Shown piece by piece: positions 1 through 64,000 of a stretch of DNA of 64,000 bases (position 1 is its first letter; every line of letters begins with the position of its first letter). A program made the translations under genes and the position numbers. Source of the DNA: Arachis hypogaea (lineage: Eukaryota > Streptophyta > Magnoliopsida > Fabales > Fabaceae); assembly GCF_003086295.3 (NCBI RefSeq), contig NC_092039.1:64984649-65048648 (forward strand), written 5' to 3'. Under the pieces are notes generated by a model. It was not told the DNA's origin. It saw only the letters and a program-made list of their open reading frames with translations, and did no database searches.

Positions 1-642
1 GCGAGATCGGCGCGAACGCGTCATGCACGCCTACGCGTCACTTCGCGAAGTATCAGAAGAACGCGTACATGCCAAGTGCGCACACGCGCGAGCTAGGTTA
101 GGCGGAGGGCATAGTGTCAGCCCAGAGTTTGCCTAACTCTCGGGAAAAAGATATGACGGGTGCAGGTGGCACCTTCGACGCGGACGCGCGGGTAGTGTGC
201 TCAGAGACATGGGCGCGTACACACAGGTCCGCGTACGTGTGAGAGGGGTTATGCATGGGGCTCAATGTTGGCTTGATGCTCACATAACCCTCTAGAATTT
301 TGTACCAGGAGTTGCGAAGGCCATGGACGCGGACGCGTCTTTCACGCGAATGCGTGGATCCCCTTTTTTTGGCATGAAGAAATGCATGTTTATCACAAAT
401 TCATTAGGCAAGGAAACCAAAGGGAACAAAAACACCCAAAATATCATGCAATACCTAAAATGGGGTGTGTTCCTCTACACTATCAATCCACCTACTTAAA
501 ATCAAATGTAAATCTTCATGGACAACTTATCTAATGCAACCAAAATCAAATCTATCCAAATAATTCTATAGCTAAGTAATCACAAATCAATAAAGAGTTC
601 AAGAACTATATACAAGAGATACAAAAAGGTAGATCTCACCAT
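1..642 (-). other. 3' non-coding region of element P, CGCG-rich at 1-360
   Basis: This is the sequence downstream of the P polyprotein stop, read on the minus strand. Positions 1-360 are crowded with ACGCG and CGCGT motifs, similar in type to the array at 48190-48760 in element H. Positions 361-640 are AT-rich with no coding sign. The short reading frame at 98-283 shows no recognisable similarity and is taken as chance. The 3' LTR of P is not visible and probably lies left of the window. Confidence 0.6.
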
Positions 643-692
643 AGTGGGGTGTCTCCCACCTATCACTTTTGTTTAATGTCCTTAAGTTGGAC
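643..692 (-). other. Twin-hairpin module after pol (element P copy)
   Basis: On the minus strand a small hairpin (GTCC, 7-nt loop, GGAC; plus 678-692) is followed by a second (GGTGGG, loop AGACAC, CCCACT; plus 643-660). The first hairpin begins about 10 nt after the pol stop codon. Equivalent modules occur at 11574, 19703, 25175, 41787, 48035 and 61244. Here the intervening sequence has stop codons in the pol frame, so it cannot simply encode the extension peptide possible in other copies. Confidence 0.7.
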
Positions 693-702
693 TTGCATTA
701 GC

Positions 703-2030
703 TCAATTCTCTTTGTCATGAGGTGCATCCTCTAAAAGGAATATCTCAAGCTTCTTGTTTCTTTTCAACTTTTCACCATGGTAGAACTTTAGACAATGCC
801 CATTAACCTTGAAGATGTCAGAACTTGATGGATGGTGTAAATGATAGACTCCATAAGGTTCCGCCTTCTCTACCCGATAAGGCCCTTCCCATCTTCACCT
901 TAGTTTTTTGGGCAACAATCTTAATCTTGAATTGTAGAGAAGGACTAGGTCGCCGGCTCCAAATTCTCTTCTTCTTATGTTCTTGTCATGGACGACTTTC
1001 ATCTTCTCCTTGTAAAGTCTAGAGTTCTTATAGGCTTCCAACCTCAAATACTCCAATTCTACTAATAGTAGCTTTCTCTCAATTTCGGCCCTTCCCAAAT
1101 TTGAATTGCACTCCTTAATATCCCAATATGCTTTATGTTCTACCTCCACCGGTAAGTGGCAAGCTTTGCCATATACCAATCGAAAGGGGCTCATGTCAAT
1201 TGGCGTCTTGTACGCTGTTCGGTAGGCCCATAGTGCATCAGGAAGCTTACCACTCCAAACTTTTCTATTAGGTTTCACAATCGTTTCCAAGATGCACTTT
1301 ATCTCCCGATTGGAAATCTCGGCTTGGCCGTTCGTTTGTGGGTGATAGGCCGTGGCTACTTTATGTATGATGCCATATTTCTTCATGAGTCCCTCCATTC
1401 ATTTGCTGCAAAAATGTGAACCTTGGTCACTCACGATTGCTCATGGTGAACCAAAGAGACAAATTATGTTATTCCTCACAAAAGAAAGGACTACATTAGC
1501 ATCATCCGTCCGGGTGGGTATCGCTTCCACCCATTTGGACACATCATCAACGGCAAGTAGAATGTAGAGAAAGCCATTAGAATTTGGTAATGGCCCCATG
1601 AAGTCAATACCCCACACATAAAAAATCTCACAAAATAGCATGGTTTGTTGGGGAATTTTATCCTTCTTGGAGATATTACCAAATCTAAGACATTGAGAAC
1701 AAGATTTACAAAAGAGAGCAGAATCCTTGAAAAGAGTTGGCCACCAAAATCCACAATCTAGGATTTTTCTTGCCGTTCTTTAGGGTCCATAATGACCACC
1801 TCCATCGGAGGAGTGGCAAGCTTCCAAGATTGATTGGAATTCGGTTTGTGGAATATGCCTCTGAATTACTTGATCCGCGCCACATCTCCAAAGGTAGGGT
1901 CATCGTACACATAGTATTTGGATTCGCTTTTCAGCTTATCCTTCTGATGCTTGGAGAGATTTGGAGTGAAGGTGCGGGATACCAAGTAATTGGCTATTGG
2001 TGCATACCAAGGAATGATTTCTGAGATTGC
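703..2030 (-). pseudogene. Ty3/gypsy polyprotein, integrase half (broken)
   Basis: This is the 3' end of a pol gene: integrase, which joins retrotransposon cDNA to chromosomal DNA. Reading leftwards, a linker after RNase H leads into the zinc-binding domain (about 1640-1990). The catalytic core follows, with WGIDFMGPLP and VDD (about 1500-1640) and HPQTNGQAE around the catalytic glutamate (about 1340). A GPY/F-type C-terminal module ([14 protein letters not shown], then GPYRV) lies at about 740-930. The frame is broken near 1410 and 1650, and there is a premature TGA at 892-894; the natural stop is at 703-705. The reverse transcriptase half of the same gene continues at 29271, beyond element F. 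The gene is dead as it stands. The lineage (Athila/Tat) is inferred from motif style. Confidence 0.88.
2026..2030. repeat. Left target-site duplication of element F (ATTGC)
   Basis: The five bases before the left LTR of F are ATTGC; the five after its right LTR (29271-29275) are ATTTC. One mismatch is consistent with later mutation. Removing F plus one copy brings the P pol frame back into register. Confidence 0.8.
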
Positions 2031-2204
2031 TGATGCCAGGGCATCTTTGCTAGTTTTGCTAGCCATTTTTTGTATGCATTTAGGTTGGTTTCATGCACTT
2101 TCTTAGGAAATAAGTAAGTATTTGGTTGAAAATGCAATCATACCATGATTAAGAGCAAGATTTTGATGTACTTTGTTTGATTGATTTCAGGAAACAAGAA
2201 GCAG

Positions 2205-2665
2205 AGAAGAGCCACGTTAGTGGCTACGTTAGTGCCACTAACGTGGCCATTAACGTGGAAGAAAAAGAGAAGCCCCAACGTTAGTGAGAAAGTTAGTGGC
2301 ATTAACTTTGAAGAAGGAGAGCATGGAACGTTAATGGTAAAAGTGAACGCCACTAACGTTTGCAAAGCAAAGAAGGCCTACGTTAGCTTCCACGCTAACT
2401 ACATTAACATGGTAGTTAACGTGGAAGGAAAGGGGAACGCTAACCTTAGTGGAAAAAGTGAGTGCCACTAACATTTACGAAGCAAAAAGACCCACGTTAA
2501 CGGCCACGTTAACTACTATAACATGGTAGTTAACGTGGAAGAAAAGAGAGATGCCAACGTTAGTGGAAAAGGTGATCTCTACTAATGTTTGCGAAGCAAA
2601 AAAGACCCATGTTAACGGCCACGTTAACTACATTAACGTGGAAGTTAACGTGGGCAAAAATCTCA
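2205..2665. repeat. Palindrome array (ACGTTAGTG / GTTAACGTGG type) in U3 of F
   Basis: Repeated inverted repeats include the 19-nt palindrome ACGTTAGTGCCACTAACGT at 2226-2244 and arms CCACGTTAACTAC / GTAGTTAACGTGG near 2490-2540. The units lie 30-60 bp apart. The right LTR has the same array at 26895-27340. Element G, of the same superfamily, has a more regular version at 44760-45600. Confidence 0.8.
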
Positions 2666-2696
2666 CCTGGCAGCCTGACCATGCCTTTTTCAAATA

Positions 2697-3208
2697 AGAA
2701 TAACTTGAGCCGCAAAACTCCAAATGAGGTGATTCTAAAAGCATTGGAAAGTAGGATTCCAGAGCTTTTCAAGAATATATGACACTACATGGTGGACACT
2801 AAATTTGAGGGATAAACCCTGCCCCGAAAGTGCAAGGATGAACATGGTATCAACCTGTAGTAAGGCCAACTGACCTCTTCACCTTCCAAGAAGTGTAACT
2901 TGAGCTGTAGAGCTCTAAATGATGCGCTTCTAAAAGCGTTGGAAAGTAGAAATCCTGAGCTTTCCAACAATATATAATAGTATGGGGTGGACATTAATTT
3001 TTAGCTCCAGAACCTGGCAACATTAAGCCCCTGGTCGCAAGCGTTATCGTGACTCACGTTTTCCAGTAACGCTAGCGACTGTGCCAGCGACCTTGCTACT
3101 TCAAAGGAGCATAACTTGAGTTATAGAGATCCAATTGAAGTGATTTCAGTTGCGTTAGAAAGATGACATTCAGAGATTTCCAAAGATATATAATAGTCTA
3201 TAGTGGGC
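2697..3208 (+). repeat. Triplicated LTR block with GTTGGAAAG/CTTTCCAAC arms
   Basis: Three diverged copies (about 2697-2797, 2891-2991 and 3108-3208) share the order AACTTGAG, CTCCAAATGA or similar, GCGTTGGAAAG, about 12 nt, then CTTTCCAAC and ATATATAATAGT. The middle copy has a perfect 9-bp inverted repeat. Single copies occur in LTRs of other families at 30955-31060, 51475-51590 and, on the minus strand, 54204-54320. Confidence 0.75.
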
Positions 3209-3516
3209 CTGAAATTGGAGCTCAAACAAGAGGCATCTTTTATGCCCCAAAAACACCAATTGGTACCAAGTGCAACGTTAGCCACAATAACTTTGGCACT
3301 AATGCCACACTTGTAGCGTTAGTGTGGCTAACGGCAGCATTAATGCTAAGCACTTGGACCTCAACTTGATTTACTTCTCTCTCAAGTCCACTTCAAAGCT
3401 CAAGCAAGCAAGACCACAATTGTCAACCAATCAAGGCCACAAGAAGCATCTAGAATAGAAATTTTCATTTAATTGTAATTTGCTTTTAATTTAATTTTTT
3501 GTAATTTAGGAGAGCC

Positions 3517-3524
3517 TATATAAA
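3517..3524 (+). promoter_or_regulatory. TATA box of the F 5' LTR
   Basis: TATATAAA lies in a sharp context (GAGCC before, GGCC after) about 1.0 kb before the LTR end. The partner LTR has the same box at 28206-28213. It is the likely U3/R core promoter; the transcription start is inferred about 30 bp downstream. Confidence 0.65.
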
Positions 3525-4547
3525 GGCCTTAGTCTTTACATTTAGGGGGGTCGAAAAAGAAACGGAGAATTGAAGGAAGAGGGAGAGAGTGAAGACCAAT
3601 TCGAACTTCTGTGAATTGGTACACTCCAAGGGGAGTGGGTCTTCGGACCCCTCCCCTCAACCACTCTTCTTCCTTTTCTCTTCTTTTCTTCCTTAGGAGT
3701 AGTTTCTTTTCTTTGTACCTTCCATTTATGAATTTTGAAGTTTCAATTTCAGTTTAATCTTCATCTTTATTTTTCTGCACTTTCTTCTTTTCTATTTTGG
3801 TAGAGCAATGATCAACTAACTCTTTTCATTGGGTTAGAGAGCTCTATTGTGATTCAATGGATCAATTGTAGTTCTTATTCTTCTTCTTTTTTCTTTTCTC
3901 TTGATTTTACTAGAGAGCTTTCGATCTTCATCCAATTGGGTAATTATCTTGGAAGAGGAATGAGGAAATCATGCTAGAAATGCTCTCTCACATTGGATTA
4001 GGTTGGGGGTTGGATGGATATTCTGACATTTAATCCTACCAATACTTTGATCTATGAATGTGTGTGGTATAATCAGTGACCAAACTTCATATCTTCCCTT
4101 GAGCAATTAAATCAAGGAATTGGGAAATTGTTCAAGCTTAGAGAGATTGGATTGCCAAGGAATTGGGATCCAATCACTAAAGATTGCCAAGGAGATCAAT
4201 GAATGCATTGATTGAGGAAGAGATGAGAATGAACTTGATCCGGAGAATTGCAATATCTCTTGATCCCAATGTTCATTTTATTTTTAGTTCTTACATTTAC
4301 TTTTCTTGCCATTTTACTTTTCTGCACTTTATTGCTTTCTTTACTTTTATGCCATTTACATTTTCTTGTTACTTATCACTCCAATATGATTCATCTAACT
4401 AGGATAATCAATTAACCATTGATTGCTTAATCCGTTAATCTCTGTGAGATTCGACCATACTCTTTGGAGAGTTATTACTTGACGACAATTCGGTATACTT
4501 GCCGGAGGGAAATTTGTTGAGAGACAAGTTTTCAAGCATCAAGTTTA

Positions 4548-4566
4548 TGGCACCGTTGTCAGAGAT
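4548..4566 (+). other. Primer binding site of F (decayed, tRNA-Asp type)
   Basis: TGGCACCGTTGTCAGAGAT begins 6 nt after the LTR end. The intact form in A and G is TGGCGCCGTTGCCGGGGAT, complementary to the 3' end of plant tRNA-Asp(GTC). Here there are three differences, consistent with age. Confidence 0.65.
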
Positions 4567-4776
4567 TAATTATGATTAACAAATTGCCGGTTGATTGATT
4601 TACTAGATTAGACACTTTTCTTTTGTCATTGTTTTCTTTTGTTTCTTTATTTTCTTTTGCTAACTAACTGTTTGTGATATTGCCTCACTCGGAATTTCCT
4701 CATCTGTGACAATGGGGAATTCCAAATCTCTTTTATCTTGGTGATTGTTGTTTGATACAGAGTAATTTGAAGAAAA

Positions 4777-5310
4777 ATGGAGTATAGATCATCTTTTGGT
4801 TAATCAAGTTACTTGGGATACTTCTCACCACCACAAAATAATTCATGCTATTATGATAATGGTGGCTGGGAATATCAAGAACATGAAACGGGGTGCTTTC
4901 CAGGGTCACAAAATGGTCCATATTTTGATGACTTTGATCACTACTCAAGCTGTGTCTGGGAAGATCAAAACCAAAGAGATTTCACTTATTCACACCCCAA
5001 TCATCAAGAGCCATCATCCTTTAGTTATTCAACCTCACCTCCTAGCTTTCCGCATCAAAACCCTTCATCACTTGGACAAGCCTCAACACAAAATTCCTTC
5101 CCACGTCCATATAATTCATCTCACCACTCACACAATGCTTTCCATTACATGCAAAATTCTTCTCACAGTCCACAAAACCCATATCATTACCCACAAAAGT
5201 CATACCACTCTCAGAACATACAATCACAAAACAACCAATTCCATTCACAAAGTAGCCACCCTTAACCTCCAAATTTCACTCCATTTGCACACCCTCCCCT
5301 CGAAAATAAA
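4777..5310 (+). pseudogene. gag-like N-terminal part of element F (truncated)
   Basis: The frame starts at ATG 4777, hits TAA at 4801-4803, and is then open to TAA at 5263-5265; the same frame continues to 5310, where it is cut. The product is very polar, rich in Ser, His, Asn, Gln, Pro and Tyr (for example YDNGGWEYQEHE and NPYHYPQKSYHSQ). Such low-complexity N-terminal regions occur in gag-like proteins of these elements; compare 46058 in H. The frame resumes at 24432 after the CACTA/B/A insertions. No zinc knuckle is visible. The gag assignment rests on its position after the primer site and on the continuation at 24480 (KKLEAQVGYLSKQ). Confidence 0.7.
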
Positions 5311-5785
5311 GTAGTTTAAAAAATTCGAAATATTTTGTAACAAAATATCTTTTTGTTTCAAAAACTTCAATTGTTTGGTAACAAAAAATTAATTTGTCAC
5401 AAAATTCAACATTGTTTATAACAAATTATTTGTTTGTCACAAAATATAAGTATATTTTATAACAAAACTATTTATTTTAAACTGTTAAACGCTTTAAGAG
5501 TAAAAAAAATTATTTATATAATTATTTTCAGAATAATTTTATTTTGTTTCAAAAATTAAATTTTTTAAATATTGTTTATACTAATTAATTTTTAAAAATT
5601 ATAGATATTATTTTATATTTTTTAAAAAATTAATATATAATTTTTATTAATAATATGATTTTTAATGTTAACTAAAAATTAATTTGTGAAACTTAAAAAA
5701 ATTTAATCAAATTATAAATATAAACAATAATAATTAAATATAAAAGATAGAAAAAACTAAGAAACCAAAAGACAAAATGTAAAAA
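5311..5785. repeat. AT-rich left flank with GTAACAAA motifs
   Basis: The sequence is strongly AT-rich, with repeated GTAACAAAA, GTCACAAAA and ATAACAAA motifs at 5336-5470, then plain AT-rich sequence. The motifs match those near the right terminus (10310-10450 and 10780-10950). No coding is seen. Confidence 0.5.
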
Positions 5786-5789
5786 AGAA

Positions 5790-6075
5790 AATGTAAAGCT
5801 GTAGAAAAAGAAAAACCCTAATTCATCACTCCTTTATTCTGAGGCTCTGAGCCTCACTCAACTCTGTCTCTGCGCCTCCAACTCCACTGAGGAAGAAGAA
5901 GAAGAGAAGGGGAAGGATGGCACCGCGGGATTTGCTCCCGTGTCATCACGTCCAGCTTGTCGTCATTACTCACCATCGTCGCCATCGTCGACAGGAGAGT
6001 CAGAACAGAGAGGGACGAACTCGCAAGGAAGAGAGAGGAGGTTTCATCGCAGAGCCGTCAGAGCCATCTTAGAAA
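5790..6075 (+). pseudogene. Captured host-like 5' exon (unknown gene) 1
   Basis: A change to balanced base composition, an AAACCCTAA motif and CT-rich leader sequence precede ATG 5917, followed by an open frame of 51 codons to TAG 6070-6072 (MAPRDLLPCHHVQ, then Arg/Glu-rich). It resembles a plant 5' untranslated region and first exon. I do not recognise the product, and the short frame is probably not functional. The sequence around it reverts to AT-rich. Confidence 0.4.
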
Positions 6076-6434
6076 TTATTTTATTAGAAATAATTAGATT
6101 GATATTTATAAATACTTTAAGTTTAAGTCAATTAATATTTATGTACAACTTTAATTATAATTAATTATTTTATACATTGAAATTAAAGTTTCAGAGATAG
6201 AAAAATAATGAAAAGTTATATCATTTAATTTGAATAATTAAAATTGAGTTTAAACTATATTTTATAAAATGTGATTAATATGTTCATTTTGTAATTTAAA
6301 TTAAAAATAATTGATTGAACTTAGCAATATATCGATAAATAATATTTCTAAATATTTTTAATAGAGCACATTTGATTTTAAAATTATTCTACCCTCCAAT
6401 TTTATCAAAATATCTATTCATATCTAGCCATATT
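6076..6434. other. AT-rich stretch, nothing recognised
   Basis: AT-rich sequence without open frames, repeats of note or splice-like structure. It is probably intron or spacer between two captured segments. Confidence 0.4.
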
Positions 6435-6890
6435 ATTTTACAAAATCCCTAATTTCCAACCCTAATTCCCGAAATTAACTCAGAACCCTAATTTCCCCAA
6501 TTCCTAACCCTAACAGCCACAGCTTCACCTTCCTTCAACATAACAAACGCATACAAACTGAAGAAATGGTGAAACAGAGAGGAAGAGATTTGAGAAAGAG
6601 AGGGAAGAGAAGGGATACGCCACTGGCTGGGGCCTCACTGCCATCACCGTCACCGTCAAGTGTGAAGGGTGGAGAGGAGAGAGGCTGCATCTGAGAGAGA
6701 AGAGATGCTATCTGCCGTCACCGTCGCTGTCCTGGAGCTCGCCGTCGAGCGGCTTCACGGCACCGTCCTGTCCATGGACCCACAAGCTTGTGTTAATGCC
6801 GATCCGTCCATAAGCCATCGTCGAGGGGGCAGAATCGCGAAGAGAGAGAGACGCACAAAGAGAATGCCAATGAGGTTTAGTGAGTAATTG
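6435..6890 (+). pseudogene. Captured host-like 5' exon (unknown gene) 2
   Basis: Several CCCTAATT motifs and a CA-rich leader precede ATG 6566, with a 42-codon Lys/Arg-rich frame to TGA 6692-6694 (MVKQRGRDLRKRGKRR). A GC-richer stretch with repeated CCGTCACCGTC continues to about 6890. Layout is similar to 5790-6075, so the two may be related captures. Product unknown. Confidence 0.4.
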
Positions 6891-7977
6891 CAAATAATTC
6901 ATGAACTTGATTAATTGATAGGAATAAGCTTAGTTTAAAGTTGTGAAATTCAGATTAAGTTTGGTATTGAGATGATATTCTACTATTTTAATTAGTTTAT
7001 TGAGTTTAGGTTATGGTTGTGAATGTCGCTGGGTTTTGTTATTGTGAGTAATTAATTTGACAAGGTTAATTTTGGTTAACGTTGTGACTAATATTGGTTT
7101 TCTGATTTTGATGGATTTGTTGAAAATTCTGATCTTATGTGATATTGCTGAATTGGTAGAAATATGGTTGTGAATGGTGATTCATTTTATAATATTTGTT
7201 AAATTGAAATTTGAAAAGTTGTCGTATCGATATTTGATGAACTGAGTTGGATTTGTATTTGGTTTGGATTATTGTGATGATGGTTTGAGTTGTGGCTGTA
7301 TTTTGATTATTGAGAATAAGCGTTTGCTGTTGATTTTGGTAATCTGACATGTCAGAATGGCTGTGAAATTAACTTGTAACTGGTTGGAATTGGTTTTGGT
7401 AGTTGTAAATGTTGGTTCATGATTAATTAGAATTACGTTTGAGAACTGTTAAAAAGATTGATGCTTGATTATTAAATTGACCTTTTTATGAAATCTGAAT
7501 TTAGAGATAAAAACAGTAACTTTAAAAGTATAAGGATAACTTGTGATAATTGGAAACTACATGGTGTAGAATTTTTGGGTGAACATATCATAAGAGAACT
7601 GGAATTTTGTAAAGAAAACATACTCTATGTGTTTTGGGGCCAATATTGCTAAGATTTTGGTTAAGTTAGGTGATAATGTGTTTTGGGTATTTGGAAAGTG
7701 AAAAACTGTTAGTCCTTTGGTTAAAGTAATTTATGAATTTCAGCAGATTGTTGATATTGGAAAAACTCTGCCAATGTTCATGGAGCTTCAAACCTTAGGT
7801 GACAGGACTTGAAGAACCATGCTCGCAAAGTGTCTTGTTTCCAATGTTGCTGGTCTCATTTAATTTGAGTTGAACCTTTATCATGAATTTTACATCTTTC
7901 ACTTGGAAGTTCTACTCTTCATGATCTTTTATCATATTTTGTTTCTTTTCTTCTTTGGTTCCCTTTCTTCATGACAG
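6891..7977 (+). other. Intron-like captured sequence
   Basis: T- and G-rich sequence without long frames, typical of plant introns or 5' untranslated introns. It ends at an acceptor-like polypyrimidine tract and CAG just before the exon at 7978. No other feature seen. Confidence 0.4.
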
Positions 7978-8357
7978 CTTCTTTCTGGAGCAACATTTTT
8001 AGGTGCTATCTTCTGCTTGATTGCATTCTATTTCAGGAGCTTATCTGGTTTCATAGTACTCTTCTCTATTGATGAACTGTTGACTTTTTTCACATAGGTA
8101 ACATTATAGCTGTTCTAGATTCAGATGGTTGGTATCTCATCTTCTTGCATGCTACTGCATGATCATAAGAACCTGATAATAATATATAACATAAAACTCT
8201 AGTCTTAAATTTGTGTCCCGTTTTGTAAGCTCAAGTAAATTATCTTTCTCTTCATTGTGTAGAACCAATTTTGAGGGCGCTGTCCATGGCAATATCTACA
8301 GTTTCAATCCATATCTTTGGTGATGTGCCTTCCTCACCACTTGTTGGCATCCTCCAG
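7978..8357 (+). pseudogene. Fragment of a spinster-like (sphingolipid transporter family) gene, two exons
   Basis: Exon 7978-8097 (exactly 40 codons) lies between CAG and GTAAC and encodes LLSGATFLGAIFCLIAF, a membrane-helix-like segment; its last codon is TAG where a Gln codon is expected. Exon 8263-8357 lies between TAG and GT and encodes ALSMAISTVSIHIFGDVPSS, then PLVGILQ. From memory this matches plant spinster homologues, major-facilitator proteins linked to lipid export; I could not search. The segment between the exons lacks the expected residues, and the junction CTCCAGGTTACACCTCA is partly repeated at 8392-8420. It is only a captured piece of a gene that normally encodes about 500 residues. 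Confidence 0.6.
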
Positions 8358-8699
8358 GTTACACCTCATTTTTCCTGATATTGTTAGCATCCTGCAGGTT
8401 ACTTTTAGTTACACCTCACTTAGCCAAATTGTTCTCTCTTTCTCATCTCTCCCTTTGATGTAAAAGGGTTTCACATCTTAGTTTGTTTAGGAAACTTTCA
8501 ACATCCCTCTTGAATTAACATATATAGAAAAGAAGTTGACAAAACTAGTAACAAGAATTGTGTTGCTTTATGTTTTACATTTGATGCAGCCATACTCATG
8601 ATTTACTGACCTGGTTTACATTGTTGGTTGTTCCAACCTTTTGCTTGTATTTGTTCTTGTTTTAACATTTGTTTTTATTCTAAGCAAAACAGTTTTCCT
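8358..8699. other. Intron-like sequence downstream of the captured exons
   Basis: AT- and T-rich sequence with a partial repeat of the exon-intron junction (CTGCAGGTTAC near 8394). No further exon recognised. Confidence 0.35.
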
Positions 8700-8990
8700 G
8701 CGGACGAGTGAGCCATGCGTCCGCGTGGTAAGGTTGTGCTTTCAGCACCAGTCCAGCACCACTCCAGCATAACTTTTGGCTATACACCCTTTTCACGTCG
8801 ATTTTCATGGCACGCGGCCGCGTGGATGACGCGGTCGCATGGTAGGCCAAAGTTCCCACATGACGCGGTCGCGTGGGGTCAAATTATGCTAAAGGCGCGC
8901 CTCCAGCCACGCTCTCGCGTGACTCTCTGTTCAATTCTTTTCTATCCAACGCACTTGTGATGCAGACGCGTTAGCGACGCTGCCGTGTCG
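8700..8990 (-). repeat. Fragment of H-type CGCG-rich retroelement sequence
   Basis: The reverse complement matches 48245-48500 of element H piece by piece: a shared GAACAGAGAGTCACG, GAGAGCGTGGCTGGAGGC, then CACGCGACCGCG blocks. It is a small retroelement piece inside the CACTA-like element, and shows the same ACGCG/CGCGT palindromes. Confidence 0.65.
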
Positions 8991-10309
8991 CGTGATGACT
9001 GGAGGAAAACAGCACTTTGTTTAACATCCATTTTCTTTCTTGCTGCTATAATATGGTTCATAGGTAAGTGGCATACCACCATGTAGCTTTGGTATTATAT
9101 TAGCTGTTCTTAATTTTTTAACCAGATATGCATTAGTATTAATTGTTTTTTAAGAATGTGCCTGTGAACTGAAATTTCAGAACACTTACTGAAGAAATTG
9201 CCATAATAGAGTCCGACAACGACCGAATTCATTATCATCATGCATAAGTATACTAGATTATCCAGTATAAAAGATTGAAAAATCATCGCAAACCTCTATT
9301 TTTTATTATCTTCTGTTTTTTATTATCTATTGCAATCTCCGGATTATTATCTAATTTTAAATCCATATATTTATATAATAATTTTTCAACCTTCCATATT
9401 TCTATATAGAAATAGAAAGAGATAGATTAGAAACGACATCTCTTATCTCACTGACACCAAAGAGGGGGATCTAAAATGAGTGGAATTTTGATATGGGTGG
9501 AATATAATGAAATAGAGCCACATTGAGGTTCCCTTTGAAATGAGGCATGGAACGGAGCCATTGCGAAGAAGTTCCACGAGTTAAGAAGGAAACTTCGAGC
9601 TCATATTGGTCATGCTGGATGTTGCACATGGGTTTCAAATGCTAATAGACCCTAAAGGTACTCATAAAATTGCTTATGGTTTTAATATATTTTCGTAGAT
9701 GATTCCTATATTATTAGTATAGTTTAATTTGTATATGGATCTATTTCTCACATTTTACTTGTGTCATGGTTGAGAAATGACAAATGTCCTATTATTTGGT
9801 TTGATGAATTTGGTTGTGTATTGGCTGAGAAATAAGTTGTGAATTGGTTGTTTTTGTTGGAACCATAGACGGTGGAAATATCCAAGTTTTAGGGAGGTTC
9901 TGCCGAAATATTTCTAAACACTTTGGATAAAACTTAATGGAAAAAGTTATAATTAATGTTATATCTTGTTTCTAATTTTTTGTTTTGGTTTTTCTTATTT
10001 ACAAGAGTGCTGAAATGGCGGCCACATGCTACCTTGAGGGCTCAAGAATATTTTGATTCATAAAGACACTAATCTATGTTAGAACTTTTAACTTTTGGTT
10101 GAACTTATGCAAGACATATAACTTGTAGAACTAATCAATGTACTCACTAATGTTATTTTGTTTTAAAACAATTTTAGCTAAATGAGACATGTTTGAATTA
10201 TGTATGTTTTTGCATATTATATAAATGTAGACTTGCTTATTAAAATAGTTAATATATTAGTTAATTTAAAAAATAATTTAGTAAATTACGCATGCAATTT
10301 ATATTAAAA
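8991..10309. other. Internal DNA of the CACTA-like element, nothing recognised
   Basis: Mixed AT-rich sequence with a few balanced patches (9450-9660 and 9990-10040). No open frame of interest, no RNA gene and no clear repeat. It may contain introns or degenerate exons of a captured gene. Confidence 0.3.
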
Positions 10310-10957
10310 AAATTGTTACAAAATAATTATTTTACTTATGTAACTAAAGAAAAAAATGTTACAAAATCAAGTTACATTTTGTAACAAAATTTTATGATAG
10401 GAAAAAATAGATTGTCACCAAAAATACCTTGAAGATCAAAATTTGTTACCAGTTTTGTAACGTAGTAGGCAGAAGTTGAGGAGATTGATTTGTTGAGCGA
10501 GCAGCAAACCGGATCTGAGAACTTGAGAGATGAATGGCGTTGTTCGCTTGGGAATGGGATGAGACTGGACCTGCCGTCTTTCACATGAAGGTTTATGGAA
10601 GGTATGGTCTTTATGTTGGCATGGATCGGATCCACGCCCACTGCTTCAGTGAATTCCACCACTAGAGGTTCCAGCGAACTACAACTTCCGATGGTGACTT
10701 TCTTGATCCTTCTTCAAGGGCCTGCAAGCAAGCTACGGGCTGATAAGCCGCCGCGCTGACTTCTGGTTTTTTGTATTAGAAAAATTTGTTACAAAATATC
10801 ACTTTGAATTATAACAGTTCCATTTTTTGTTACAAAAATTTTTTGTAAAGGGACATACTGCAACGACCCTTTTTTGTGTTACAAAATCTTTTTGTTTCAA
10901 AATTTCGATTTTTTGTAACAAATTTTTTTGTTACAAATATTACTTTTTCTTGTAGTG
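10310..10957. repeat. Right subterminal repeats and CACTA terminus
   Basis: At 10310-10450 and 10780-10950 there are clustered TTACAAAA/TTTTGTAAC motifs in both orientations, ending with CTTGTAGTG at 10949-10957. Between them (10480-10770) is a GC-richer patch with a minus-strand frame of 96 codons and no recognised similarity, possibly another captured exon. Confidence 0.6.
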
Positions 10958-11174
10958 AAAGTTTTTGAATTTTGAAAGGTGGGGTAGGTAGGGTTTTTGG
11001 GGAAGAGTGGGTGGATGTGAGTGGTGAAGAGGTGATGGGAAAAAGAGATGGAGGTGATTGGTAAAGGGTATTTGGGGAAGGTTGTTATTTTATTGTGTGA
11101 AGAAGAGAGAGAGTGAATTGAGGTAGGTGGGGATCCTGTGGGGTCCACAGATCTTGAGGTGTCAAGGATTTTTC
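10958..11174 (-). other. Post-gag region of B, cut by the CACTA terminus
   Basis: The reverse complement matches 61625-61845 of element D (GACACCTCA, then GATCCCCACCTACC and CT-rich leader). In D this region leads to a TATA box and a second ORF, both missing here. Confidence 0.6.
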
Positions 11175-11425
11175 ATCCCTGCACCATTCTGGCGTGAAAA
11201 CGCCCTCTGAGTGCTAATCTTGGCGATAAATGCCAGGTTGCTGCCCATTTCCAGCATTTAACGCCATCCTTTCTTCCCTTTCTGGCATTGAACGCTAGCT
11301 TGGTGCCCTTTTCTGGCGTTAAATGCTAGTTTGGTGCCCTTTTATGGTGTTAAACACGCAGAATGGTGCTAGACTGGGCGTTTAACGCCCATTCTGCTAC
11401 CCTTACTGGCGTTTAAACGCCAGTA
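11175..11425. repeat. Palindrome array GGCGTTTAACGCC, downstream of gag in B
   Basis: About six units, 40-45 bp apart, are variants of GGCGTTTAACGCC or GGCGTTAAACGCC, for example GGGCGTTTAACGCCC near 11378 and ACTGGCGTTTAAACGCCAGT near 11406. Spacers resemble each other. Same array in D at 61427-61606 and in FIDEL-like LTRs. Confidence 0.8.
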
Positions 11426-11573
11426 AGCTCCTCCTCTAGGGTGTGCTATTTTGAATGCTATTTTTGAATTTGCTTTGATTTTTGCAATTGTTTTTGTGAC
11501 TCGACATGATCATCAACCTAAAGAAGACATAAACTAACGATGGAAAATGGGAATTTAACAAAGATAAATAAAG

Positions 11574-11620
11574 ATTGGGTTGCCTCCCAATAAGCGCTTC
11601 TTTAATGTCAATAGCTTGAC
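11574..11620 (-). other. Twin-hairpin module of element B
   Basis: On the minus strand: GTCA, loop AGCTAT, TGAC (11607-11620), then ATTGGG, loop AGGCAA, CCCAAT (11574-11591). The outer pair of the second stem is A-T here and G-C in elements A and F, with pairing kept. It begins about 19 nt after the stop of the protease frame. Confidence 0.75.
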
Positions 11621-11639
11621 AGTTAGCTCTCATGGAGCC

Positions 11640-12650
11640 TCACAGATACTCAGAGCATGGTTGTGGCCTCCCAACACCAAACTTAGAGTTTGAATGTGGG
11701 GGCTTTGGTTGACTCTGTATTGAGAGAAGTTTTTCATGCTTCTTTTCCATGTGTACAAAAAGAGATCCTTGAGCCTTAAACACAAGGTAGTCCTCATTCA
11801 CTTGAAGGACCAGCTCTCCTCTGTCAACATCAATCATAGCTTTTGCTGTGCCTAGGAAGGGTTTGCCAAGGATGATGGATTCATCTTCATCCTTTCCAGT
11901 GTCTAGGATTTTGAAGTCAGCAAGGATGTAAAGGCCTTCAACCTTTACCAAGACATCCTCTACAAGTCCATAAGCCTGTTTCTTTGATTTGTCTGCCATC
12001 TCTAGTGAGATTCTTGCAGCTTATACCTCAAAGATTCCCAGTTTCTCTATTACAGAGAGTGGCATGAGGTTTATGCCTGACCCCAGGTCACACAGAGGCT
12101 TTTCAAAGGTCATGGTGCATATGGTGCAAGGTATTAAGAACCTTTCGGGATCCGGTTTCTTTTGGGGTATCTTTACATGAGCCAATGCACTTAGTTCATT
12201 AATGAGTAATGGGGATTTATCCTCCCAAGTCTCATTACCAAATAACTTGGCATTTAGCTTTATGATTGCTCCAAGGTACTTAGCAACTTGCTCTTCAGTA
12301 ATGTCTTCATCCTCTTCAGAGGAAGAATACTCATCAGAGCTCATGAATGGCAGAAGTAGGTTCAATAGAATCTCTATGGTCTCTGTATGAGCCTCAGATT
12401 CCTTTGGTTCCTCAGGATGAAACTCCTTTTTGTTCAGAGGACATCCCATGAGGTTTTTCTCACTGGGAATCACGTCCTCCTCATTCTCTCCAGGCTCGGC
12501 CATGTTGGTCATGGTTATGGCCTTGCACTCTCTCTTCGGATTTTCTTCTGTATTGCTCGGGAGAGTGCTATGAGGAGTTTCGGTAACCTTCTTACTTAGC
12601 TGACCCACTTGTGCCTCCAAATTTCTAATGGAGGATCTTGTTTCATTCAT
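11640..12650 (-). pseudogene. gag C-terminal and retropepsin-like protease region of B
   Basis: Two minus-strand segments (12650-12021 and 11999-11640) are one frame broken by TAA near 12016-12018. Features: a LEAQVGQLSKK coiled segment, a SSSEEDED acidic patch, and a retropepsin-like core with CDLGSGINLMPLSV (the D-x-G of these proteases) followed by SIILGKPFLGTAKAMIDVD. The protease would cut the gag precursor in virus-like particles. It parallels 60131-61234 in D. No reverse transcriptase follows. Confidence 0.8.
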
Positions 12651-12691
12651 GAAACTTAGTGTGGTCTTAGATAGATCAGAGACTATGGTTG

Positions 12692-13903
12692 CTAAGCCAG
12701 AACGATTCTGCTAAGAGTTCTCTGTCTGTTGTTGAGAAGATGATGGAAAAGGTTTGCTATTGCTAAACCTGTTTCTCCCACCATTATTGTTATTGAAGCC
12801 TTGTTGAGGCTTCTGTTGATCCTTTCATGAGAAATTTGGGTGATTCCTCCATGAAGAATTGTAGGTGTTTCCATGGTGTTCTCCCATGTAATTCACCTTT
12901 TCCATTGCAGGATTCTCAGGGTCATAAGCTTCTCCTTCAAAGGAGGCTTCTTTAGCACTACCAGATGCAGCTTACAATCCAGTCAGACTATGAGAAATTA
13001 TATTGACTTCCTGAGTCAATATTTTGTTCTAAGCCAATATGGCATTCAGAATTTCTTTCTTCTAAGTTGTCCCATTGTTCATAGAATTTCTTTTAGAGGT
13101 GTACATGAACTGGTTATTTGCAACAATTTCAATGAGATCCTCAGCTTCTGCAGGCGTTTCTTTAGATGAATAGATCTGCCTGCAGAATAGTCCAATGACA
13201 TCTTGGATAACTCAGACAGACCATCATAGAAGATACCTATGATGCTCTATTCTGAGAGCATGTCAGAGGGACACCTTTTGATCAATTGCTTGTATCTTTC
13301 CCAAGCTTCATTGACGGATTTACCTTCCTTCTGTTTGAAGGTTTAAACTTCCAGTCTAAGCTTACTCATCTTTTGAGGTGGAAAGAATTTAGCTAAGAAG
13401 GCATTGACCAGCTTTTCGAAAGAGTTCAGGATGTCTCTAGGTTGTGAGTTCAACCATATACTAGCTCTGTCTCTCACAGTAAAAGGGAAAAGCATAAGTC
13501 TGTAGACCTCGGGATCAACATCATTGGTCTTAACAGTGTCACAGATTTGCAAAAATTCAGCCAAGAACTGATGAGGATCTTCCAATGGATGTCTATGAAA
13601 CCTGCAATTCTATTACATCAGAGAAACTAATTGAGGCTTAAGCTCAAAGTTGTTTACTCTAATGGCAGGAATAGAGATGCTTCTCCCATAGAAATCGGGA
13701 GTTGGTGCAGTAAAGTCACCAAGCACCTTCCATGCGTTGTTGGCATTGTTGTTATTTTCAGCTTCCAAGTCTTCTTTTTTAAAGATTTCTGTCAAGTCCT
13801 TTCCAGAGAGTTGTGCTTTAGCTTCTCTTAATTTCCTCTTCATAGTCGTTTCAGGTTCAGGATCAGCTTCAACAAGAATGCCTTTATCTTTGTTCATACT
13901 CAT
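12692..13903 (-). pseudogene. gag of element B (broken)
   Basis: It starts at ATG 13901-13903 (MSMNKDKGILVEADPEPE) and matches the D gag throughout. The Retrotrans_gag-type core is at 13343-13585 (LMLFPFTVRDRASIWLNSQP and FLAKFFPPQKMSK). Stops and shifts occur near 13610, 13340 and 13000. Downstream the Asn/Gly/Gln-rich segment (about 12700-12870) corresponds to 59943-60085 in D. Gag is the structural protein that packages element RNA. No CCHC zinc knuckle is seen in either copy. Confidence 0.8.
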
Positions 13904-15587
13904 ATGAAAGAGAAGAAAACAAATAAAGTTTGGAATCCTCTATGTCACAGTATAGAGATTCCTTGATATGTTAGAGGATAAGAAAATTAGAAGGATGAGG
14001 TCGAGAGAAGAATTCGAACTTATAGAGAGGGAGGGGGTCCGAATTATTAAAGGAGGATAAGTGTTAGTGATTAAATAGAAAGAAATGAGAGAGAAGATTT
14101 TCAAAAACTAAAAAGGATCTTTTTGAAAAAGTGGTTAGTGATTTTTGAAAATTGGGAATAGAGAAGTGGCTAGGTGGTTTTGAAAAAGATAAGAAATAGT
14201 TATTAGTTGAAAAAGATTTGAAAATGATTTTAAAAAGATAAGAAGTTAGAAAAAAATTTGAAATCAAATTAAAAGAGATATGATTGAAAAAAAATTTTAT
14301 TTTAAAAAAATATGATTGAAAAGATATGATTGAAGAAAATTTTATATTTAAAAAGATATGGTTGAAAAAGATTTGATTTTTAAAATTGATGACTTGTCGA
14401 ACAAGAAATTAAAATATATGGTTCTAAAATTCAAATATTGAACCTTTCTTAACAAGAAAGTAACAAACTTGAAAATTTTTTAATCACAACATTAATTGTT
14501 AGCATAGATTTTTGAAAATATTATAAGAAAAATGAAAAAGATTTGATTTTGAAAAATCAATTTTAAAACATGAAAAAAAATTTAAAAAGATATAATTTGA
14601 AAACAAAATTTCCTCCTTGGTGCTATCTTGGCATTAAACACCCAGAATGGTATCCATTCTGGCGTTTAACGCCCACTTGGCTACCTCCTTGGGCGTTAAA
14701 CGCCCAGCCAGGTACCCTGGCTAGTGTTTAAATGCCAGAAATCCTTCCTTACTGGGCGTTTTGAATGCCCACCTTTTTCTCTGTGATTTCACTGCTGTAT
14801 GTTCTGAATATTCAATTCTCTGTATTATTGACTTGAAAAGACATACTTTTGATTTTTTTGAATTTTTAATGATGAGAGAGAAAAATAACAAAATGAAACT
14901 AATCATGAAAAACTAAGATCAAATAAACAATGCATGCAAGAACACTTTGAATGTCAAGATGAACATCAAGAACATATTTTTTTGAAAATTTTTAAGAAAA
15001 GAATGACATGCAAGACACCAAACTTAGAAATTTCATACTAGAGACACTAACAAATTGAGAATGCACATGAAAAACAACAAAAGACACAAAATAAGAGAAT
15101 TTAAAGATCAGACAAAGAAAATCATCAAGAACAACTTGAAGATCAAAGAAAACACAATCAATATATTTTTGAAAAATGCAAGAAAAATAAAAACATGCAA
15201 TTGACACCAAACTTAAAATTTGACTCTATACTCAAACAAAAAACACAAATATTTTTGATTTTATGATTTTATAATTCTTTTGTAATTTTTCAAAAATCTT
15301 TTTGAAAAAAAAATAAGAAACTAAAAAATTTTTAATAAGAATTCCAGGAATCATGCAATGTTAGTCTAAAGCTTCAGTCTAAAAAGATTAGACATGGTCA
15401 GCCAAGCTTCAACAGGACATTAGACACAACAGCCAAATTGATGGGAATAAACTAGCTCCTGTGATGATAAAAGCATCGTCTGAAACTCTAGAATTCATTC
15501 TTAAAAATTCTGAAGAACAAAATAAAAAGAAAAAAAAATAACTAATCTAAGCAACAAGATGAACCATCAGCTGTCCAAACTCGAACA
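13904..15587 (-). other. Untranslated leader of element B
   Basis: Non-coding sequence between primer site and gag, very A-rich on the plus strand (repeats of GATTTGAAAA type). A palindrome array lies at 14625-14765 (GGCGTTTAACGCC and GGGCGTTAAACGCCC forms), matching 58066-58215 in D. So palindromes sit on both sides of gag. Confidence 0.65.
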
Positions 15588-15606
15588 ATCCCCGGCAACA
15601 GCACCA
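15588..15606 (-). other. Primer binding site of B (tRNA-Asp type)
   Basis: The minus strand reads TGGTGCTGTTGCCGGGGAT, two differences from the site in A and G. It lies 6 nt after the LTR end. Confidence 0.75.
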
Positions 15607-15612
15607 AAAACT

Positions 15613-15777
15613 TGGTACACGAAATCGTGATACGCACACTTCTTCACAACTCCGTGCAGCTGACCAGCAAGTGCACTGGGTCGTCCAAGTAACACCTTAC
15701 GTGAGTAAGGGTCGATCCCACGGAGATTGTCGGCTTGAAGCAAGCTATGGTCATCTTGTAAATCTCAGTCAGGCAGA
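15613..15777 (-). repeat. LTR of B, 3' end piece (left of element A)
   Basis: Its minus-strand end reads GTGTACCA before the primer site. It contains the segment GTAAGGGTCGATCCCACGGAG seen in every FIDEL-like LTR here. Interrupted at 15777 by element A; continues at 23422. Confidence 0.8.
15773..15777. repeat. Left target-site duplication of A (GCAGA)
   Basis: GCAGA precedes the left LTR of A and follows the right LTR at 23417-23421, an exact 5-bp match. It proves a simple insertion of A into the LTR of B. Confidence 0.93.
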
Positions 15778-16129
15778 TGATGACAAGTCATCATATACCC
15801 ATTTTTCAAGCTAATTTCACTTGTTTTGTTAGCATTTATGCACTTTCTTGCATCCTAAGTAAGTGATTTGGAGTGAAAATGCATAACTTCTTTAAATCAA
15901 GCAACCACCATGAAATTAATGATAATCCATGAGGTTTAAGCTAATTTTAATTGAACTTTAATTGATTTATAAGCCTCTTGAATTTAGTGATACTTGGAGT
16001 GGTTGTTTTGGTTTATTATAGGTGAAGAAAAGAAAAGAAAAGGAAAAGCGTGGCCTAAGAAGTGTGACCTAAGGAAAGGAATGCGTGGCCAAAGCCATAT
16101 GAAGCGTGCCGCATGCTAAGGGGGAGGCA

Positions 16130-16879
16130 ACATTGCCCTCCACAAGGGCAGACTGCCCTCTAGGAGGGCAACATAAGAAAACCAAGAAGAGAAGGCAACT
16201 CTGCCCTGCCCACTACAAGGGCAGAGCACAAAATGTGCCTTGAGACCAAGAGGAAGAGAACATTGCCCTGCCCTTGTGGAGGGCAGAATCGGGCTCTCCA
16301 AGGAAGAAATTCAAGAGAAAAATGTCACCCATGCATGCTACAAGGATCGAACAAGGAACCATGAGGAAGCCAAGAACTAAGGTTGATTGCCGTGCCAAGA
16401 AGCCAAGGAAATTAATTGAATTTGTGCCCAAGCCGTGTTTCGAACACGGGGCGTGGAAGAGGGAACTCTGCCCTGCCCTTGGCGCGGGCAGGGCAGCATT
16501 TGGATTGGTGCAAGATCCTGGCGCATCATGCACGATTCTGGCGCACCAACTCTCATCCCTGGCAGCATCTGGCGCATCAAAATTCGTCCCTGGCAGCATC
16601 TGGCAACACCAACTTTTCCTGCCCTGCCCTCCGCGAGGGCAGGGCAGCATCCTGGCGCACCACGCACGAATCTGGCGCACCAATCTTCAACCCTGGCAGC
16701 ACCAACGCGCACACTCCTCGATCTGGCAGCACCACAATTTTCTGCCCTGCCCTTGGCGCGGGCAGGGCAGCGTTTTGCGTTCTTGGCAGCACCAAGCCGC
16801 ACCAACACGCACCCAAGCCGCACCAAACTTCTGCACCATGCACCAATTTTCTGCCCTGCCCTCCACAAGGGCAGGGCAG
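16130..16879. repeat. GC-rich hairpin array (11-bp arms CTGCCCTGCCC) in U3 of A
   Basis: Four 29-nt hairpins of identical design (11-bp arm, 7-nt loop, 11-bp arm) lie at 16468-16496, 16619-16647, 16742-16770 and 16851-16879, with loops TTGGCGC, TCCGCGA, TTGGCGC and TCCACAA. Shorter relatives are at about 16135-16165, 16203-16228 and 16262-16290. The spacers repeat CTGGCGCACCA and TGGCAGCACCA. The right LTR repeats the whole array at +5,505. Confidence 0.88.
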
Positions 16880-16993
16880 CCTCCTGGGAGTGAATTTTCA
16901 TGGGCCGAAAATTCAAATTAAAACCCCATTTTAATTCATTTCTTCACCAAATCAAAAGCCCATCCAAATCCCAAAATCCAAGAATAGAAAGTG

Positions 16994-17001
16994 TATAAAT
17001 A
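16994..17001 (+). promoter_or_regulatory. TATA box of the A 5' LTR
   Basis: TATAAATA followed by GAAGC lies just after the hairpin array; the right LTR has it at 22499-22506. FIDEL-like LTRs use the same TATAAATAG. Confidence 0.65.
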
Positions 17002-17917
17002 GAAGCTAGTTTGATGTAATTAGAAACCTTTTTACCTTCTTTTGAATTTTTACCTTTTGACTTACTTTTGGCTTAGTCTTTGAATTTGCACTTTCTTTGA
17101 GCTTTCTTGAGAGACTTGTCCGAGCACCAAGAAGATCAAGGGAGAATTGATTGATCTCCTTCCTCATTCTTACTTGGGCAATTCTACTCTTCTGTTTTTG
17201 AGTTTTGGGTGTGTGAAATTGAGGAAATTCTGTCTCAATTCCCATTCAAACTCTTTTCAATTTGTTTTCTGCAGAATTGAATCTGATTTCTGTTCTTCTA
17301 CTGCTTTCTCTTCTAATTCTTGTCAATTGCTTTGTTAACTTGGATCTAGGAAGGCAAATAGAGATCTAGGCTCTACTACCTAGTCTCTTGAGACCTGAGA
17401 CCCAATTTTACTTTTGGTTCTTCTGTGAACCTCTGCTACATTTTATTTTCTTTCTGTTTGAATGCTATTTGCTTCTGATTCAATTTCTGTTCAATCAATT
17501 GCTGCAATTTACTTCTTCTTTGTTTGGATCCTGCAATCCCATTCTTCAATTCCCTTTTACTTTCTAGCAATTTAACTTTCTTGCCATTTAAGTTACTGCA
17601 GTTTATATTTCTTGCACTTTAAGTTTCAGTCATTTACTTTCTTGTTCTTTAAGATTCTGCAAATTTTACTTTCCTGTTCTTTAATTTACTGCAAATTCCC
17701 TTCCCCCTTTACATTTACTGTCATTTACTTCCTGTTAAACACAAATCACTCAACCAATACTTGATTCGCTTGACTAAATCACCCACTAAACTAAAATTGC
17801 TCAATCCTTCAATCCCTGTGGGATCGACCTCACTCATGTGAGTTATTATTACTTGATGCGACCCGGTACACTTGCCGGTGAGTTTTGTGTTGGATCATTT
17901 TCCACACATCAAGTTTT

Positions 17918-17936
17918 TGGCGCCGTTGCCGGGGAT
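17918..17936 (+). other. Primer binding site of A (tRNA-Asp)
   Basis: TGGCGCCGTTGCCGGGGAT starts 6 nt after the LTR and is complementary to the 3' end of plant tRNA-Asp(GTC), including CCA. It primes first-strand cDNA synthesis. Confidence 0.85.
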
Positions 17937-18093
17937 TGAAATAGATTGACAATGATTAAGTGAAGTGGAGGTCTAGATTAAGCATTTTTCTTTTCTGTTA
18001 TTCTAATTCCTACTAACACACTAACTGTTTGAGAAATTGCCTCTATTAACTCACTAACAATTTATCTCAAATAACTGCACTTAATTCTCAAGC

Positions 18094-19685
18094 GTGTTGT
18101 TGTTTGGCCATCCTGATTGTTTGCATATCACAGGAAATCAAGTTTCTACAGACAAAGGATATCATGACATGAAGCCACCACTCATTACACTCATCAAGAA
18201 CAATTGTTCTTATGACGGAAATCCATCGGAAGATCCTCAGCATCACGTATCCACTTTTCTAAAGACTTGTAATGCAGTCAAAACCGATGGTTCAGATCAT
18301 GACACTTATAAGATCCTGTTATTCCCCTTCTCATTAAAGGGTGAAGCTGCACAATGGTTTGAAACTTTTCCTCAAGGAAGTATCACTAGTTGGGATGATT
18401 TGGTTACCAAATTTCTGGCCAAATTCACCTCATCTAGACAGATCATCCAGCTGAAAAAGGAGGAACCTCTATTCACACAAGGGGACGAAGAACCACTCTT
18501 AAGGCTTGGGAAAGGTACAAGAAAGCGACTGATAAAGTGGGCTTCCGAGCTTTCTATGAAGGATTGACCCCAGAAACAAGAAAAGCAGTGGATTACTTCT
18601 CAGATGGCCTACTCAAAGCAACAACAACTGCCCAAGGAATTGCAGACCTCGATGACAAAGGAGTCAACAACCAACAGTCATTTGAGAAACCACAAAATGC
18701 AATCTCAGAAAAAGAAGTAATGAATAGTGAAGGGGTGAATGCGTTCAAAGACTTAAACAGACAAATGCATCCTCAACCACAGCAAAACATGGAAACATCT
18801 GCTGCAGTGAATGCCAAATTTCCACCATGGAGACCCCATTCCTATCTGAGAATGAGGGAGTTTCAACATCAAGAACAAGGAAGTTTCCACCAAGGCAACC
18901 TCATGATCACAAACAATCAATATCACACATCCACTAATACCATTCAAAGCTAACCCTCACAACACAGACACTCCCAAACCCATCTCAACTGGAGAAGGAG
19001 TGAGTACCAAAATCACAGACAAAGGGAATTCCATTATAACAACCCGAACTTCATAAACCATCAAAAACACCATTACAGCAATAACAACCACTACATACCA
19101 CCACCACACCCACCCTTCCTACCTTCAACATGTCATAACCAACCATCCTCACAAGACTCTCAGAGAATCACAAACTTGGAGATCCTAATGGAGAGAATGA
19201 TGAAACATCAAGAGGAAACAACAAGGAACCAAGAGATGTTAATGAGAGGAATTGAGGAGCAGATAACTCAATTGGCGAAGTATTTTGCAGAAATAGGTGA
19301 GAAGAAACCAAATACTTTCTTCAAAACCAGTGAAGATAAACCAACCAACAACGAAGATGCTACAAAGAAGGAAGGATGGAAAAGGATCATAGAGGACAAT
19401 GAGAAAGGAAGTACCAGCCAAGAAAAACACAACAGAGAATTCCTTCAAAGAGAAGCAGAGGATAGAACTAAAGAAAAGCAAAAAATCCTCACTGGGAAGT
19501 TTTCACTAGGGGATCGAGTGATGATCAATATTCAACCCTTGAAGATGTCCCCACAGTTACCTGAGCACTATACTGTGACTAAGATCCTTCCACAAGAATT
19601 TATAGAAGTCATCAAAGAGGAAACCGGAAGGAAGTTCACAGTGAAGACAGACAAGCTAAGGCACTGTGATTTTCGACCTCCATGA
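18094..19685 (+). pseudogene. gag of A with integrase-type C-terminal module
   Basis: The first segment (to about 18540) has the gag core (ILLFPFSLKGEAAQWFETFP and WDDLVTKFLAKF). A frameshift near 18500-18540 leads to FRAFYEGLTPETRKAVDYF, then TAA at 18951-18953. The same frame runs on through an Asn/His/Pro-rich part and a coiled-coil segment (about 19176-19300) to TGA 19683-19685. The last 75 residues (FSLGDRVMINIQPLKM, TVTKILPQEFIEVI, TDKLRHC) resemble the GPY/F module that normally ends integrase, although no protease, reverse transcriptase or integrase core is present. The true start is unclear; position 18094 is GTG. G shows the same fusion at 41847-42071. Confidence 0.78.
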
Positions 19686-19702
19686 TAAGCAAAAATGAAG
19701 AT

Positions 19703-19749
19703 GTCAAGCTAGTGACAATAAAAGAGCGCTTGTTGGGAGGCAACCCAAC
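19703..19749 (+). other. Twin-hairpin module of element A
   Basis: GTCA, loop AGCTAG, TGAC (19703-19716), then GTTGGG, loop AGGCAA, CCCAAC (19732-19749). It begins 17 nt after the gag stop. Confidence 0.78.
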
Positions 19750-21245
19750 CTGAGGTAGTTTCTTTTCATAGCTTTTTCAATAAAAATGTTGAGTAATTGT
19801 TGTGCATTGCAAGGAGCTAAGTTTGGTGTTGCACACCAAAACAATTTAAGGGAGAATGAAAACTTCTAAGTTTGGTGTTCCACCAAAAATATCATTTAAA
19901 AACACACTCTCACCTCTTGCATGATTCTAGCTCCAAGCAATCAAACACTTTATTCCATTTTACAAATTGTTTTCTAGCTTTTATTTCATTAAACTTTAGC
20001 AAAGATACATGGTTTCAATTATGGTTAACTTGTTACATCTGAGGTAGTGGCAAACAACCAAGTTTGGTGTCCCTACACCAAAAATCAATCCTGGAGCCAC
20101 ACTCAGTTTATGCATACTAACCATATAATTAAGGGCTTGAGAAGCAAGCAACTTTGAAGATTATGCAGGACATGAGTCAACAATTGAAGATACTATGCAT
20201 TTCAACTCAAAGAGAACACAACAGAAGGAAGAATCAAAGGGCTGCAACTTCAAAGGTTGTATTTGAACTTAATCCCTGCTGCTGTGTGATGTTTTAAATT
20301 TGGAAACCATTGTATGTCTTGCTAAAGTGTTCATCTAGTTGCAAGTGAAATTGTTTGTTAAAAATGCCAAGTCTGCATATTGCTTGTTATCCATCACTTA
20401 GCTTGAAAATTGTTTTGTTTCCCATATGCTTAAATAAAAGAGTTTGGTTTGAATTGAAAAGTGAAATATCCAATGTTGCATAAGTATGAATGGAAGTTGG
20501 TGGTGGTATATATGTTTGATTAAATGCATGACTCATGAAATAAGTGTTGCATAATATCATTCTCATTCAATTGTGAGTTAGCTTGCTGTCATAAAAACTC
20601 CTATCAAGAATGAAACAACCCTTGGTAACAAAAACAGAAAGAAAAGGAAGAAAGAAAAAGCCAAAGTGGCAAGAAAAACAAAGAATAAAGGTTGGACACC
20701 AATGACTTGACCCTTAGGACATATGCCTGTGGTGTTCTTGTACTGAGATCTGCTTGGATGAGTAAATTCTAAGGGGTATTTTGAAACCCGGTCACTTAGA
20801 TCAACTGATTTGGGATGGCCAATTGAAAATCCACAATAAAGAGCAACTTGGATACAGAACATTTAGTTATCCAAAGAGATGCTGGGCATCAATGATCCTA
20901 GGAAGAATTAATGAGCCATGTGTCTGTGGTGGAAAGATGTTGAGCAAAAGAAAAGAAAAAATAAAGCCAAAGGCTATGCTGCAGCATTTGACACCCAACC
21001 TCTAAAAGAATAATAAGCTTGTCAAAGCATTATAAGCCAAGAAAAGTTAGCAAGGGAAGAATCAAAGAGTGAGTCTTATAACAGCAAGTTTAGCAAACCT
21101 TTGATGCAAAATGTATATCATGTAACAGCAACAATAATTGAGTTGTCATTGTCTGCATAAATGCCCCATAGATCAAATTCTGCTATCTGCATAATAAGGA
21201 TAAATATCCTTTTCTTATTCATTTCATTTACTCTTAGTTTTGAGG
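19750..21245 (+). other. 3' non-coding region of A
   Basis: It contains three small hairpins on the motif TTTGGTGT/ACACCAAA (19822-19840, 19871-19887, 20063-20082), each preceded by AAG. A block near 20720-20830 (GTGGTGTTC, GAGTAAATTCTAAGGGGT, CAACTGATTTGGGATGG) recurs in F at 26180-26290 and twice in G. No coding recognised. Confidence 0.65.
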
Positions 21246-21282
21246 CTTGCTTGGGGACAAGCAAGATTTAAGTTTGGTGTTG
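21246..21282 (+). other. RGGA-loop hairpin and putative polypurine tract of A
   Basis: The hairpin CTTGCTTGGGGACAAGCAAG (21246-21265; 8-bp stem, GGGA loop) is followed after one base by TTTAAGTTTGGTGTTG and the 3' LTR. The position suggests a role in plus-strand priming or 3' end handling. Confidence 0.72.
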
Positions 21283-23416
21283 TGATGACAAGTCATCATA
21301 TACCCATTTTTCAAGCTAATTTCACTTGTTTTGTTAGCATTTATGCACTTTCTTGCATCCTAAGTAAGTGATTTGGAGTGAAAATGCATAACTTCTTTAA
21401 ATCAAGCAACCACCATGAAATTAATGATAATCCATGAGGTTTAAGCTAATTTTAATTGAACTTTAATTGATTTATAAGCCTCTTGAATTTAGTGATACTT
21501 GGAGTGGTTGTTTTGGTTTATTATAGGTGAAGAAAAGAAAAGAAAAGGAAAAGCGTGGCCTAAGAAGTGTGACCTAAGGAAAGGAAAGCGTGGCCAAAGC
21601 CATATGAAGCGTGCCGCATGCTAAGGGGGAGGCAACATTGCCCTCCACAAGGGCAGACTGCCCTCTAGGAGGGCAACATAAGAAAACCAAGAAGAGAAGG
21701 CAACTCTGCCCTGCCCACTACAAGGGCAGAGCACAAAATGTGCCTTGAGACCAAGAGGAAGAGAACATTGCCCTGCCCTTGTGGAGGGCAGAATCGGGCT
21801 CTCCAAGGAAGAAATTCAAGAGAAAAATGTCACCCATGCATGCTACAAGGATCGAACAAGGAACCATGAGGAAGCCAAGAACTAAGGTTGATTGCCGTGC
21901 CAAGAAGCCAAGGAAATTAATTGAATTTGTGCCCAAGCCGTGTTTCGAACACGGGGCGTGGAAAAGGGAACTCTGCCCTGCCCTTGGCGCGGGCAGGGCA
22001 GCATTTGGATTGGTGCAAGATCCTGGCGCATCATGCACGATTCTGGCGCACCAAGTCTCATCCCTGGCAGCATCTGGCGCATCAAAATTCGTCCCTGGCA
22101 GCATCTGGCAGCACCAACTTTTCCTGCCCTGCCCTTCGCGAGGGCAGGGCAGCATCCTGGCGCACCACGCACGAATCTGGTGCAGCAATCTTCGACCCTG
22201 GCAGCACCAACGCGCACACTCCTCGATCTGGCAGCACCACAATTTTCTGCCCTGCCCTTGGCGCGGGCAGGGCAGCGTTTTGCGTTCTTGGCAGCACCAA
22301 GCCGCACCAACACGCACCCAAGCCGCACCAAACTTCCGCACCATGCACCAATTTTCTGCCCTGCCCTCCACAAGGGCAGGGCAGCCTCCTGGGAGTGAAT
22401 TTTCATGGGCCGAAAATTCAAATTAAAACCCCATTTTAATTCATTTCTTCACCAAATCAAAAGCCCATCCAAATCCCAAAATCCAAGAATAGAAAGTGTA
22501 TAAATAGAAGCTAGTTTGATGTAATTAGAAACCTTTTTACCTTCTTTTGAATTTTTACCTTTTGACTTACTTTTGGCTTAGTCTTTGAATTTGCACTTTC
22601 TTTGAGCTTTCTTGAGAGACTTGTCCGAGCACCAAGAGGATCAAGGGAGAATTGATTGATCTCCTTCCTCATTCTTACTTGGGCAATTCTACTCTTCTGT
22701 TTTTGAGTTTTGGGTGTGTGAAATTGAGGAAATTCTGTCTCAATTCCCATTCAAACTCTTTTCAATTTGTTTTCTGCAGAATTGAATCTGATTTCTGTTC
22801 TTCTACTGCTTTCTCTTCTAATTCTTGTCAATTGCTTTGTTAACTTGGATCTAGGAAGGCAAATAGAGATCTAGGCTCTGCTACCTAGTCTCTTGAGACC
22901 TGAGACCCAATTTTACTTTTGGTTCTTCTGTGAACTTCTGCTACATTTTATTTTCTTTCTGTTTGAATGCTATTTGCTTCTGATTCAATTTCTATTCAAT
23001 CAATTGCTGCAATTTACTTCTTCTTTGTTTGGATCCTGCAATCCCATTCCTCAATTCCCTTTTACTTTCTAGCAGTTTAACTTTCTTGCCATTTAAGTTA
23101 CTGCAGTTTATGTTTCTTGCACTTTAAGTTTCAGTCATTTACTTTCTTGTTCTTTAAGATTCTGCAAATTTTACTTTCCTGTTCTTTAATTTACTGCAAA
23201 TTCCCTTCTCCCTTTACATTTACTATCATTTACTTCCTGTTAAACACAAATCACTCAACCAATACTTGATTCGCTTGACTAAATCACCCACTAAACTAAA
23301 ATTGCTCAATCCTTCAATCCCTGTGGGATCGCCCTCACTCATGTGAGTTATTATTACTTGATGCGACCCGGTACACTTGCCGGTGAGTTTTGTGTTGGAT
23401 CGTTTTCCACACATCA
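21283..23416 (+). repeat. 3' LTR of element A
   Basis: It begins TGATGACAAG, directly after the AAGTTTGGTGTTG tract, and ends CACATCA before the GCAGA duplication. It carries the same hairpin array and TATA box (22499-22506) as the left LTR, with about 20 base differences. Confidence 0.92.
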
Positions 23417-23421
23417 GCAGA
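23417..23421. repeat. Right target-site duplication of A (GCAGA)
   Basis: Exact match to 15773-15777. Confidence 0.93.
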
Positions 23422-24430
23422 TTCAAATGGTTTTGAGGTGTTGATAATTAAAAGATAAATAAGACATAAAAATAAGATAGAGATACTTATGTAATTCATT
23501 AGTGGGAATTTCAGATAAGCGTATGGAGATGCTTTATTCCTCCAGAATATCTGCTTTCCTACTACCTTCATCCAGTCATGCACACTCCCTTCCATGGCAA
23601 GCTGTATGTTGGGGGATCACCGTTGCCAATGCCTACCGTCCATCCTCTCAATGAAAATGGTCCGACTACGGGTTACGTAGGGCTAATCATCTGTTGGTTC
23701 TCGATCGTGTCGAAATAAGATTCATTGATCCTTTTGCACACTGTCATTGCACCCAACAGTCACGAGTTTGAAGCTCGTCACATTCATTCCATCCCATATC
23801 CTACTCGGAATACCACAGACAAGGTTTAGACTTTCTGGATCTCAAGAATGCTGCCAATTAATTATAGCTTATACCACGAAGACTCTGATCTCACATAATG
23901 GAAGGCTCTGTTGTCAAGAGAGGCAACCATGCATCGTGAATTAGGAGGCCAAGAGATATACACTCAAGCTCTCACAGATAGAACGGAAGTGGTTGTCAGG
24001 CACGCGTTCATAAGGGAGGATGATGATGAGTGTCACGGATCATCACACCTTCAGGTTGAAGTGCGAGTGAATATCTTAGAATAAGAATAAGCATGAATTG
24101 AATAGAAGAACAATAGTACTTTGCATTAATTCATGAGGAACAACAGAGCTCCACACCTTAATCTATGATGTGTAGAAACTCCACCGTTGAAAATACATAA
24201 GAACAAGGTCTAGGCATGGCCGTAATAACATGAAACAATCGAAAAAGGGTTCAAAGACCTGATCCCAAGATCGAAGATGATCAAAAGATGAAAATACAGT
24301 AGTAAAAGGTCCTATTTATAGTGAACTAGTAACCTAGCATTTATAGAAATAAGTAAATAATGCAGAAATCCACTTCCGGGGCCCGCTTGGTGTGTTCTTG
24401 GGTTGAGCATTAAAGCTTTCACATGCATAG
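23422..24430 (-). repeat. LTR of B, remaining part (right of element A)
   Basis: The reverse complement follows the FIDEL-like LTR at 30697-32444 from about 31190 onward: CTTGGTGTG context, TATAAATAGG (TATA at plus 24313-24320), CCATGCCTAGACCTTG, the AATTCATGC block and CATGGAAG. The first ~500 bp, including the start TGATGAGCGG, are missing; the break near 24430 adjoins the gag of F. Confidence 0.78.
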
Positions 24431-25250
24431 GATTCTCTTGGAAGAATCTAAGGACACAAAGACTTTCCAAGAGGAAGTAAAATCCATTCTGTAGAACCGG
24501 GGGGTTGCCATTAAGAAGCTTGAGGCACAAGTTGGATATCTATCAAAGCAATTCCATACCTATAACTCCTTTAGTGACACCATGGCAAACCCAAGGGAGG
24601 AATCAGAAGAAAAAGAAAAAGAGGCACCCATACCAAGTGAGATTTCTATGAAGAAGGAGGAGGTTGTGAGAATATATAAGCCTAAGGCTCCATACCCACA
24701 GAGGTTACTAGTGGTGACAAAGGAACATGCAAACTCACTCCCAAAAGACTTAATGCAACATCATGTAGAAGAAAGGGAGGAAGTCAATCAAGGGAGCCCA
24801 CACTCCAATGAAACAGAGAGTTGCATAGAGGGTGAGTTCATTGAACCACCAATTCAAGAAGCACTTGATGAAGAGGATGCTCCAACCATCATACGACACC
24901 CAAGTCCTGAAATCAAGGTGGTGAAGGCAATCAACATGAGCACTAAAAAGAGGATGATGACCAAGAAAAGAAGGACAATATCCATGAAGAAGAAAAGGTC
25001 AACCAAAAGCCATCCCATCCCTACCCCAACAAGCAAGTTTACTCAAGCTAACAACAAAAGAAAGCTTGCTGAGGAGAGGCACTCTAAACAAGGGGCATTA
25101 ACTGGCTCCTCTTTCCTCTTGAGGTCATTCCTCTTAACAAACTGGAAGAAGAGGAAGAAAGTCATGAACAACATGTCAAGCTAATGACATTAAAAGAGAG
25201 CTTGTTGGGAGGCAACCCAACCGTAGGTAACATTTTCTTTTCTTGCTTAG
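24431..25250 (+). pseudogene. gag-like C-terminal part of element F
   Basis: Resumes in the frame left at 5310, near ATT 24432. TAG at 24492-24494 interrupts, followed by IKKLEAQVGYLSKQ, then ATG 24582 and a 200-codon frame that is acidic, then basic (KKRMMTKKRRTISMKKKRS). Near 25110-25140 the frame shifts; the other frame continues through the twin hairpin as VKLMTLKESLLGGNPT. No protease or enzyme domain is seen. Probably the C-terminal half of a gag-only protein. Confidence 0.7.
25175..25221 (+). other. Twin-hairpin module of element F
   Basis: GTCA, loop AGCTAA, TGAC (25175-25188), then GTTGGG, loop AGGCAA, CCCAAC (25204-25221). In this copy the module can be read through in one frame, so a coding role cannot be excluded here. 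Confidence 0.75.
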
Positions 25251-26595
25251 TTTACTTTCAATAATTTGGCATATGATTGCATTCTAAGTTTGGTGTTGCC
25301 ATGCAATAAATTCATTTTCAATCTTCACTGGGTACTTGCAACATTCTAAATTGAGAGTGTCACACTAAGTTTGGTGTTGCCACTTATTTTTCATGCAAGG
25401 TACCAAGCACACCACTTATTAATGCAATCAAAATGTCTCTGTTTGTATCTCTTGTGCCTTTATTATATCCTTAATCTGGCTTATTGAAACACATGCATAC
25501 TCACACTTTATTCTAAGACATTCATGATCCATCATAGACCCCATCACCACTGTTTTAATTGTTGCTTGAGTATAAGCAAGCATTCTAAGTTTGGTGGGGG
25601 AAGGGAAAGAATAGGAGGAAAAGGGCAACAATAATGAAGATAAACTACAAGGTGGTAAAGATCCTTTCTCCTCTTAATTATTTCCAGCACTTTAAATTTC
25701 ATGATTGTCTTCTATTTTCTTTGTATGCATGTGTGATTACTCCTTGTGAATAAGCATAATTTGATATTTGATTTGTGACATGTTGTTATGATATCATGAT
25801 TATCATCTTGAGTTTTACTTGTACCCAATATCTTTAGGAATGCGACAAAGAAATCATTCTTTTGAAAGGAAAATGTTGAAGAATTTTATAAATCATGGGG
25901 CAAGCAAAAGATTAAGAGGAGTGGAGGTTCTGATTGTATGATTGTGTATTGAGGTTGCATGTTTGTGAAAACTTGCATGGGAGCTCATAGACAGGAAATG
26001 AAGTTTAGAGAAGTATTATGGAATTTCTCAAACATCTATTGATCCAAGAAGCAGTAACAAAAGAAAACAAAAGAAAAAGAAAAAAAACAAAGAACAAGCC
26101 CAAGGCTCTGAGCATCAATTACTAGGAAGAAAAAGAAAGAAACAAGAACTCAAAGAGTTATTGTCCTAGTTAAATGCTTGTGGTGGATTTGTATGAAAGA
26201 AAGAGGCTTGAGCAAGTAAATCCTAAGGGGTGCTTCAACACCTAATACCTTACACCAACTGGTTTGGGAGTATTGATTGGAAGCTTATCTTAAAAAGCCG
26301 CTTTGATACATGACACCAAGAGTCGAGGCCAAGATACAAAAAGAAAAGAAAAATGCTAGAAAATAAGTGCTGCTTCAAGGTGACAAATTATAAAGAGACT
26401 TCCATAATATCATTTGAATGAAAGTCCTAAGATCTAAGACTTCCAAAATGTGAGGTCTAATGAGCACTGGAGTCCTTGCATAAGCATACAAATTAGAGTT
26501 CACCCCACTATCACTTATTCACTTCACCCACTAAGGCATCATAAGCAATTCTCAATATATTCCAATTAAGATAATTCTTTGTGCATAGTTCTTTT
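25222..26595 (+). other. 3' non-coding region of F
   Basis: AAGTTTGGTG motifs at about 25287, 25368 and 25584. The block GCAAGTAAATCCTAAGGGGTG (26212-26232), with ACCAACTGGTTTGGGAGT after it, is shared with A and G. No coding recognised. Confidence 0.6.
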
Positions 26596-26632
26596 CTTGC
26601 TTGGGGACAAGCAAGATTTAAGTTTGGTGTTG
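26596..26632 (+). other. RGGA-loop hairpin and putative polypurine tract of F
   Basis: Same 20-nt hairpin as in A (CTTGCTTG, GGGA, CAAGCAAG; 26596-26615), then one base, TTTAAGTTTGGTGTTG and the LTR at 26633. Confidence 0.72.
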
Positions 26633-29270
26633 TGATGCCAAGGCATCTTGGCTAGTTTTACTAGCCATTTTTTGTACGCTTTAGGTTGGTTTCATGCATT
26701 TTCTTAGGAAATAAGCAAGTATTTGTTTGAAAATGCAATCATACCATGATTCAAGCAAACATTGTGAATTTTGAATGATTTCATGAGAATTATGCATGAA
26801 TTGAATGATAAATTAGATGATACATGATCCCATGATTAAGAGCAAGACTTTGATGCACTTTGTTTGATTGATTTCAGGTAACAAGAAGCAGAGAAGAGCC
26901 ACGTTAGTGGATACGTTAGTGCCACTAACGTGGCCATTAACGTGGAAGAAAAAGAGAAGCCCCAACATTAGTGAGAAAGTTAGTGGCATTAACTTTGAAG
27001 AAGGAGAGCATGGAGCGTTAGTGGTAAAAGTGAACGCCACTATCGTTTGCGAAGCAAAGAAGGCCTACGTTAGCTTCCAGGTTAACTACATTAACGTGGT
27101 AGTTAACGTGGAAGGAAAGGGGAACGCCAATGTTAGTGGAAAAAGTGAGTGCCACTAACGTTTGCGAAGCAGAAAGACCCACGTTAACGGGCACGTTAGC
27201 TACATTAATGTGGTAGTTAACGTGGAAGAAAAGGGAGATGCCAACGTTAGTAGAAAAGGTGATCTCCACTAACGTTTGCGAAGCAAAAAAGACCCACGTT
27301 AACGGCCATGTTAACTACATTAACATGGAAGTTAACGTGGGCAAAAATCTCACTTGGCAGCCTGACCATGCCTTCTTCAAACAAGAATAACTTGAGCCAC
27401 AAAACTCCAAATGAGGTGATTCCAAAGAACATTGAAAAGTAGGATTCCAGAGCTTTCCAAGCATATATGGCACTACATGGTGGACACTAAATTTGAGGGA
27501 GAAAACCTGCCCCGAAAGTGCAAGGATGAACATGGTATCAACCTGTAGTAAGGCCAACTGACCTCTTTCTCTTCCAAGAAGTGTAACTCGAGCTCTAGAG
27601 CTCCAATTGATGCGCTTCCAGATGCGTTGGAAAGTAGACATCCAGAGCTTTCCAACAATATATAATAGTATGGGGTGGACATTAAGTTTGAGCTCCAGAA
27701 CCTGGCAACATTAAGCCCCTAGTCGCTAGCGTTATCGTGACTCACGTTTTCCAGTAACGCTAGCGACTGTGCCAGCGACCTTGTCTACTTCAAAGGAGCA
27801 TAACTTGAGTTATAGAGATCCAATTGAGGTGAATCCAGTTGCGTTAGAAAGCTGACATTCAGAGATTTACAAAGATATATAATAGTCTATAGTGGGCATG
27901 AAATTGGAGTACAAACAAGAGGCATCTTTTAAGTCCCAAAAACACCAATTGTTAACAAGTGCAACGTTAGCCACAATAACTTTGCCACTAAGGCCACACT
28001 TGTAGCATTAGTGTGGCTAACGGCAGCATTAACGCTAAGCACTTAGACCTCAACTTGATTCACTTCTCTCTCAAGTCCACTTCAAAGCTCAAGCAAGCAA
28101 GCCCACAATTGTCAATCAATCAAGGCCACAAGAAGCATCTAGAATAGGAATTTTCATTTAATTGTAATTTGCTTTTAATTTCATTTTTTGTAATTTAGGA
28201 GAGCCTATATAAAGGCCTTAGTCTTTACATTCAGGGGGGTCAAAAAAGAAATGGAGAATTGAAGGAAGGGGGAGAGGGTGAAGAACAATTCGAACTTCTG
28301 TGAACTGGCACACTCCAAGGGGAGTGAGTCTTTGGACCCCTCCCCTCAACCACTCTTCTTCCTTTTCTCTTCTTTTCTTCCTTAGGAGTAGTTTCTTTTC
28401 TTCGTACCTTCTATTTATGAATTTTGAAGTTTCAATTTCAGTTTAATCTTCATCTTTATTTTTCTGCACTTTCTTCTTTTCTATTTTAGTAGAGCAATGA
28501 TCAACTAACTCTTTTCATTGGGTTAGAGAGCTCTATTGTGATTCAATGGATCAATTTTAGTTCTTATTCTTCTTCTTTTTTCTTTTCTCTTGATTTTACT
28601 AGAGAGCTTTCGATCTTTATCCAATTGGATAATTGTCTTGGAAGAGAAGTTACTCATACTTGGATTTCCTCGGAACCTTGGAAGAGGAATGAGGAAATCA
28701 TGCTAGAAATGCTCTCTCACATTGGATTAGGTTGGGGGTTGGATGGATATTGTGAAATTTAATCCTACCAATACTTTGATCTATGAATGTGTGTGGTATA
28801 ATCAGTGACCAAACTTCATCTCTTCCCATGAGCAATTAAATCAAGGAATTGGGAAATTGTTCAAGCTTAGAGAGATTGGATTGCCAAGAAATTGGGATCC
28901 AATCACTTAAGATTGCCAAGGAGATCAATGAATGCATTGATTGAGGAAGAGATGAGAATGAACTTGATCTGGAGGATTGCAATATCTCTTGATCCCAATG
29001 TTCATTTTATTTTTAGTTCTTACATTTACTTTTCTTGCCATTTTACTTTTCTGCACTTTATTGCTTTCTTTACTTTTATGCCATTTACATTTCCTTGTTA
29101 CTTATCACTCTAATATGATTCGTCTAACTAGGATAATCAATTAACCATTGATTGCTTAATCCGTTAATCTCTGTGGGATTCGACCTCACTCTTTTGTGAG
29201 TTATTACTTGACGATAATTCGGTATACTTACCGAAGGGAAATTTGTTGAGAGACAAGTTTTCAAGCATCA
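26633..29270 (+). repeat. 3' LTR of element F
   Basis: Begins TGATGCCAAGG, ends AAGCATCA; 2,638 bp. It repeats the palindrome array (26895-27340), the triplicated block (about 27385-27490, 27580-27690, 27795-27905) and TATATAAA (28206-28213) of the left LTR. Confidence 0.88.
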
Positions 29271-29275
29271 ATTTC
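29271..29275. repeat. Right target-site duplication of F (ATTTC)
   Basis: Partner of 2026-2030 with one mismatch. Confidence 0.75.
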
Positions 29276-30696
29276 TTGCAAGCCTTCAAAGGGAAATGAG
29301 TCATCAATAGGAGTGGAATCTCCCTTGGTGTGTTAAAGGCAACTTAAGTGATCTGCCACTAGATTTTGCGAACCACTCTTATCTTTAATTTCCAAGTCAA
29401 ATTCTTACAATAGTAAAACCCATCTAATCAATCTCGGTTTCGACTCCTTTTTAGCCAACAAATATTTTAATGTCGCATGATCCAAGTACAATACTACCTT
29501 GGAGCCAAGTAAATAAGCTCAGAATTTATCCAAAGTAAAAACAATAGCTAATAGCTCTTTCTCGGTGGTAGTGTAATTGGATTGTGCTCCATCTAATGTT
29601 TTTGATGCATAGTCTATGACATATGGATTCTTACTCTCACGTTGTGCTAACGTGGGTCCCACCGCATAGTTTGAAGCATCACACATTATTTCGAACGACC
29701 GACTCCAATCCGGCCCTCTCACGATGATAGCTTGGGTCAATTCAACCTTAAGTTTGTCAAAAGCTGCCATGCATTCTTCATTTAGGTCAAATTCAACGTC
29801 TTTTTGCAACAATCTAGATAGTGGCAAAGCTAACTTACTAAAGTCCTTTATAAATCTTCGGTAAAAACCTGCATGTCCAAAGAACGAACGGACTTCCCTC
29901 TCGGAGGAAGGGTAAGGCAAGCTAGATATAACATTGATCTTTGCTGGATCTACTGAAATACCATCTTTGGAAATAATATGTCCTAAAACAATGCCTTGCC
30001 TAACCATAAAATGACACTTCTCAAAATTTAAGACAGGGTTTGCTTTAGTGCATCTTTCCAAAACTTTCTCAAGGTTATCCAAGCAATGATCAAAAGAGTA
30101 CCCATAGAAACTAAAGTCATCCATGAATACTTCCATGCATTGCTCTAGAAAGTCCGCAAATATGCTCATCATGCACCTTTGGAAAGTCGCCGGTGCATTG
30201 CATAAGCCAAATGGCATACGCTTATAGGCGTAAGTTCCAAAGGGGAAAGTGAATGTTGTTTTTCTTGGTCTTCTTAAGCAATGTGTATTTGGAAGTACCC
30301 TAAATAGCCATCTAGAAAATGGTAGTGAGATTTACCGGATAGCCGATCAAGCATTTGATCGATAAACGGTAGTGGAAAATGATCCTTTCTAGTGGTCGTG
30401 TTCAACCGTCGGTAGTCAATGCACACCCGCCATGCATTTTGCACCCGTGTAGCTATGAGCTCCCTGTTTTCCTTCTTAATGGTGGTCACCCTAGACTTCT
30501 TTGGCATAACTTGGACGGGACTTACCCATTCACTATCCGAAATGCAGTAGATAATGTCTGCTTCTAATAATCGGGTGACTTCTTTTTTCACTACCTCTAA
30601 AATTGTAGGATTTATTCACCTTTGAGGTTGTCGAACAGGTCTAGCTCCTTCTTCTATGAATATTCAATGCTCGCACAATTGGGGGCTTATGCTCAC
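29271..30696 (-). pseudogene. Ty3/gypsy polyprotein, reverse transcriptase and RNase H half of P
   Basis: Minus strand, reading leftwards. A lead-in at 30696-30592 has stops. The reverse transcriptase fingers follow at 30591-30274 (WRVCIDYRRLN, HFPLPFIDQMLDRLSG); a shift near 30250 leads to MPFGLCNAPATFQRCM, the catalytic VFMDDFSFYG and LGHIISKDGISVDP. RNase H starts near 29700 (IMCDASNYAVG) and includes TTTEKELLAIVFTLDKF, with a stop near 29519 and another near 29410. It then runs into the F insertion at 29271 and would continue as integrase at 2030. The right side is cut at 30696 by an LTR. It is the only polymerase in the window. Confidence 0.9.
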
Positions 30697-32444
30697 TGAT
30701 GAGCGGATAATTTATACGCTTTTTGGCATTGTTTTTACATAGTTTTTAGTATGATTTAGTTATTTTTTAGTATATTTTTATTAGTTTTTAAGCAAAATTC
30801 ACGTTTCTGGACTTTACTATGAGTTTGTGTGTTTTTCTATGATTTCAGGTATTTTCTGGCTTAAATTGAGGGACCTAAGCAAAACTATGATTCAGAGGCT
30901 GACAAAGGACTGCTAATGGTGTTGGATTCTGACCTCCCTGCACTCAAAATGAAATTTGTTGAGCTACAGAAGTTTAAATGGCACGATTTCAATTGCGTTG
31001 GAAAGTAGACATTGAGGGCTTTCTAGAAATATATAATAGTCCATACTTTGCTCGAGTTTAGATGACGCAAACTGGCGTTTAACGCCAACTTTCTGCCCTA
31101 TTCTGGCATCAAACGCCAGAAACAAGTTGCAAACCAGAGTTAAACACCAGAAACAAGTTACAAACTGGCGTTTAACTCCAAGGAAGGCCTCTACACGTGA
31201 AAGCTTCAATGCTCAACCCAAGCACACACCAAGTGGGCCCAGAAATGGATTTCTGCATCATTTACTTAATTTTGTAACCCTAGTAACTAGTTTAGTATAA
31301 ATAGAACTTTTTACTATTGTACTAGGGGTCTTTTTCTCTATTTTCAAATTCATATGCCATTTAGGGAGGCTGGCCATTCGGCCATGCCTAGACCTTATTC
31401 TTATGTATTTTCAACGGTGGAATTTCTACACACCATAGATTAAGGTGTGGAGCTCTGCTGTTCCTCAAGTATTAATGCAAAGTACTACTATTTTCTATTC
31501 AATTCATGCTTATTCTTATTATAAGATATCCATTCGCACACAAGAACATGATGAATGTGATGATTATGTGACACTCATTACCATTCTCACTCATGAACGC
31601 GTGATTGACAACCACTTCCGTTCTACATAAAGATAAGCTTGAATGTATATCTCTTGGGTTTCTAGTCAAAGATTCACATCGACTCCCCTCTGACAATGGG
31701 GCATCTGAATCCGAGATTAGAGTCTTCATGGTATAGGCTAGAATCCATTGGCAGCATTCCTGAGATCCAGAAAGTCTAAACCTTGTCTGTGGCATTCCCA
31801 GTAGGATCTGGGATGAGATGACTGTGACGAGCTTCAAACTCGCGAGTGTAGGGCGTGGTGAAAGACGCAAAAGGATAATAAATATTATTCCTACACGATC
31901 GAGAACCAACAGGTGATTAGCCATACGATATCTATGCATGGTATTTTTCATCCGAGACGAGAAATCCGACAGTTGATTAGCTGTACATAAACCGTAGAGG
32001 ACCATTTTCATTGAGAGGATGGGAAGTAGCCATTGGCAACAGTGACGCCCAACTTACAGCTTGCCATGGAAAGGAGTATGAAGGATTGGAAGAAGACAGT
32101 AGGAAAGCAGAGATTCAAAAGGAGTGAGGCATCTCCATACACTTATCTTAAATTCCCACCAATGAATTACATAAGTATCTCTATCTTTATTTTATGCTTA
32201 TTTATCTTTTAATTTATTAAAACTCCATAACTAGTTGAATCCGCCTGACTGAGATTTACAAGGTTACTATGGCTTACTTTAAGCCGACAATCTCCGTGGG
32301 ATCGACCCTTACTCACGTAAGGTTTATTACTTGGACGACCCAGTGCACTTGATGGTTAGTTGTGCGAAGTTGTAAAAAAGAGTTGAGATTACAATTGTAC
32401 GTACCAAGTTGTTGGCACCATTGAGATCACAATTTCGTGCACCA
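30697..32444 (+). repeat. FIDEL-like LTR (apparently solo) without target duplication
   Basis: Begins TGATGAGCGG and ends TTTCGTGCACCA. It contains the shared GTTGGAAAG block (30955-31060), GGCGTTTAACGCC palindromes (31070-31185), TATAAATAG at 31296 and, near 32403-32420, a primer-site-like remnant (ACCAAGTTGTTGGCACCATT). Flanking pentamers CTCAC and TAGTG do not match, and P pol does not resume to the right, so it is a product of recombination or deletion rather than a clean solo LTR. The frame at 31499-32011 (minus) is not a gene. Confidence 0.82.
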
Positions 32445-33606
32445 TAGTGACCCACGTGCACGCGTGACGCTCGGCACGTGACCTCTATAGTGAAAACATG
32501 GCTGGCAATTTAAGAGGAGCTTGGGGCCCAGTTTTGAGCATAATTTTGGAGGGAAAAGATCTAAAAGGACCAACAATTGAAGGGGATTCACACTTTTCAC
32601 ACATTAGACACATTTTAGATATTTTGGTAGTTAGTTTTTGAGGTTTCTAAAGAGAGAAACTCTAACTTCTCTCTAGGTTTGGGCTTTCTCAATTCCAATT
32701 GCACTTGGATCCTTTGGTTAGATCTGAATTCAATCTCAATTCTACATTGTTCTAGTTTGTAGATCTCACTCTTATACTCTCAATTTAGTGTTCTTGTTAC
32801 TCTAGCATTGTAGATCTTGGATTTGGAACTTGTTACTTTGATTTCTATTAATGCATTGAGGAATTTCATGTTCATTGTTGTTAATTGTTTGATTGTTGTT
32901 GATTGCTTGTGTTAGATAGCTTGAATTCAATTTCTTTTCTCAATTTCACAATGCCTTTCATTCTTGTTCACCAAATGTTTGAGAAAATGTCAACTATAAC
33001 TATAGAGTAGATTTTCAATCTTGGCTTTGGGGTTGGATAATTGGAGACACTTGAATTGTCAAAGCTTTTTGTTAATTGATAATTGGAAATTGCTAATTGA
33101 CTTGAATGACACTAACTCTAGTCTCTCCTTAGGATTTGACTAGAACTGGTGGACTCAATTTGATTATTTCCACTTGACTTTCTTTCAAAGTTAGAGGTTA
33201 ACTAAGTGGAACAATAACCAATTCTTATCACAATCGTTAGAGACAATGAGGATAGGAATTCCAATTCCCAACCCTAGCCGAGGCTTTTACATTGATTGAT
33301 TGTCACGCACCTTTGTTTAGTTCAAATTCTTGTGTCCCTTAGCCTACCTGTTATTTGTTCATTGCTTTTATGCAAGCTTGTTTACATTTCTCATATTCAA
33401 CCTCAAACACCAAGTGAACTCCTACCAATGATGTGCATCTTAGGGCAACTCCTAGGGAGAATGACTCGAGACTAATACTTTCGGATATTGATTTGAATTG
33501 TGGAGACACACTTTCTTTGTTTGATTCGTTATAGTTTGTTGGTTTAGACTATACTCACGACACAATTCTATTGAAAAATTATATACCGACAAAATATAGC
33601 TCATCA
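32445..33606 (+). repeat. Athila-type LTR fragment, 5' end missing
   Basis: The layout resembles the right LTR of H (51160-52646): a CGCG patch at the start, GAGAGAAACTCTAACTTCTCTCTAGG, then TTTGATTT-rich text, GGTTAACTAAGTGGAA, and an end near AGACTATACTCACGACACAATTC. The sequence differs enough to be a separate family. Its TG start has been lost against the LTR at 32444. No coding. Confidence 0.6.
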
Positions 33607-33992
33607 TCCTTTTTCTTGGAGAACTCATCACCATCCTTCTTCTTTGTGGAGGCTCCTTGTCTTTGCAAGTTACCTCCCAATCCACGTTAATGGTAACGTT
33701 AATTAGATTAACGTGACTGCTAAGTGGTTCTTCCTTGCTTCCTTTGGTCCTGAAATCAAGCAATAGAGTGCATCAAAGTTCTAGTCCAAGTCATGGGTAA
33801 TGCAACATACAATTTGTTATTAAACTCATGCAAAATCCTCATGAAATCATGTAAAATTTACAATGTATGCTTGAATCAAGGTGTAAGTGAATATCTACCT
33901 AAAACTAGCTTATTTCCTAAGGAAATGCATGAAACTACCTTAAAAACAGTAAAGAAATGGTCAATGAAACTGGCCAAGATGCCCTGACATCA
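33607..33992 (-). repeat. Truncated 3' LTR of G
   Basis: Positions 33660-33992 match 45540-45875 closely (TTGCAAGTTACCTCCCA, ACGTTAATTAGATTAACGT). Only the first ~335 bp of the LTR remain. 33607-33655 is a junction of unclear origin. Confidence 0.72.
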
Positions 33993-35148
33993 CAACACCA
34001 AACTTAAAGCTTGCTTGTCCCTAAGAAAGTACTGGAACAAGAGAATGATGAATGGAATGCCAAGAGAAATGAGTCATACTTGTGGAAGTCATGTCACTGA
34101 TTTTATGGTGGTTTCATGCTTAGCAACTTAGGTTCATTCCATTACTGGCTTTCAGACCTTTATCATGTCCTAAAACACTGATTTTGCTTACATCCCATGA
34201 GACTTTTATTGATCCTTTTATTGTCATTCCAGGGCTTATTTCTGTTCTTCAAGCTAAGTGCTCTGTAAGGGGGCAACTCTTTAAGATAAGCTTTCAGCTA
34301 ACACTCCCGAACCAGTTGGTTCAAGGTGTTAGGTGTTGAGACACCCCTAAGGACTTACTCCCTCAAATCTCTCCCCCATACATACACACCACAGGCATCT
34401 GGTTCATTTATTTTCCTTCTTGAGACCTTGGTGTCCAGCACCTCTTTGGGTTACTAAATGCTCTGTAGTGAGGGTTACTCTTGATAGTGGACTTTCAGCT
34501 AATAATCCCGAGTTAGTTAACCCAAGTTACCAAGTGATAAGGCACCCCTAAGAGCTTATTCATCCAAGTAAATCCCTCACACAGGAACACCACAGACACA
34601 TGCCTCAAGATTAAAACCATTGGTGCCTAGCCTTATTGCTTACTCTTTTTCTTTTGTTTTTCACTTTAAGTGTTCTTTCCCTTTCTCTTATTAGGATCTT
34701 GTTATTTACTTAGTCTCATGGGTATATTCAAAGTATAGTATTCAGGCCAGATAGTTGTCATTCCCACCTTATGGTTGAACCAACTTAGCTAACTTATGAT
34801 CACACCAAAGACTCATGAATACACTTCCATATTATGAACTCCACTCTGGTCTATTTAAAACACAATCATTCTCTTTTTCATTTGATTTAAAAGACAGGCA
34901 TACAATAAGTAAAGATATGATGCAGTTACATAAAGACTAGCAAGCATAGACTTTTTCAACAGAAAACTTAAATTGCATAATTGAACTAGGTTACAATCAC
35001 ACATGACTATTAATTAACAGTGCATTCGGACTTCCAATTTTTAACACGATGAGTAGATGGAATTAAGTAGCAATACAACCTTTGGGAGATGGTTTGCCAC
35101 ACCAATCCAGTTGCCTTCTTGTTATCATTGTCATAGTTTTTGATGCCT
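33993..35148 (-). other. 3' non-coding region of G (left of the MULE)
   Basis: Next to the LTR is CAACACCAAACTT (reverse of the AAGTTTGGTGTTG tract) and a decayed RGGA hairpin at 34010-34029 with two arm mismatches. The conserved block occurs twice (about 34250-34400 and 34440-34610; AGGGGTG, GTGGTGTTCC, AACTAACTCGGG on the minus strand), once per copy of a tandem duplication. No coding. Confidence 0.6.
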
Positions 35149-35157
35149 CACTTTCTT
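35149..35157. repeat. Left target-site duplication of the MULE (CACTTTCTT)
   Basis: Nine bases, identical to 41338-41346. Confidence 0.9.
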
Positions 35158-35220
35158 GGGCACGGATTCGGTACGCCACCCTTCTTTTGGGTACCGAAAT
35201 GCCAAAAGTTTGTTTGGCTT
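35158..35220 (+). repeat. MULE left terminal inverted repeat
   Basis: Pairs with 41275-41337. The outer 19 bases differ at one position; an internal part with TACCGAAATGCC also pairs. Confidence 0.82.
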
Positions 35221-35470
35221 ATTGGTGTGCCTTTTTATTGAGGAGCCATTAGATCTTTTATATTTTTTTAGTCCAACGGTTAAGATCATTCTAAATGTAA
35301 TTTGATGTGATTGGCTAGCTAGTTTTTTTTGCAGCTTTTATGTCAGTGGGGTTACTTTAAAAATATTATTCTTTTTATGGTTATTGTTGTTATATCAAAA
35401 ATATATGTGGGTTTATATCAAAAGATTAGAAATATATTAGTTTAAATTAATTAGAATTAAGTATCTCCTG

Positions 35471-35870
35471 TTATGTCAATGTCACTTTCAGCTCCTTCAA
35501 CCTTTCTCCAGGGAAACCAAACCTTCCATTCTTCAACGCTTTCTTAACACTTTCCAACATCTTATTCGCCGCAAAAATTATCCTCACAAACTTCAACAGC
35601 TCCCTCTTCACCATCAACTCCTCCCTCTTCTTCCTAATCTCCGCCACAAGCTCGAGCACCCCAGCATCAACCATATGGTCAGAGAAGAGCTTGAGGACTC
35701 CGACAAAATCGTCGGAAAAAAGCTGTGACTGGAAACGGCGCCATTGGAGAGAGATCTCGGGCGTTGATCGCGTCAAAGATCGAATCCATCAGATGGTTGA
35801 GAGAGAGGGAGAGATTGAGGGTGCCGGCAGCTATGGATTTCAATTCCATTCTTCTTTCTTCTTTTCCACC
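35471..35870 (-). pseudogene. Captured host gene exon in the MULE (unknown, helical protein)
   Basis: A minus-strand frame 35776-35471 encodes about 100 residues: LQWRRFQSQLFSDDFVGVLK, HMVDAGVLELVAEIRKKREE, RELLKFVRIIFAANKML, ending FPGERLKELKVTLT. It is amphipathic and leucine-rich with good codon use, and looks like a real exon of a host protein. An overlapping frame from ATG near 35795 (MDSIFDAINA) suggests a one-base shift. I do not recognise the family. Confidence 0.5.
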
Positions 35871-37663
35871 ATTTTTCTAACCGTATTCCCTTTCTCTCTC
35901 TCCCTAATTTTATCCAAAATCAGAACAGATTAAGAAACAAGTTTTTATTCAATGAAAAATGACCAGCTTTAGGTACTCTTTTGATCCAATTAATGGACAG
36001 AATGACCCTACGATTTTATTTCAATTCTATTTCTGTCTCTGTTGGTCTTGAAGATCTAGTTGAGGATTTCGATGGTTAATTGTGATCACTATGGACAAAT
36101 ACAAAGCTGTAAAAAATTTGGAAATTGGAAATTTCGGTGTTGCCAAGCTCATAACTCATGAGTCATGAGGAACAAGATTTAGTAATTTGGGATTTAGTAA
36201 TTTTTATTAATCATAGTAATATAATCTGAGAAATTAGTAAATTTATAAAATAATTTTATTAAAGATTTTTTATTTAAATTACATAAATATATGATATGTA
36301 CAATACCCAAATTGGTGGTTCAGTACTTATAGATATAATCATTTTAATCGGAACGTTTTAATTAATATAGGTGATAGACAGATTTAATGGACAATTTTAA
36401 CTCAAATTACATAATTTGAAACTACTTATTTAAGCACGTAATTTAAAATTGTTAATTTAATATAACAAATTTGATATAAAGTTTTTCATCTATTCTATTA
36501 TTTGAAATGTTCAAATTATATCGTTTAAATTATATTAAATTTTTTAAACTTAAATTATATATCGTTTAAATTTTGTTTATCAAAATTTTTAAATTTATTA
36601 TGGTTTTATTTTTTTTTTAAATTACGTTAATTGAATTAAAATCGTTTATCACCCATATTAATCGAAACGTTCTCATATTAATTTAAAACGTTCTTATATA
36701 CATAAATGAATTGTTATAAGTATTATTTATGATTATTTTAAAAGAGTACTATATTTATATATGGTTTAAAACTTAAATTATATATCATTTAAATTTTGTT
36801 TATCAAAATTTTTAAATTTATTATGGTTTTATTCTTTTTCAAATTACGTGAATTGAATTAAAACCATCTATCACCCATATTAATTGAAACGTTCTTCTTT
36901 CATATTAGCCTTTAATTTTCATCTAATCAAATCTAATGGTCTATATAAATGTGGCACATCTAATAAGTACATAATTGTTGTGCTCGTTTTAGACATACCC
37001 AAAATAAATAATTACAATAATTGTTTTTTTTTTATAAAATTTCCTTAAAAGATGCCATGAGTATATAAAAAGTATCTTGAATTGATTTACATAAATTGAC
37101 TTACAAATCTTTATAGTACTCATAAAATCTTTCAAAAAATTTTCACATTTTATAAAATAATAATAATAATAATAGTAATAATAATAATAATAATAAGGTT
37201 TAAACATACTTTATTATATTAGGTTAGATAAAAATTAAACTATTTAAATAAATAATTTGGTGTTTAGAAGTCAAACATTAGAATAGCTTTTTGAAAAGTA
37301 TTTTATCATATCATAAATTCATAATTATTTTATCACTAATATAATTTAGAAAATTAGTTATTTTTTTAATAATTTTATTAATTATAGTAATATAATCTAA
37401 GAAATTAAAAAAATTTTAAAATAATCTTATTAATTATGTTAATATGATATGAAAAATTAATTATTATGTTAAATTAAATTTAGTAATTATAGTAATATGT
37501 CATAAAATTTTACTAATTATTTAGGATATTAATTATAATAAGATGCTATGAAAAATTAGTATTTTTTAGATTAATTTTATTAAATTAATAAGGGTTATCG
37601 TTGATTTGGAAAATAAATTAAAAATAATATATATATATAGTAAGTTCAAATGAAAGAATGGAC
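35871..37663. other. AT-rich MULE interior
   Basis: AT-rich sequence with internal near-repeats: the text around 36530-36660 recurs at 36770-36900 (AAATTATATATCGTTTAAATTTTG type). A TAA/TAG trinucleotide run lies at 37158-37196. No coding. Confidence 0.5.
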
Positions 37664-37672
37664 TTAACAAAC

Positions 37673-37795
37673 TTGGGTTGGTCGAGTGGTCAGTTTACTC
37701 GTCCGCTTAAGTAAGTGTCGGGAGTTTGAACCCCGTCTTGTGCATGCAGCAACTCATTGGCCAACAGCAGACTCTTAAGAAAGAAATTCAAAAAT
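37673..37795 (+). repeat. tRNA-derived SINE fragment
   Basis: GGTTGGTCGAGTGGTCAG at 37677-37692 resembles a pol III A box and GAGTTTGAACC at 37722-37732 a B box, spaced as in tRNA-headed SINEs. It continues CATGCAGCAACTCATTGGCC and then decays into AT-rich sequence. It lacks a clear tail and flanking duplication, so it is truncated. Confidence 0.6.
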
Positions 37796-38671
37796 CTTAA
37801 ACTCTAAACCTGTACCCTAAATTCTAAATTAGTAATTTTTAGAATAACTTAATTAATTATAGTAATATATATTAAAAATTAGTAATTTTGTTATATTAAT
37901 TTTATTAACTATAGTTAAATGATATAGAGAATAATTTTATTAATTATATAGTAAGATGTTACGTGAAATTAGTAATTTTTTAGAGTAACTTTATAGGTTA
38001 TGGTAATATAATTTAGAAAATTTGTTATTTTATTAATTATAATAATATAATATGAGAAATTAGTAAATTTATAAAGTAATTTTATTAATTATTAGCAACA
38101 TATTATAAAAAATTATTAATTATTTAGAGTATTAATTATTGTAAGATGCTATAAAAAATTAGTATTTTTTGGACTAATTTATTAAATTGATAGAGTTGAC
38201 TTGGGGAATAAATAAAAGAAAAAAAATATACGTAGTAAATTCTAAAGTTCAAATGAAAGGATGTACGTATATTAAGGAGAAGAAAAAAAATCCTAAAATT
38301 CTAAATTCTAAATCCTACGTCCTAAACCTTAGATTTTAGGCCATAAATCTTAAACACTACATTCTAAATTATAAATTAGTAATTTTTAAAGTAACTTAAT
38401 TAATTATTCCTCGAATGAACTTTGGCTATTTCTAATTTAGAGAATACTTATATTTTATTTGATTTATTAAAACAAAAAAGATAAAAAAAAAGAAAAGAGG
38501 GAATGAATTAACGTTTTCCTCTAAAAATAAAAATTATAGTAAATTTAATTGTAAAAAAAGAGCAATTAATTTATAAAAAGATATTATTATGTTTGTGTAA
38601 ATGATAACGTGTTTTAAAATAAAAAAATTAAATTTTAATTTAATTTATTCACTTTAAATTTTCTATTAAAA

Positions 38672-38722
<51 letters not shown>

Positions 38723-40205
38723 TTTAAATTTTTATTATTTATTTAATTAATATATGGTCGGATCTACGGGTTGATTTGGATTCTGCACTCCAAAATTGTT
38801 ACCCAAACTAATTATTAAGAGAGTCATTGATTTAATTTGGCTTGGACCTAATTACCCATTCATTTCAAAACCAATTTAACAGGTTTGGTTTGGTTCGGAC
38901 GAGTAATCAGATACCCACAATACGTGCTCAATCCTACCAAACCTCCAACTTCATTATATATCAAAAGAATTTATTAATTACAGTAATATATCAAAAGAAT
39001 TTATTAATTATTTACAATATTAATTATAATAAGATGCTATGAAAAATTAGTATTTTTTAGATTAATTTTATTAAATTAATAGGTGTTATCGTTGACTTGA
39101 AAAATAAATTAAAAATAAAAAATATATATGTAGTAAATTTTAAAGTTTAATTAATAAAATATTAATTTTTTATAGCTTTTTAATTAATAAAAAAAATTAA
39201 TTTTTTACAACATCTTACTGTGATTAACATTCTAAACAACTAATAATTTTTCATGACATATTACTATAATTAATAAATTAATCTAACATAATTATTAATT
39301 TCTCATTAATAAAATTATCTAAAATAATAATTAATTTCTTAGATTATATTACTATAAGTTATAAAAATGCCATATTAAACCAAATGGAAGAGAAGATTAC
39401 GTAATTCTATCAAAGCAAAAAATAGTAACATGGATCACCCAAAAATATATTTTAATGTAATTCGAATGAGATTAGTTCAAATTAGCTAAAAAAAGAGTAA
39501 TTTTAATCTCTTAAATTTGAATTAGTCCCTATCAAAATAATTCGAATCATATTTGATTCAGCACTTGGAGCCATCTACATTTAATTTTCTTAAAAATTTT
39601 ATTTGTTCACGTTAGATTAAAATTTATTTTCTATCTATCAATTTTGTTTTTCATTATTTATATGATTAATTTTGTTGTTGCTTTCATAATATTTTTTTTA
39701 ATGCTCTCTCATGGATATTATTATTTTTTATAAAATTCTTATTATTTTTTGTTTAATATGAATTTTTTATTTGTTGTTTCTTTTGTATGAAATTTTTTAT
39801 TTGTATTATGATTTTATTAATTCTATTAGAGTACTAAAGAGTACTGTAAATACTAGAAAATAGACTATTAAAATTTATTTTAATATCTAAAGAAAAATTA
39901 TAAGATAATATAAAATAATTATTTAAATTTATGCTCTTTTCAGTAATTTTTATCTATAAGTGATTTTGAATAGTATAATTCAAACAACATTTAGTTTATT
40001 ATAATCTATTTTAATATAAAAATTATCAAAAATAAACTACATTAATACTAACTAAGTTTTGATTAAAATTAATTTTACAAAATTAATTCTATACAAATTC
40101 CGGTCTACAAACTTTAATCCGAACACACCTTAACTATAATTAATAAAATTAATCTAAAAAAACTAATTTTCCAAAGCATATGACCATAATTAATAAAATT
40201 AATAT
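37796..40205. other. AT-rich MULE interior with internal repeats and (AT)n
   Basis: Repeated segments of the form TTATTAATTATAGTAATAT with AAATTAGTAATTTTT recur many times between 37320 and 39330, suggesting an old tandem array. An (AT)n microsatellite lies at about 38673-38722. No coding. Confidence 0.5.
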
Positions 40206-41120
40206 AACAAATAGAATTTGCCCACAGGAAGGGTGAGAGGCATTTTGGCTGGTTCGTTGCGCCCACCACATTCTCCCCTATTCCGCAATGTTCGCCGAAG
40301 AGTTGAAGCTGGGTATAATTCTTTCATTTCAAAATGGAATTACATAAATTTCACTTAAACTTTAAATCTTCCTGTCAACTGTCCACAAGTCAAGTGCAAA
40401 AAAGTGAAACACAGTAGAATCACGCAGCGCATTTCATGGTTATCGCTGGGATTGCTTCAAAATTTTGAACTCTGAGATTAGCAGTGATTTGAAATTGAAA
40501 CCGTATCTATATATATTTTGGTCATTGTGATGCTGAAACAGTAATCTGAATCTAGAATCTTATTTGATTTAGGGTATTGGGGCTTTTAGGGATTTTAAAA
40601 AATTGGAATAACATGGATCGTATTAAGCATTCTTCTAAAACAGATTTTAGTGAGTATAGTGGTCAATTAGCAGAAAATAGAGGTTTTTATGAAAATGTAA
40701 GATGCGCTATAAGCAAGCTTTACCTCTAAGATGTGGTGGTGGGTCAAGGAATTCTAATCCTATTGTTCGCGTTAGCTCGAGGAATACTAGCCCTTTGCGG
40801 CAGAAGGTTGTTAAAACAAAACCAAGGAGTTTAAATGAAGAAACACTTGCTACATTTGGTAAAGCAGTGGACTTCGACGGAGTGGGGGCAGTGGACTTCG
40901 GACGTGCCGGATAAGACGCCGAAGCCACCATGACTGAGTGGGGAGAAGGAGTTGGCAGCACGATTACAGAGCGAGTAGGAGAGGCGGTGGAGAGGTTTCA
41001 GTCGGTTGTCAGCGAACGGGGACTTGTCAACGAACAGAAAAATAATGGAAGGGGCGGTGCTTGCAACGGCAGTGAAAAGAGAGGAAGAGAACCTAGAAGA
41101 AGAGAGAAGCAATACTAATT
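40206..41120 (+). pseudogene. Captured host gene fragment(s) at the right end of the MULE
   Basis: Base composition becomes gene-like. ATG 40613 opens MDRIKHSSKTDFSEYSGQLA; after a frame break near 40700 it continues (40702-40914) as [38 protein letters not shown] and [12 protein letters not shown]. The polar, Ser/Arg-rich text with a splice-like AG before it looks like a first exon. Beyond 40915 a Gly/Glu-rich patch is of uncertain status. Product not recognised. Confidence 0.45.
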
Positions 41121-41274
41121 GTCAATTAAATACTGAGTATAACTAACTTTAATAATTAAGTTAAATATATAGTCACTTAAAAAATTAAAAAATTGACCCC
41201 TTTATTTTATAAAGAATTACAAAAAAGACTCACAAAAGACAAATATTTTTATTTGACACTTTCTAACTGACCGG

Positions 41275-41337
41275 TGTGCCAAACAAACTTTTGGCGTTTC
41301 GATACTCAAACATCTCTTGCGTACCGAATCTGTGCCC
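41275..41337 (-). repeat. MULE right terminal inverted repeat
   Basis: See the left repeat at 35158. Confidence 0.82.
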
Positions 41338-41346
41338 CACTTTCTT
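41338..41346. repeat. Right target-site duplication of the MULE (CACTTTCTT)
   Basis: Exact match to 35149-35157. Confidence 0.9.
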
Positions 41347-41786
41347 AGTTGAAGGTGCACCATCTCCTCATAAGCTTCCTGCAAGGTTATTGGAAGTTGC
41401 TTGTTTCCCAAGCACTTGAGGAATAGTCAGCTTGCATGTATGCTTATGATTTCTGAACTTATTTTGGTGTGTGAACACCAAACTTAGTTCCTTGCCTACT
41501 ACAAAACCTTGCATGCATGCGTAGAACCTCGTATCTTGCTGTTAGCAACCAATTAACTAAAGACTAATCTATATCGAAGTGGTTCCCTTGATTGGTCAGA
41601 GCTAGCAATGTGCTTTGAGAGTGTAGTGTGATTCTAACTAGCATCCTTTGGTGGGACACCAAACTTAGAATCGTACTTTCACTCTTGAATTGTTTTGGTG
41701 TGGAACACCAAACTTAGCTCCTTGCAATGCAGGGGAAACAACTTGTGATCTTTATTGAAATGCAGCTGAAAAAGTAGTTACCTAAG
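41347..41786 (-). other. 3' non-coding region of G (right of the MULE)
   Basis: Continuation of 33993-35148. Three hairpins on TTTGGTGT/ACACCAAA lie at 41463-41482, 41647-41663 and 41694-41712, each followed on the plus strand by CTT (AAG before the motif on the minus strand), as in element A. Confidence 0.65.
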
Positions 41787-41834
41787 GTTGGGTTACCTCC
41801 CAACAAAGTGCTCTTTTATCGTCACTAGCTTGAT
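41787..41834 (-). other. Twin-hairpin module of element G
   Basis: On the minus strand: ATCA, loop AGCTAG, TGAC (one mismatch; 41821-41834), then GTTGGG, loop AGGTAA, CCCAAC (41787-41804). It starts 12 nt after the stop at 41847-41849. Confidence 0.72.
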
Positions 41835-41846
41835 GTTTCTCCCTCA

Positions 41847-42600
41847 TCAGGGTGGTTGGTAATGCTTGAAGTCTTCCCCTCTTGCTGTGGACTTGTATCC
41901 ATTGGTTGTATCAATGATCTCGACATGTTCCAGGGAGAGAACTCTGTTGATAGTGAAGACTTTAGGTAACTGAGATGGTACTGTAGGGAGATTAGGGGGA
42001 ATATCTCGGAAGTAAGCTGAGATCACTCTATCCCCTGGAGAGAAGTCTTCCGTAGGGATCTTTTTGTTCCTTTACTTCCTTGGTACCTTCTTCCTTGTGT
42101 CTTTTGACATTGCCTTGCTCTTGATGACTCCTTCCTCTAAGGTGGTTTTGTTGCTTCCTTCACATATCTCTAGTGCTTTAGGTTCCTCCAGTTTTTCCTT
42201 GAGCTGTGACAACTGCCTGTTTCCTTGTTCCTCATGCATGAGTTTCCCTAGATGGGTTGGGTGTGCTTCAATGCTTGCTTCCTCCTTCAACATCTCATTG
42301 TGATCTTTGCTTGGTTCCTTGTGCTCTTGGTCTGCTTCTTGTGAGAGTTTGAAGACATTAAAGCTGAGTCGTTCATCATGGATCCTCAATATTAGCTCCC
42401 CTTGCTCCACATCTATGAGTGCTCTGGCTGTAGATAGGAATGGTCTTCCCAATATGATTGGGTGAGTGTGACTCTCTTCCATGTCTAGAATGACAAAGTC
42501 TGTTGGGAGAAAGTATTTCCCAACCTTTAGCAACACATTCTCCACCACTCATATTGCTTGATTTTGAGTCTTGTCAGCCAGTCTGATGACTACATCTGTG
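41847..42600 (-). pseudogene. Protease-like region and integrase-type C-terminal module of G
   Basis: Minus frame from about 42600 to TAA 42072-42074 and on, in the same frame, to TGA 41847-41849. First part: VVENVLLKVGKYFLPTDFVI and PIILGRPFLSTARALIDVE, the C-terminal half of a retropepsin-like domain; the catalytic half (CDLGAS type) is missing. A Glu/Lys-rich linker follows. Last part: FSPGDRVISAYFRDIPPNLP, KVFTINRVLSLEHVEIID and a KHYQPP end, similar to the GPY/F module in A (18094-19685) and P (740-930). No reverse transcriptase or integrase core between them. Confidence 0.72.
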
Positions 42601-43382
42601 GGCATTATCTCATTGATTCATATGACAAGCCTTCATAGAAGATGTGCAACTGCACCCATTCATTGAACATATTTGGTGGACACCTCCTTGTTAGGTCTTT
42701 GAGCCTTTCCCAAGCTTCATAAAGTGTCTCCCCATCTTGCTGTCTGAACGTCTGCACTTCAGTTCTCAGCCTATTGATCCTTTGAGGGGGTAAAACCTTG
42801 CCAAAAACTTATTCACTACCTCCTCCTAATTTGTCAGGCTTTCTTTTGGGAAGGATTCAAGCCATTTGGATGCCTTGTCCCTGAGTGAAAAAGGGAACAA
42901 TAGCAGCCTATAGGCATCCGGGTGGACTCCATTGGACTTTACTGTGTCACAAATCCTCAAGAAGGTGGTCAAGTGTTGACTCGGGTCTTCTTGAGCACCT
43001 CCTCCAAATGAGCAAAAATTTTCAGCACAAGAGTGATGAGCTGAGGTTTTAGCTCGAAATTGTTGGCATGTATGGTGGGCTTTTGAATGCTACTTCCACA
43101 GTTGCCTGGGTTTGGATTAATGTAAGAGCCTAACACTCTTCTATCCTCCCCAGCATGATTTGCTCTACCTCCTCCCCCATGGTTATTAGCCTCTTCTTCA
43201 TGTTGGTTTTCCATGTTGCCTTCCATGTTTAGTTCAAAGTGTTCCTCCTCCTCTTCATCACCGATTGCACGTTTTCCTCTTGCTTCCCTCCTTAATCTAA
43301 GGAGGGTCCTCTCTGGTTCAGAATCGAAGGAAGTTGAAGCCCCGCTTCTTCTCCCTGTCATACAACCAACAAGTACAAGCAA
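42601..43382 (-). pseudogene. gag of element G (broken)
   Basis: It begins near ATG 43380-43382 (MLVLVGCMTGRRSGASTSF; the more typical start may be the inner Met) with an acidic stretch and NNFELKPQLITLV, as in other gags here. The gag core follows in broken frames at 42965-42600: LLFPFSLRDKASKWLESFP, NKFLARFYP, and TLYEAWERLKDLTRRCPPN. Stops occur near 42830 and 42620. The gag then jumps directly to the protease tail, an internal deletion. Confidence 0.75.
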
Positions 43383-43625
43383 GTAACAATATTTGCAGAT
43401 AGTATTGCTGTCAGAATTACTGTTAGTTGTGAGTGATGCAATATATCAAACAGTTAGTGGATTAGCAAAATGAATGGTAAATAACAAGAACACGAAAGAG
43501 TAGATGGGGAAGGGGAGAGGTTAACTAAGACAGAAAGTAAATTACTCAAACAAAAAATTAAATCAACAAAACAAAAATGCTCAATCTAGTGATCTCCTAA
43601 TTTAATCATTGTTGATGCATAATCA
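43383..43625 (-). other. Short leader of G
   Basis: About 240 bp between primer site and gag, A-rich, no structure recognised. Confidence 0.5.
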
Positions 43626-43644
43626 ATCCCCGGCAACGGCGCCA
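43626..43644 (-). other. Primer binding site of G (tRNA-Asp)
   Basis: The minus strand reads TGGCGCCGTTGCCGGGGAT, identical to A, 6 nt from the LTR. Confidence 0.83.
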
Positions 43645-43650
43645 TAAACT

Positions 43651-45875
43651 TGATGCATGTGAAACTGTCTCTCAACAAATTTCCTTCGGCAAGTGTACTA
43701 AATTTGTCGTCAAGTAAAAACTCACAATAGAGTTAGGTCGAATCCCACAGGGATTGATTGATCAAGCAACTTTAATTAGAAGAATGTTCTAGTTGAGCGA
43801 ATTCAGAATTTGGGTTGAGAATTGCAGAAAATAAAATGGCAGAAATGTAAATAACAGAAAAAGTAAATGCTAGAAGTAAAGAGCTGAAAGTAAATGACTA
43901 AAAGTAAATTGCAGAATTGTAAATGGGAATGGGGTGTTTGCTCATGAAAGTAAATGCAGAAATTAAAGAGAATGGTTGAGATCAGAATTGGGGAGTTCAT
44001 TGGGCGCAGGAGATGTTGCGATTCTCCGGATCAAGTTCATTTTCATCTCTTCCTCAATCAATGCACCCATTGATCTCCTTGGCAATCTTAATTGATTGAA
44101 TTACAATTTCTTGCAATTCAATCTCTCAAATCTTGATTAATAGCCAATTCCTTGGTCAATTGTTCATGAGAAGAGATGAAGTGTGGTCACTGATTATACC
44201 ACATGCATTTCCCAAATCAAGTATTGAGAGGATTATATTCACATATCCATCCAAACCCTATTTGGTCCAGCATGAGAAAGAATTTCTAGCTTGATCTCTT
44301 CATTCCTCTGTCAAGGCTCAGAAGAGATCCAAGTTTGAATAGCTTCTTTTCCAGGATAACTACCCAATGGGATGAAGATCGAAAGCTTTCAAGTAAAATC
44401 AAGAGAAAAGATAGAAGAAGAATAATGAAAATTAGTATTGATCCATCAACTTACAACATAGCTCCCTAACCCAATGAAAGGGGTTTAGTTGTTCATAGCT
44501 CTAGAAAATGAAAACAAAGATGGAGAATACATCATGGAACTAGAAGAGCAGAGTAAAAATACAGAGAGTAGTGCTCTTTTCCAACTTTCAGAACTCCTAA
44601 ATAATTCAAAGCTACTCCTATATATACTACTCTTCTCAGCTTCTAGTTGGGTCTTCAAGTCTTGGTCCTTTGGATCTTGAGTTTGAAGCAGTTCTCTTCT
44701 TCATTTGGGCTTGGTTTTACTTACAGAGAGAAAGTGTGAAGTGGGCAGAGACTTTAGCTCAAGACGTTAGGGGTGTTAACGTTTTAGTGAAAGTATGAGT
44801 TCGAGAACGTTAGTGACACTCAACATTGTCACTAACGTTCCAATGTACCCCTTTGCCTCACATTAGAGCCCACGTTAACTAGGTTAACGTGGTTTCTAAC
44901 GTGGCCTTGCCAACCTTCGAGAACGTTAGTGACACTCAACATTGTCACTAACGTTCCAATGTGCCCCTATGTATCACGTTAGAGTCCACGTTAACTAGGT
45001 TAACGTGGCTTCTAACGTGGCCATTCTTAGCCATCCCCAACGTTAGTGACAATGTTGAGTGTCACTAACGTTGGCTCATCTTTCACTCATCAACGTTAGC
45101 TTTCCACGTTAACTAAGTTAATGTGGAAGTTAACGTGGCTCCTTGGGGTTTTGTGGTTGCTTCCAACGTTAGTGACAATGTTGGGTGTCACTAACGTTGT
45201 CAACCACCCTTGCCTCTTACGTTAGCTCCCACGTTAACCAAGTTAACGTGGGAGTTAACGTGGTACATTGCACCTTAGGCCAACATTAGTGACAATGTTG
45301 AGTGTCACTAATGTTGGCTTCCTTCCCCCTTTTAACGTTAGAGGCCACGTTAACTAAGTTAACGTGGACTCTAATGTAGCCACTTATGATCATTGGCCAA
45401 CGTTAGTGATAATGTTAAGTGTCACTAACGTTGGCTCAAAGTCCTTTCTTCCCGTTAGAGTTCACGTTAACTTAGTTAACGTGACTCTTAACGTGGGCAA
45501 TGATGTCTTCAAGAGCGTTATTGGCCATCACTTTTCTCATTAACTTTGCAAGTTACCTCCCATTCCACGTTAGTGGTAACGTTAATTAGATTAACGTGAC
45601 TGCTAAGTGGTTCTTCCTTGCTTCCTTTGGTCCTGAAATCAAGCAATAAAGTACATCAAAGATCTAGTCCAAGTCATGGGTAATGCAATATACAATTTGT
45701 TATTAAACTCATGCAAAATCCTCATGAAATCATGTAAAATTCACAATGTATGCTTGAATCAAGGTGTAAGTGAATATCTACCCAAAACTAGCTTATTTCC
45801 TAAGGAAATGCATGAAACTACCTTAAAAACAGTAAAGAAAAGGTCAGTGAAACTGGCCAAGATGCCCTGGCATCA
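43651..45875 (-). repeat. 5' LTR of element G
   Basis: 2,225 bp; minus-strand start TGATGCCAGGG, end ATGCATCA. It contains the palindrome array (44760-45600) and TATATATAGG (plus 44617-44626). The TATA-distal part matches the F LTR (GAGAATC, AACCAATTCCTTGG and similar text). Confidence 0.87.
44760..45600. repeat. Alternating two-type palindrome array in U3 of G
   Basis: Type 1: arms AACGTTAGTGAC / GTCACTAACGTT around a 10-nt centre (ACTCAACATT or its reverse form). Type 2: arms CCACGTTAAC / GTTAACGTGG around TAG or AAG-like 3-nt centres. The two types alternate about eight times from 44805 to 45490, roughly 90 bp per pair. The spacers diverge while the arms stay paired. Confidence 0.85.
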
Positions 45876-45880
45876 CGCCG

Positions 45881-46057
45881 TTGCTGTGGAATTGCAAACG
45901 TGTGCCTTATTATTGGTTATTGTAAATATTTTTCAAAAAAAATATCTTATCTTATTTTTTTCAAAAATATCTTATCTTATTTTTTTTAAAAAAAATCAAT
46001 TTTTTTTTCAAAATATTTTCTTTTTGTTAGTTTTTGTTTTTATTTTCTTCTACTACT
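45881..46057 (+). other. Leader of H
   Basis: Short T/A-rich leader with a run of AAATATCTTATCTTATTTTT repeats near 45935-45990. No coding. Confidence 0.45.
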
Positions 46058-48017
46058 ATGAACTCTCACCCCTTTGGCTATGAATCTGGTTACAACTATG
46101 TTGGAGGAAGAGGAAGTTATAACAGGAATATGCATCAAGGTCAAAGCAATCGAAGATGGACGGAGCCAAGAGGAGCTGATCAACCCTTTTGGCGACAACA
46201 CCTTCCAAGATATCATGGACAAAGACCATTCTATAATGCATACCAAGCTGATAGATATGGTGGACCCCCTTGTAGTTACCAACAATCCCTATCATATGCC
46301 AATGAACCACCTCCTCAACATAGCTTTGAACCACCACACTCATAAGTCCTTTTCCACCATTCACCTCCATATGACCCCAATCCTTATTTACCACACCAAC
46401 CACCAAATGAACCATACACAGAACCACCACCTCAATATACACCATCTCCTTATCATTATCAAGATGAACCACCTTCCTACCATGAACCCTTTCTCCCAAC
46501 AAATGAACCCTCCTATCCACCCCAAACCTCTATGAAGAAAGCATTTGCCGATCTAAACTCTACTATACAAGCTCTCGCCATCCAAATCGGACCACTAAAT
46601 ACCTTCAACAATAAACCCTCAAGCTCTAGTGCACTTCCTTTTCAACCACAGAATAATCTCTCCATCCCATCACCACCATCCATGGAAGAGCATCCACATC
46701 CATCAATCCAAGAGCAACATGATCCCAACGATACGATTAACATGGAACAAGAGAGAGAGGATCATCTTCGCGAATCCATACTTCATAAGGAGCTAGAGGA
46801 GGCACTAAAGGTGAAAGTAGTAGAGACCCTTGAAGTTGACAGCGCGGTTGAAGAACTAGTGAAGGAAGACAACAAGGAGGATTTTGTACTTAAAGGTGAA
46901 GAAATAGTTGATTAGGAAATCATCAAGGATGAATACGATTTCATACTTAAACACCTAGATCAAGCAATAAATCGATTACCTTTCCGACATTTGGGCATTC
47001 AAAGAACCCCCATGGCTTCATGTGGAGAATCTACTGAAGAACGTAGCAGGAAGGAGAAGTTAGGCACTTCGGTGGATAGTGAGCAGCACGATTTGGTATT
47101 GGAACAAGTGGAGGAAGCCGAAATTATTGAAGAAGAAGAAGTGGTTGAAGACTTAGGAGATGCTGAACCTCCATGGGAAAGTCAAGTTATAGAGCCTCCT
47201 TCAAAGACGTTTGAAACTGATGTTGAGGAGGGTGTACAACCTCCAAAGCATATCATGGTTGAAGACTTTGAAAGAGAACGATCAAGAGATGGATTTAATC
47301 ATTAATGAATTCTTATCTACAATTGCATTCTCTCCCATTGAACTTGACATGGAGATTAAAGAAGAAGAAGCACAACCTCCCATGCCCTTGGTAAACAATA
47401 AAGAAGAAATTGAATCAGAAGAAAGCTACCAAGAGGAAGAGGTTGAAATTGAAGAAGCTTGCAAAGAGGTGGAAGATGTCAAAGAAGAGCACAAAGGAGT
47501 GGATCTTGCAATTTCATTAGAAACCCCTCCCCCTAAGTTGCCATCACCCTTCACAACATTCAAGTGGGTAAAATTCATATCCCTTAGCTTTCTAATTTCA
47601 CTTGAATATGGGCTACTGGAGACGGATGGTCAACTTAGAGCTCTTTGTGGCATTAAGAGTAAGAGGAAGATGGTCAGTGGTAAGAATTGCCCTGCAAGGT
47701 TCATTATGGTTGGAAGTTTTAAGTTTAAATGCAAAGGTTGGTATAGAGCTCAACTAAATGGGTCTAAGAAGTTGTTTGGCCGCTTCAGTGAGAATTCAGA
47801 CTGCTTGCAACCCGGATGGAATCATGATAATCAACTTGAAGATGGGTGTAGAAACAAGATTTGGGATATAGGAATATATGAGGATCAACTTTGGGAGCTC
47901 GAAGCTTGTGGAGAATTTCATCAACGCTTGGTAAATTTACTTGGTATTGATAGAGCTTATTGGAAGTCCAAGCATTGGTGGAAGTTTCAAGATGAGTTCA
48001 AGCACAAGCCACCATGA
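46058..48017 (+). pseudogene. gag-like protein of H with an unassigned Trp-rich C-terminal domain
   Basis: One frame from ATG 46058 with TAA at 46343-46345 and TAG at 46913-46915, then a frameshift near 47270-47285 to the frame that ends with TGA 48015-48017; about 650 codons. The N-terminal part is Gly/Tyr/Gln/Arg-rich (YGYESGYNYVGGRGSYNR style), then Pro/His-rich. The middle is acidic (EEEVVEDLGDAEPPWES). The last ~135 residues are well folded in appearance: KNCPARFIMVGSFKFKCKGW, YRAQLNGSKKLFGRF, LQPGWNHDN, WDIGIYEDQLWELEACGEF, LVNLLGIDRAYWKSKHWWKF. I recognise no known domain. It occupies the same place as the GPY/F module in A and G, just before the twin hairpin. Confidence 0.6.
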
Positions 48018-48034
48018 CAAGGAGCTCGCCAAAT

Positions 48035-48084
48035 GTCCAACTTAAGGACTATAACTAAAAGTGCTGGGTGGGAGACAACCCACC
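48035..48084 (+). other. Twin-hairpin module of element H
   Basis: GTCC, loop AACTTAA, GGAC (48035-48049), then GGTGGG, loop AGACAA, CCCACC (48067-48084). Compared with A and F, one pair in each stem changes (A-T to C-G, T-A to G-C) with pairing kept. A TAA lies between the stems in the frame that would match the peptide of F. Confidence 0.78.
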
Positions 48085-48189
48085 ATGGTATGATCGTTCC
48101 TTTTCTATTTTAATTTTAGTCTGTTTTTGTGTTTTGATTGAACCTGGAATCATGCATAACATTCGTATTAAGCATTGCATTATGCATAC

Positions 48190-48760
48190 TGCATTATAAA
48201 AAAAAATTCACGCACGCGACGCGACAGCGTCGCCGACGCGTCCACATCATAGGTGCGTTGAGAAGAAAACAAAATTGAACAGAGAGTCACGTGAGAGCGT
48301 GGCTGGAGGCGTGCCTTTGGCACAAATTGATTCACGCGACCGCATCGCTGACGCGTCTGCGTCATGTGAGAAAATAGGCCTCCCACGCGTCCGTGTCACC
48401 CACGCGACCGCGTGCCCTATGATTCGACGTAAAACGGGTGTATGGCCGAAAGTTGTGCTAGAGCTGGGCTGCACTTATGCTAATTGTACAGGCCCTTCGA
48501 CGCGAACGCATGCCCCACGCGTCCGCGCCGTTTTCTCAAGATGGCCATCCACGCGATCGCGTTACCCACGCGACCGCGCCACCCTAAATTTTGGCAAAAC
48601 ATAAATTAAACAGAGTGTTGTGCGAGCACGAAGCTGCCCTCGCGCCCCTAGCACAAATCATGTCATGCATCCGCGTGACTGACGCATCTGCGTCACCTCA
48701 CTTAAGGGCTTTCTGCGCGACCGCGTGCCCCAAGTGTCCGCGTCACTTGCGCTGCCCAAC
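48190..48760. repeat. CGCG palindrome array in 3' non-coding H
   Basis: At least ten units of ACGCG-NN-CGCGT type (CACGCGACCGCGTG, CCACGCGTCCGTGTC, CACGCGATCGCGTT) are spaced 25-50 bp. The reverse complement of part of it is found at 8700-8990 and a relative at 1-360. Short open frames over it are by-products. Confidence 0.78.
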
Positions 48761-49557
48761 TCATTCAAATCTGCCAGACTATTTTATTTTTTCTTCTCCC
48801 CCCAATCTTATTTCTCTCTCCCTTATTCCTTCTTTCCACCTTTCTTTCTCTCCTCTACCTCCTCTTTCCTACCACCATTATCAAGGTTTTTCCTCTCTCT
48901 TCTTCCCTCCTTACTTTTTCATTCTTCTTTTTATTCACATTTTTTATTTTTCTTTCTCCTCTACTTTCCCTATCCATGTTTTTCTTTTTCTTTTCTTATT
49001 CCTCCTACTGGTGTTGGAATTTTATTTGCGTCATTATTTTTATATGTTACTTGTGGATTGTTTAAGACCTGTTTAACAATTATATATTATTTTCTAAGGG
49101 TTTCTTGCATGTTCAAATTAATATTTTCCATACCTTATTTAACTTGCATGCTATGTATTTGTGAAAATGCCCATATGGTATTTTGTACTATTTTTATATT
49201 TCTTTTAAATCTACTACTTTAAATGCCTGCTTTTCACAAAATCCCTTTTATATCTTATTACTTATATATAATTGTTTTTACAAATAGATTATTAGTTTGG
49301 AAGACTTGGTAATCTAATTTGGACATTGAATGCTTGATCTATGCTACTCATGCCTTTTGCCGGCATACCAATAAACACCTTGAATTTAATTGTCATCAGA
49401 TGCACTTAATATATTTCCATTGTTGATCTGCCACATGTAGTCATGACCATGTGTTCACTTCATTATCCATTCCTGTGCATTGATTACCACCTTTCCCGTT
49501 CTCTTCCTTGCTCCAACCCTTAGCTTTAAAAGTTACTTTCTTTTTCCCTTTTCAGGA
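48761..49557 (+). other. CT-rich non-coding stretch of H
   Basis: Strongly pyrimidine-rich (48780-49030), then AT-rich. Overlapping open frames of 160-165 codons here encode Ser/Phe/Leu-rich low-complexity text and are not convincing. The layout (CT-rich leader, then a short ORF) resembles 61650-62100 in D. Confidence 0.45.
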
Positions 49558-49668
49558 TGGCCACCAAGAAGGGTACAGAGAAAGCCACTCCCAAACCACC
49601 GGCAAGGAAAGGAACAAAGAGAGCACCAGCTGAGGAACAACAACCCCCATCCACTTGTACATCTTAGC
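49558..49668 (+). pseudogene. Short basic ORF of H in the second-ORF position
   Basis: ATG 49558 to TAG 49666-49668, 36 residues (MATKKGTEKATPKPPARKGT, then Lys/Pro-rich). It starts like the second ORF of D (MASKAGETSRKRKWKAKAS) and may be the remnant of the same class of downstream gene. It ends 1 base before an RGGA hairpin. Confidence 0.4.
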
Positions 49669-49669
49669 A

Positions 49670-49709
49670 TGCACCGAGGACGGTGCAATCTTTAAGTGTG
49701 GGGAGGTCG
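49670..49709 (+). other. RGGA-loop hairpin and internal purine tract of H
   Basis: TGCACCG, AGGA, CGGTGCA (49670-49687), then ATC and TTTAAGTGTGGGGAGGTCGA. It is almost the same tract that precedes the 3' LTR at 51142-51159, but 1.45 kb upstream of it. Confidence 0.7.
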
Positions 49710-51120
49710 ATACCGATCTCCACGGGTTAGTTATTATCTTCTCAACACTAATATTCTATTCTCTTTGTTTTTTCATTGTTGCATTGCATAATAGATTGCA
49801 TATGTAGTTGATTGTTTGTATTTAGTTACTACTTATTTGAAGTAATATTTTCTTTTTCAAGAAATTTTTATAGTATTTCACTAATTTAAATTGAAAAATT
49901 TGTGTTAAACTTGTTTGGAAGTTGTATTTAGAACATAGTTTTTGAGCCAAAGAACACACAACCTGTGAGATTTGAGCTTATTTACATGGTTACATTATTT
50001 AACCATAAATTTTTATTCTTGTGTGTTTTCTTCTCTATGATTGCAATCGTTGCTTTGTTCCATTCTATATGTCCATTATTTAGTGTATGTACATGCTTGC
50101 ATATGATTGAGGCCATATTTGATTATTAACTCACTTATCCCAAATAAAGCCTACCCTTTTATGTCACCCTTGTTAGCCACCTTGAGCTTTTTACTCCCCT
50201 TTTGTTTTATAACCACATTACTAGCCTTAAGCAGAAAAACAAAATAAAAATCCCAAGTTGAATTCTTAGTTAGCTTAAGATAGATATTGTGTATAATTTA
50301 AGTGTGGAGAATTTTATGGGAACATGGGATGATAGAAAAAAGTAGGGAATTAAAGTGAATAAATTATTTGAAATTTGGGAGCATGCTCATGTGAAACCAA
50401 AATAATTAAAACACCATGTGCATTGATATATTATTCTTATGTTTCAAAAAAAAAGAGAAAAAAAAGAAAAAAGAAATTCATTAAGAAATTAAATAAGGGG
50501 ACAAAAATTACCCCAATGCAAAAATTAAAGAATCAATGCACATGGGATAAAATAAAAAATAAAATTGGTGCATGAGTATGTAACATACAAGTGGGAAAAT
50601 TGGGCAGCTAGGCAAGATTTCTAGATTATATAGAGTATGTATATGTTAGGTGACATCTTAGACTAATCAAGGGTTCAATTATTAGCTCACTTAGCCTTAT
50701 ATATATACCCTTACCCTTATCTTAGCCCCATTACATCCTTGAAAAAGACCTCATGATGTTTGTATGTATATATTAAATATTTGTTGATTGGTTAGATGAA
50801 GAACAAAGTTTAGAAAGCATGATTAGAGAAGAATAGAGTGATTACCCTATACGCTAGAGAGACTAGAGTGATATACACTACCAGTGAGGGTTCAATGCTT
50901 GATTTTATGTTCCCTGCTTTCATAAGCTATCTTCTTACAAGTTTACTTGTCTTTTATTGTGCAATTTGAATTAGTGAAATTTGATCATATTTGTCTTGGA
51001 GAACTTATTTACTTTTAACCAAGTAGGTAGAAACATTTTGCATGTAGTTGCATTCACATAGGTAGGTTGCATTGCATACATTCTATCATTCCTCTTCACT
51101 CCCTTTTAGTTCTCTTGAGC
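49710..51120 (+). other. 3' non-coding region of H
   Basis: AT-rich, with an A-rich run at 50440-50475 and a block near 50780-50900 (CTATACGCTAGAGAGACTAGAG). Nothing coding recognised; the 66-codon frame at 50375 is low-complexity. Confidence 0.5.
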
Positions 51121-51159
51121 TTAGCATGAGGACATGCTAATGTTTAAGTGTGGGGAGGT
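51121..51159 (+). other. RGGA-loop hairpin and polypurine tract at the 3' LTR of H
   Basis: TTAGCATG, AGGA, CATGCTAA (51121-51140), two bases, then TTTAAGTGTGGGGAGG and the LTR. The purine run AAGTGTGGGGAGG is a credible polypurine tract for plus-strand priming. Confidence 0.8.
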
Positions 51160-52646
51160 TGATAAACCACTATTTTATGGTTTATATTGTGCTAAATTGA
51201 GTGGATTTTATCAATCTTTCATACACTTATTCATACTAATTGCATGAGTTTACGTTTTCCTTCCTGATTTTGTGCTATGATTGAAAACATGCTTCTTTGG
51301 CTTTTATTTTCTTTTATTTGAATCCTCTCTTATTATCATTTGATGCCTTGATATGTGTGTTAAGCGATTTCAGGGATTACAGGGCAAGAATGGCTTAGAG
51401 GATGGAAACGAAGCATGCAAAATTGGAAGGAATACAAGAAGTTGAAGAAATTGCTAAGCTGTCCAACCTGACCTCTTTGCACTCAAATGGCCATAACTTA
51501 AGCTACAGAGGTCCAAATGATATGGTTCCACTTGCGTTGGAAAGCTAACATCTGGGGCTTCGATTTGATATATAATTCTTTATAGTGCTGTATAGATAGG
51601 CGACGCGAACGCGCGCTCCACGCGGACGCATCGCATCTGCGAACTTCAATCCACGCAAACGCGTGGATGACACCTCTGCGTCACTATGCTGCAATCTGTA
51701 CGGACCAGAAAGTGCTGGGAGTTACTTCTGGGCTGTTTTTGACCCAATTCTCGGCCCAGAAAACAGAGATTAGAGGCTGGGAGTGGAGCAGAATCAAATC
51801 ATTCAATTATTACTCACAATTTTAGGTTTTAGATGTAGTTTTTAGAGAGAGAGGTTCTCTCCTCTCTCTTAGCATTTAGGATTAGGATTTCTATTAGGAT
51901 TAGGATTGTTTCTTCTTACCAGGTTCAATAATTTATGTTTCTCTTCTATTTTTGTTTACTCTGAAGCTTTTATTTGTGTTTGATTTATGTTGCCCATTTG
52001 GCTTATGAATATTTTCCATGTTAGAATTGACATCTCCATTTAGTTTAATTTGAGATATTTCAATTATTTATGATTTTTATCTAGCTTTTTATATTCTTGC
52101 CTTTAATTGATTAATTGGTAACTCTTGAGTTGTCAAACTCATTGTCGACTGAAAATTGGAATTCTTCAAAAATTAACTTGAGTTCCAATAACTCTAGCCT
52201 TTTCCAAGGAAAGACTAGGACCTGAGGAACCAAACTTATTCCATCCACTTGACTTACCTTCATAGTTAGAGGTTAACTTAGTGGGAGAAAAATTCAATTT
52301 TCATCACAATTGATAAGGATAACTAGGATAGGACTTCCAGTTTTCATACCTTGCCAAGAGTTTTATTAGTTATTAATTTTTAATTCTTGCAATCTATTTC
52401 TCTTGCTTAAAACCTTTTTCAAACCCAAACACTGTTTTTCCATAACCAATAATAAATCATACTTCCCTGCAATTCCTTGAGAAGACGACCCGAGGTTTGA
52501 ATACTTCGGTTTATAAATTTATTGGGTTTTGTTATTTATGACAACCAAAATGTTTGTACAAAGGGATTTTCTGTTGGTTTAGAATCTATACTCACAACAC
52601 GACTATATTTTTACAAAATTCTTTACTGGCAAAAATCCTAACGTCA
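51160..52646 (+). repeat. 3' LTR of element H
   Basis: Begins TGATAAACCAC, ends CTAACGTCA (1,487 bp). Includes the shared GTTGGAAAG block (51475-51590), a CGCG patch (51600-51690) and the AGAGAGAGGTTCTCTCCTCTCTC inverted repeat near 51845-51870. Confidence 0.8.
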
Positions 52647-52892
52647 ATAGTTTAGGTTTAATTCTCTCAAATTCATCTTTCAATTCTTTTTTTAGTTCAA
52701 TTCTCTTTACATTTTATTGTTCTATTGTCTCAATCTTAGTTTCTCTTGTTAATTTTCTTATTTTACTCTCTTTTATGTTCATGAACCCTTGTTGGATTTA
52801 CTTTTCTTTTAATGCAACTTTATGTATCCATGCTCTCTTTGATGTTTATCTTCATTGCTATTGTTGATTTCTTGCTCATGATGGTTATGTAT
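52647..52892. other. Short unassigned segment between H and C
   Basis: T-rich sequence of LTR style (TCTCTTGTTAATTTTC), probably a remnant of an older element into which C inserted. Nothing else seen. Confidence 0.4.
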
Positions 52893-54560
52893 TGGTGGAC
52901 GAAATTGTGATCCTCTTTGTATTTGCATGAGATTTATTTAATGGCTATTGACTATATGTGGACACAACTCCGTTCAACTTAACCAGCAAGTTTACTGGGT
53001 CATCCAAGTAATACCTTACGTGAGTAAGGGTCGATCCCACAGAGATTGTTGGTATGAAGCAAGCTATGGTCACCTTGTAAATCTCAGTTAGGCAGATTAA
53101 ATGGTTTATGATAAGTTCGAAAATAAATAATAGAAAATAAAATAGTAAATAGTTACTCATATAATTCCATGGTGGGAATTTCAGATAGGCATATGGAGAT
53201 GCTGTACTCCTCTTGAATCTCTACTTTCTTAGTACATTCATCCAATCCTTCTTACTCCTTTCCATGGCAAGCTGTATGTAAGGCATCACCATTTTCAATG
53301 GCTACATCCCATCCTCTCAGTGAAAATGGTCCTATGCTCTGTCACAGCACGGCTAATCATCTGTCGGTTCTGAATCAGGTTGGAATAGAATCCCTTGATT
53401 CTTTTGCGTCTGTCACTAACGCCCAGCCTTCAAGAGTTTGAAGCTCATCACAATCATTCAATACCGAAAATCTTACTCGGAATACCACAGACAAGGTTTG
53501 ACTTTCCAGATTCCCAGAATCCTACTCGAAATACCACAGACAAGGTTAGACTTTTTGGATTCCCATGAATGCCGCCATCTATCTAGCTTATACCACGAAG
53601 ATTCTGTTGGGGAATCTAAGAGATATGCGCCCGGCCTAAGGTAGAACGGAAGTGGTTGTCAGTCACGCGCATTCATAGGTGAGAATGATGATGAGTGTCA
53701 CGGATCATCACATTCATCAAGTTGAAGTGCAACGAATATCTTAGAATAGGAATAAAGAGAATTGAATAGAAAGTAATAGTAATTGTATTGAAACTTGAGG
53801 TACAGCAGAGCTCCACACCCTTAATCTATGGTGTGTAGAAACTCCAACGTTGAAAATACATAAGTGAAAGGTTTAGGCATGGCCGAATGGCCAGCCCCCA
53901 TGATCTGAGAACTAAACGTCCAAAGATGTCTAATACACTAGTAAAAAGTCCTATTTATAATAAACTAGCTACTAGGGTTTACATGAGTAAGTAATTGATG
54001 CATAAATCCACTTCCGGGGCCCACTTGGTGTATGTTTGGGCTGATCTTGGTCTATCCACGAGCTGAGGCATTTTATTGGAGTTGAACGCCAAGTTGTAAC
54101 GTGTTTTGGGCATTCAACTCCGGGTCGTGACGTGTTTCTGGCGTTTTACTCCAGATAGCAACATGGAACTGGCGTTGAGCGCCAGTTTACGTCATCAATT
54201 CCCGAATAAAGTATGGACTATTATATATTGCTGGAAAGCTCTGGTTGTCTAATTTCCAACGCCATTGAGAGCGCGCCATTTGGAGTTTTATAGCTCCAGA
54301 AAATCTATTTCGAGTGAAGGGAGGTCAGATTCCAACAGCATCAGCAGTCCTTTGTTAGCCTCCTTCTCAGAGTTTTGCTCAGGTCCCTCAATTTCAGCCA
54401 GAAATTACCTGAAATCACAGAAAAACACACAAACACATACTAAAGTCCAGAAATGTGAATTTAACATAAAAACTAATGAAAACATCCCTAAAAGTAGCTT
54501 GAACTTACTAAAAACTACCTAAAAATAATGCCACCAAGCGTATAAATTATCCGCTCATCA
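52893..54560 (-). repeat. 3' LTR of C (FIDEL-like)
   Basis: Minus-strand start TGATGAGCGG, end TTCGTCCACCA; 1,668 bp. Contains the GTTGGAAA block (54204-54320), GGCGTT palindromes (54075-54190) and TATTTATA (TATA, plus 53952-53959). A tandem duplication of about 60 bp (AATACCACAGACAAGGTT) is seen at 53465-53560. Confidence 0.85.
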
Positions 54561-54598
54561 CAACACCAAACTTAACTTGTTGCTTGTCCCCAAGCAAC
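54561..54598 (-). other. RGGA-loop hairpin and putative polypurine tract of C
   Basis: The minus strand reads GTTGCTTG, GGGA, CAAGCAAC (54579-54598), three bases, TTAAGTTTGGTGTTG and the LTR. The outer pair is G-C where A and F have C-G. Confidence 0.74.
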
Positions 54599-55806
54599 TG
54601 AAAATCAATTAGGATAAAAAGAAGATAATATACTATAAATCTCAAAATATCAATGAATATTAATTATAATTAGATGAGCGGGACTTGTAGCTTTTTACTT
54701 CTGAACAGTTTTGGCATCTCACTTTTTCCTTTGAAGTTTAGAATGATTGGCTTCTATAGGAACTTAGAATTTCAGATAGTGTTATTGATTCTCCTAGTTA
54801 AGTATGTTGATTCTTGAACACAGCTACTTTTATGAGTCTTGGCCGTGGCCCTAAGCACTTTGTTTTCCAGTATTACCACCGGATACATAAATGTCACAGA
54901 CACATGACTGGGTGAACCTTTTCAGATTGTGACTCAGCTTTGCTAGAGTCCCCAGTTAGAGGTGTCCAGAGCTCTTAAGCACACTCTTTTTGCTTTGGAT
55001 CACGACTTTAACCACTCAGTCTCAAGCTTTTCACTTGGGTCTACATGCCACAAGCACATGGTTAGGGACAGCTTAATTTAGCCGCTTAGGCCTGGATTTT
55101 ATTTCCTTGGGCCCTCCTATCCATTGATGCTCAAAGCCTTGGATCTTTTTTACCCTTGCCTTTTGGTTTTAAGGTCTATTGGCTTTTTCTGCTTGCTTTT
55201 CTTTTCCTTTCTATTTTTTTCGCCAATTATTTTTTTATTATTTTTTATTTTTTTATTTTTTGCCATTCACTGCTTTTTCTTGCTTCAAGAATCAATTTTA
55301 TGATTTTTCAGATTGTCAATAACATTTATCTTTGTTCATCATTATTTCAAGAGCCAACAATTTTAGCATTCATACACAACAAGATCAAAAATATGCACTG
55401 TTCAAGCATTCATTCAGAAAACAAAAAGTATTGTCACCACATCATTATAATTAAACTAAATTCAATGATAAATTCGAAATTCATGTACTTCTTGTTCTTT
55501 TGAATTAAAAACATTTTTCATTTAAGAGAGGTGAAGGATTCATAGAATTATTCATAGCCTTAAGACATAGTTACTAAATATTAATGATCATGTAATAAAG
55601 ACACAAAACATAAACATTTAACATAAAATCGAAAAGCAGAAAAAAAAATTTAAGAACAAGGAATGAGTCCACCTTAGTGAGGGTGGCGCCTTCTTGAAGG
55701 ACCATTGATGCTTTTTGGGCTCCTTTATGTCTCTTCCTTACCTCAGTTGCTTGATCCCTAGTGATTTTAGTGCTCTTATCCTTATTTACTCCCAATAGTT
55801 GTGTGG
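54599..55806 (-). other. 3' non-coding region of C
   Basis: The reverse complement matches 63229-64000 of D (GCCACGGCCAAGACTC, GGTTCACCCA, CTCTAGCAAAGCTGAGTC). Contains the GGACACCTCTAA block near 54955. A T-rich stretch lies at 55220-55265. No coding. Confidence 0.65.
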
Positions 55807-55875
55807 AGGACCCCTAAGGTATCTTAGGAATCTCTTGATTTGCAGTCAAATATTCTACCACTGAGCTATAAACCC
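55807..55875 (-). tRNA. tRNA-Cys(GCA)-like pseudogene
   Basis: The minus strand starts GGGTTTATAGCTCAGTGGTA, with an intact-looking D arm, then TTTGA-CTGCAAA-TCAAG as anticodon stem-loop (anticodon GCA; plus 55841-55843). The T arm is altered (CCTAAG pairing with CTTAGG, B box lost), and the acceptor strands pair poorly. About 69 nt. It lies exactly where the second ORF of C breaks off, so it was captured or marks the joint. Not expected to be functional. Confidence 0.6.
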
Positions 55876-56067
55876 TTTAGATGAGTCTTTCCATCTCCCA
55901 TGACTCGGAGGTGGAAGCTTTTTGTCTTCCTTTTTCTCTTTTTTTCTTTTTTTTTGAGATTTCTCTGAATTATTGATTTTTAGTTTCTCTTGACTTCCTC
56001 TTTAGAGTCCTTTCAGGTTCAGGATCTACTTCAATAAGAATGTTCTTGTCCTTGCTCCTGCTCATAT
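55876..56067 (-). pseudogene. gag start fused to a second-ORF fragment in C
   Basis: ATG at 56065-56067 opens MSRSKDKNILIEVDPEPERT and LKRKSRETKNQ, then a stop: the first ~31 codons of the D-type gag. After a T/A-rich joint, 55876-55925 matches the second ORF of D around TCCGAGTCATGGGAGATGG. About 3 kb found in D between these points is absent. Confidence 0.7.
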
Positions 56068-56815
56068 GAAAAAGAAGGGAACAGAAAATAATAATAGGGA
56101 TCCTCTTTGTCCAGATATAGAGGTTCCTTTATGTGAGTAGAAAAGAAGAAGAATAAGAAGGAGAAAAAGAAAATTTGAACTCAGAGAGATGGGGGTTCGA
56201 ATTTTAGGATGAAGAGAAGTGTTAGTAAATAAATAAAATAAATAGAAAGAGATGAGGGGGAGAAAAATTCGAAAATAATTTTGAAAAATGGGTTAGTAAT
56301 TTCGAAAATTAAAGGAAGAAATAAAATAAAAATTAAAATTTGAAACAATTAATTAAAAGAATTTTGAAAAAGAGGTCAGATATTTTCGAAAATTGAAGAG
56401 GGAAAAGTAGTTACGTGGTTTTGAAAAAGATAAGAAACAAACAAAAAGTTAATTAGTTAGTTGAAAAAGATTTGAAAATCAACTTTGAAAAGATAAGATA
56501 AGAAGTTAAATAAGATATTTTAAAATCAAATTTTTTTGAAAAAGATAAAATTTTGTAAAAGATAAGGTTAAAAAAGATTTAATTTTTAAAATTAAAATTA
56601 ATTACTTTACTAACAAGAAACTACAAGATGAGATTCTAGAATCTAAAAATTGATCCTTTCTTAACAAGAAAGTAACAAACTTCAAATTTTTTAATCAATC
56701 ACATTAATTGTTAGTGAATTTTCGAAAATATGATATAAAGATAAGAAAAAGATTTTGAAAATATTTTGAAAAAGATTTTTGAAATTTTCGAAAAAAGGAA
56801 GAAAATGGAAAAGCA
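56068..56815 (-). other. Partial leader of C
   Basis: Matches the D leader (AAAAATCTTTTTC-type repeats) but stops before the palindromes and primer site. Ends at the joint with the D LTR. Confidence 0.6.
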
Positions 56816-57252
56816 GATGGGAGGTAGCCACTGACAACGGTGAAACCCTTGCTTGAGCTTGCCATGGAAAGGAGTAAGAAGGATTGGATGAAGACAGTAG
56901 GAAAGCAGAGAGATGGAAGGGACAAGCATCTTCATACGCTTATCTGAAATTCCAACCAATGAATTACATAAGTATCTCTATCTTTATCTTTATGTTTTAT
57001 TCGTATATCACCCATATCCATTTGAGTTTGCCTGACTAAGATTTACAAGGTGACCATAGCTTGCTTCATACCAACAATCTCTGTGGGATCGACCCTTACT
57101 CGCGTAAGGTTTATTACTTGGACGACCCAGTACACTTGCTGGTTAGTTGTGCGAAGTTGTGTTTATGCCATGGTATTGAATACCAAGTTTTTGGATTCAT
57201 TACCGGGGATTATTTGAGTTGTGAAAAGTATTGATCACAATTTCGTGCACCA
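56816..57252 (+). repeat. Truncated 5' LTR of D
   Basis: Matches the last ~440 bp of the LTR at 30697-32444 (GAGCTTGCCATGGAAAGGAG, GGGATCGACCCTTACTC) and ends TTTCGTGCACCA. It contains an extra primer-site-like copy at 57186-57210. Confidence 0.82.
57192..57210 (+). other. Second, decayed primer-site copy inside the LTR end
   Basis: ACCAAGTTTTTGGATTCATT, then ACCGGGGAT, repeats the layout of the true LTR-end/primer-site junction about 67 bp upstream of it. A shorter trace is in the LTR at 32403-32420. Confidence 0.7.
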
Positions 57253-57258
57253 AGTTTT

Positions 57259-57277
57259 TGGCGCTGTTGCCGGGGAT
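57259..57277 (+). other. Primer binding site of D (tRNA-Asp type)
   Basis: TGGCGCTGTTGCCGGGGAT, one difference from A and G; 6 nt after the LTR end. Confidence 0.82.
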
Positions 57278-58894
57278 TGTTGAGTTTGGACAACTGACGG
57301 TTCATCTTGTTGCTTAGATTAGGTATTTTTTTTCGGAATTCTTGAAGATGAATTCTAGAGTTTCATGATGATTTGTTGAAGTCTGGCTGGCTGTAAAGCC
57401 ATGTCTAATTTCATTGGACCGAGGTTTCAACTTATCATCACAAGAGCTTGTTGATTTTTATCAATCTTGCTGTTGGAGCAGTGATCTGCTAAGGCTTGGC
57501 TGGCCATTGGCCATGTCTAGTGTTTTGGACCGAAGCTTTCCTTGAAAGCTTGGCTGGCTGTGAAGCCATGTCTAATTCCTGGACCGGAGTCTTAGACTAG
57601 CATTGCACTGATTCCTGGAATTCTCATTAAGAATTATGATACCTTTATTTTCTTTTTCCACTTAATTTTCGGAAAAAGCACAAAAAAAATTTACAAAGTC
57701 ATAAAATCCAAAAATATTTCTTGTTTGAGTCTAGTGTCTCATGTTAAGTTTGGTGTCAATTGCATGCATTCATTCATGTGTCTTAGTGATCTTCAAGATG
57801 TTCTTGATGATTTCTTACTCTAATCTTTATATTCTCTTGACTTGAGTGTTTTGTGTGTCTCATATGCATTCTCATTTTACTAGTGTCAGTAGTATACAAA
57901 CTGCTAAGTTTGGTGTCTTGCATGCATTGTTATTTGATTCTTGTTGCATTTTGATTTTTCCTTATTATTAAAAATCCAAAAATATTTTTAATTTGTGTCT
58001 TCTCAAGTCAATAATACAGAGAATTGAAGATTCAGAACATACAGCAGAGAAATTACACAGAAAAAGCTGGGCGTTCAAAACGCCCAGTGAAGAAGGACAG
58101 ACTGGCATTTAAACGCCAGCCAGGGTACCTGGTTGGGCGTTTAACGCCCAAAAGGGTAGCATTTTGGGCGTTAAACGCCAGAATGTGCACCATTCTGGGC
58201 GTTTAACGCCAGGATGGCACAAGAGGGAAGATTCTATTTTCAATGCAATTTTTTTCAAATTTTCAAAGTTTTTCAAAATCAAATCTTTTTCAAATCATAT
58301 CTTTTCAATCATATGTTTTCAAAATCAATTACTTTCCACTTTCAAAGATACTTGCTATCAATTAATAATTTGGTTCAACATTTCAAGTATGTTGCCTTTT
58401 CTGTTGAGAAAGGTTTAATGTTTGAATCATATCTTTTCTTGATAGCCAAGTCATTGATTTTCAAAATCAAATCTTTTTAAAAAGTTTTTCAAATCATATC
58501 TTCTCAATCACATCTTTTTAAAACTAATCATATCTTCTTAACCACATCTTCTTCAAAATAGTTTTCAACCATATCTTTTTAATTTCTAATTTCAAAATCT
58601 TTTTCAAAAATCACTTGATCTCTTTCCCACTCTTGGTTTTCGAAAATTAATTAGTGTTTTTCAAAAATGTTTTCAAAATCTTTTACTTAATTTTCGAAAA
58701 TTACTTCCCTTCTTCTCACATCCTTCTATATATGAACTAACACTATTCCTTAATGCAAAATTCGAACTCCATCTTCTTTGATAAGTTCGAATTTTCTACT
58801 TCTGTCTTCTATTTTTCTTTTCCTCTGACACCTCAGGGAATCTCTATACTGTGACATAGAGGATTCCACATTTTCTGGTTCTCTTCTCTTTCTT
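57278..58894 (+). other. Leader of D with palindrome array
   Basis: Non-coding. Three GGCTGGC/GCCATGTC repeats lie at 57380-57580 (TTGGCTGGCTGTGAAGCCATG type), then AAGTTTGGTGT at about 57745 and 57903. Five GGCGTTTAACGCC-type palindromes are at 58066-58215, followed by repeated AAATCTTTTTCAAATCATAT. Overlapping short frames are ignored. Confidence 0.65.
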
Positions 58895-61234
58895 ATGAGC
58901 AGGAGCAGAGACAAAAGCATTCTTGTTGAGGCTGATCCTGAACCTGAAAGGACCTTGAAGCGAAAGCTAAGAGAAGCTAAGGCACAATTCTCTGTAGAGG
59001 ACCTAACAGAAATCTTCAAAGAAGAAGAACTCATGGCAGCCGAAAACAACAACAATGCCAACAATGCAAGGAAGGTGCTGGGTGACTTTACTGCACCTAC
59101 TCCCGACTTCTATGGGAGAAGCATCTCTATCCCTGCCATTGGAGCAAACAATTTTGAGCTTAAGCCTCAATTAGTTTCTCTAATGCAACAGAATTGCAAG
59201 TTCCATGGACTTCCATTGGAAGATCCTCATCAGTTTTTAGCTGAATTCTTGCAAATATGTGACACTGTCAAGACTAATGGGGTTGACCCTGAGGTCTACA
59301 GACTTATGCTATTCCCTTTTACTGTAAGAGACAGAGCTAGGACATGGTTGGACTCACAACCTAAAGAAAGCCTGGACTCTTGGGAAAAGCTAGTCAATGC
59401 CTTCTTGGCAAAGTTCTTTCCACCTCAAAAATTGAGTAAGCTTAGAGTGGAAGTCCAAACCTTCAGACAGAAGGAAGGAGAATCCCTCTATGAAGCTTGG
59501 GAAAGATACAAACAATTAATCAGAAAGTGTCATTCTGATATGCTTTCTGAATGGAGCATCATAGGTATTTTCTATGATGGTCTCTCTGAACTGTCCAAGA
59601 TGTCTTTGGATAGCTCTGCTGGAGGATCTCTTCATCTGAAGAAGACGCCTACAGAAGCTCAAGAACTCATTGAAATGGTTGCAAATAACCAATTCATGTA
59701 CACTTCTGAAAGGAATCCTGTGAACACTGGGACTAATCAGAAGAAATGAGTTCTTGAGATTAATACTCTGAATGCCATATTGGCTCAGAACAAAATATTG
59801 ACTCAACAAGTCAATATGATTTCTCAAAGTCTGTTTGGAATGCAAAATGCACCAAGCAGTACTAAGGAAGCTTCATCTGAGGAAGAAGCTTATGATCCTG
59901 AGAACCCTTCAATGGAAGAGGTGAATTACATGGGAGAACCCTATGGAAACACCTATAATCCTTCATGGAGAAATCATCCAAATTTCTCATGGAAGGATCA
60001 ACAGAGACCTCAACAAGGTTTCAACAATAATAATGGTGGAAGAAACAGGTTTAGCAATAGCAAGCCTTTTCCATCATCTTCTTAGCAACAGACAGAGAGT
60101 TCTAAGCAGAATACCTCTGACTTAGCAACCATGGTCTCTGATCTAATCAAAACCACTCAAAGTTTCATGACTGAAACAAGGTCCTCCATTAGAAACTTGG
60201 AGGCACAAGTGGGTCAGCTGAGCAAGAAAATTACTGAACTCCCTCCTAGTACTCTTCCAAGCAATACAGAAGAAAATCCAAAAGGAGAGTGCAAGGCCAT
60301 CAACATGGCCGAATTTTGGGAGGAAGGAGAGGCAGTGAACGCCACTGAGGAAGACCTCAATGGACGTCCACTGGCCTCCAATGAGTTCCCCAATGAGGAA
60401 CCATGGGAATCTGAGGCTCAAAATGAGACCATAGAGATTCCATTGGACTTACTTCTGCCATTCATGAGCTCTGATGAGTATTCTTCCTCTGAAGAGGATG
60501 AGTATGTCACTGAAGAGAAAGTTGCTAAATACCTTGGAGCAATCATGAAGCTAAATGACAAGTTATTTGGAAATGAGACTTGGGAGGATGAACCCCCTTT
60601 GCTCACCAAAGAACTGGATGACTTGTCTAGGCAGAAACTGCCTCAAAAGAGACAGGATCCTGGGAAGTTTTCAATACCTTGTACCATAGGCACCATGACC
60701 TTCAAGAAGGCCTTGTGTGACTTAGGGTCAAGTGTAAACCTCATGCCTCTCTCTGTAATGGAGAAGTTAGGGATCTTTGAGGTGCAAGCTGCAAAAATCT
60801 CACTAGAGATGGCAGACAACTCAAGAAAACAAGCCCATGGACTTGTAGAGGATGTTCTGGTAAAAGTTGAAGACCATTACATCCCTACTGATTTTATAGT
60901 CCTAGAGACTGGGAAGTGCATGGATGAATCCATCATCCTTGGCAGACCCTTCCTAGCCACAGCAAAGGCTGTGATTAATGTTGATAGAGGAGAGTTGATC
61001 ATTCAAGTGAATGGAGAATCCTTGGTGTTTAAGGCCCAAGGATATCCCTCTACCACCATGGAGAGGAAGCATGAAGAGCTTCTCTCAAAACAGAGCCCCC
61101 ACAGTCAAACTCTAAGTTTGATGTTGGGAGGCCACAACCAAACTCTAAGTTTGGTGTTGAACCCCCACATTCAAACTCTAAGTTTGGTGTTAGGAGGTTC
61201 CAACATTGCTCTTAGCATCTGTGAGGCTCCATGA
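58895..61234 (+). pseudogene. gag-protease polyprotein of D (two in-frame stops)
   Basis: One frame of 780 codons from ATG 58895 to TGA 61232-61234, with TGA at 59747-59749 and TAG at 60086-60088. Domains: basic N-terminus; gag core (about residues 85-235: LMLFPFTVRDRARTWLDSQP, FLAKFFPPQKLSKLRVEV, SLYEAWERYKQLIRKC); Asn/Gly/Gln-rich segment (NHPNFSWKDQQRPQQGFNNN) with no CCHC knuckle; coiled LEAQVGQLSKK; acidic SSSEEDEYVTEE; retropepsin-like domain with CDLGSSVNLMPLSV, then SIILGRPFLATAKAVINVD. The tail contains three repeats of QTLSLMLGG type, because AAACTCTAAGTTTGGTGTT is translated. Two point changes separate it from an open frame; it is inactive as it stands. Confidence 0.85.
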
Positions 61235-61243
61235 GAGTACTCT

Positions 61244-61290
61244 GTCAAGCTACTGACATTAAAGAAGCGCTTGTTGGGAGGCAACCCAAT
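61244..61290 (+). other. Twin-hairpin module of element D
   Basis: GTCA, loop AGCTAC, TGAC (61244-61257), then GTTGGG, loop AGGCAA, CCCAAT (61273-61290). It starts 9 nt after the stop and is in the gag frame, so readthrough would translate it. Confidence 0.77.
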
Positions 61291-61426
61291 GTTATATTTT
61301 ATCTATTTTTGTTTGTTATTTTATGTTTTTTGTAGGTTGATGATCATGAGAAGTCACAAAATCAATGAAAAAAGCAAAAATAGAATGAAAAACAGAAAGA
61401 AAAATAGCACACCCTGGAGGAGAGCA

Positions 61427-61606
61427 TGCTGGCGTTTAAACGCCAGTGAGGTTAGCTGTTGGGCATTTAACGCCTAGTCTGGCACCATTCTGGGCGTTTA
61501 ACGCCAGAAAGGGGCACCAGACTGGCGTTAAACGCCAGAAAAGGGCAAGAAGCTGGCGTTAAACGCCAGAAATGGGCACCAGCCCGGCGTTTAACGCCAG
61601 AAATGG
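61427..61606. repeat. Palindrome array downstream of gag in D
   Basis: Five units spaced about 40 bp: CTGGCGTTTAAACGCCAG, GGGCGTTTAACGCCAG, CTGGCGTTAAACGCCAG (twice) and CCGGCGTTTAACGCCAG. The arms are constant; the centre varies between TTTAA, TTAAA and TTTAAA. Confidence 0.85.
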
Positions 61607-61901
61607 CTAAAAACGCATTTTTGCATGCCATTTGGTGCAGGGATGACTTTTCCTTGACACCTCAGGATCTGTGGACCCCACAGGATCCCCACCTACCCCA
61701 CCACTCTCTCTCTTCTTCACCCATTCACCAATCACCTCAACACCTCTTCCCCAAAAACCCTTCACCTATCAAATCCCATATTTCTCTTCACCACTCACAT
61801 CCATCCTTCATAAAACCCCACCTACCTCACCATTCAAATTCAAACCACTTTCCCACCCAAACCCACCCATACATGGCCGAACATCACCCTTCCCCCTCTC
61901 C

Positions 61902-61909
61902 TATATAAA
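61902..61909 (+). promoter_or_regulatory. Possible internal promoter (TATATAAA) before the second ORF of D
   Basis: TATATAAAC lies in a C-rich context after a CA/CT-rich tract and is followed by a CT-rich, leader-like 190 bp before ATG 62103. This resembles an ordinary plant core promoter and 5' leader rather than LTR sequence. Confidence 0.45.
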
Positions 61910-62028
61910 CCCATCTTCACTCCTTCATCTTCACACAACCTAAACACTACTTCTCCCCCTTCTTGGCCGAACACAAAAGCCATTCCCTTCTTCCTCATTT
62001 CTTCTTCTTCTACTCTCTTCTTTCTTCT

Positions 62029-62064
62029 TTTGCTCGAGGACGAGCAAACATTTTAAGTTTGGTG
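62029..62064 (+). other. RGGA-loop hairpin and purine-type tract before the second ORF of D
   Basis: TTTGCTCG, AGGA, CGAGCAAA (62029-62048), two bases, TTTTAAGTTTGGTGTGG. It lies 40-55 nt before ATG 62103, not next to an LTR. Confidence 0.72.
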
Positions 62065-62102
62065 TGGTAAAAGCATTGCTTTTTATTTTTCCATAACCAT
62101 TT

Positions 62103-63228
62103 ATGGCATCCAAGGCCGGAGAAACCTCTAGAAAGAGGAAATGGAAGGCAAAAGCTTCCACCTCCGAGTCATGGGAGATGGATAGATTCATCTAAAGGGT
62201 GCATCAAGACCACTTCTATGAAGTTGTGGCCTTGAAGAAGGTGATCCCCGAGGTCCCTTTTTCACTCAAAAAGAGTGAATATCCGGAGATCTGACATGAG
62301 ATCCGAAGAAGAGGTTGGGAAGTTCTTACCAACCCCCATTCAACAAGTCGGAATCTTAATGGTTCAAGAGTTCTATGCCAATGCATGGATCACCAAGAAC
62401 CATGATCAAAGTGTGAACCCGGATCCAAAGAATTATCTTACTATGGTTCGGGGGAAATACTTGGATTTTAGTCCGGAAAATGTAAGGTTGGCATTCAACT
62501 TGCCCATGATGCAAGGAGATGAACATCCTTACACTAGAAGGGTCAACTTTGATCAAAGGTTGGACCAAGTCCTCACAGTCATATGTGAAGAGGGCGCCCA
62601 ATGGAAGAGAGATTCAAGAGGGAAGCCGGTTCAATTGAGAAGGCATGACCTCAACCCTGTGGCTAGGGGATGGTTGGAGTTCATCCAACGCTCAATCATT
62701 CCCACTAGCAACCGGTCCGAAGTTACCATAGACCGGGCTATCATGATTCATAGCATCATGATTGGAGAAGAAATAGAAGTTCATGAGGTTATAGCTCAAG
62801 AGCTTTATAAGGTGGCGGACAAGTCCTCTACCTTGGCAAGGTTAGCCTTCCCTCATCTCATTTGTCACCTCTGTTATTCAATTGGAGTTGACATAGAGGG
62901 AGACATTCCCATTGATGAGGATAAGCCCATCACTAAGAAGAGGATGGAGCACACAAGAGATCCCACTCATCATGAGATCCTTGAGATGCCTCAAGGGATG
63001 CACTTTCCTCCACAAAACTATTGGGAGCAACTAAACACCTCCCTAGGAGAATTGAGTTCCAACATGGGACAACTAAGGGCGGAGCATCAAGAACACTCCA
63101 TCATCCTCCATGAAATTAGAGAAGATCAAAGAATCATGAGAGAGGAGCAACAAAGACAAGGAAGAAACATTGAGGAGCTCAAGCACTCCATAGGATCTTC
63201 AAGAGGAAGAACAAGCCGCCATCACTAA
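62103..63228 (+). pseudogene. Second ORF of D (plant retroelement 'putative plant transposon protein' type)
   Basis: The frame starts at ATG 62103 (MASKAGETSRKRKWKAKAST), with TAA 62193-62195 and TGA 62292-62294, then a one-base insertion in the C run at 62332-62336. From there the downstream frame (open from 62275) runs to TAA 63226-63228. Recognisable text: VQEFYANAW, MVRGKYLDFSPENVRLAFNL, HDLNPVARGWLEFIQRSIIP, VTIDRAIMIHSIMIGEEIEV and AFPHLICHLCYSIGV, then a coiled, Gln/Glu-rich C-terminus (REEQQRQGRNIEELKHSIG). The core fits the family Pfam calls putative plant transposon protein, from memory. Its function is unknown; it lies in the env position of Athila-like elements but shows no signal peptide or membrane helix. 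Broken in this copy. Confidence 0.72.
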
Positions 63229-64000
63229 GGTGGACCCGTTCTTTAATTTCCTTGTTCTTTACTTTCTTGTTTTTCGAATTTTAGTGCTTATGTTATCTAT
63301 GTTTGTGTCTTGTGATCATTAGTGTCTTAGTGTCTATGCCTTAAAGTTATGAATGTCCTATGAATCCATCACCTTTCTTGAATGAAAAATATTCTTAATT
63401 GAAAAAGAGAAGAATTGCATGAATTTTGAATTTTATAACAGTTTAATTATTTTGATGTGGTGGCAATATTTTTGTTCTCTGAATGTATGCTTAAACAGTG
63501 CATATGTCTTTTGAATTTGTGGTTCATGAATGTTGGCTCTTGAAAGAATGATGAAAAAGGAGACATGTTACTGAGGATCTGAAAAATCATAAAAATGATT
63601 CTTGAAGCAAGAAAAAGCAGTGAATACAAAAAAAAAAGAAAACGAAAAAAAAGAGAAAAAGAAAGAAATAAAGTTGTGATCCAAGGCAAAAAGAGTGTGC
63701 TTAAGAACCCTGGACACCTCTAATTGGGGACTCTAGCAAAGCTGAGTCACAATCTGAAAAGGTTCACCCAATTATGTGTCTGTGGCATGTATGTATCCGG
63801 TGGTAATACTGGAAGACAGAGTGCTTTGGGCCACGGCCAAGACTCAATAAATAGCTATGTTCAAGAATCATCATACTTAACTAGGAGAATCAATAACACT
63901 ATATGGATTCTGAGTTCCTAAAGAAGCCAATCATTCTGAATTTCAAAGGATAGAGTGAGATGCCAAAACTATTCAGAGGCAAAAAGCTAAAAGCCCCGCT
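63229..64000 (+). other. 3' non-coding region of D (cut by the window end)
   Basis: Inverted counterpart of 54680-55780. Includes an A-rich run (63625-63670) and the GTGTGCTTAAGAACCCTGGA / GGACACCTCTAATTGGGG block. No coding; the LTR is not reached. Confidence 0.65.

Follow-up and report, generated by a model that had tools for sequence, protein, structure and literature searches.

The window, that is the whole stretch of 64,000 nucleotides analysed here, contains seven hairpins with an RGGA loop that are terminal or internal to retrotransposons, together with the features associated with them:

21246 to 21265, plus strand: terminal hairpin of 8 bp with loop GGGA (MFE -11.6 kcal/mol, z -3.05)
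21266 to 21282, plus strand: putative primer tract, A followed by TTTAAGTTTGGTGTTG, 17 nt separating hairpin from LTR
21283 to 23416, plus strand: 3' LTR of element 15778-23416, from LTR pair comparison
26596 to 26615, plus strand: terminal hairpin with loop GGGA, 9 bp if 26595/26616 is counted; LTR start at 26633
34010 to 34029, minus strand: decayed terminal hairpin, MFE fold without the hairpin; LTR start at 33992 (minus)
49670 to 49687, plus strand: internal hairpin of 7 bp with loop AGGA, followed by TTTAAGTGTGGGGAGG
50297 to 50307, plus strand: third TTTAAGTGTGG, between the hairpins at 49670 and 51121, without a hairpin
51121 to 51140, plus strand: terminal hairpin of 8 bp with loop AGGA, 19 nt to TGATAAACC at 51160
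54579 to 54598, minus strand: terminal hairpin of 8 bp with loop GGGA; LTR start at 54560 (minus), 18 nt off
62029 to 62048, plus strand: internal hairpin of 8 bp with loop AGGA, followed by TTTTAAGTTTGGTGTGG
62103 to 63228, plus strand: extra ORF past the internal hairpin at 62029; ORF 62275-63228 matches PF20167

All seven hairpins were read at the positions given in the original prediction, which had described the arms as perfectly complementary to their partners and the copy at 34010 as decayed. Perfect pairing holds for six copies, each a perfect stem of 7-9 bp around an RGGA loop, but not for the copy at 34010, where two arm positions are mismatched, one of them the loop-closing pair. 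The window scan also amended the stem lengths, the copy at 26596 growing to 9 bp and that at 49670 having 7 bp. Except at 34010, the hairpin makes up all or part of the MFE fold. RGGA loops closed by an unbroken stem of 7 bp or more number six in the window, and all six are directly followed by TTAAGTKTGG; 100 first-order Markov sequences averaged 0.12 hairpins of this kind (2 at most), none of them adjoining TTAAGTKTGG. The four other TTAAGTKTGG sites of the window (6955, 15217 on the minus strand, 50297 and 57744) were found to lack this hairpin, so that the coupling of hairpin and tract is strong, not universal.

As predicted, the tract directly precedes an LTR in five of the seven copies, the other two (49670 and 62029) being internal. 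The paired 5' LTR lies in the window for three of the five terminal copies, and a target duplication was found for one. Element 15778-23416 has a 5' LTR (15778-17911) that is 99% identical to its 3' LTR, is flanked by GCAGA at both ends and carries tggcgccgttgccgggga behind the 5' LTR, a candidate PBS that may be of the Athila and tRNA-Asp type. The LTR start at 54560 (minus) has a related LTR start at 30697 (plus), and TGATAAACC at 51160 is the start of a presumed LTR of which there is no second copy in the window. The hairpin is found in several related retrotransposon families, which are probably of the Ty3 type, and the LTR start TGATGAGCGGATAATTT presumably resembles that of the FIDEL-type Arachis retrotransposons; a paper on a FIDEL PPT or hairpin was not found among the best open-licence literature matches listed. 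For the frames at 46502-48014, in the TTTAAGTGTGG group, Pfam returned no domain at E 0.01, and the homologues that carry a name are proteins of Arachis and Stylosanthes without characterisation.

The coupling extends far beyond the window. In the 2.56 Gb Arachis-type genome from which the window comes, three exact patterns gave 103,644 matches and the reversed controls 6; these genome-scale data represent one plant genome, in which copies of the same family are not independent. Since loop and tract were fixed by the search pattern in loci L001-L068, their sameness there is no evidence. Two kinds of terminal junction were selected without use of the hairpin. In these, GRGGAC, a gap of 7-13 nt and the tract were found in 44,924 of 49,860 and 11,557 of 12,888 junctions, respectively, so that about 90% of both kinds carry GRGGAC at the correct distance. 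Together with the window copies, this bears out the prediction that hairpin and TTTAAGTKTGG occur jointly at the edge of the LTR, a position that would suit a plus-strand primer. Within the first kind, an RGGA hairpin with at least six of eight pairs was present in 28 of 30 loci, these being the first 30 places on contig C1.

The stem itself varies between families, and seven of its eight pairs are altered on both sides. Across 17 family representatives and eight pairs (L056, L061 and the window site 15217 left out, the chance-like L033 kept), 87.5% of the cells are paired compared with 57.1% in shuffles (0/500) and 24-41% in the slid control, the covariation score is 0.722 versus 0.208 shuffled, and doubly changed cells number 41 versus 15.4 shuffled. 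Three of the five pair measures thus lie beyond every one of the 500 shuffles and beyond the slid controls; the other two lie within the shuffle range (double-change pairs 235/500, pair types 195/500). When all 20 flank-families were taken, four chance-like ones included, 117 of 140 cells were paired over the inner seven positions, against a permuted mean of 65.6 and a maximum of 96 in 20,000 permutations. In one locus set the pattern excluded C at one stem position, a selection that acts against pairing. At the second pair from the loop the genome counts are 9,584 C-G, 47,674 T-A, 461 C.A and 443 T.G; wobble and mismatch are equally rare, and RNA pairing is therefore not separated from DNA pairing by these counts. 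Between families, compensating changes preserve the stem, and the claim of a selected hairpin with true covariation is supported by family permutation, shuffle and slide controls and genome pair counts.

Among 23 distinct contexts with at least six unbroken pairs, 14 have 18 nt between the hairpin base and the LTR start (range 16-20); the search pattern permitted about 13-23 nt. In a 16-family profile, from which the chance-like L033, L056, L061 at 483 and window site 15217 were omitted, similarity between families falls off near the LTR edge, and the common block contains the tract. Two element kinds regularly bear a second, internal copy of the hairpin. In the listed part of contig C1, a terminal copy lies about 2.1 or 1.5 kb downstream of 28/32 and 30/74 internal copies, the 32 being the first of 100 listed places, over a range shared with the junction listing, and the 74 being CGGTGCA-like places picked by eye among 100 listed. 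The first ATG lies 43-52 nt past TTAAGT at 12 of 16 internal sites of the TTTAAGTTTGG type, a count that omits L002 (the same place as L001), L033 (chance-like) and L040/L041 (terminal, with a changed LTR start), and in L004 and L007 the frame opened by this ATG bears PF20167. In the window the first ATG of the extra ORF lies 50 nt past TTAAGT, its frame being open for only 30 codons; a search with the extra ORF gave 53 proteins, 52 with PF20167, whose named sources are Arachis or Stylosanthes. Behind the internal hairpin at 49670, frames of at least 70 aa were sought at 49700-51120 and none was found. The recurrent internal copy, the narrow hairpin-LTR distance and the non-polypurine nature of one tract group go beyond the earlier observations on this DNA.

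The tract had been called a polypurine tract. It does adjoin the 3' LTR, but it is not consistently purine-rich: by direct count TTTAAGTTTGGTGTTG has 7 purines in 16 positions and TTTAAGTGTGGGGAGG 11 in 16. The TTTAAGTTTGGTGTTG group may work like a PPT, yet by composition it is not one. The choice of the second-strand start by reverse transcriptase is usually credited to the purine tract. Here, the hairpin and the following tract of 16-17 nt (TTTAAGTTTGGTGTTG or TTTAAGTGTGGGGAGGT) probably form a cassette for plus-strand priming. During minus-strand synthesis, reverse transcriptase would copy U3 and the tract and then pause on reaching the base of the hairpin in the RNA. RNase H, about 18 bp behind, would cut the RNA at the border of tract and U3. 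The plus-strand primer would receive its 3' end from this cut, so that even a largely non-purine tract could prime, and the choice of primer would be set by structure more than by purine content; the internal copy would provide a second plus-strand start, akin to the extra PPT of Athila4 and Calypso.

Because the hairpin stands about 18 bases before the likely second-strand start, it may act as a pausing or measuring signal for element copying. According to passages in PMC3185654, HIV-1 reverse transcriptase cuts 18 bp behind the polymerase site, and pausing within the PPT has been proposed to allow time for the PPT/U3 cut. The two active sites of Ty3 reverse transcriptase are given as about 13 bp apart in PMC5371799, a spacing with which 18 nt fits only if the enzyme halts several nucleotides before it reaches the stem. 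For Sireviruses, PMC2829016 argues that processing of the PPT may depend on secondary structure in its vicinity. The third TTTAAGTGTGG, which lacks a hairpin, and the internal copies 43-52 nt before an ATG, which suit a leader or splice role, count against the cassette. That the hairpin is a ruler in the polypurine tract's stead, stalling reverse transcriptase, setting an RNase H cut about 18 nt downstream and giving two origins per element, is a more tentative idea that we hold possible rather than probable.

Other functions have to be weighed. A fixed loop on a free stem is typical for protein-binding sites, and the loop is GGGA or AGGA in the 28 of 30 loci picked by tract alone; an RNA signal with another task (packaging, dimerisation, nuclear export or stability), whose closeness to the LTR would be secondary, is nevertheless unlikely given the narrow distance to the LTR start and a common block that takes in the tract and stops near the LTR edge. 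Still less probable is that the internal copy serves as leader, splice-acceptor region or subgenomic RNA start for the extra ORF, the terminal copy being a relic. The position of the first ATG, the PF20167 frames of L004 and L007 and the splicing reported for barley Bagy2 (in a passage of PMC7264820) speak for such a role, whereas the window's TTTAAGTGTGG-type internal hairpin is kept with no 70-aa frame behind it, and the terminal copies precede an LTR.

The inverted repeat could fold on either strand and might thus act as DNA, in the form of a cruciform or of a hairpin in minus-strand cDNA. It could then serve, for example, to stop synthesis or to promote recombination. We consider this about as improbable as a leader role, since the one-sided placement ahead of the tract fits RNA copying and the GGGA loop is of the GNRA RNA type. 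Unselected shared descent, or the spread of a chance palindrome through a few families, has very little to recommend it: many copies are closely related, as are some of the 20 family representatives, but the double-sided changes at seven of eight pairs occur between families whose defining flanks differ, and an unbroken stem of at least 5 bp around the loop was found at none of 241 listed viral and prokaryote GGAC-N6-16-TTTAAGTKTGGKG sites. These sites, a chance control from outside plants, came from scans of IMG/VR and GTDB contigs that listed at least 120 and at least 119 stretches; no hairpin-bearing copy was among the matches listed, and further scans of such contigs found nothing.

If the ruler reading is true, such a ruler operates in some of the plant genome's most numerous retrotransposons. 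A structural rule becomes open to testing where a covarying hairpin keeps a narrow spacing and the tract behind it is not rich in purines. The hairpin also offers a clear-cut landmark for annotating the 3' ends of elements and a cis signal with more than 100,000 matches in a single crop-type genome.

As to known systems, the original prediction knew of no description of the structure. A description of the RGGA hairpin itself was not recognised among the open-licence papers listed, and the word "hairpin" is absent from PMC11963269, PMC1142308, PMC6317226, PMC2410132, PMC10508981, PMC2829016 and PMC3185511; the claim is nonetheless weakened by PMC2829016, which reports an inverted repeat at the Sirevirus PPT and cites the extra PPT of Athila4 and Calypso. 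Like retroviral and Ty3 PPTs, the peanut tract would mark a primer site at the U3 edge, and its internal copy recalls the central PPT of HIV-1 and Ty1 mentioned in PMC2829016. Unlike it, those PPTs are described in part of PMC3185511 as almost wholly purine, and a passage of PMC5371799 gives a central PPT as not known for Ty3. Athila4 and Calypso are Ty3-type plant elements with one extra PPT (Wright and Voytas 2002, cited in PMC2829016), which lies in the linker that joins pol to the 3' LTR; the citing passage names no hairpin. Sireviruses (Ty1/copia) likewise have more than one PPT and, precisely at the terminal one, an inverted repeat for which the same role in primer formation has been proposed, but in the account given in part of PMC2829016 the right arm lies within the LTR, the PPT forms the loop and the upstream PPTs have no repeat. 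A Sirevirus-type PPT inverted repeat was rejected for the peanut elements, as none of the seven window copies has its right arm inside the LTR; in each, the tract follows both arms, and the internal copies have the hairpin as well.

The seven hairpins of the original prediction, named here by their starts in the window (21246, 26596, 34010, 49670, 51121, 54579 and 62029), are all found at the positions claimed for them when the window sequence is read. The pairing and the loop hold for six of the seven copies, which have a perfect stem of 7-9 bp and a GGGA or AGGA loop, and all six sit immediately 5' of TTAAGTKTGG, as had been claimed. Under a first-order Markov null (100 trials) a mean of 0.12 such hairpins per window was obtained, with 0 adjoining TTAAGTKTGG. 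In RNA folding, the minimum-energy structure of each of these six consists of or includes the stem; that of the decayed copy 34010 does not. Four more TTAAGTKTGG sites in the window are without such a hairpin.

The window corresponds to positions 64984649-65048648 of contig C4. Of the named neighbours of its proteins, most belong to Arachis and a few to Stylosanthes, suggesting a peanut-type genome. Three patterns differing in the right arm 5' of TTTAAGTKTGG gave 85,784, 15,062 and 2,798 matches in the 2.557 Gb genome (103,644 together; lower bounds for large families), while the reversed control patterns gave 0, 5 and 1, respectively. At junctions selected without using the hairpin, GRGGAC plus 7-13 nt lies 5' of the tract (the 16-17 nt following the hairpin) in 44,924 of 49,860 cases (90.1%) for the first junction and in 11,557 of 12,888 (89.7%) for the second. 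Among the first 30 first-junction places on one contig (C1), 25 loci have 8/8 pairs and 28 an RGGA loop with at least six pairs, the two exceptions being a locus with a loop one base shorter (L088) and one with its left side replaced (L089). Two internal copies outside the window, at L079 92 (-) and L082 84 (-), share the loop AGGG instead of AGGA.

The family analysis used 110 distinct TTAAGTKTGG sites drawn from the window and 98 loci. An RGGA-like loop whose closing bases are G and C or T is present in 93 of them, and these 93 sort into 20 flank-families. Taking the first member of each family, with arm pairing not a criterion except at the loop-closing base, the inner seven positions are Watson-Crick in 117 of 140 pairs, against a mean of 65.6 and a maximum of 96 in 20,000 permutations of the right arms. 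The predicted covariation is borne out by three of five measures on 17 family representatives (few, partly related and from one genome), each exceeding all 500 shuffles: 87.5% paired versus 57.1%, a covariation score of 0.722 versus 0.208, and 41 doubly changed cells versus 15.4. The other two, which count pair types (195/500) and doubly changed pairs (235/500), are not above the shuffles. Both-sided change occurs at seven of the eight stem pairs in this set, the eighth, loop-closing pair being uninformative since it is largely fixed by how the loci were found; slid alignments are 24-41% paired. Genome-wide counts upstream of TTTAAGTTTGG at stem pair 2, numbered from the loop, are 9,584 for C-G and 47,674 for T-A, and 461 for C.A and 443 for T.G. 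Wobble is as rare as mismatch, which we read as neutral decay following insertion; the structure would be maintained in replicating lineages and not in resident copies.

LTRs and distances from hairpin end to LTR start in the window (LTRs by window self-comparison; distances with 8 pairs counted)
15778-17911 / 21283-23416: LTR pair, 99% identity
about 2031-4546 / 26633-29274: LTR pair
45875 / 33992: LTR starts, minus strand
21246: hairpin copy, 17 nt
26596: hairpin copy, 17 nt
34010: hairpin copy, 17 nt
51121: hairpin copy, 19 nt
54579: hairpin copy, 18 nt

The element with the first LTR pair has the identical 5-bp flank GCAGA at both ends. The LTRs of the outer element contain 114-nt tandem repeats (2207-2600 and 26894-27287). 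Over 23 distinct contexts the hairpin-LTR distance is 18 nt in 14 and ranges from 16 to 20, in a search pattern permitting about 13-23 nt. The sameness of GRGGAC and TTTAAGTKTGG in L001-L068 is by construction, since the search patterns fix both. In an information profile of 16 families (four chance-like ones dropped; position 0 is the first T of TTAAGT), positions 10-15, past TTTAAGTKTGG and unfixed by the search, hold 1.0, 1.66, 0.59, 0.73, 1.33 and 0.99 bits; position 16 holds 0.09, and columns beyond are mostly below 0.5, with single ones up to 0.7. The LTR of terminal copies starts at position 15 or 16. In columns -26 to -9 the commonest letter is T or C in 17 of 18.

Copies 49670 and 62029 are internal. 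Hairpin and tract are common to internal and terminal copies, which diverge outside them. The lists of terminal copies are confined to identical matches in the first 100 places, which are all on C1, so counts of internal copies with a terminal partner are lower bounds for that stretch of C1 and not genome-wide values. On this basis, at least 28 of 32 internal GCTCGRGGACGAGC copies listed have a same-strand terminal copy within 4 kb downstream, 24 of these pairs being spaced 1.99-2.21 kb; among the matches listed, a terminal copy lies upstream in 1/32 and on the opposite strand in 0/32. For CGGTGCA-like internal copies, to which kind the window pair 49670/51121 belongs, a downstream terminal copy was found for at least 30 of the 74 listed, the spacing always falling within 1.38-1.66 kb; among the matches listed, one of those 74 has a terminal copy upstream and two have one on the opposite strand. 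In the GCTCGRGGACGAGC kind an extra ORF starts just past the internal copy (first ATG 43-52 nt past TTAAGT in 12 of 16 internal sites), and its Pfam domain, PF20167, lies behind the internal copy in L004, L007 and the window, where the frame from the first ATG past the hairpin is open for just 30 codons. Between the two hairpins of the CGGTGCA-like kind in the window there is no open frame of at least 70 aa.

Window 58829-63228 holds a gag frame (PF03732) and a second frame that weakly matches a protease, followed by the internal hairpin and then by the ORF with PF20167. No reverse transcriptase frame was found there between those frames and the hairpin and ORF, so this element type looks non-autonomous. 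Its TTAAGTTTGGTGTCAATTGCATG sites 5' of gag, at window 57744 (+) and 15217 (-), follow a similar TTTGAGT stretch with no perfect hairpin. An additional TTTAAGTGTGG or TTAAGTGTGG site without an RGGA hairpin recurs in one element type, about 600 nt past the internal hairpin where the locus includes it.

Hairpin-less TTTAAGTGTGG or TTAAGTGTGG sites
window: 50297
L017: 2111
L018: 2112
L019: 2129
L024: 2129
L028: 2114
L030: 2092
L038: 2126
L042: 662
L051: 1007
L056: 734

Only 7 of the 16 positions in the first group's tract are purines, so it should be marked by some feature that is not a run of purines; the departures from an all-purine composition that PMC3185511 names are single pyrimidines. 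The structure, its position, its distance from the LTR and its second copy are observed, and from them a mechanism may be proposed in which reverse transcriptase would copy U3, next the tract, and then reach the 3' arm of the hairpin. With RNase H about 18 bp behind, as given for the HIV-1 enzyme (PMC3185654), and a measured distance of mostly 18 nt (range 16-20), a pause there would place RNase H at the tract/U3 border, where it could cut and leave the tract as a candidate plus-strand primer. According to PMC3185654, a pause within the HIV-1 PPT has been proposed to allow time for the PPT/U3 cut; that proposal does not involve a hairpin. The spacing of about 13 bp for Ty3 reverse transcriptase (PMC5371799) is in tension with the distance of mostly 18 nt seen here.

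No description of the present hairpin was recognised in the literature searched, and its priority is uncertain. In Sireviruses, according to PMC2829016, there are several PPTs and the PPT carries an inverted repeat, which is proposed to help form the primer; a single additional PPT is also cited there for Athila4 and Calypso. The right arm of the Sirevirus repeat lies within the LTR, a geometry unlike that of the hairpin described here.
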